From Cliona cf. orientalis (lineage: Eukaryota > Porifera > Demospongiae > Clionaida > Clionaidae), in the NCBI GenBank assembly GCA_963930775.1, contig OZ005701.1, positions 5,711,669-5,775,668 of the forward strand: a stretch of 64,000 nucleotides of DNA. Reading direction: 5' to 3'. Every line of letters starts with the position of its first letter. The first letter of the stretch is position 1. A program made the translations under genes and the position numbers. The notes under the pieces are model-generated. The model searched no databases. It worked only from the letters and a program-made list of their open reading frames with translations, and was not told where the DNA came from. Of the stretch, positions 1 through 64,000 are shown in pieces.

Positions 1-482
1 GGCTAGTTTGGCCTTGGCCTTGGGGGTAGTATGGCTCAGTCAATTGCCACTAGTACAGACAGTACTGTGTTCATTTGGTAGACAACCAAGTAAGTAGAGG
101 ACGCATTGTCACCAGAAAGGTCTCTGAAAACTGCGAGTTGACGGTGACACCCGCTTCGCTGGGATGCTAAAAGTATAGAGCGAGAGTAGGCCCAGACCCC
201 GCCCTCGTAACCCTCACGCGCATGCGTATATTAAAGGGGCCTATGCCGTATATAGCGCGAGACACACAACGTTCTATTTATACGTAAAGTCATAGCAGAG
301 CGATGGGCCGGGAGAAGTCAAGAAGCTTAGAATCAGCAAATGACGCCAAAGCTGGCGAATAAAGCGTTTTCGGAGAAATCTACACAAATCATGCCTTTGG
401 AATGCCATAAGAAACCTTATAATCTTGCACTTTGGACTCGCAAACGAGGTATGTAGCAGTTAGCTTGGTAACAGACAGACAG

Positions 483-508
483 ACACACACACACACACAC
501 ACACACAG
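483..508. repeat. (AC)n microsatellite
   Basis: An uninterrupted AC dinucleotide run, followed 11 bases later by the palindrome at 519-548. A longer AC tract lies at 1058-1093. Confidence 0.95.
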
Positions 509-603
509 AACGACTACAGTAACCCTTCGGCGCATGCGCCGAGGGTTAATCATAATATTATAAGACAGCTATACTACTATTGTTACAACAAATCAATAGT
601 ATA

Positions 604-659
604 CATGCAAGTAGAAATTCGTATATTCCTATAGGAACATACGAATTTCTACCTACATG
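604..659. repeat. Short inverted repeat (MITE-like)
   Basis: Two 27-base arms (604-630 and 633-659) are near-perfect reverse complements around a 2-base centre, with three mismatches. This is one of many stem-like elements in the window. No coding capacity. Confidence 0.8.
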
Positions 660-1055
660 TAACTAGTTTGGGCTAGGTCTGGGTGGAGAGAGCACTTTTT
701 CAAGTGTCACCGGAACCCCCAGTAAGCTAAGCAGCATTTCTATTTCTCTGAAGTTCACAAACTGATTATAGCCATGCACCAAAAGTAAATCTATAGATTG
801 CACAATGTGCGTGCGGGGTATGTGTTCTACAGAGCTCTAGTTTTTAGTATGTTATCAAGGGTAGGACTACAGAGGTGGTTTGAAACTATGAGAACTCATT
901 TCTTGTTTTTGTCCTGCATTATTGTTCGTAGTACCAGGTATATATAAATTATGTACCTTATTGACGAAAAGTATCTGTGTAAAGTTTACAATCATCCATG
1001 AAATTATAAACATCACTCTCCTCCATCTTTTTCCATTCACAGAAGTTAGATGCCT

Positions 1056-1094
<39 letters not shown>

Positions 1095-2932
1095 TATACA
1101 TCTTCTTCCATTCACAGATGCCTGGCAGCTCACACATAATAATATTATTATGACTGAGTCTGTGCAATGCGCACTGAAACTTGTACACATACACAGAATA
1201 ATATGATTTGCATACACACATACACACAAGCAAACTTGCATACACACAATAATAATTTCATCCACCGTGACACTGACACACACACACACACAGAGTCACT
1301 ATGAGTTCTGGGGATGGGGGTGCTTTTCTTGGGATCGAGGTACTAAGGTCATATGTTGTGCTCATCATTATGATCAAAAGATTCATGATAATGCACTTCA
1401 TGCCGGCCTGGCTCCTACCTAGTCCGTGCACTGTCATGATTGCATTTGTGGTGTGTGAATGAAGGTGTACAGATTTGGCCACAATGATTATCTTTACCAC
1501 ACATGCACCGCTGCACCCACCGTATGCTCAATAATCATGATGAAGCTCAGAGAGCAGTCCAGGACTCTTATTTATAAAGTAGAAACGAATTTCATTACTA
1601 CATAAAACATTGTTAGGTACATGACACCCAGCTTATTATATTACTGTACTATAATATTATAAACAATTCTAGCAATGTGTACTTCATAGACGATATAATA
1701 ATTTATGGTACAGGGTCGCCATCTTTTTAAGTATCCTAAGCCAACCCATAATAATACTGCACACCACATGTTCATGATGATGTGTGTATCTCATTGGGAA
1801 AGTCTTAACTAGTGCACCTTTCATACAATGTAGTGCAGAAACAGTAATAATAATGAATCCTGCTAATTGTGGCAAACTGGGGCAGTCTAGTTATGAGCTT
1901 AGATACGCTGTATTTCTTCTGATCTTACAAATCTCTTGAAAATCTTAATCATATAGTTGCAACTTACTAAGTGAAACAAAAACTCAGTGAGTAACACAAG
2001 TAATGTTAAGTCCTGACATTGAACATCTGCCTATAGAGGCCATGCGCCTACTTCACAAAAAGCAAACAAGGGAAAGACAAGCTCTACTATCACATCACAT
2101 GAAACATTACTAGCTACATGATGTTGTCCTGCTTAATTATTTCAAGAAGGCCTATTACAAAACTTTCTTTATAACATTATCATGCAGAAAACAAGCACAC
2201 AAATGTAGCATTAAGCAATCTATTGTTCTGTTTCTATTTTAGTTCTGTTTTAACATTTCACTTGAGGCTTACGTTTGAGCAGACGTCTAAACTAGAAATT
2301 GCAAAAAATCATGCATGAAGTGAGCTTCTCGAATTCTGAGGCAGTGAAGTATTAGCTACAATAGCAGTCAAGCCGGTATGCACACCAAATTTTTTTTTTT
2401 CATTAATGCATGTTATTTTCATCAGTAGAATAAGCAGAGAGGTATACTTACATGCTATATTTCAAGTTTGGAGTCAATCAGTAGTGTAGTTTTTGAGTTA
2501 ATAACTTATAGGCCTCTAAAGCAATCAACATGTTACGTGCCATTCCCCTATTGGAATAGTACACACAAGCCTGGCAGAAAAATTGTATTTAGAAATATTA
2601 AAACAGCCATATCTCTGCAACCACTCAATGAAATTTTACGGAACAAAGATTAAATTGTATCTTGAAGCCTCCTTTATTATTACGTGTAGCAAAGAAAGTG
2701 TAAGGGATAATCTAAAATTTTGATGTAATATGCCTATTAACACACCGTAGTTTGAAGGTTAATAAATCTCTGCTCACATTCCTTGTTGCTATGTAGGTGC
2801 GTAGCTAGCAGTGCGTCTGACCCCGCCTCCGATATGCGGAGTGTATGGGTGTGGTCTCATCCGAGTCGCACAACAGTGAATGAAGGTGAGCAGGTTATCG
2901 ACTCGCTACTCAGAATGTGCTAGAAAGCAAAG

Positions 2933-21770
<18,838 letters not shown>

Positions 21771-21917
21771 TTGTCATCAATGCCACCTAGCTGACTAATC
21801 TCATGGTGACAGAGGCTGAGCATGAGATTATACGTAGCTATACCATAGCGACCGGTGTGCCTATTCATTGTTTTATATTAAAAGTTGTACCCCAAACACA
21901 CCGTGTATTCAAGCTTA

Positions 21918-21923
21918 AATAAA
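21918..21923 (+). terminator. Ferlin polyadenylation signal AATAAA
   Basis: A canonical AATAAA lies 148 bases after the stop of the proposed terminal exon. It favours that exon over read-through at 21133. Confidence 0.6.
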
Positions 21924-21939
21924 TGTAAATCCCAGGCAG

Positions 21940-24290
21940 TCTTTTGATAGGTAGCTAGGACGTCTTCTTTTGCATCATACACTATTGAACATGCATCAGT
22001 GGGGTTCTCGAGACAGCTCAGGTAACCAGCGTCTATATGTAGCGAATGAAGCCACACCCCTCATTATCTCGATCCTGATGCTGGCTGACCGGCAAACTTG
22101 CGAGAAGGCTGTTTAGAACCAAGTAGCGACGAAAACCTTCTGTTTCGGGAGCATATTTTTAGGCCAGTAAGCTTACTGTTGGTAAGTAGCTATAGCCACC
22201 ATAATCGACAGTTCACTGAGCTGAGATCTCAATCGAGCAGGTCCTGGATGCGCCGGTGCATGCGCGCCACTTACCTCGGTCACATGACTTCACCATGGCA
22301 ACACCGTATGAACATGCGCATTATATGACAAAATGGCTAATCAGACACACCCACTCGCAAAATGTGCTGTACACACCCACAATTAAATCGCTATCCTGAT
22401 AGCACAAAATGAGCATGTCACTGACGTGCGCGCTCCAAAATGGAGTGGATTTATATACTCAAACTAAGGTGAGCGGTCATGGTAATCTTGAGTTACCCCA
22501 GGAAAACAGAAAGAAAGAAACATTGACACAAGGCTATTTTTTGAACATCTGGTTCTGCAGGCATAATAAACAATTGAGTTGATGGATGATCTTGGTCTTG
22601 TTAGATAAACAGTTTGCTGTAGATTTTTGACACTTAGAAATCTTACAAAGTTCCCTGTTTTAAGATATTTGGATTTTTGTGATATATGGAGTATCCGTGC
22701 TATCCCTACTTATAGAGTCTACCGACTCTATGATTACCAAAGCTTTCGCTAGCTATTTATAATAATTATGTTATTATTGCAGAAAACCATCATGAATTGG
22801 ATCACTTCTAGAATCCTGCCTGGATAATTGATCCATGATTTGAAGAATCTTTTTATACTAATAATTATTGACTATGAGTGTCTTATTGTGCATAAAATTT
22901 TAACAAGAAAAAGGTGCATCATCATGATCAGACAGTTAGCTACTGTTCAGTTCTGAGAGATCTTTTTTCTTCATGCATAAGTTTCTTCTTTTTTAATTCA
23001 TCAATATCTTATATAAATTTATGCAGCAATTACTACAGTATAGTAAGTATGTCTATAGTGACTCTGTAATGGACCATTTCACTATACACAAGCGCTAGTT
23101 CATTATCTGTAAGGACACTATAGATTAGTATTACTATACTGCTTCAAAGCAGTACTATACTAATCTATAGTATCCTTACAGATAATTTCTTGTACCTACT
23201 TTCCAGTAGTCGACCCTCGTGCATGCGCAGTTACACTGATTGACAGTTTGAATCAGTTCAGAGGTTTAATTTGCTGCCAGGCTGTACACAAAACGATGGT
23301 CTGATCCCCCATGCACCCAGCTGCTGACAATATTAAAATGGCCCTCTCTTCGCACTCGTTCCAGGCAGAAGGCTTATTATATCTTTGCAGGAGAATTATT
23401 ATAAAGATAAATATAATATTGTTATAATATTAATAGCTACCCTCTCATAATCCTCTTCCTAATCCCAACCCTGGGCCCCACTCAACACACTAAGTCTTGT
23501 CCAGTACTAGTGTTGGTCCCTTTTGCTCGGACCATTTCTTTTCAGTCATCTTTTTTTTGTGTCTGCCTGCATGCCGGCTTTGGAATAGCCATTTCTAATT
23601 ACGTGATATATCCTGTGCACCATCCTTGTCTTTATTTAAGCCATCACTGTTGCAATTATTGCCTTCCTTTATTACTTAATTACATGCATTCCTCTTTTAT
23701 CCCATGTTCTTACTTTAGTGTTCATGTTTTTACCATGCTTTTATTTTTAATTTACTCTTTTGTGGTCAACCTTTATTATTAGCTATTAGCATTCAGTTGC
23801 TATCTGATTGTTCCTTGCATTTATGCAAAAACGTTTTAGAGAAAAAGGTACATATACTGAACTTGTATACTATAATATTATTATAGTCTTGCTATAATAG
23901 CTATAGTATCCTTTAATCTCAAGAGAGAGTTGCAATTGGTGATCATGTGTACAGGTAATTATTCCAGTGGAATGCAAAAAAGTCATGGGTAACCACATGC
24001 ACATGCAAGCTATGCAGAACCTGCTCTGCTAGTATAATGTTACTAAGCGACAAATTCAAATCTTGAATCTGCTTTGGACACAACCAAATCCTGTCACCAA
24101 AACAACTCATTTGTATGCACAGTCACCAGATCCCTCTCCCCCTCAGTTGGAGGTGTGGTACATGATATCATAATAATTATTATTAGTGTTTGTTTTTAGG
24201 CAATAATTGTAAATCACGTTTTCTGTATATATCTTTTTGAATGTTTTTTGAAAATAGTTATGTATAGGGACCCAATTCAAATTTTGTACG
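21940..24290. other. Intergenic region after ferlin
   Basis: I find no gene. The stretch has a strong hairpin at 23103-23185 (arms of about 40 bases, related sequence on both sides of GCTTCAAAGC), AT-rich DNA and several short open frames without codon or splice support. Confidence 0.5.
23103..23185. repeat. 40-bp-arm palindrome
   Basis: Arms 23103-23144 and 23145-23185 are nearly exact reverse complements with essentially no loop. MITE-like or cruciform-forming. Confidence 0.85.
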
Positions 24291-24294
24291 TAGC

Positions 24295-24611
24295 TCACTT
24301 TGCTTCTCGGCAATTGCAACTATCACTCTTAGCATAAAATTTTAGTTCTAGGTTGTTATTTTGTTCAAGTTGGATTTCTTCAGCTACATAACTCAGTCCG
24401 ACTGATGGAGACCTAAGGGCCTCAGCTAATGCACTCCAAGTTGGTCGTTGGTGTTCTCTCAGCCACTTGGTGAGCATGGCTCTGAAACAGCGATCAGATT
24501 TCCCTGAATTAGCGTGTTCAATAGAGTCCAGGGAGTCTGATATCAAGTCCTAATCCAAGATTGTACCACTGCGTACGGGCCTCCCATAGTGTCTTGGACT
24601 CTCCGTAAATC
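24295..24611 (-). pseudogene. Death-domain fragment, frameshifted
   Basis: The minus strand encodes the C-terminal half of a Death domain: SIEHANSGKSDRCF, then LTKWLREHQRPTWSALAEAL and an Ala/Leu-rich last helix. It matches the pattern of the intact Death domain at 33217-33563 (W..IG..LGL, then C...L..WL, then TW..L...L). The first half (LWEARTQWYNLGLGLD) sits in a different frame just upstream, so a short indel or a lost splice site separates them. No other exons of a host gene are visible nearby. I call it a relic; a diverged two-exon gene is the alternative. Confidence 0.55.
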
Positions 24612-25062
24612 ATTTTGGCCAAGATAATCTAATGTGCAAGAATGAATGCACAGGAGTGCAGAACCCTCACCGCTACATCCATAGCATATATGGTTCACTG
24701 TGTTTATACTGTGCATGTTCAATATCAGGAGTATTGAACTATATAGCTACATGTATACCCTGCACCTAAACAGGGTTCTGATACTAGAGTCAGTGATCTA
24801 AGAGTTGGGGGATACCGGAGCTACCAGGCTATGCCACTATATAAACTGAAAGCCTCTGTGACCATGCACTTGTGTCATGTCACACAGGAAATGATGTCAC
24901 ATTATTACCATTAATTACATTCTTTGCTATGTATTTAAGCTTATGTACTTCCTTAAATGAAACAGTCTGCTCTTGTGCTGTGATTCTAGTTGATTGTACT
25001 GGGATAGCTAGCGCTGGGGTTGGCTCGCACGGTTGCATGCTGTTACTGTGGCGACCACCGTC

Positions 25063-25438
25063 CAGTGGCGTATCTAAGGCAGGGCCTAGTAGGGCAGGGG
25101 TCCTGCCAACTATTCGAGGTGCCCACCCTACTCCTCTGGCCAAAAACTAGGGATTAAACATAAATTTGCCTGTTTTCTATATTTCGGCCTCTTAGCAAAG
25201 AAACTGAAGGATACTTATTAAAGTCCATTTTTGTCTTTAATTGTTTGCAGATAATGGGTGCTATATAGAATTATACTGCCAGAATTGCTCTCATGAGAGC
25301 AGATCTTTCAAACATTTCCTGGGTGGGGGAGGGAGGGCATGTCCCCAGACCCCCGTGGTTTGGGTGTGCTAAAGCACACCTCACGCAGTTGGGACCCTTT
25401 GGGGCACTACTAACACATACTCTCTAGATACGGCACTG
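25063..25438. mobile_element. hAT-like non-autonomous element, 8-bp TSD
   Basis: The ends CAGTGGCGTATCTA and TAGATACGGCACTG are inverted. CCACCGTC occurs directly before (25055-25062) and after (25439-25446): an 8-bp duplication typical of hAT elements. 376 bp, no transposase. It sits just upstream of the gag-like start at 25471. Confidence 0.85.
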
Positions 25439-25470
25439 CCACCGTCAGGATCTTATACCTTGCAAGTTCA

Positions 25471-26525
25471 ATGAGCGAGTCAGAGGAGCCTGTTCGCGAG
25501 GGAAGAACTTTGAGAAGCGGAAAGTTTGTCGCATTTGCTGTGGAGTCAGAGGAGATACAGGTCGAGATGTCGGAGGAAGACACAGATAGTGAACTCTAGA
25601 GGATCAGTTAGCAGAGTGCAAGCAACTACTGGAGAAGCAGGAGGTCCAGTTAGAGCTGGCACGACTCCAAGCGTTGGAAACACTGCGAGAAAAGTTCGAC
25701 AAGGAGAGAGAGACTTACCTTGATAGAATTCAGCACCTGGAGAAGGAGCTGGAGAGTGCAAGGAGAAAAGCAGTGGGACCCTCTACTAGCCCTAAGGAGC
25801 CTGAGACTCGGAAGCGGGATGATGCTGCTACCTCTAGGGAAGGTGAGTTAAAGGAGTCTGGGGTGGGTAGCAGGGAGAAGGGTGGCAAGAAAGCAAGTGG
25901 TAAAGATGGAGAGGATGGCAAAGGTGACCCTTTGGTGGCAGGTAGCATGGATGGAGAGCATGCTAGTGTGCTTGGCAAGTCTAGTGAGAAAGAGGCTGAC
26001 CTTGTGGTGGCAGTGCCCACTAGTGGTGGTGCTGTTGCAACTGATAAGCCATGGTGTTGGGTCATGTATTGAGGATGAGAGTGAGAAGGGTGATAAGGTC
26101 AAGACCACAGATAGTAGTGTGCTGTCTGCATCAGATAGTAGTGATAGTGCCACAGTGCCTATGGCAGACCCACATGAGACAGAGTTAGTCCAGTCAGTAG
26201 CCAAATTCATACAACCCCAGACAGACATGATGGCAGCACAAACTGAAGTGATGGCTGCCCAGAGCCTACCTCCTCTTCCCCATTTTAGTGGTGAGGGTAA
26301 CCTAGTGGGAGAGGACAGCTTCGAGCGTTGGGTAGAGCATTTTGAAGAGCGGGCCGCAGTTGCGGGTTGGACGGGAGAAGAGAAAAAGTATCAATTGAAG
26401 ATGCATTTAGATAAGACTGCATTCCAAACTTATTGCAATTTGCCAAAGGAGACCCAAGGAACTTATGTGATGTAATATCTGCCTTACGTAAAAGGTTCCA
26501 ACCAGTGGATATTGAAGACCTCAGA
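25471..26525 (+). pseudogene. Gag-like region, 5' part (broken)
   Basis: It starts MSESEEPVREGRTLRSG. A small insertion near 25600 shifts the frame. A coiled-coil region rich in Glu, Leu and Lys follows (about 25610-25760), then a charged low-complexity stretch, another frameshift near 26050, and a capsid-like segment with FSGEG and a FERWVEHFEERA stretch. A further frameshift lies near 26460. The sequence is cut by the CACTA element after 26525. Confidence 0.7.
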
Positions 26526-27056
26526 CACTACTAGACAAATCTATGTGAAAATTATTTTAAAAATGCTTGAATCAATCTCATTTTCAAATGTATTTGAAAC
26601 GTCAGCGAAAATTGTGTGAACAATGTTGTGTGAAATTCCATTGAAATTTATTTGAAAAGTCATTGAAATGTATGTGCAAATGATTTGAAATTATGTGAAG
26701 TAATATAGATGAATTGTATAAAAATGTATGAATCAGGGATGTGAAAGTGTATAAAAATGTATGAATCAGGAGTATGAAAGTGTATGAATCAGCGGTCAAA
26801 AGGAATGTGAAGGTGTATAAAAATGTATGAATCAGGGGCTAAAAAGAATGTGAATGTGTATGAAATATTATGTATGAATCAGAGGTCAAAATAAGTTCTG
26901 TGAAGACTATGGCTATAAACTAAACTAGCAGCGTGAAAGTATAAGTATAAGTATTAGTAAGAAAGTATTTAGTATTAATTTTATTACAGTTACATTAGCA
27001 CAATCGGTCTGGAGGACGAGATGGTCTCGGTGAACGTCCGACAGGTCTACTAGTTT

Positions 27057-28872
27057 TCACCCTTTCAGTCTTCCAGATGAATTTGTCGTCATTCTAATAA
27101 AGATGAAGATAATAACAACGATAAACAGTTCATATACACATAATATTATAGATAATCATCCTTCATGCTTTGGCCATGGGTTCAAATAATTGGCATGTGT
27201 CTATCTAGCCTCCCTCTGTACTGAATCCGACAATAAAAGACATGCGATATCATTGGGGTGACAAGCCAACCATTGGAGGAAATTGTTATGTATACCCAGT
27301 ACAATTCATAAACTTCGTACCTCCAATTGACCCAGTTCCGTTTAGTCCTGACTGATCCATCACCACCGCTGGGAGTCAATTGAACACCTGCAACGTTCAC
27401 GTGTTGCAGCACCTCCACAAAATTAATATCAGTTCTGAGAATATGTCTATGGTAGTTGAAGTTGCAAGTAAATTTTGCATGTAGACATAATCATGATAAG
27501 ATTAAACTTACTGTCAACTTTCCTGACATAAAGGCATTTGCAAGTTCAACCCCTTCCGAATTGAGGACTATAACACTATCACTATAAGAAAGAATTGACT
27601 GAGAATATAAGTGTCAGTCCACAAGAGATGGAATTAATTTTAGTATACTTGCCTTGCTCGTGGACCACTCTCCGGGATCTACAATGTCAATTCCTGATGT
27701 CACCTGCAGCTGGGCAGTGACACCCGAGTGAAGCAAGGGTATCAGTCATTACTAAGGGGACCATTTGCCAAGGAGTTCTAAGTGTTTAAATATTCATATA
27801 CTGACACATGAATATCCTGAGGCTAATACGTGTATGTACCCTGACACATATTAGCCTCAGACTATTCATGTATCCTGTGTACATCCAGTATATACAATAA
27901 ATTATTGCATGCTTGGAGTTATAGTAATATTATTATTCTGCAGCATGCACACTGTGTTTCTTACGTCCTCTGGTGGCTGGGTGTCTTCTATTGTAGCTTC
28001 GCTGGTACTGTCACTGCTAGCTGATCCAGAACTATCATCATCATCCAATATTTCAATTTCATATCCACCTTCAGCAGTATCATCCTTTGACTCTGTAGTT
28101 GAGTAGGCTATTCACAAATTTGTACCATACTAAGAGGAAAAATCTCGCTCCGCTCTCTCGCTCTTTCAAATCTGGCCTTTCACACACAAATATAAACCTA
28201 CTTAATTACTGTAGAATAAAGCTGAGTGCATAATAATATTGCATAATAATTATTATTATAATTCCTAAATAGTTCTGCCTAGTACATCAAGTTGCTTATA
28301 TGTACCTCCAGATCCCATTATGCAATAATATGATTAGCCATAATTTACAACAGCGGTAGCTATACTGCTCTTATAATATTATTGTCTCTGCCACTCAAGT
28401 TGACCTCAAACATTCAGGCGGTATGTGTAGTTTAAAGGGTATAAGTATGAATTTTATATGTGTGCATGTCAGGTGTAGTAAGCAATCAAAAGTAGGCTTT
28501 GGCGGCTTACATGTACATGTACAGTGGTTCCACAATCAGTTGCCAAAATTTGCCAATGGCTGAACTTATTCCACCCTGGCTACTACTTCTGGGAGTAGCA
28601 ATATTAATTATGTTGTCATTGCTCAGCAGTACTCCTTTGGTAAATTCAGTGATAATCTCCAATAATATTATGGCTACGACATTTATAGAATTGGGGAACC
28701 ACTGCAAGTAGGTGTGTGATCATTTATACATTCAGGCTCAGTCCAGATACATCCATGGCCATCTCGGTGCACACCCTGTCCGTTGTCATGAGATGACTCC
28801 CCCTCAAAATGATTCCCCAGTAATTCTAGCCTATATGATTCTGAATTAGCTATAGCTAGCAGGGTTTCACCT

Positions 28873-28903
<31 letters not shown>

Positions 28904-30076
28904 AAGGAAGAGAGAAGAAGAAAAAAGGGAAAGGATAGAGAGAGAAGTAGTGGGGGAGGGGAGCATGTTATTTTTTTGCACTGCGGTGCAAGTGATCAGT
29001 AATAATTATTTAAGAACACTAGATGAAATCATGTAATAACTCAGTGACATCCAAAAACATATCTTAATGATTAATGGGAGAGGAGGGGGACACGATGCGT
29101 GAAACTACCACACCCACTTCTCCCCCCAAATTTTTTTCTGGATGAAACCCTGGCTAGGTGCTGTTTGACAGGCCTTGAGAATCAAGGTTCAAGAGATCAT
29201 TGACCTTCGCTGCACATCAACCACAAAAAAAGGAGGGATGCTCAGCGAAAGTAAGGGACTCCGGCTTTATAGACGACTTAAGGCGTGAACGTTTAGCCGA
29301 TTAGATGACCACCAGGAGGTGTGACCAGGCGCGACTCGCACCTTTGCTGCTGCCTCAAATATATTAGTCGTATATGGGAATAGAAATATTTTCAGTTGCT
29401 ACGACACGATAAAAATCGAGCAGCACCCTAGAGCCTGAGTGCAGTAAGATCGGCGACTAAAGTATCCGTAATTGTGACGATAGATGAATGGCAAGAGTCC
29501 TTGCTATTTTATAAGTGTTATAGAGCATTTTCCCCCATACCCATAGTGTATTTTTGACCACCAGTGGGCGCATGCATACGTGTGATATAGTGCGATTCAC
29601 ACCTTTTAATGAGATAAACGTTCACGCCTTAAGTCGTCTATAGGCAAAGGCCAATGGCAACTTATTTAGGGGAGTCTGAGGCTTCTTTTTGTATCATGTA
29701 CATCATTTTTGCATGCACAGGGGCAGCTGCTCAGCTGCAGGGATGTGATGACAACTGCAAAATGCCAATTATCTGGGGCAGCTTAGGTTAGATTTACTGG
29801 GGAGTCACTCTAGCCTGTAATACCGTTTCAGTAGTTCACCCACCAAATTCACAGGTCAGTACAATTTAAATAGGTACCTACGATATCCATCAGACTTTTT
29901 TCTGACTTACCACTGTAAGCTTGACTCGGCCCAGCTCGAGATAGCGTCTGACTCATAGATGATTCTTCCGGCGCGTGCAATGGCCTCCGCTGCTGTAAAG
30001 CCTCCCGAAACTTTTGCGGTACGGCGTCTAGATTTTCTGCTTCCCATGTCCCCAGCTCTTTCAGGATATCTTCCAT
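27057..30076 (-). CDS. Unrecognised 191-aa protein encoded inside the CACTA element, six exons
   Basis: Exons in coding order: 30076-29911, 28107-27965, 27703-27653, 27598-27512, 27412-27321, 27093-27057 (stop at 27057-27059). They join in frame to 192 codons. The third donor is a GC donor in good context (AG/GCAAGT); the others are GT. AATAAA lies on the minus strand at 26980-26985, 72 bases past the stop. The protein starts MEDILKELGTW, has a Ser/Gln-rich segment, an acidic Ser-rich stretch (EIEILDDDDSSGSASS) and a basic tail with WVNWR. I recognise no domain. It could be an accessory transposition protein (TnpA-like), captured host DNA, or a regulatory protein; I cannot choose. A conserved frame over six exons argues against random DNA. 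Confidence 0.6.
28856..29158. mobile_element. Non-autonomous element with CTAGCAGGGTTT ends (family B)
   Basis: The ends agctagcagggttt and aaaccctggctagg are inverted. A 30-odd-base C run follows the left end. Similar copies, including the long C run, lie at 35934-36236 and 57820-57980. It sits in the first intron of the CACTA-borne gene. Confidence 0.6.
29271..29639. repeat. MITE with 25-bp perfect terminal inverted repeats
   Basis: 29271-29295 and 29615-29639 are exact reverse complements. 369 bp, no ORF, in the first intron of the gene at 27057-30076. Confidence 0.85.
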
Positions 30077-30809
30077 TGAAACTTCTGTTTGCTCTCGAAC
30101 CTATCTGCACAAGAACTGAACAACCAGTCGATGTCATCCCGCAAAATTTTGAATCTAACTGGTCACATGATATTACATCACGCATGCACGAAACTCGCGT
30201 ACGACCAGCCACACCCAGTTCCCTTGAGATTGAAGGGTGTGGCTTGCACTGCAATTGACCGTGCAATAATTTATATGAAACTGTGCAAATCACACTTTCC
30301 TATTTTAATATTACTATATTCTAGATATAGCACAGCTACATTCACATATTTTACTACAAATATCGTTTCACATACTTTTATAACGGAAATATTCAGTGAC
30401 ACATAAATCCACACATATTTCCATACTATATGAAATCTTATTCATTTCAAATACTTTTCAAATGATAGTATTCAAACAATTTCATACATTCTTAAAAACA
30501 GTGGAAAGAATTCACATATTTTTACACAATATGCAAAATAATATTCATATATTTTCAAGCATACATAAAATGATATCAGAATTTCACACAATTTTCACAA
30601 TATTTTTACACAATATGCAAAATAATATTCACACATTTTCACACATACATAAAATGATACCAGAATTTCACATAATTTTCAATCCAATTCAAACATCTAC
30701 TGAATGACAGAGTGAATCATATCAAACAGTTTTCACATACTAACTGAGTAGATCACATGCTTTTCAAACATATTCCACATAGATTTAACACAAATGATTC
30801 CCAGTAGTG

Positions 30810-31375
30810 AGAGGGGCTGAGTTTTATCAAATGACCCAAACCACTGAAACGGTATAAGAGATGGGTATCAAGTTGCAGACTACAGCTAGGAAAGCCTTTC
30901 CCAGTTTAGTAGGCAAGGAGTGGGACAGACTGCTCAAGGGGAGGTTTTTCCATTGCCTGGCAACTAAGTGGCAGCATAAGTTGGATGCACCTAAGCCTAA
31001 GGAGACGTTTGAAGAGCTGTACGCCAGAGCCAGAACACTAGATTGTCATGATTAACAGTTTAGCCATGGCAGTCAGCAGCCAACAAGAATGAGCCTCGTA
31101 GTAAGAAGAAGAGTAGTGACAAGGATTCTAGTGAGCCTGCAGGTCAGCGTGCAGCAGGAAAGGGAGCTGGCCAGAAACAATCCAGATCATGATCAGATGT
31201 ATGTTTTACTGTGGGAAGCATGGCCACGTTGCGAAGTACTGCTTTAAGAAAGGTAGAAAGGGAGGTGGAGCTGAGGCCACTGGAAGAAGTAGCCTGCCCA
31301 ACAAAGTGTTGAGCACTGTCACAGATATGACTAACCAACAGCTAGAGCAAGAGTTAGCTAGTCGTAGACTGTAGA
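30810..31375 (+). pseudogene. Gag-like region, 3' part with zinc knuckle (broken)
   Basis: Continues the gag interrupted at 26525. An early frame break at about 30855 is followed by a conserved segment (30861-31055) and another break. A CCHC knuckle then reads MFYCGKHGHVAKYCFKKG at about 31195-31250, and a stop follows at about 31372. Confidence 0.65.
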
Positions 31376-31419
31376 CTGAACAGGGAACAAGCCTTGCTAA
31401 CTGACCCTGAGCCTAGTGA

Positions 31420-33050
31420 TGGAGGGTAAGGTGAATGTTGTTAAGGGAGCTGTGGGGCCTACCCTAATGTTAGAGCTATTTGTTGAGGGTTTGCAAGCTG
31501 CTGTTGTTGTTGATACTGCTTCCAATTCCACTATTATCTCCAGACCAATATTACATAGCATCAAGCGTCATTTAGAGTCTGTGTGACTTACCCAGATCAA
31601 AAGAGCCTGAGCCTAATCCAGAGCCTACACTGGGGTTTGCTTCGCAAGGGCAGTGTGATAGTACCTGCGCACGCGTGAATGCATTACCCAATACCCCAGA
31701 GCGCTACGCCACGTTAATGAAAGTGTTGGACTTGCCAGATGATGTGAACTCTTCTGAAATGAAAGAATTGAATGAATTAATGAAAAAAATCTACAGATAT
31801 CTTTGCTTTTGATGATAGTGAGCTCGATTGTACCAATGTAACCTCTCACAGAATTGATACCGGTGATCATCAACCGATCAAACAGATGCCATATCGTACA
31901 CCCATTATTTACAGTGATAAGATAACCCAGATGGTGAACGAGATGAAGAAACGAGGAATATATAGTCCGGCCTTCTTCTAGCCCTTGGGCTAGTCCCGTA
32001 GTCTTGGTTCCTAAAAAGGATGGGAGCTTCGCTTTTGCGTAGACTTTAGGAGGCTTAATAGTATCACACAAAAAGATGTTTACCCACTTCCTCGAGTGGA
32101 CGATATCCTGGATACCCTGGGGAATGCCAGATTCTTCACCACCTTGGACTTAGCTTCCGGGTATTGGTAGGTACCACTTGACGATGCCGCTATACCGAAG
32201 ACTACCTTTGCCACCCATAAGGGACTTTACGAATTTGTGAGAATGCCATTTGGTTTATGTAGCTAACGTGCCAGCAACATTTCAGCGCGCGATGCAGTCA
32301 GTCTTGGCGGCATTGGAGTGGCGAGATTGCTTCGTATACATTGATGACATACTTATCGCCTCTGCTACCTTTGAGGAGCATCTCCAACATCTTGAACAAG
32401 TGTTTAACCGGCTGAGAACAGCTAACTTGCGACTAAAGCCTAAGAAGTGTATCCGAAATTTGGCCCTGATAGTGAGTTTATTCTTGAAACTGATGCCAGT
32501 TATGTTGGTCTTGGAGCTGTCTTGTCACAGCTACAGGAGGATGGTAAAGCACACACGATAGCTTATGCTTCACGATCTTTAAATGTTCATGAGAAGAAGT
32601 ATGGAGTATCGGAGCTTGAGACACTTGGCTTGGTGTGGGCTGTACGATACTTCCGCCCTTACTTGCTTGGCCATAAAAGAACAGTCTTTACTGATCACAG
32701 TGCTTGTCTCTCTTTGCTAAACCATCCCAGATCTTCTGGAAAGTTAGCAGGATGGGCTTTGACCATCCAAGAGATGGATTTATTGAGTAAACATCGACCT
32801 GGGAAATCCAACACTAATTAACGCGGATGCGCTATCACGTCACCCCGTACCCCAGTATGCCGCTAGTGAAAATGCCGACGTTCCAAGCCCTAATGACGAT
32901 TGTAATGAGAGCCTCCCATGCACAGGTACCCCTCAGCCCAGTAAATGTATTTCTAGGCAAAGCCCCAATATATCTGTATGTTCTGTGAATTCTAATGAAA
33001 ATGAAAATGATGACCTGGCAGAATCATTAGGCCTGCCACAAACCATGCAT
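31420..33050 (+). pseudogene. Pol-like region: reverse transcriptase and RNase H remnants (broken)
   Basis: Pieces in several frames include an aspartic-protease-like VDTASNS stretch (about 31510), the N-terminal RT part (31860-32260) and the RT palm with YIDDILIAS (about 32340). After the palm the sequence passes directly to an RNase H part with ETDAS and YASRSLN (32447-32821), so the RT thumb is deleted near 32445. The last bases resemble the start of the region after RNase H; integrase is absent. Confidence 0.7.
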
Positions 33051-33216
33051 GCATAATGTTAATGGTCGGGGTGGTCCCACAATGGATGAAGTAGAAACCA
33101 TGCATGTGCATTTCCACTAAGTAATAATAACAGGAGTAAGTTACTCCTCCTGATAATAATATTTCCACAGATTATTACCATTAATAACACACACAGAAGT
33201 ATCCACAGACAACCAC

Positions 33217-36200
33217 TCACAGATCTATAGCGCTGCTCAAAACAGTTTTTAGTTCAGTTGCTACCTCACCTAGCTTGCTGTCTTTCAAAAGGTCAATCAG
33301 TCCTTGCCATGTGGCAGGGTAGTTCGGAAGAGGATTATCTAACCAAAGGTATAAAACTGCTTGGCAGCATTCATCTGGTTGCTGAGTTTTAAACCGATGC
33401 CAATATTTATCATCAAGGCTCTGTAGCTTAAAATAGGTCAGACCAACTAGCTCTCCGATGATGCGCCACTTGTGGGCGATTTTCTCCGTAAGATAAAACT
33501 GCTGTACTTTTCCACTTTCATCTTTCCACTTAATGCCATTCAGGTGCCTTAATTTGATATAACCTGGATACATAATAAATATAATTGAAGCAACATAATA
33601 CTGCTGCACCACATCAATGCTATACTAACAGCTAGCTGACATACGTAGTAGCTATTCACCACAACAACAACATGCAGCAATGTTGACATCAATTTAAATA
33701 ATAAATATATATATACCTTTGGGCAAATCTGCTGAAAGCGAGGCACGACCAGTACTTTGCTCTGCTTTGTGTTTGATGAGTGCTTGAGAATAAGAGCCAG
33801 GGTCTAGAGATCTAGAGTGTCTTGGAGATGGAGAAAATTCCAATCGTGAATAACCTATGAAATTTATATGTGCATGTGCATACCAGCATGTGTTCATAGT
33901 ACTATATAGTACGCAGCTATTGATACACGTGTGTGGCTTTACTCCTATGGTTTCTTCTTATCACAAGTCTAGCTCACTGAACGATGTCTCTTTATTGGTT
34001 CTCTGCCAAGGCGTCGAAACAGAGTGACCTTCCTGATCCCAGTGGACCGCTATCAGCATCGATTAACCCTGCTACGATCAAGGAAACCCATGATGCTAGC
34101 GTTACCGTATACTGCATGTAAGTGCTAGTGCTACCAGCTGTGCATGCACGCAATCTGCCGCAGCAAGCATATGAAATTAAAAAATATGAAAATTTACTAG
34201 TTTCAAGGGTGTTTTGGTCAATCATACGAAAATTAGCACCAAATTAGCACTCTATACGGTAGCTATGTACCACATTCCCAGTACATCAGGAGCTTTGATC
34301 CCGGGTGTGGATAAAAATTTAGTGTGGGGGTACACTTGGACCTTACCTCTGTTTTTCAGGCAGGAAAGAGTGTACCCCTATACACTCTTCCTACCCATAG
34401 TTAGATTAAAGAAGCAATAAAGAGTGCGGGGGTACACTCTTTCCTGCCTATACTATACTCAGGTAACAAAGAGTGCGGGGGCACACTCTTTCCTGCTTAC
34501 TATATTCAGGCAGGAAAGAGTGCAGGGGTACACTCTTTCCTGCCCATAGTTAAATTAAGAGGGCAGCAAAGAGTGCAGGGGTACACTTTTTATCCCCACA
34601 CTCTTTCCTCATGCAGGAATTCAAAAGATTAGCTCACACACACTCTTTGCTGCCCATTTAACTATGGGCAGGAAAGCGTGTACCCCCACACTCTTTGTTG
34701 CCTGAGTATAATCGGCAGGAAAGAGTGAGTGTACCCTCGCACTCTTTGTTGCCTGAGTATAGTGGGCAGAAAAGAGTGTACCCCTACACTCCTTGCTGCC
34801 CCTTTAATCTAACTATGGGCAGGAAAGAGTGAAAAATGGAGGCAAGCCTTAAGGTCCAAGTGTACCCCACACTAAATCAAGACTATGCCTGCCTCCGTTT
34901 AATACGCAGGAAAGAGTGTGGGGATACACTCTTTCCTGTCCATTAGAATGGGCGTGGTCATCTAAAGAGTGTAAAAGTGTACACATCCTTTGATCCCTAT
35001 GAGGCTACAGAATTGTCTAGGCAAGTATATATAGCTGAGCTAGTCAGGGGCTGGGTAATAGCTACTCAGGAGCATTAAGGACTGTCCATACTTGATAAAC
35101 ATCAGTTAGCTTGTAAATGGCTCATTTGTGGTAACCACACCCGCCAGCGCAGCGCACTCCACTAATTTTTGCATTATGTCTATGTGGGTTAAAGGTCAAT
35201 TGCTCTGCTGACTCAGCAGAAATGGTTCTTGCAATGAAGAAAGACAGTGTCTGGAGAGGTGGTCAGGAAAATGGTACTTTTACGTTGCCTTGAGAGTGTA
35301 GAGAGGTTAACCGTGATGTAAATACCTGATCTGCCGGATTGCTTCTAAAATAATCCATGCTACTATTTATGAGCGTGTATAGTCCGTACCTACACTAGTC
35401 ATAACCATGTTTTTGCTACCTTTCTATGCTAGCTATTAAAAAGCAATCCGATGAAAAGTTAGTATAGCTTGTTGAGAGAGTATAGATGCTGTTAAGGCTG
35501 GCTCACAATGCATGCAAGTAGACCGCCTCCTCAAGAGTACCTCGCCAGAGCACATTCGTTTTGGAAGCCACCAAAGTGTCCGTGATGTCATTCGGAGGTG
35601 TGGTCACCATATTTGTGTAGTGTAAGGCTAGTAGTTCATATTGGTATTTTTACTTTATTTATATGTCATTCATAAGTGGAGATATCAACATCTAAAGTTA
35701 CCCTACATTTATGTGCATTTTACTCTTCCCAGTCCTTAATGCACCTGAGTAGCCTCGTACCGCGCCTGGCTAAGTAATAGCTAGCTTGGACTGTTCCTAG
35801 CCTAGCTATTATAGAAATTGCTCTTTCTAGACTCCCGGCACCGGTACCTAAGATTTATACTTGAAGTACCAGCAATGTATTATATAGCTTTAGATCTTAG
35901 TTGTAACAAATAGTTTAATCTCATTGATCCAAACTAGGCAGGGGTTTATCTGCATAGAGCCCAGCAGGGTGTGTTTCCCTCCCAAGAGGTTCTGTTTCCC
36001 CCCCCCCCCCCTAAAAATTTAATTAAAACCTGGACTAATTATGTTGAAGTGTTACTTAGGTGCCTTTATGGGAACATTAATATTAATTTATGCTTTAGCT
36101 TCCCGCGCTTCGCGCGGGAGGGGGCACATCCCCCTCCCATACCCACCCCCTTGGGCCGCCAAGGCGGCCGATTACTTCAACTTCTCCCATGTTTCCCCCC

Positions 36201-39200
36201 CCCCTAAATTTTTGGGCCAGATAAAACCCTGCTAGGACTCATAGAACCCTTGTAAATCTTCATAGAACCCTTGTAAATCCTCATAGAATCCTTGTAAAAA
36301 CTGCATGTCTGCCATGACGGTTCGAAATTTGTTACTATGTAGCTATGGCCTTGAGCCTTGCTCAGGTAAGAAACTACACTACGTATACAGAGGCTTACAT
36401 AGCTACACACTGCTTGCCTTGTCCTCACAGCACAGTGATAGCTGGCACAATAAGCACACTTGATGATCGATGGGAGTGGTAATCTGAGTTCAAAAGTTCA
36501 ATAGCTGTCATAGCACTTGTACCAACGTTGACAAAACCTCGAAGATGACGGTATTTCACTCGATTTATGACTTGTCACTAGTATTGCAAAGACGTTTTCA
36601 GCTTGTTGCTAGGATCTACATACGTTAGACCGTGGTTACTAGGTTTCCACGTGATTTAGAAGCCCTCAGGCACTCCGTAGAACCCTCGCTTCGCTCGGGT
36701 TCTACATGAGTCCCTTCGGTCTTCTAAATAATCATGTAGAAACCTAGTAACCACGGTCTAACTATTATATAGATCCCAGCCCCTATTAGCATGAGATGGC
36801 TAGTGAGGCTAGTAGCGGGGGGTTGGGTTCCAATAATCGGTTGGTTACGAGGGGTTTGGGTTTTGGGGACGGTTGGTGACAAGGGTTAGTAATATAGTGG
36901 TAAGGTGTATAAATTTGGCAAAAAATGGCCTCCAGTAGCGGTGAGCTGGGTTGGCTGAGGGAGCTAGGGCTTGGGCTGGCGGTACAGTGGTCATGGGTTT
37001 GAATTCCGCTTGATCTGTAAATTTTTCTTTCTCTCACTTTCGAAAAATTTCTAAGTTTTTTGGCAGGCTAGTTGCCGGTAGTCGAAGCGCAAAATTTCCA
37101 GTACTGGTACCAGGACTGTAGCTAGACACAGCCTACAGAAATTAGATCATACCCAGACTATGGCCTTGTTGGTTGCAGAAACTTTTCTTGTGTAATAATG
37201 CTTTACCTTTGCTTGTTTTTTAGCCATCTACTTGAGCTGCATCTTTTGGTGAGCTATATTTAGAGTTAGCGCGGCCAAAGTTGACGATCTTTACTTCAAT
37301 GATTATGCGCATGTACTATGAGCTAGCGAAAACGTGGACAACGTATCACTACGTCTATGTCTACATACACATAACATACTATTACATACATAAGTATAGC
37401 GATTTTATCGTAGTACCATAGTTAATCGAATACAACGTATGATCCAATCTAACGTAAGAAATTAGCACTTTACGAATTCTCATGACGTGTATATATGGAG
37501 CGATTGACGACCTTTACCAGAAAAACAAGTGTTTTTCAGAAAATTTAATTATTTTTTTCCATACGTAGTATTAGATTAAGTACGATACTGATTAGTGTGG
37601 GGCTCGTTCAGGCACTAATTTCTTGCATGGACTGTGCAAAACTAAGCAATAAATGGGGACTTACATTCAGTGACCTGCAGCAGCTCGATTCGTGAGCAGA
37701 CATGGTCCAAGTGGACATCATGGAGGTCACTGAGTAGATTCTGATTTTGGTTTCATGCACTCTCAAATGTTGCGAAGGGGACTATGAGCAAGCTAACGAC
37801 CTTTTGGACTGTTAATGTGCTCAAACAGAATCGATGCCATAAATGCTCTAAAATGTCAAAGGGCGGTCACAAATTCAACCACTTTTGCTAATCTATAAAG
37901 TTGCAATTACACTAGCACTCTGGCCTGAGGCTGTGCACCCTTAGAAAGAGTAGTGGCACAGTACCTGTGCAACTGTGGGCCTTATCATATAGGCAAGACC
38001 ACTCTACTTGTACATGCAGTTCTACTTATACTATCCCCTACTTTTGTGGGGTCCCAGGCTAAATGCCAAAATACAACAATCACGTGTAGCAGGGGGCGAG
38101 CAAAGCAAGCTCCCTGATTGTATATAAAAACATTTATAGCACAAGGCTATCCACGGATTATGTCAGCCAAGAGAACATGTGCATGAAGTTCAGCCAGCGG
38201 TACTTGTTGGAGAAAGTAGCACTCAGCTTTTAATGTTTTCGTACATGTATCAGATACTCTATATTATACCGTATAGCCGGAAATTTGGCTGTTTGGTGGT
38301 CTATATCACAACCGCCAAATTAAAATCCGCCAAAGTTTCCTACTTACATATATATGTATGGCGATCCCGTACCGAACCGCCAAATTTAAATCTGCCAATA
38401 TTCCTTGCATTAGCGATTTTGGGCTCAACCACCAAATTTAATTCCCGCCAATATTTCTGGCTATACGGTACCTATCAATTTTCAAATCTCAGAAAGGCTC
38501 CATGGAGACCCTGAATTTTCTGACAATTACCTCTAGATTATACATCATGACTACTTCATAATTGCAGAAATGTAAATTGCTACTGGGGATGTAATAATGA
38601 TTTTTATGCTAACCTGCACTACTCCGCCATACTTTTTGTTCGATGGGCTTTCGGGAATAAGAGCTGAGCCCTAGTGAGCTCGAGGAGTATGGAGGGGATG
38701 GTGATCGTCTCAATTCCAATTGCATGGGATCACTGATGAGTACTATAATGATAATTGTGTGCATATAGTAGTATGTGTATGTATGAGAACTATTATAGTA
38801 GGATACAACAATAAGACATTTAAAGGATCTGGCCGCTGCATCTCAGAGTCTTGCATTGTTCCGTAGTGACCAAGAAATATGGAAAAAATTGGCTAACCTG
38901 CTGTACTCTGCCCTGCTCTTTTGATGAGCTGGAAAGAAGAGTTGTCCTTCAGTGAGGGGTCTGGAGATAACCTAGATCGTTGTGGATCGCCAAAGAGTCC
39001 TATTGTGTGCATATAATTATATCAGTAGCTGAGAATTCTATGGCTTATTTAGTAGTGACTGACCTATACTAGTATACAGAATCATTATGCTAACCTTCTG
39101 TACTACGCCCTGCTTTGTGTTTGATGGGCTCTTGTTTGGAATAAGAGCTGAGTGGCTCCTGGAATACTGACTGTCTCAAGCTCCATGGAGCACCGACAAA

Positions 39201-42200
39201 ACCTAATTATTAGTGTGTGCATATACAGTATGTGCGAATATTAACAGTAACTGTTATCTACTGATACACAAGCAAGGGGCTGATCTGACAATGTGTGGCT
39301 TCATTCCTATAATATTATGCTCTTTTCTGCTGACTCAGGTCAGTGATTATAATATTATATCTTCAAAGGTGAAATAAATTTGTCACAGTTATAACTACCA
39401 TTGTGCATTTTTACATAATAGATGAAACATGAAGGTGTGGATGGTGATGAAATATGTGTTAATTGCATAGACTTATAATGCTGAGATAGGCAACTTTGGC
39501 AACGATTATCATGACCTGGTAGATGCATATTATAATAATTATGCCAGACTAGAAGCTGTCAGTTAATTGATAAATTTACACCTATTTAATACATGCAGAA
39601 GGAGTATATTTCTTGCATGCCTCATCAGTTACCTCTACTAAAAATGTCATAGTATTATGCTAACCTGCACTCCTTCCAGTCTTGTGCTTGAAGAACTTTT
39701 GGGAATAAGAGCTGTAGGGGGCTACAAGTGATGGTTTGAATTGTCGATCATCAGGGCGTCCTATAGATAAGTGTGTATGTGTGCATTAATTAATAACTAC
39801 TGATATACAAGCAGGGGCTGATTTGATGAGTAGTATGCTATTAATGCTCTCTTTTGCTGACTCAGATCAGCAATCATACATTTAGCTAGGGGAGAAAGAA
39901 CTTTGTCACAACTTTGTCAATGCTTGTGCATTAACATATGATAGCTAAATGATACTATATGGCGGGTAACTTTTGTTCGTGCTAATTTTCAAAGTCCGAA
40001 AAGGTCCTCAAAATTTTCGTGGTTTTAAATTTCGTGATAGCAACCAGTCCAGGGGCGTGGCACTGCACAAGCGATAATGTAATTGATACAAGCAGTCAAT
40101 CTCACTCACGATCTTCTTTGTTACTAAAAAATACCTACAGAGACTTGGACAAACAGCACGAGATAAAAGAATATTAGTGTCGAAGATGCTATCAGCTGGA
40201 TGACAGTGGCTACTGTTGCTTGCTAACACTGGGAAGTGTTGGCTGTGCTGTCACGATGTTTGTGGCCACGCCGATCATTATGGACTCGCATAACCATATC
40301 ACTGTAGGCATTAGTTTTCGTGGGTGGAAAAATTTCATGACTGCCAAGTCAACCACGAAAATTAGCACCCCAAGAAAACTATCATAATATAACTTCTTCA
40401 AACATAATATTATTACCGTATTACCTCTAATTTAACGGACACCAGAAAAATAATTATTTTGGCCAATGTCCGCTATAGCTACATGTAAAAGTACAAAATT
40501 TTACCTCCTGTGGAAGAGGATAAAATTATTGGTGGTCCAGCACCTGCTTCTGTCATTGCGCTGACACTGAAGGTGTAAGTGGTGTACGGCCTTAAGTCAG
40601 ACACTTCATAAGAGATAGCATTTCCATCCATCACTGGAATCTCTCGTGTAGAGTCAGGTCCCTTAACATGTACTGTGTAGCCAGTGATAGTGTCATTTTG
40701 TTTATCCTCTGGTACAGGAGCCCAGTAGAGCTGTGCTGTAGTTGGGAGACTGTGACCGACAATTAACTCTCCAGGAGCACCAGATGGAACTGTAAATTGA
40801 CAGAAGAAGAGGCCTGGGTGGCTAAACTGTTATATCACATTGTAATACAGCTGACCCCAATATGTATACTATAGGAGAGGATAATTCATATTAAATTTTT
40901 ATCTTAAAGTCATATAGTCTTCATCATATATTATCACATTTAATTGACACTGATTATGCTTCAAATTTCTGTCTAGCTCTCCCTCCTCCCAAACTATTGT
41001 ATGGCATATATACTGTTTGTGGATACAGTAACGTTACAAATGGTAGCTACAATATCATAATTGGGGCGAGCCTGAGTGAGCCCCACATAAATGGGAATGA
41101 ACTGCATGAATGATTTATATATGGTGTGTCGGTCCTAGGTTATGCCCCGCCGAACGTCCATCATTCCGTATACCGTACGTACTCGCTTTAATTATCCGAA
41201 CGGCCAAAAATAATTATTAATATTACCGTTCGGTGTTAAATAGAAAGTAAATAAATTCGGGCAATGGTTTGTTCAAATGTAAATAGAACGGATCCGGTGC
41301 AAATGGAGAAAGCACTATTATAGCGATGAAGAAACAGCAGTCGATGTCCAACTATAGGTTTATCGTTGTCAGCTCTAGAGTTCTCAGTATCGCTGTGCTC
41401 TCAGGAGCGATTACAAAATGATCGCCGTCTGTGTCTGTGTTACCTTTCTGCTCTTATATGCTGTCCAAGATGTGGTAGCCACACTCTTCGATGAACGTGG
41501 AAGAATTGTCTCGAGCTCCTACCATGCCGTACGAGAGTGGATGAGAAAACTTGAAATTCAAGATGTTCGACGAATTAGGAAGGAAATAAATTACTTAAAC
41601 TTACCGTTCGGGCTATTAGAATGTTCGAATAATTAGAGCGAGTACGGTAATATAATTATGCTCCTCTAATTCAGTGACTTGCAAATTAATTTTACATTCA
41701 TGACATTGTGTGCTAGGTTATCACTATGAATGCTGAACGAGCACAAATAAGCAAGAAGCTCAGAACTAAGGCTCCAGAGGGTAGGATGCAAGAGTGTGAC
41801 AGAGTTTGTCGTCAATCGAAGCCTCGGCTTAACAGCAGCGAACAATAAGAGATAGAAGTAGCCACAGAGTTGGTAGAATTAAGAGAGAGAGGCCAGGGTA
41901 TGAGCATGCATCCTGCAGCCCATAGTTTATAGTTGGGCGTGGCACACTGTTGCACACTCATTGTCGCTCAGGCTCACCCCACAATGCAGTGCATTTCCCT
42001 AGTATAGCTATGTATAATTGGGGTGAGACTGAGCGAGCCCCACATATGAACTGTGCGAATAAGAAAATATATATATAATATTAATATTACGTATATATTA
42101 TGGTACGTTGGTCCTTGGTTATGGCATTCCAACACTGACAAAATTGGCAAGCTCAAATATATGGTCAAACTTGAGTCAGATATATGGTCAAACTCAAATA

Positions 42201-45200
42201 TGTGGTCAAAATTGTTGCCTGTATATGGTCAAAGCCAAATATATGGTCAAATTTTATATGATCAAACTCAAATACATGGTCAAACGAAAGTTATGGTCAT
42301 TTTTCCCATATATGGTCAAACATGAAGCAAATATATGGTCAAAATTCAAGAAGATCCCCTTACATAATGGTCACGGATATGACGTATCTATTAGTTAATT
42401 GGACCGACGTGATGTCAATAGAATCATAGCCAGAATCCGCGTTCGCGAATAAAATTCGCGATCGCGTGCACAAACGATCCTTTACCCGCTATGTACATGT
42501 AGTCTCGTTCACGGACCCGCCCCCTCTGGGGCGGAGTCTGGGGACTTGGCCATCTCGCTCCGCTACCTCCTTCGTAGATCGTAGGGCTGCAGGGCGCGCG
42601 AGACTAGGTACAATCGGACATTGTAAGGTAAGTATGAATGAAATTAGCTGAGCTAGCCGTGTCCCATGGCCCTCTCTATCTTTCATAATAAATACTGGGA
42701 GATCGAGAGAGGGCCTGGGGATAAGGCTAGCCCAGGTAAGACTAGTCTCGAAAGCAGACCGCTCCCACTGCAGCGTTCAGTTCTTTCAGGATGAACTGAA
42801 CGCTGCGGTGGGAGCGGTCTGGTTACGAGACTAAGGTAAGACACACCAGGTGCAGAAGGATATATTATAGTACATGAATAGCTATAGTAGTTTCATTCAT
42901 GCTTACCATACTGCCATACAATACAATGTCCGATTGTACCTCGTCTCGCGCACCAGCCCTCCCACGTAGGAGCGGAGCGAGTCCCCAGACTCCGCCCTAA
43001 AGGGGGCCGGTCCGTGAACGAGACTACATAAGGTAAGGATCGTGAGTGTACGTTTGTGCGCGCGATCGCGAATTTTATTCGCAAACGCGGATTCTGTTGA
43101 CGTCACGTCGGTCCAATTAACTAATAGATACGTCATATCCGTGACTATTATGTAAGGGGATTTTCTTGAATTTTGACCATATATTTGCTGCATGTTTGAC
43201 CATATATGGGAAAAATGACCATAACTTTCGTTTGACCATGTATTTGAGTTTGATCATATAAAATTTGACCATATATTTGCCTTTGATCATATATAGGCAA
43301 CAATTTTGACCACATATTTGAGTTTGACCATATATCTGACTCAAGTTTGACCATATATTTGAGCTTGCCAATTTTGTCAGTGTTGGAATGCCATACTTGG
43401 TCCTTCCTTATAGTTATGCTCTGCCCAATGTAAATTTATACTTGTATCTTTAACTAGCCAATATGGTCGCTGAACAAAGCATAAACCAGCGACAACTGAG
43501 GCTCCAGGAGGTGAGATTGAGATTGTCAATTATAGCCTCAGCTCAACAGCGGCCAAGAATAAAAGATAGAATTCAGAACTTTTTTATAAAGTAGAGTTTC
43601 TGCTCAGAGTGCTCAGAGGCAGCTATCTCGACATAATTATTATGGTGCTTGATTATAGGGTACGCCTATTTTTAATAATTCAAGAAGTAATCGGTTACAG
43701 AGGTTACAAAGGTCACAGCTGCAATTTTGTGATACCGTATAGCTCCAAATTTTTGTGTTTCAAAATTTCGTGAAATTGCCAAAAATCCCATGATTTCATG
43801 ATCGCCACATTTTTTTCATGATTACCACCGCACCGCAGCACCCGTACAGACAATTCATGTTGTGGCTCTGCACATGGCTCGGCGTTGGACTAGTACAGTG
43901 CAACAGAAAGGAATTAGGCCTCTCTTTCTGCCTTTAATGCCTTCTGCTGTTGTCTGTTTCGCCATCTCTTCAACATGATTGTTGGCGGATTCAATATAAG
44001 ACGAAGGAAGTTATTTGGATCAAGATCCTTGCGGATTTGGTCGGCAACTTTTGCTCATTTTCTACTGTCTGTCAGTTACAGAAGGGTGGCGGAGGTAATT
44101 TGACCCCATGACAGAAGTGGCTCTATCCCTGGCCCTGGAGCATTAGAAGCTAGAACCAGGCAATCTCTGTGAATGCCAGCCTGGACACTAGCTACAGGCA
44201 CGAACACTCACTTCTTGGACGGACTGTACACAACCAATGAAGAAACGGGGACTTACGTGTACGTTCAGTGGCTTGCAGTTAGGCAAGCAGCTTGATTCAT
44301 GAGAAGTCATCGTCCTAGTGGTCATCACAGAGGTAGTATATTCTGACTTTGGCTTTTTGCTTACTCAAATCTTGCAAGGAGAGCTATACGAGCAAGTTAA
44401 CGGTTGATTGATTTAGCCATGTGCTCAAGCAGGATGCCATAAATGGTATGCTCAATAGAATGTTCCAGAACACTCAGGTGAAGGGTGGTTTCAGCCACTT
44501 CGCTCACCTGCAGTTGTAATTAAACTAGAACTCTGATCTCTGGCCAGGCACGATTAGAAACACAGTTCTGATCTAGCAAAAGCGTGTCATAACTGTGCAT
44601 GCTCAACTGTCAGTGAATGTTCCAGAACACAGGCAAAGGGCCATCGTAGCTGCTCAAATGAGGTACAACAAAAGTGCCATAAATCGCGCAAATATTTTGT
44701 GTCTAAATTACCGTAGAAACTAGTTGTTAAGCGCATACTTTTTATTAAGCGCATAGTTTCGTGCAAGCTTTACCACTTTGTCAGGCGCATATGCCCAGCA
44801 GAGCCACCTGAACGACGAGCGATCGGTTACACGAGCCCAGAAAGAAGGCTAGAAGTAGGCTAGAAAAGAAAACATCGAGAATTACTCTCTCTGGTCGCTT
44901 CTTGGCCACCACTGTAGGCCCTTCCACCCTCGACACATTCTTTACGCATGCCCCACCTACACCATGTTTTAGCACTTTTAATTATGTGCAAGCTTCCTGT
45001 TAAGCGCATATTTTCTTGCTGCTGCATGTTATAAGTGCATGCACTTAACCAGTTTCTATGCAATAATTTTTAGACAAATGACCCTATACCACAATATTAT
45101 TAATATATTTTCACGCGTTTAATTTTGCATAAGCCTGGCTGTCCGAAAATATTTTAACAATGAAACATTCACAATTTACGGTATGTGGGTTCTTCAGTAC

Positions 45201-48200
45201 CCAAAATAGAAGTATTGAGTAAAACAGGGGGCTCGCTCCGCTCGCCCCCTAGTTATATTATTATACCTTTATTTTTCATTTTTGTTAGTATATGTCCAAA
45301 AGTGGCTTCATCTTTTTTGAGTACATCAAGGAATGTTGCAAAGTTCTCTGAGCTATAACAAACTTTAGCAGTGACCATGTTAATAAGTTCTGCTGCTCTG
45401 ATGTCAGCATCAATGCTAGTCTCCAATGACTTTCTCTGGTCCTCTGTAATGAGTCTAGCTTTCTCTAAGTCTGTAGCAAGCCAAATAATCTTTGTGTCAT
45501 CAATTAAGGCATCTTCTAAACTTGATGCATATTCCAACATCATCCTGTACTGTGCTGTACATGTATTTTTACCACTTGTAGCTGTGAAAAAGGATTTCCA
45601 AACATATGGTGTTGCATCAGAAGAGTCACTCAGAAGGTCCGATTCGAGACTCATAAGGGAGTAATGAGCTATATATGCATAGGTGTGTGTATTGCATGAA
45701 CATAGCACTGTATTATAGACATACTAGGGCATCCTAAAAGGGTTGTGCATGCACATTGGTAATGATCACAAAGCATTGAACTCTTACCTCTTTGAGGTGT
45801 GGTACCTGCAACTGTCACAGCACTGACACTGAAGAAGTATTGAGTAGAGGGCCTCAACTTTAATATATCAACATAAGTGTTAATTCTTCTTGGAATCACT
45901 TGTGTAGAATCAGGTCCTTCTACCTGAACACTGTAGCCAGTAACAACTTTCTCATCTCCTTTCCAGGAAATCTGTGCTGATGTTGGGTGATATGGGCTCG
46001 TTTTAAATCTACCAATAGTGCTGAAGAGAGCTGTGTGCATGTGCACGGAAAAATAATTACATGCCCAGTAAAAATTTATTTTTCTGTGGTTATGAGGTAA
46101 TTATGGTGTAATCTATGAAGCAATTACGAGAAAATTTAGGGCCTCTATATGGAGCCTTTCTGAGACTTAAAAATCCGTATATATGTAGAGTATCTAACAC
46201 ATGTATCCAGTGAATATATTGCAATTAAGCTGAGTGCTAATTTCGAATACTCTGACAAGTGCCGCCGGCTGAACTTTACGCGTTCTAGTGGCTGACATAA
46301 TCCCGTGAATAAATAAAACTAGCCTTGCGATATATATAGCATGCACGCTGTGTGCCATGCCATGACCAACCCGATGTTCAGAAACTGTATGGCGCTGTCG
46401 AGTTCGTCGCCTGTGATTGAAAATTATCAGTATCGAGGTCAAGAGTCAGTCTCAGACTCCATCTCTGCGATTGAGGCACCGACATCGATGTGGCTTAGAC
46501 TGTGTACGCACTATATTCACCATATGAACCATTATGCAGCTACTGGGAATGTGGTCAATTTTTTTTATAAAAGTAGAATTTGAGGTTCGAATAATATTAT
46601 AAGCCTCCCACCACACCATGCACGCCATCAATGTTGAAGCAATAGTATGCATTAATCACGCCTTACCTTCTTGAGGCATGACAAAGGATACACTGATTGC
46701 AGGTCCACTACCTGCTACTGTCATAGCACTGACACTGAAAGAGTACTCAGTAGAGGGCTTCAAGTCACACACTTCTTTAGAAGTGTCTGAATCTCCCGTA
46801 AGAGACCGTGGTCTACGTATATGTGTATGGTCAGAGACTGTGGTAGCTACATGTATTTGAATGTTTCTTGTAGTGTTAGGTCCTTCTACTTGCATACTGT
46901 AGCCAGTGATTTCTCCATTCTGCTGATCCTTTGGCACAGCACCCCAGGAAAGCTGTACTGATGTTGGGAGAGAGCACCCGACAGTCAACCACTTAGGAGA
47001 CCCGGAGGGAGCTATAGTGTGTGCCCGTGTATGCAGTTAGTGAGTGACAATTATAGGGAAAGCAGCATAGCTTATATGTATACTGCTATTTCCACCAGAC
47101 AACATACTCATACACAAAGTAACTGTCAGTGACGGCTCACCCCTTTGACAATTTACATGTCATCCTATTTAAAGTGCAGAACCTCACCTCCTTGAGGTGT
47201 GGCAGAAGAAATGCTTTTTGCTAGTCCAGTGCCTATTTTAGTTATAGCACTGACACTAAAAGTGTAAGTGGTATACGGCTTTAAGTTAGACACTTCATAA
47301 CAGGTAGCATTTCCATCCATCACTGGAAATCCAATCTTTTTCTCTTTTAATTTAGAGTAGGAGTAGGGTCCCTCAACCTGTACTATGTAGCCAGTGATGG
47401 TACCATTTTGCTTATCCTCTGGTACAGGAGTCCAGGAGAGCTGTGCTGAAGTCGGGAGACTGTGACTGACTTTTAATTCACCAGGAGCATCAGATACTGC
47501 ATGCATATGCATATGCATAATAATCATTGGTAGAGTGGGTAAGGTGGACTTTATACCTTTCATGGCACTGACTTCAAAAGTGTATTGAGTAGAGGGTGAT
47601 AAGTCAGATATCTCAACAGAAGTGCTGAGCTTATTTCCTATTGGAATCTCTCGTGTAGAATCAGGTCCTTCTACCTGTACTGTGTAGCCAATGACATCGT
47701 CCTCCCGTACAATTGCCCAGGAAATCTGCACTGACGTTGATTGACATTGGCTGATTTTAAGACTACCAATAGTAGTACTGGGAAGAGCTGTGTGTGTATG
47801 TACATGTATGTGTAAATAAAAGGACATTGGAATACAGTGGAAACCCGCTTAATGGATACCCCCTCAACTGCGAACACCTGCGATATAATGAATAATTCTG
47901 AATATCTGGATTATGTCTCCATTGACTTCAATGCTTTCCAACCCCTCAACAGTGGACACCCCACTACTCTGTATGGCGGACACTTTACTCAGTATCACTG
48001 CCCATACCTTATAGCAAACACTTTGGCGACAAAATTCATAGACTTGCTTGTAAAACAAATAGCAAGAGGCTAGCTATAGTGCTACAACTGCTAATCTCTG
48101 CGCATTAGCAAGCGTTTGTGTAGCTGCCATGCATGTGCTTCACTTAATATGAGGTCATGGGTCACATTACCGTAGACTCTGGTTAAGGCCACGCAAACTA

Positions 48201-51200
48201 AATTCGCTGTTTATCGTCACCACTTTTTCCAATTTCCATGCGGGCGAGCGGTCATTATTCATTATTCATTGTCCATTTTCTTTGTCATTGCGAGCCACGC
48301 CCCTCACTCAAGGGGCGTGGTTTACCATTAACAGCAATGCTAAGGTTAAAGGTCACGCGTGCTCGTTGTATTTCATTGAGGACAGCGAGTCTAAGGCAAG
48401 TTTTCTACTTGTTAGCAGTGGCGTGTCCAGGATTTGAAGGAGGGAGGTGCTAAGCCAATTGCGCGCAAAGCGCGCGCGCAAAATTTTAAGCCACGCCCCA
48501 AAAAACGTTGACCACGCCCCTCGCTAACGCGTTCTTGAAGATAGCTGGCTGACAAAGAAGGCTGTTTTGGCCAAGTAGCGACAAGAAAGAGTTGTTTAGA
48601 GAGCGAATTGTAGAGGCCAGTAAGTTTATTGTTGGTTCTGGCTACCAATTGTCGATTATCAGCATAAATAGTTGCCACTGAGCTACTGATCTGGCTGTTG
48701 TTCCAGAGCTGAGGGGGGTGCTCGAGCACCCTGAGCCCCCCCTTGGACACGCCACTGGTTAGTGTGTCATTAGAAGGGAAACAAACGCTTTGGACGTGCT
48801 ATGCATAATATATGTCGAACGTTTGAAGGTTTTGTGCAGTGTTCATGTGATCAATAATGAATAATGAAAATTTTTCTGGATCTTCAAAATAGCATGCGGG
48901 CCGTGACGCTTAACAGTGAATTTAGTTTGTGTGGCCTAATAAGCGCATGCGCTTATAGCGATAAACGGAATGACAGTATGCGCTTAATAAAGGATATGCG
49001 CTTATATGGCACATAACCACGCCCACAAACGTTTGGGCACGTGATGGATGCAAGGTCCGCTAGTGCTAGCGCTAGCACTAGCGCTCGATTGATGGAGTAC
49101 TTTAGCGTTTACAGTTTTTCTTGCTTCTTAAGGGTGCATCACCACCGCCCACGCACATTTTTGGAGCAGTTGCTAGGGGTTATATCTCAGAAACTATGGC
49201 AGCTACTTGAATGAAACAAGGACCAGTCTGGAGTCACCATGGAACTTAGTCTATAAGCCAATCCCAAGGGCTTAAAGTAAAACGGGGGTAATGTTATAGA
49301 TCCTGCTAGCTACAACCTTCAAATCGATAAAACTTACCTTGTGTTCACTTATAGAAGCTCAAATTTTTGTTACATGCATATCTCAACAAGGGCAATCCAT
49401 TAACGGAGAGCTTTTGCCAGCGTGGTACTGATAAGTTGGATTTTTCATACATGACATCATCGTTTTGGTAAATTGGATGAACATAATTGGGAAAACTCTC
49501 CGTTACGGTCTAGAGCATGCTACTGGGAATCTTCATTCCAACTTTGGTCCAATTCTGATGAACACAGACCTAGTTTTACAAATTTATACGGTCTATGAGG
49601 GAAAGCTGCTGATAAATGCATGTTAGAACGTAAATTATTGCAATTACACGTCAGTACCGTTCCGACCCCGCCCCTTTTTACAAGCATTGCATGCTAGAGC
49701 TTGCACCGCGTGCTACAGCAAGGAGGAATCTTTTGTGATGGTGGGTGGCTTTCAGAAAAGCCGGTTTAGTTGGTGGTATTGAAGAGGAGCGGAGAAAGCG
49801 ATCCCAGTGCCAGAGAACCGTCGGAGAGCGTTCCAAGCTGCAAAAGGACAACCATACGGTACGGACGCCGCCAGCGCTAACGCTTAGGTTTGATGATCTC
49901 GCCGAGTTTGTCACGCAGTGGCTTGCTCCTGACGCCGCTATCCAGAAGGGCCTTGCTAAACTCCTCGCTGTCTTTGGAAGAGGACCTGAGATCATGTAGA
50001 GCTGCAAACGACAGCCCCAACTCGTTCAAGCGTTTAGCTTGAGCGTTGGTCACTCGCTTGCCGAGTGAACTGAGGAGCTGCGTGACTCGAGTGTGAGTGT
50101 TCTTCTGGGTAGCCCAAGCACCCAATTGTTGAGCTGGAGATCTGACTGGTAGCGTGGTTAGCAAACTACAAGTTCAGTCTTCACCAGAATTTTCTCCATG
50201 GCCTCAACATCGGCTAGTGCTCGATGAGCTGGATAGGTGAGTCAACCGTGTATAAATACATCTATGCTTGTATAATATTATTATAAATACACTATACCTG
50301 GGTACTCATCTTTCTCAAAAAAGTGACGAAAGAGGTCCTCGAGACCAAATTTGGTCACCGACTTGAGTGCACCGTGTCCATCCTTCTTAGCCTGCACATG
50401 TACATGTTTATAAATCATGGTAAATTATTTACGGAAATCTTACTTGTTTCAGGTGTCCCAGCGTATCTGAAAAGTGGATCCTATGAAATGGTAATTGGGA
50501 GAGTGCAAGCTTCTCGGGCCGTCGTTCGATCTCAGCCAACAGTATTGGGAAATCAAAGCGATACCCATTATGAGCAACAAGAACTGTATGTAGATGTATT
50601 CATTTCACAAGTCGGATCGTGTGTGCATCAAATTTTCTGACAAACCAGGATAGTGATCGCTATCAGATGCCTCGTTGTACTCCTGTGTCGTGATATGGAT
50701 CCACTTCAAAAACTCAGGTAGGACCTCTGACAATGGCTTCTCTTGCCGTAAGAGGGCAGCTGTGATAACTGTCTTATCAGATACTACATGCATGCGCACA
50801 GTTGATGCACAAACATGTACATAATATAATATTGTGTTCAATATGTATGTGTGATTGCTTACCTTTCTTTGAAATGGTTCTGCTTGTCTTCACTAGGCTT
50901 GAGAAGGTCGGTTGGCTGAATGATGACAGAGGCACACCTACTACCTTGGCAGCGATCTCTGTGATGTGCTCACAGTAGATGCTGAAGCCAGTTGTCTCAC
51001 AATCATAAAATATCAGCAAAGGATTGGCATCGTCACTGCTACCCACGCTGGTATCTTCACACTCATGATGGTCATCAACAACTGGTTCAGCATCTTCATC
51101 ACCCCCGTCCTTGGTTTCAGTGCGCTCTGTCTCCCCCTGCCCATTGCCAACGTACTCCCCAACAGTAGCTCCAGCACATCGAAGCTGCTGCATGTAATCC

Positions 51201-54200
51201 TTCTCCTTCTCATGCCTAGTGGTCTTGGCTTTTTTCGTGATGTTTCTGTACGCATACATGTACATTTGTATATTATTGGGATACATGTTTATTGCACACT
51301 ATACCGCTTATGCAGGTATGATCTCCCTGACCGCCTCTTTCTTCTCTTCTCCCACTCTTCTTGTTCGGCTAAGATGTTGAGAGCTGCGGACGAAGGAACA
51401 TCAACCCCCATGTTTGCCAAGCATAGCAGCTTCCAGATTGGACCAAGATTCTACAATCATAATACACAATGTATGTATAAATTAAATTGTATCGCAATAC
51501 CTCACCTTGTGACAAACTGCCATATTTGTCTTGCAAACATAGTGGGTGTGCCCGAGATCTGTCCTCTTGTCACGATACATTAGTGCCAGTCCATGAAAAC
51601 CCTCGACAGTGTTTGTCGTCATGCGGCCACCGAGAGAGACGTAGTCTTGAGGGCGTGCAGCCATGTTCTCCAGGATCTCACGGAACTTCTTAGCCTGTGC
51701 CTCACAGGTAAACCTGTGCTTTGACCTGTAGGGCTGACCATTGACCTCCTAAAAACACCACCCATAAAATTGATGCACTTCATTTGGAACATTTGCAGAC
51801 CTTGTCATGATGGCACCACTCAGAACTGTGGTCATCCAGGCAGTAGTGGCTGTAGAAGTTCATGATGGCCGAAGAGAACACGGTGAAAGGGTCATCACTC
51901 TCTCTGATCTTGTCGGAGGACAACAGGTTGCTCAGCGCAGCTTTGCAACTAGAGAGAAAGGCATCATCCATCCTCTTGCAGCGAGGTTGACCCTTGGGAC
52001 ACTTTTATTGGCAGATGGTGTGCATGTAAGTTGAAAATATCATACATTGTAATACCACATAGGTACATGTACTTACCGTGCATTTTGTTGGTTTTATGTT
52101 CTGCAGCTCTTTGTGGAGTGTCTTTGCTGAGTGGTTGGAGCAGTAGGTGATCGAGCCTTCTGGAAAATGGTTGCAGAAGATAGCATTTCCAGAGGAGTCC
52201 TTGTCCGTGACTATCTCCTTGACGATGAAGCCTTCTGCCTTCACCTTTTCCAGAAGCTCATCGAACATATTTCCTTCTGCTCCATTGGACGTCCCCTCCC
52301 AGTTGTGTCCATTCCCCCGCTTGGTCCAGTGGGTGAACCAGGCTACATTTCCAGTGGAGTAGTCATGAAGTGTGCCAGAAGAATTGTTGGAGTAGTGCCC
52401 TCGTGTCAGGTAGAAACCATCGTAGGATGCAACCCACTGTTGGTGGTCTCCACGTTCACGTATCTGCCTGCGTACCTGCTCACAAGACCACTCTGCCAAC
52501 TCTGTCACATGCTTCTCTGTCCACTCCACGATTCGCAGCCACTGGTTCTTGGAACACGACTGTATGCCGAGCATGTTAGACACTCTCTCATACTCGGCAA
52601 ACAACTGACCGTTCATCATGAACGATAGAGCTGAATAGTTTTTCGTCCAGGACTTGCCAGGTGATGACCTGATAGTGGGAGGCTCTGAACCGGGTGGCAC
52701 TCTCGTGCAGAGCTCTGGAAAACACTGGACAAGAGAGCTTTTGCATTAGGAAAATTGTGTATTGCTCTAGGAACATTCCATCAATAATTGCCCGCGTTTA
52801 TTTTTGTGCAGGTACCCGTTGATGACGTCACAACGTATGGGTCGATCATGCCAATTTATTGCTAGCTAGCTAGCTATATAGCTAGTATAGTATATAGCGC
52901 TGTACTGTGCATGCTCGAGGCTGGAGAGACTCATGTCACAATCAAGGCTGAGAAAGAGACCAGCGGTGAACTACCTGGATGATTTATGATTATCTAGGGT
53001 CCGAAGAACAAAAATAAAAGCTGCACCACCAGATCGTCTTTACCCGTTACGAGTTGTGGACGAAGATGAAGTACGAGAGCTGGTTAAAGTTCACTATGAG
53101 GGCTACTCTACAAGCTATGACGAATGGAGAGCAAAAGACGACATCGTAGACTTACACTCTGGTGATGAAACTGGCCATGGAGATGGTGATACGTTCGGTG
53201 AGAACATGCTGGCTCACTAATCAGTCATTTAATCTCTATCGCGAGCTAGTAGTGGGGATTAAGGCTTCCCTCACCAGTGGCCGAAAGAAAAGCCCCCAAA
53301 TCAGACTAAGAATGCCTTTTGACAGGCTAATATTCGATGGTGGATTAAAGGCCAGAGCAGTGGAAGCAGGAGGAGGGAAGTATACCATCAAGCAGTACCA
53401 AGATCTACAAGATATCTTGGGAGAAGGATGGTATTACAGAGGACTCAATGAACATGGAGATTTCTGCTTTGTCATACTCCGATCGATACGCTTCCACCTA
53501 TACCAAAGACGACCTATTGCTGATTATCAACCCTTAAAGGAGGGTGACGAAGTGTGTACAAAAACAGTACACCACCCAGGCTACATGCTTGCCTTTGATT
53601 TTGTCCGAGGTGATGGCACAAGAGAAGATTTTCATCACCATGATCATGGTGTTTTTTTGCCACCAGACGACTAGCTGCTAGTGTATGGTAGCTACTATGT
53701 ATATCAATTTTTATTATAGATTCATTATTATGACATTAAACCACGTTGAATAATAATATAATACACAAAGTAGCTAATATTATTACAGGTGAGAGTGTGC
53801 ATGAGAGAGAGAGTGGAAGCAAACAACTGAGTTGTGTATGTACATGTAGCTACTTGGTATGGTGTGTTGCAGTTTGTAGCTATTAATCTGTGGTATACTG
53901 ACTCTAGCAGTGATAACAAAAAATTAATATTCAAATAAGCGGCTATGGAAACCGCAATGCAGAGAGCTCCAAAGTAATGCACTGTATAATGTCCAATTTT
54001 ACACAACTTTGTCCTTTCCGGAATTTAACATCCTGGATATCAATATGAAGGGGAGACCCTACTTATTAAAATGTGACCCGCACTGAACGCGACCGGGCAT
54101 TCCACAAGCTGATGATGTCATTGCAAGTTGACACACCCCCTCATGTCAATAGTGCCAGTGTAATAATCGAAGATCGACGATTTTACACAGCTTATCCGCC

Positions 54201-57200
54201 GCTTTGGCCGAACCTCCTCGCTGCCAAAGCTTTTTTAGTCCTTATACTCTTCTTTTCAGGCCGTACTGAATCGGATTATCTCTGAGAGTCTCCGTTCTGA
54301 AAGAAAAGGTAGATTTTTAGCGGTCAATACGGGTAGCGCAATCTATTTTTTATCGCGAAATGTCCCCCCAATTGTCATAATGGAAAGCGCAGTCGAAACC
54401 CAAGCATCGTACCGCCTGAACAACCTTTGCGTTGATGTCGGCAAGTGATTGTGATGCTGTGTCGTGACTAACGCTCTCTAAAACTGGACCAGGTTGTGTG
54501 TGTGGCAGCTCACCCAAGTCATTGCCTTGAACATCTACAGCAGGTGCAGCTGTGCTCATGGGGTTCTCTGGCTCTGGTTGCTGTTCTGTCTCCAGCTCCA
54601 TAGGAGGTAGATACAAACCTTCCATGCCATCAAGAGTGGCAGGGACTATCAAGGCAGAGTAAATACTATATCATTTTTATGTGCTATCATTTTGCATACA
54701 TGCAGTTATGCAATTATTATTATTGTTGTCACTGTTTTATGCTTCTTGTAGTACAGTTAGTTTAGTATTTACCTGCAGGTCTGTTACCATCTGCTGGAAG
54801 GTCATAGGGTTTCCATCTATTGACTGAAGCCCTTTGTGTGCGTCTTTTCCCCTTGGACTGTGGCATGGTGGTTCTGCAGCTGGCTCACTCTTACCGCGCT
54901 CTCATTTGTACTGTTTACTACGCGCACGCGCGTGCAGTGAAAATAGTCATGAATATCATTATTAGCTTGCGAATAGTCATGAATATCATTATTAGCTTGC
55001 GGTTTGTGCTACATGCTGCGGTTTGTAGTCTTGTAATTGTACATTCCTGCATATTGTAATGGTTGCTATGGGAAGCACCCTTAATAATAGCAAAGGATAC
55101 ACAATAGCCAGAAGTATATGTTAAGAAATGCTAAGCTAAGGCTAATCAAGTGTGCACCCTGGTACATAAACACGGTGACAGAAAGGAATATATAAAAACA
55201 GGTATAGCTAAACATAATAGTTTGAAAGTCAAGTTGAGCTGCTTTTAAGAGCCAGCTTAAATGACTGGAGACTTGGGGGTAAGTACTAGGTCCTCCTCTA
55301 GCGAGTTCCAAGCTCTGATGCTACTGGGGACAAATGAATTATAATAATAGTTAGTTCGTGCAAAGGGACAGTGCAGAGTTTGTGCCCTGGCCAGTCTGCT
55401 TGCTGCTCAAGATGACGAATGCTGGCGATTTGTCGATCTTCTTGCATGATAACGTTATTCGTGGCCATCATTTCTCCAAAGATACCTGACTCCAAATACT
55501 TTCCAGCCGGTCAAGATCAGGTTCATAGAACACCACGCCTACTAAGCGCATGCGCTTAATAAACAATAGCTTATGACAAGAAGAGGGCATGCGCTTAATA
55601 ATAAATGTGCGCTTAATAGCAAGGTGCGCTTAATAACCAGAGTTTACGGTATATCATCAGTTATAGCAGTAAGCTACACCCATCATACTTCAATAATCAC
55701 TAAAAAAAAAAAGGACACATCACTTATCGGGCCACTTTACTGAGTCCATAAGGTGGCCAGTTTCACTGTATACTAGCATTAAAGAACGTTCCATTTACAT
55801 TTAGGCAGCATTAAAGCTTACCTTGCTGAGGAGTGACAAAGGACACACTAATTGCAGGTCCACTACCTGCTACTGTCTTAGCACTGACACTGAAGGTGTA
55901 CTCAGTAGACGGTCTCAAGTCACACACTTCCTCAGAATTGTATGCATCTTCCGTATGGCCAGTGACTGTGGTAGCTATTTGAACGTTTCTTGTAGTGTTA
56001 GGTCCTTCTACTTGCATGCTGTAGCCAGTGATTTCTCCATTCTGTTGATCCTCTGGCACAGCACTCCAGGAAAGTTGCACTGATGTTGGATGACCGCACC
56101 TGACAGTTAACCACTCAGGAGACCCAGAGGGAGCTATATGCATGTGTGTGCATGCAATTAGGAAACGCAATAGAGTATATATACAATGCATAGCTACACC
56201 ATTAGTAGTACAGATTATGCACTGATGATAGCTACTTCCACTAAACAACATACTGTATTACCTCTAATTTAACGGACACCACAAAAAATAATTATTTTGC
56301 CCAATGTCCACTATAATTAGAGCACACGAAAATAGCCGGCGTTCGAAGTGTCCGATGAATTAGAACACGCTTTCACGCATGCGCATTCTGTCAAATGGAC
56401 GTGCAATCGAGCAGCTGCAGAGATTGAGAAAATGATACGGTACCTGGAGCTCCCTGTTCATGGTGGGAAAGAGAACAACTCACCTCCTTCAGTACCACCA
56501 AACAAGCAGCTGTCCATTGCAAATTTTGCTCGATCAGTACCATGCTAACACGAGCTGTCCAGCGATGTCCGGATAATTAGAACAACAAAAACTCAAACTT
56601 CATTGACTGTCTGGTGTAATTAGAGGTAAAAAATAATTCGAAATGGTGTCCGGATAATTAGAGATGTCCATTAAATTAGAGACAATACTGTACTCACTGA
56701 TAAGCTAACGGCAAGTGAAGGTTCATCCCTGAGGGATTTACACCACGTTATAATATATATATAATTTTAAAACCTCACCTCCTTGAGGTGTGCTAGAAGA
56801 AACGCTTTTTGCTAGTCCAATGCCTACTTTGGTTACAGCACTGATACTAAAAGTATAAGTGGTATATGGCTTTAAATCAGACACTTCACAAGCGGTAGCA
56901 TTTCCATCCATCACTGGAATCTCTTGTATAGAGTCAGGTCCCTCAATCTGTACTGTGTAGCCAGTGATGGTGTCATTCTGTTTATCCTCTGGTATAGGAG
57001 TCCAGGAAAGCTGTGCTGAAGTTGGGCGACTGTGACTGACTTTTAATTCACCAGGAGCATCAGATACTGTATGCATGTGCATAATAATTATTGTTAATTT
57101 TTGGTAGAGTGGGTGAGGTGGACTTCTTACTTTTCATGGCCCTGACTTCAAAGGTGTATTGAGTTGAGGGTGATAAATCAGACACTCTAACAGAAGTGCT

Positions 57201-59215
57201 GCGATTATTTCTTATTGGAATCTCTCGTGTAGAATCAGGTCTTTCTACTTGTACTGCGTAGCCAATGACAAGGTCCTCCCGCATGGCTTCCCAGGAAATC
57301 CACGCTGAATTTGGATGATATTGGCTGGTTTTAAACCTACCAACAGCATTGGAGAGAGCTATGTATGTGTATGCACATATATCATATGCATGCATATAGA
57401 ATTGATGTTGGAATGTACTAATAATTGTTGAGATAATGCATGGTATGCATTGAAGCCTCACCTTCTTGCGGAGTGACATAGAATACACTAATTGCAGGTC
57501 CACTACCTGCTATTGTCTTAGCACTGACACTGAAAGTATATTCAGTAGAGGGTTTTAAGTCAGACACTTCCTTATAAGTTGGATATCCTCCATTTGCTGG
57601 AATGCTTGCTGTTGTGTCAGGTCCTTCTACTTGTATGCTGTAGCCAGTTATAATTCCATTCTGCTGATCCTCTGGTACAGCACCCCAGAAGAGTCGTACT
57701 GATGTTGGATCGTTACACCTGACAGTCAACCACTCAGGAGATCCACAGGGAGCTATCACGGAGTGTATGAGTGTGAGTGCATGTAATGATGCACAGAGAG
57801 AGGAGAGTACTATTCAGGGTTTTAGGTTTACCTGCATAGAGCCCAGCAGGGTATATGTATTTCCTCCCCAAGAAGTTCTGTTCCCCCCCCCCCCCCCCCC
57901 CCCCCCAGAGGAGGCACGTACATCCCCCTCCCGCATCCATCTCCATTAGTCCAGCTGTACCTCCCTATAAATCCCTGCTACTATAGTAAGCCTTACCACC
58001 TTGAGGAGTAATGAATAAGGTTCTTTTATGTGGTCCAGTACCATCTACTGTCATGGCACTGACACTAAACAAGTAGGAAGTATTGGGTCTTAAGTCAGAC
58101 ACTTCAGTAGAAGTGGTAGCGGCACCGGCTATTGAAATTTCTCGTGCAAACTCTGGTCCTGCAACCTGTACTATGTAGCCAGTGATTGTGTCATCCTCTG
58201 GTACAGGAGTCCAGAACAGCAGTGCTGAAGTTGGGAGACTGTGACTGACAAGTAAATATCCTGGTGTACCAGATGGAACTGTGGATGTGTGTTTGCTTGA
58301 AGGTTTGGGCACATCAGCACTGCACTTCGTTATGTCTTCCACCTATAATTATGTGTACACAGTGCTATTATTAATTTTATACTCATAAGAAAGGTGTACC
58401 TGGTTTATTTCAAATCTTGAATCTTGTTGTACAAAGAGTATCATACCCTTCCTTCTCAGTAAAGCAATCTTCTCCTTTGGTAGGGGGAATAAATCTTGTG
58501 CAATGGAATCTGAAACTGAAAACACAAGTATTATGCTACCCTTGTCAATTCGGTGGAGATGAAGGGTAGCTGGTGAGACACCAAGGACATCTGCAAGCTT
58601 CTTTTTGATTCTCATAGCATCTCCAAGGTTTTGTAATGCTTCTTCACCCATTGGTAAAACTACAGCAAACAGTTTCCTTCCTTTCAATAGGGTAAGGCGT
58701 TGCCCACAAGTACAACGGCCTGGTTCAACTTCAAAAACTTTCCGCTTACAAAATTCCTTAAACTCTTTAGAATAATCAGCTAGATGATCTGTATCATCTT
58801 TATCACCTAATACGTTAATTATCTTTGCCAAAGTTTCATGATTGAAGAATGACATTTCTGGAGCAAGATCTGTAAACACTCGATCAACAGATGTTGAATC
58901 TATTAACTTATCACGTAAAGAGGGGTTGGAAGTGACAGCCACTCTCACTAACTTGTCAACTGTTACTCCTTGCTGTATTAGAGAATCACAAGTTGCATTT
59001 GATAGATCAGTAAATCTATCCATAATTTTTGTGGTATCCTTTTCAAGTATGTAATTCAAATCTTCTTGATCCGCTTTACTAAGAGTGGTCATTCCAAGGT
59101 AAGGAATACATGATTTAGGACAACCATCTTGAAGATAAGTTTCTAATGAGCATTCACCACAGGGACATTGAAATTGTATGTCGGATTCACTTTCCTTTAC
59201 TTCACAGTCAGTCAT
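33217..59215 (-). CDS. FN3-repeat protein with CARD-like and C-terminal Death domains, 18 exons
   Basis: The 18 exons join in frame to 1671 residues. Domain order: Cys-containing N-terminal module of unknown function (aa 1-272, PCGECSLETYLQDGCPKS near the start, LHRIDKGSIILVFSVSD near the end); FN3 repeats 1-9 (about 290-1137, each with W, GY.VQVEGP and L.P.T.Y.F.VSA); a six-helix CARD-like domain (1137-1271, ending IRAAELINMV..., F.TFLDVLKK); FN3-10 (1271-1366); five short related linker exons (1366-1557); and a Death domain (about 1560-1671, WRIIGELVGL, DECCQAVLYLWL, ATWQGLIDLL). No signal peptide or membrane helix is seen, so it is probably cytosolic. Death and CARD domains recruit partners in apoptosis and innate immune signalling, so a scaffold or sensor role is inferred. 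The start is ATG 59215 in good context (accATGa), 22 bases after a splice acceptor, so a 5' UTR exon is expected upstream. All exon boundaries after the first FN3 are phase 1. Two adjacent genes remain possible. Confidence 0.8.
33984..34137 (+). CDS. Possible first coding exon, partial
   Basis: The frame opens MSLYWFSAKASKQSDLPD and runs to a good donor (GCAT/GTAAGT at 34138). The bulk composition looks coding, and the opening resembles N-termini I associate with transposase-like genes in lower animals. No second exon is found: the next sequence is the hairpin satellite. It is antisense to the host gene and may be a truncated transposon 5' end. Confidence 0.3.
34305..34960. repeat. Satellite of nested hairpins (GCAGGAAAGAGTG units)
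   Basis: About a dozen copies of ggcaggaaagagtg and its complement cactctttcctgcc alternate, each pair enclosing a short 'tacccccaca'-type centre. The outer flanks are also inverted: the segment at about 34309-34355 reappears reversed at about 34853-34885. The result is palindromes within one large palindrome. No protein. Confidence 0.85.
35934..36236. mobile_element. Non-autonomous element, CTAGCAGGGTTTTATC-type ends (family B)
   Basis: The left end ctaggcaggggtttatctg and right end cagataaaaccctgctagg are inverted. C runs lie near both ends. Shares internal text ('catagagcccagcagggt') with 57830-57860. Confidence 0.75.
36612..36776. repeat. Long palindrome
   Basis: Arms of about 50 bases (36612-36662 and 36721-36776), with a 19-base perfect core around 'accgtggttactaggtt'. 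The centre contains a second small hairpin (gaaccctcgcttcgctcgggttc). Confidence 0.85.
37430..37575. repeat. Second copy of MITE family A
   Basis: Reverse-oriented relative of 9520-9720, sharing the 'aacgtaagaaatta', 'ggagcgattgacgacctttacc' and 'ccatacgta' blocks. Confidence 0.6.
38267..38470. repeat. MITE with TACCGTATAGCC ends
   Basis: The left taccgtatagccggaaattt and right atttctggctatacggta are inverted. The interior has four variants of 'ccgccaaatt'. 204 bp, in an intron next to the linker exon at 38614-38742. Confidence 0.8.
41171..41649. mobile_element. TIR element with TACCGTAC..ACTCGCTTTAATTAT ends
   Basis: The left taccgtacgtactcgctttaattatccgaacgg pairs with the right ccgttcgggc...ataattagagcgagtacggta. 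The two arms are related over about 40 bases. The interior carries a plus-strand 72-codon frame (41418-41636; WMRKLEIQDVRRIRKEINYL) that I do not recognise and that runs into the right arm. Confidence 0.7.
42108..43393. mobile_element. Foldback element with about 500-bp arms and TATGGTCAAA repeats
   Basis: The left arm (about 42108-42640) and right arm (about 42894-43393) are inverted copies with only scattered differences. Each arm carries about eleven spaced copies of atatggtcaaa or close variants. The 250-base centre itself holds a 41-bp-arm palindrome (42743-42833). The open frames in the arms (Tyr-Gly-Gln repeats) follow from the repeat and are not evidence of a protein. Confidence 0.9.
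42743..42833. repeat. Central palindrome of the foldback element
   Basis: Arms 42743-42783 and 42793-42833 pair with a few mismatches. The cores cagaccgctcccactgcagc and gctgcggtgggagcggtctg differ at one position. Confidence 0.9.
44709..45063. repeat. MITE-like element with accgtagaaact ends
   Basis: The left end (taccgtagaaactagttgttaagcgcat) pairs imperfectly with the right end (gcatgcacttaaccagtttctatgca). 'ttaagcgcata' is repeated inside and recurs at about 48935-49000 and 55540-55640. Confidence 0.55.
48416..48757. mobile_element. Non-autonomous transposon, CAGTGGCGTGTCCA ends, 5-bp TSD
   Basis: The ends cagtggcgtgtccagg and cttggacacgccactg are inverted. GTTAG flanks both sides (48411-48415 and 48758-48762). 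342 bp. Confidence 0.85.
49877..52700 (-). CDS. Transposase-like protein with C-terminal DEDDh exonuclease, probably decayed
   Basis: Exons in coding order: about 52700-52077, 52001-51801, 51748-51506, 51450-51305, 51245-50863, 50783-50646, 50583-50444, 50391-50298, 50228-50158. The first part has a DDE-type arrangement: ASYDGFYLTRG, VTDKDSSGNAIF and TNTVEGFHGLAL, the last resembling the Glu motif of Mutator-like transposases. A Lys/Glu-rich linker follows, then a DEDDh 3'-5' exonuclease: FYDCETTGF (ExoI), VAHNGYRFDFPIL (ExoII), AHRALADVEAM (ExoIII with His). A stop at 50158 ends the exonuclease frame, but a coding-looking tail (LGKRVTNAQAKRLNELGL) continues in another frame to 49877, so a frameshift near 50160 is likely. 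The N-terminus above 52600 is also uncertain because two frames overlap. It lies inside an intron of the FN3 gene, on the same strand. Confidence 0.65.
52933..53674 (+). pseudogene. Chromo-barrel/Tudor-knot-like protein, broken ORF
   Basis: It starts MSQSRLRKRPAVNYLDDL and meets an in-frame TGA (52987-52989). The same frame continues with a chromo-barrel-like segment (LVKVHYEGYSTSYDEW, about 53085-53135) until a stop at 53218. A frameshift near 53210 leads to the rest (from SFNLYRELVVGIKAS) ending at 53674 with a domain I do not recognise (WYYRGLNEHGDFCFVIL; HPGYMLAFDFVRGDG). It is head-to-head with the transposase-like gene, with about 160 bases between them. It may be the second gene of that transposon, or a captured host reader domain. 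Confidence 0.5.
54350..54866 (-). CDS. Small two-exon gene of unknown function (129 aa)
   Basis: Exon 1 is 54866-54773 and exon 2 is 54645-54350. They join in phase 1, giving 130 codons with the stop. The N-terminus is basic (MPQSKGKRRTQRASVNRWK), the middle acidic and Pro-rich (MELETEQQPEPENP), and the tail reads RCLGFDCAFHYDNWG. The ATG context is good (ccaccATGcc). About 90-160 bases upstream is a tandem duplication of 'gaatagtcatgaatatcattattagcttgcg' next to GC-rich palindromic DNA (acgcgcacgcgcgtgc), possibly its promoter. No domain recognised; it may be the first exons of a transposon gene. Confidence 0.4.
55270..55500 (-). pseudogene. 3' remnant of a non-LTR retrotransposon
   Basis: The minus strand encodes ARTNYYYNSFVPSSIRAWNS followed by LEEDL: the motif near the end of CR1/Jockey-type reverse transcriptase ORFs. 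The intact element at 63176-64000 has HNSFFPRTIAQWNTLP at the same place. The frame is open only briefly. Confidence 0.55.
56252..56693. mobile_element. TIR element with TTACCTCTAATTTAACGGACA ends
   Basis: The left end (tactgtattacctctaatttaacggacacc) and right end (gatgtccattaaattagagacaatactgta) are inverted. A related left end is at 40418-40480. The plus strand has a 66-codon frame (MSDELEHAFTHAHSVKW) of unknown meaning. It lies in the intron between FN3-4 and FN3-5. Confidence 0.65.
57820..57980. repeat. Family-B element remnant with long C run
   Basis: Shares 'gcatagagcccagcagggt' and the 'cccaagaagttctgttcccc' context with 35934-36236. A C run of about 24 bases lies at 57882-57906. It is in the intron between FN3-1 and FN3-2. 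Confidence 0.6.
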
Positions 59216-59452
59216 GGTGGTTTCTGGAATTTGCCCTAAAGACAAAAAAAATGGTTTCAAATTCTCATCCCCATCCACCCTTAATTGCTGTCACCACACT
59301 ATTTTTAGTGGACACACAATGAAAATTATAGCTGAAATTATTCATTACATCGACAATCATGCACAAATTATTAGCTATATGAACATCCCACCCCTAGTTA
59401 TAAAATCACTTGCCTATATTTAATATAAAGTCCAGCAGCACTGATTACTGTT

Positions 59453-60461
59453 TAGCCTCGTACCCAGGCCCTTTGAGAAGGAGAAAGGGCATGGTACACA
59501 CTGTGTGCGCATGCGTTATTTTCCCAGAAAAAGCTGGGAATTCGTATTTTTGTCCGCCTATTTGTCCATAAACGTGAACCTTGACCTCAGGTATATGCCT
59601 AAAAATCATTTTTGCTGGCAGCGTTTCGGGTTAAAGATGCCTGCTGTGACCAATTTCATAGTTGCCAACCGTCCCGTTTTGACTGGGACAGTCCCGATAT
59701 TTGGCCTCCTGTCCCGGTCATGTCCCGGTAGAGCAGTCCAGACTGGGGGTGTGGCACATGAGATGAGATCAAACTGCCAAAGGAGCTACTGTCAACGAGC
59801 AAGAAGGCAACTAGTGTGCAAGTGTCCCGAAGAGCTTCAAAGTAACTCTTGGACTACCAACTTCATGATAATACTTATCCACATTCGGTACCTTTTTTAT
59901 TCTTGTTCATTACTGCATTCTTCACTGTTCTGTCTCATCATTATTGATTAATATACAGTGGTAGTGGGTGCGGTCTAAATGATGGGTGTGGTTTAAATGG
60001 TGGGTGTGGTCAAATGTGTCCCGGTTTCCATTTTCAAAAACTTGGAAAATATGCAATTTAGCTATCACAAGCGAACAACATCGACAGAAGAATAATAAAG
60101 AAGCTATGAGAAGGACCTCGACTCACGTTTAGTCAATTTAGAATACATCGAAAGTATGGACACCGAGGCAGTTGTCCTATGGCAGCGAAGGGACTTTGTC
60201 AGATCTCTGAAGCTCAAGAAGGTTTGTTTAAAGTCAAATGAGAGTGAAGACAGTCCTCCGTATGATATTCTTTAGAAATATCCAGTCTGTAGGCTTCACC
60301 GACTTCAGATGCCATGGAATGCTTAGTATACGCTGTCCGTATACATTCGACTGCGTGGTAGCTACAAAATCCAGCGAATTATACTAGAAATTTCGCGCAT
60401 GCACGTACAGTGTGTACCAGGCCCTTTCTCCTCCTCCTCAAAGGGCCTAGGTACGAGGCTA
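59453..60461. mobile_element. MULE-like non-autonomous element with 9-bp TSD
   Basis: The ends tagcctcgtacc and ggtacgaggcta begin terminal inverted repeats of about 60 bases (with aggccctttgag, ggagaaaggg and ggtacacactgt blocks). ATTACTGTT occurs directly before (59444-59452) and after (60462-60470). A 9-bp duplication with long TIRs fits the Mutator-like superfamily. The 1009-bp element has no transposase. An internal 'gccaaccgtcccgttttgac' region may be a further nested insertion. It lies about 215 bases upstream of the first recognised exon of the FN3/CARD/Death gene. Confidence 0.85.
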
Positions 60462-60958
60462 ATTACTGTTGGTAACAGTATGCTGGTCTCGGTACTACTA
60501 TTTGATTCAGTATAAAGAATGAGTTTTATGTTATTTTTTTCAAGGAGACCAGAACACTAAGCAGAAATAAATTTTTATCCAAAATCCACCATATAATCGA
60601 GCTGGATGCATAGTGGAACCATACAATGCAAGCAGACAGCCTAATTTCAATTTTGTCAAAAAGTCGGTAAAGGTCGTCACGTTTATGTGCACGCGTGGCC
60701 GCATGTGGTCCCGCGCCTCATGTAGCGCGTGGGTGGAAACATTGCAAATGCATGGCTTCCCTATACAACATCAAATCTCGTTTTTCGACCCATTCTGCGT
60801 GTCCATGTAAAAAAATACATTCCCAAGTGCTCCCAATCTCTCCATGAATTAATTTTGTATCTTTTTTCTACTTAGTGTGTAATTTCTACTTAGTGTATAA
60901 TTTTTCAAGGGGACCACACACCAAGCAGAAAAAAAGATGGTCTGAAAACCACCACATA

Positions 60959-61689
60959 CAGTACAGCTCACAGGCAACTTGACAAACGAGTGCGAGTGAC
61001 ACACGTGTATTGAAGCGCCTGCTCGCGAGTCAATTTTCGGCAACCGCGTGTACTCAGGACCCGCATTTCGAGTGCACGCGCTCACGAGGGCACACGCAAG
61101 TATTCGAGACACGTGTATTGAAGCGCCTGCTCGCGAGTCAATTTTCGGCAACCGCGTGTACTCAGGACCCGCATTTCGAGTGCACGCGCTCACGAGGGCA
61201 CACGCAAGTATTCGAGACTCGACAGCAAAAAACCAAGCTAGTTTGTGAGCTATGTATAGTTTTACTGCCTCTCTTCTCTCAACAAGCTTGCTAAAGCTTT
61301 CTAAAAGTCTCGTGCCTCGGCTGCTCGCGATCACGTTCACGAGTACTCGAGACTTGTCATGAAAAAGTATGAAGAATAGGAAGCTTATCTATGCCTAGCG
61401 CATCTTTTACTACCTCTCTTCGCTCAGTAAACTCACCAGCGTTCATCAATAAGTACGATAAGCGTGCGAACTGCCAGTTGTCTCGATCTTACCACCATTA
61501 TCTTGTTAATGCAATAATTGGACCACGCCCTATACGTACTCGCGAGTGCGTGCGGATATGCGCGAGCATGCAAGTACTCGCGCTTGCGCGTCGAGGACAC
61601 CTTTTGCACACGCGCGTGAACGTCCAAGCCACGTGAGTCACCTCCTCGCTACTCGCACTCGTTTGCCAAGTTGCCTGTGATCTGTACTG
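60959..61689. mobile_element. TIR element with TA target duplication nested in a family-C repeat
   Basis: The ends CAGTACAGCTCACAGGCAAC and the inverse of CAGTACAGATCACAGGCAAC bound a 731-bp element. TA lies on each side (60957-60958 and 61690-61691), and joining the flanks restores the family-C text. A TA duplication fits the Tc1/mariner/pogo group. The interior is GC-rich in CG-containing words (gcgcgagt variants), unlike the surroundings. Confidence 0.85.
61003..61218. repeat. 108-bp perfect tandem duplication
   Basis: 61003-61110 and 61111-61218 appear identical, so the duplication is recent. It lies inside the TA-flanked element. The period is a multiple of three, which is why open frames pass through both copies; I do not consider them genes. 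Confidence 0.9.
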
Positions 61690-62616
61690 TAATCGAGCTG
61701 GAGCCATACAATGCAATCAGGCATTAAAATATCCATATATACGTATATACAATGTTTGGTAAAGGGTCGTCAACATACCCCGCGTGCCCGTAATTTTCTT
61801 ATGGGCAAACATTTCAAATGCATGGCTTCCTATACAAACATATGGGGATACTTCAAAGTGCCGTAACTTTAATTCTAAGGTGTGAATCAAAATTCCACTT
61901 CCAAGAATTTTCCAGGTGTGATCCATTCTGCGTGCTCATGTGAATAGTTTGTCATGAATGGCTTCCAAGAGTCTCAAACATTATTTAATTAATTACATTA
62001 CATTATCTTTCTTTTTATCAAGGGGACCACACACTAAGCAGAAAAAAAATGGTCCGAAAACCTCCACACATTCGAGCTGGATGCATAGTAGAGCCATATA
62101 ATGAAAGCAGGCATCCAAATAGCCATATATGCAGTGTTTGGTAAAGAGTCGTCAACGTAACCCGCACGCCCGTAATTTTTTTTTATGGGCAAACATTGCA
62201 AATGCATGGCTTCCTATACAAACATATGGGGATACTTCAAAGGGCCGTAACTTTAATTCTAAAGCGTCAATCAAAATTTTCTCATGTCAAATCTCGTGTT
62301 TCGACCCATTCTGCGTGCCCATTAGTCTGGCCAGCTAGACCCTTGTCCCCTCTTCAGATTATTGTTTTTGAGTTTAAAATCGAGGGGGAAGGGTCTAGCA
62401 ACTCTTGTAACATTCCTAAGACAGTGTGGTATGCATCATTAGTAGTGTGGTTTTTGTGGTGAATGTGTTATGTACACAAATGCGCGATGTATAAGATTAT
62501 GAATATCATTATTGCTTAGTGGCTCGTGCCAATATCCACACGCGCACGATAATTATTGCACTGGTAGTAAACTTAACCACGTGGCCTGTTTTGTGGATTG
62601 AGAAGACTTACCAAGT

Positions 62617-63036
62617 ATGCCTATCGGTTTACCATGCCTCCTGTGCAAGCAGTACCCAACAGTATCTCAGCAGTATCGTTTAGTGGAACAATTGAAGGAT
62701 GAAAATGCAACTTTCACTGCTCTAGGAAGAACACTGCAAGTCTTAACAAGCACTAATATTCCATGTGTGTATCCAAGTGTAGTCTGCAGAAAGTGTAGGG
62801 ATGTTATCAATAAAGCTAAGAAACTACAAGAAGCCTACCTTGCAGAAGTCAGCAAGCTCAAATCCATGTTGCCATCTCCAGCAGTATGCAGTACACAGAC
62901 ACCGATGAATAGCCCAAGCAGACCACGGCCACCTTTACCGACTGTCACTAATGTACTCAAGAGGACATTATCTACAAGTACTTCTCCAACAGGACTGACA
63001 CCACAATCAAAAAGGTTATATTCTCAAGTTAGTCGT
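62617..63036 (+). CDS. ZAD-like zinc-finger protein, 3'-truncated
   Basis: The frame starts MPIGLPCLLCKQYP and has the spacing of a zinc-finger-associated (ZAD-like) domain: CxxC (PCLLCK) near the start and CxxC (VVCRKCRD) about 47 residues later, followed by a helix (NKAKKLQEAYLAEVSKL). A Pro/Ser/Thr-rich linker follows. Such N-termini occur in transcription factors and in transposon-encoded proteins. The coding sequence stops at a T run (63040-63062) that is the poly(A) end of the minus-strand retroelement, so the gene was truncated by that insertion unless an exon ends earlier. Confidence 0.5.
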
Positions 63037-63039
63037 AGG

Positions 63040-64000
63040 GTTTTTTTTTTTTTGTTTTTTTTTTGTGTATAATAATTTCTGTCGTAAAATATACAGAGGT
63101 CACATGAATAGCAAAAAGTGCTAACAAAAACATGAGACCCGACTTATAACTAATGAGAAAAATATTAACTAATAACTATAATAGGTTCGATTTGAAAACA
63201 TAAACAGAGGGTGAAGAGGCAGTGCTGCAAGGCAGGGTGTTCCATTGTGCAATGGTCCTGGGGAAAAATGAATTATGGAACTGAGAAGTTCTAGCCGCTA
63301 TGTTTTGAAGCTGCAGATCATGAGAAAACCTGTTGTTGTAATTAATGATCCGATATTGGAGAGGTGCTTCAGGAAAGACAGTCAGATCGTTGACTATTTT
63401 GAACAAGTGACTCAGCCTACATTGCTTACGCCTGTCAGAAAGAGCAGGGATTTGACTCTGTATATACAATTGATTATGATCAGAGGACCAGTTCTTGAGA
63501 CATACACGCAAGGCAAATCTCTGAACCTTCTCAAGAGCATCAACATCCCTAGCAAGATATGGGTCCCACACAATGGAGCCGTACTCGAGGTGGGGGCGGA
63601 TGAAAGACTTGTATAATGTAAGGAGGGTGGTAGAGTCAGCATGCTTGTAGAACTGACGATATAAGAGACCAACAAGCTTCCTAACTTTACTGCAAAGTTT
63701 AGCTACATGAGGAGACCAAGAGAGGTCACAATTGATTAGAATACCTAGGTACTTCACAGAAGAAACATGCGAGAGTGGAGTACCCTGAACTGAAAAGGAC
63801 GGGGGAGAACTTGGGCTCCTCCTCCTGGAAACAAGCATAGAGCAACATTTAGCTGGTTGCAGAGAAAGTAAGGAATTGTTAATCCATGATACTATGGCAT
63901 TGACATCCCTCTGCAGTATGCTGAAGTCCACGTCAGAGTGGATGGGCCTGTACAAAGCTATATCGTCAGCAAAAAGAGAAATTGAACTACCAAAGGAGAT
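63040..64000 (-). mobile_element. Non-LTR retrotransposon (CR1/Jockey-like), 3' part, runs off the window
   Basis: On the minus strand the element ends with an A-rich tail at 63062-63040. The reverse transcriptase ORF (63176-64000) is open to the window edge and includes the catalytic FADD motif at about 63966-63977. Typical C-terminal motifs follow: VKYLGILI, LYKSFIRPHLEYGSIVWDP, LEKVQRFALR and FFPRTIAQWNTLP. The frame is intact over 275 codons, so this copy is young. Confidence 0.9.
63176..64000 (-). CDS. Reverse transcriptase, C-terminal 274 residues (partial)
   Basis: RNA-dependent DNA polymerase of a non-LTR element acting by target-primed reverse transcription. Seen: the palm FADD, the thumb region (VKYLGIL..D), and the conserved Pro-His-Leu-Glu-Tyr segment shared by CR1/Jockey-type elements. 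The stop is at 63176-63178. The N-terminal endonuclease and fingers lie beyond 64000. Confidence 0.9.
   Translation of the reverse strand: MSFGSSISLFADDIALYRPIHSDVDFSILQRDVNAIVSWINNSLLSLQPAKCCSMLVSRRRSPSSPPSFSVQGTPLSHVSSVKYLGILINCDLSWSPHVAKLCSKVRKLVGLLYRQFYKHADSTTLLTLYKSFIRPHLEYGSIVWDPYLARDVDALEKVQRFALRVCLKNWSSDHNQLYIQSQIPALSDRRKQCRLSHLFKIVNDLTVFPEAPLQYRIINYNNRFSHDLQLQNIAARTSQFHNSFFPRTIAQWNTLPCSTASSPSVYVFKSNLL

Follow-up and report, generated by a model that had tools for sequence, protein, structure and literature searches.

A minus-strand gene joining TRADD-N, FN3, CARD and Death domains, and its possible place in animal TRADD-N immune networks

The nearest described counterpart of the gene family studied here is the NCOA6-clade TRADD-N expansion of Amphimedon, 357 proteins that, according to the main text of PMC8195603, mostly carry one to three Death-like domains, TRADD-N and variable C-termini (ankyrins, SH3-LRR, kinases or caspases). 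The two have in common a Death-like plus TRADD-N N-terminus, a variable C-terminus and a large lineage-specific expansion, whereas in our family the C-terminus is made of FN3 arrays, interleaved CARDs and a terminal Death domain. The terms FN3, FNIII and fibronectin are all absent from the main text of PMC8195603; an FN3 case may sit in its figures or supplements. The Crassostrea gigas HEPN-immunoglobulin-DED-TRADD-N proteins of the same source also combine beta-sandwich repeats with DED-TRADD-N in one protein, but their Ig repeats stand ahead of DED-TRADD-N, and a CARD/FN3 repeat unit is not described for them in that text. Sponge NLRs (NACHT-LRR with Death or CARD), in the part of PMC12909245 used here, are likewise expanded immune genes with Death or CARD ends, and one relative of our gene (L048) joins the N-terminal unit to NACHT; in contrast, the protein described below has no NACHT or LRR match. 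A Dysidea avara "gene containing Ig domains and a CARD domain" (LogFC 10.5 at 1 h, microbial patterns; PMC6208332, in part) is similar by its description, as a sponge gene with beta-sandwich and CARD, although with Ig and not FN3.

In the portion of the literature covered by our search, no protein with FN3, CARD and Death together was found described. Multiple CARDs in one cytosolic receptor are also known from the tandem-CARD receptors NOD2, RIG-I and MDA5. The CARDs of these receptors are two in number and adjacent, whereas the three CARDs (or four, one of them broken) in relatives of our gene are spaced by FN3 triplets. We suggest that the family belongs, as a variant built on FN3, with the TRADD-N immune expansions described from sponges and further marine animals (PMC8195603, main text). 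An earlier note on this DNA had correctly placed CARD and Death on an FN3 scaffold, but had considered the architecture unfamiliar, which does not hold if it is an FN3 version of the Amphimedon Death-like plus TRADD-N proteins.

Anatomy of the gene and its first exon

The window, that is, the whole stretch of DNA analysed, is 64,000 nucleotides long (C13:5711669-5775668), and the genome searched comprises 216.8 Mb in 149 contigs. The minus-strand exons of the window gene encode [DED-like + TRADD-N]-FN3(9)-CARD-FN3-Death in a single open frame. The window contains 13 exons (1480 aa, counted from the ATG at 59215), and a first exon outside it brings the model to 14 exons and 1600 residues, with no stop in 1600 codons. 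Splice sites were picked from conserved paralog junctions and phase; all 13 introns have AG/GT and 12 of them are in phase 1, the sole phase 0 intron being the one after the TRADD-N exon. A few sites are ambiguous, and for the TRADD-N exon scoring favours a same-phase acceptor 12 bases upstream, adding four residues. The features are as follows:

60474..60520, minus strand: intron remnant; in paralogs this block sits just past the first-exon donor
58400..59223, minus strand: internal exon with cysteine motif, DED-like domain and TRADD-N (Pfam, genome matches, splice sites, model); acceptor TTCCAG (or in-phase TTTAG at 59235), donor AACCAG/GT, phase 0
57997..58342, minus strand: short linker and FN3 no. 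1, type a (profile, FN3 typing, splicing)
57462..57752, minus strand: FN3 no. 2, type b (FN3 typing, splicing)
57131..57358, minus strand: FN3 no. 3, type c (FN3 typing, splicing)
56779..57066, minus strand: FN3 no. 4, type a (FN3 typing, splicing)
55822..56133, minus strand: FN3 no. 5, type b (FN3 typing, splicing)
47788..55821: 8-kb intron, outside the protein; 52005-52745 is a fragment of a Mutator-like transposase, 50777-51298 an RNase_T-like frame
47557..47787, minus strand: FN3 no. 6, type c (FN3 typing, splicing)
47188..47496, minus strand: FN3 no. 7, type a (FN3 typing, splicing)
46667..47011, minus strand: FN3 no. 8, type b (FN3 typing, splicing)
45788..46030, minus strand: FN3 no. 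9, type c, immediately ahead of the CARD as in paralogs A-E
45267..45668, minus strand: CARD-like exon, internal-CARD subclass (profiles, hhalign, fold search, tree)
40505..40789, minus strand: FN3 no. 10, type a (typing, tree, splicing)
33217..33563, minus strand: last exon, C-terminal Death and stop codon (profile, PDB match)

Pfam fn3 marks ten stretches of the joined protein (400 bits in total), which bears out the ten minus-strand FN3 exons (58342-40505) of the earlier note; the AG/GT sites do the same for its in-frame exon joining, and profile and PDB matches for its C-terminal Death exon (33563-33217). Its total of 18 exons and 1671 residues could not be reproduced. The five exons that this implies beyond our 13 were not accepted, and linker exons between FN3 no. 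10 and Death were rejected, because none of the four paralogs compared (A, B, C, D) has a conserved coding block between CARD/FN3 no. 10 and Death. The 1600-aa protein gave no match to NACHT (tested at E ≤ 0.1) or LRR. In the 8-kb intron, the Mutator-like fragment scores 40.5 bits with PF20700, while the adjoining RNase_T-like frame, at 18.4 bits, is under the cut-off; both (50777-52745, minus strand) are possibly one element. We consider the anatomy, as modelled, very probably correct.

The earlier note had begun the protein at 59215, and the relatives argue against this. Among the best 20 of 137 copies of the DED/TRADD-N exon, the window's included, the ATG at this position is missing in 17 and present only in the window itself (L029), L031 and L032, and a TTCCAG acceptor stands just ahead of the position in 16. 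Upstream, the paralogs have a conserved block of about 400 bp, a Death domain that mostly starts with MA(K/Q/R) and ends at a donor site (of 13 upstream Death stretches translated, three are truncated at the end of the locus). A match to this first exon lies within about 4 kb upstream in 18 of the 19 other DED/TRADD-N copies, the exception being L048, the copy with NACHT. In an alignment of nine of its 107 genome matches, all nine members match Death at E ≤ 0.5 (best 4.5e-6) and eight start with MA(Q/K/R). No first Death exon was found within the window by tblastn or profile. The window gene's own copy (16.3 bits) is at C13:5789919-5790269, on the same strand and about 14 kb past the window edge, with 78% identity to the query and 85% to that of gene A.

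The first intron is 19 kb long and TE-rich, with a LINE-like frame. Beyond the donor of the window gene's first exon (GTAAGT) the sequence departs from the paralogs. L037, L038 and L041 have the best matches to the remnant at 60474-60520, over 41-61 bases and at 75-83% identity. The simplest reading is that an insertion of about 17.7 kb in the first intron parted the first exon from the rest; this interval contains a 935-codon endonuclease/reverse-transcriptase-like frame, labelled by eye, and many repeats. Also in the first intron, L083 (about +68.9 to +70.7 kb of the window, minus strand) has helicase-like frames, RecQ-like by eye, which are perhaps transposon-derived.

Domain families and the FN3-CARD unit

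In the N-terminal unit, PF20694 matches 7 of the 18 members of the TRADD-N exon family at E ≤ 1, and 9 of the 16 genome places above its cut-off are relatives of the window exon. DED matches are weak (2 of 18 members at E ≤ 1, best 0.0062). The predicted model of the TRADD-N domain has the topology beta-alpha-beta-beta-alpha-beta; a fold search with it returned a generic ferredoxin-like list, and a PDB search with the DED/TRADD-N profile returned matches at chance level (best E 0.088), so that the identity rests on the Pfam relatives and the predicted topology. The family alignment was made from 18 of the 31 matches listed, the window sequence standing in for its copy in the genome, and the query and structure job overran the donor by about 13 residues, this tail having pLDDT under 50. 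The TRADD-N expansion of PMC8195603 is characterised by a conserved Ser at the beta2-beta3 turn; residue 227 of the window exon, placed by the model in such a turn, is Ser in 12 of 18 members and Cys in 6. In classical TRADD, the TRADD-N domain binds the MATH domain of TRAF2. The TRADD-N domain follows a Death-like unit, and the first-exon Death with the weak DED-like domain falls within the range of one to three Death-like domains. The "N-terminal module" of the earlier note is present, but its identity as a DED-like (weak) and TRADD-N unit had been missed. The two death-fold domains counted there become four once the Death exon beyond the window and the DED-like domain, itself weakly supported, are added. 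At the start of the DED/TRADD-N exon (59111-59167), a CxCGxC...GCP motif is retained in several distant relatives and missing in others; it could be a small metal-binding knuckle ahead of the DED-like domain.

The DED/TRADD-N exon has 137 genome matches at E ≤ 0.01. In the best 20, window included, FN3 follows within 1.5 kb downstream in 16 (three of these weak, at 25 bits or less) and is absent in four, one of which runs in frame into NACHT. In this copy, L048:1480-3789, an uninterrupted frame leads from the DED/TRADD-N unit into NACHT (86 bits) and encodes an NLR-like protein. A single frame in L073 has a Death-like stretch (21.6 bits, just below the cut-off), the DED/TRADD-N unit and FN3. 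In L068 (1-1824) one frame joins a COR-A-like region, scoring 33.3 bits against a cut-off of 35.3, to the last-exon Death family.

Of the 21 members in the family of the helical exon at 45267-45668, six are matched by PF00619 at E ≤ 1, the lowest E being 7.3e-4. The window exon itself, which is under the curated cut-off, is not among them; for this reason we call it CARD-like. Two of the 49 genome places over the PF00619 cut-off are relatives of this exon (C6:9345071 and C6:9445945, 27.7 and 26.8 vs 23.9 bits). The family gave 92.3% in hhalign against six of the 49 CARDs, compared with 0.9% against the Death and 0.5% against the DED/TRADD-N families. The earlier note had read this exon (45668-45267) as CARD-like and named a fold other than a six-helix death fold as refuting; the single-sequence model is a predicted six-helix death fold of the CARD type, and CARD structures head its fold list, with weak Foldseek E values. 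Query and structure job overran the later-fixed donor by about 4 residues, and the alignment holds 21 of the 22 matches listed (one overlapping duplicate omitted, own-genome copy replaced by the window row). A side observation is the presence of two tandem CARD-like copies in one frame in L027:1129-2100 (C1:5.08 Mb).

The last-exon Death family is matched by PF00531 in all 21 members at E ≤ 1 (best 2.1e-10; all 21 listed were aligned, with the window row replacing its own-genome copy), and its best PDB match is FADD (8.8e-7). The window exon alone scores 18.5 bits against a cut-off of 22.6, and the whole 1600-aa protein 23.2. In complete copies a stop follows within a few residues of the domain, which identifies the exon as a final exon and not the first exon of a next gene.

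A tandem cluster of relatives, more tightly packed, lies 2.3 Mb away on the plus strand (C13:8.10-8.24 Mb). Leaving out a fragment at 8.090 Mb, it has eight units with a TRADD-N exon, one with a stop and one with a split frame. The first Death exon is found in 8/8 units (split in two in one of them), CARD in 6/8 and the last Death in 7/8, and all four parts occur in the same order in 5/8, which is beyond chance and argues strongly for one gene.

The FN3 domains fall into three types (a, b and c), set apart by large score margins. The string is abc abc abc-CARD a Death in the window gene. In gene A it is bcbc-CARD (abc-CARD)x2 Death; in gene B, where one CARD is a fragment, it is aa (abc-CARD)x4 Death. 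Judged from these strings, the evolving unit is FN3a-FN3b-FN3c-CARD, present in four copies, one CARD broken, in one relative. The two window FN3a domains that are sisters in the tree (0.975) fit a triplet duplication within the gene. FN3 no. 10 clusters at modest support (0.87) with the FN3 that opens the last unit of gene A, and the three large gaps of the window gene yielded no FN3b, FN3c or CARD remnants at E < 0.1; it appears that this gene lost b, c and the terminal CARD, FN3 no. 10 being the leftover of a terminal a-b-c-CARD unit. In a nucleotide tree of 13 CARDs, the window CARD groups with internal CARDs, while the CARDs that stand last in A, B and D cluster (0.984) and are then joined by C's only CARD (0.838) and by B's third-position fragment (0.889), the latter breaking a strict last-position rule.

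Pairwise NG86 medians of dN/dS (non-independent pairs, dS outside 0.05-1.2 dropped) are 0.42 for the first Death, 0.45 for DED/TRADD-N, 0.41 for the last Death, 0.43 for FN3a, 0.59 for FN3b, 0.73 for FN3c and 0.80 for CARD. All seven are below 1, which fits genuine coding sequence. Both signalling ends, like FN3a, are conserved; FN3c and CARD are relaxed or diversifying, the NG86 medians fitting both alike.

Possible roles and surroundings of the gene

We favour, at somewhat better than even odds, the view that one gene encodes a cytosolic scaffold or sensor with several death folds, acting in the animal TRADD-N immune network, in agreement with the signalling or immune role proposed in the earlier note. 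Its domain order would be Death (outside exon)-DED-like-TRADD-N-FN3(abc)x3-CARD-FN3a-Death. The FN3 array would form a stiff rod binding a ligand or partner; ligand binding or clustering would release the TRADD-N domain, proposed as a switch in the main text of PMC8195603, and gather the CARD and Death domains, which could then seed homotypic assembly with caspases, kinases or adaptors. Family variation would come from tandem gene duplication and from gain or loss of whole FN3a-FN3b-FN3c-CARD units, a change altering rod length and CARD number for which the phase 1 introns (12/13) would be suited. FN3 arrays, usually considered extracellular, would here be built into probably cytosolic death-fold signalling proteins, extending the TRADD-N expansions, a proposed immune system of marine animals (PMC8195603, main text), to an FN3-CARD-Death architecture.

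Two alternatives that we consider unlikely start from features of the gene itself. The window copy could be a decaying family member, an ancestral (abc-CARD)n gene broken by transposons that is still open but gives no full protein. The TE-rich first intron with its LINE-like frame, the Mutator-like fragment in the 8-kb intron, the traceless absence of the terminal b-c-CARD unit and the stops or split frames in other cluster members (L021; 8228054, 8190201; 8218944) would fit this. Set against them, the 1600 codons are stop-free, the splice sites are intact at all 13 introns, constraint on the window exons is about as strong as in their relatives (medians of 0.32-0.93 across all exons when the window is compared with the others), and paralog 8101344, read with 8383 of its 18958 bases left out, ends similarly in CARD-FN3a-Death. 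Similarly improbable in our judgement is an adaptor or decoy regulator instead of a sensor, with FN3 as a spacer and CARD/Death bridging receptors to caspases or blocking them. In favour of this, the protein has no nucleotide-binding switch domain such as NACHT, its C-terminal Death resembles FADD, and the CARD has the highest median dN/dS, which could fit decoys or pathogen-attacked domains. Adaptors, however, are usually few and conserved, whereas the many paralogs and the divergence of FN3b and FN3c look more like recognition modules.

The other two alternatives concern the ends of the protein, and we regard both as very improbable. An FN3-CARD gene ending after 45267 or 40505, next to a separate Death gene, would account for the 6.9 kb between FN3 no. 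10 and the Death exon, and in unit E, too, CARD and Death are 10.9 kb apart, with FN3a between. In units A, B, C and D, however, the last CARD is only 1.1-2.8 kb from Death, with matching order and phase, and the window Death exon is closer to seven cluster copies (68-77% identity) than to copies elsewhere (50-59% for twelve on C8, C9, C16 and C17, 26% for one on C1); the part order shared with the tighter-packed cluster favours the one gene of the earlier note. FN3 arrays are commonly extracellular, and the true first exon sits outside the window, so a secreted or cell-surface adhesion protein might have had its signal peptide encoded there. What the conserved first exon encodes is a Death domain, with an MA(Q/K/R) start in all but one of the aligned copies, and death-fold domains are cytosolic. 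Kyte-Doolittle analysis gave no membrane helix in the joined protein (top 19-residue mean 1.42), which, with Death as the first exon, supports the absence of a visible membrane anchor reported in the earlier note.

Within the preferred reading of a cytosolic scaffold or sensor, a more tentative proposal is a distinct class of cytosolic immune receptor, whose evolving unit is the four-domain FN3a-FN3b-FN3c-CARD cassette and whose cassette number sets reach and signalling valency. The cassette of three FN3 and a CARD multiplies within genes, so that CARD number differs among paralogs, from one to four copies per gene (one of the four broken). If the proposal is true, conserved Death/TRADD-N ends would flank variable cassettes, so that an FN3 rod would bear a tunable array of CARDs, a design different from NLRs, RLRs and tandem-CARD proteins. 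If functional, this would be a natural experiment in tuning signalling valency, in a host that may be a sponge or similar and would then lack adaptive immunity.

Elsewhere in the window, the plus-strand exons at 8335-21133 are presumably ferlin-like: several frames are of C2 type, and a membrane helix lies at the C-terminal end, near 21 kb. Plus-strand frames at 25593-26475 and 32241-32821, the latter close to the last Death exon, resemble by eye retroelement gag and reverse transcriptase/RNase H pieces. At 61001-61218 a unit of 108 bp is duplicated in tandem, with 100% matches given by the repeat finder.
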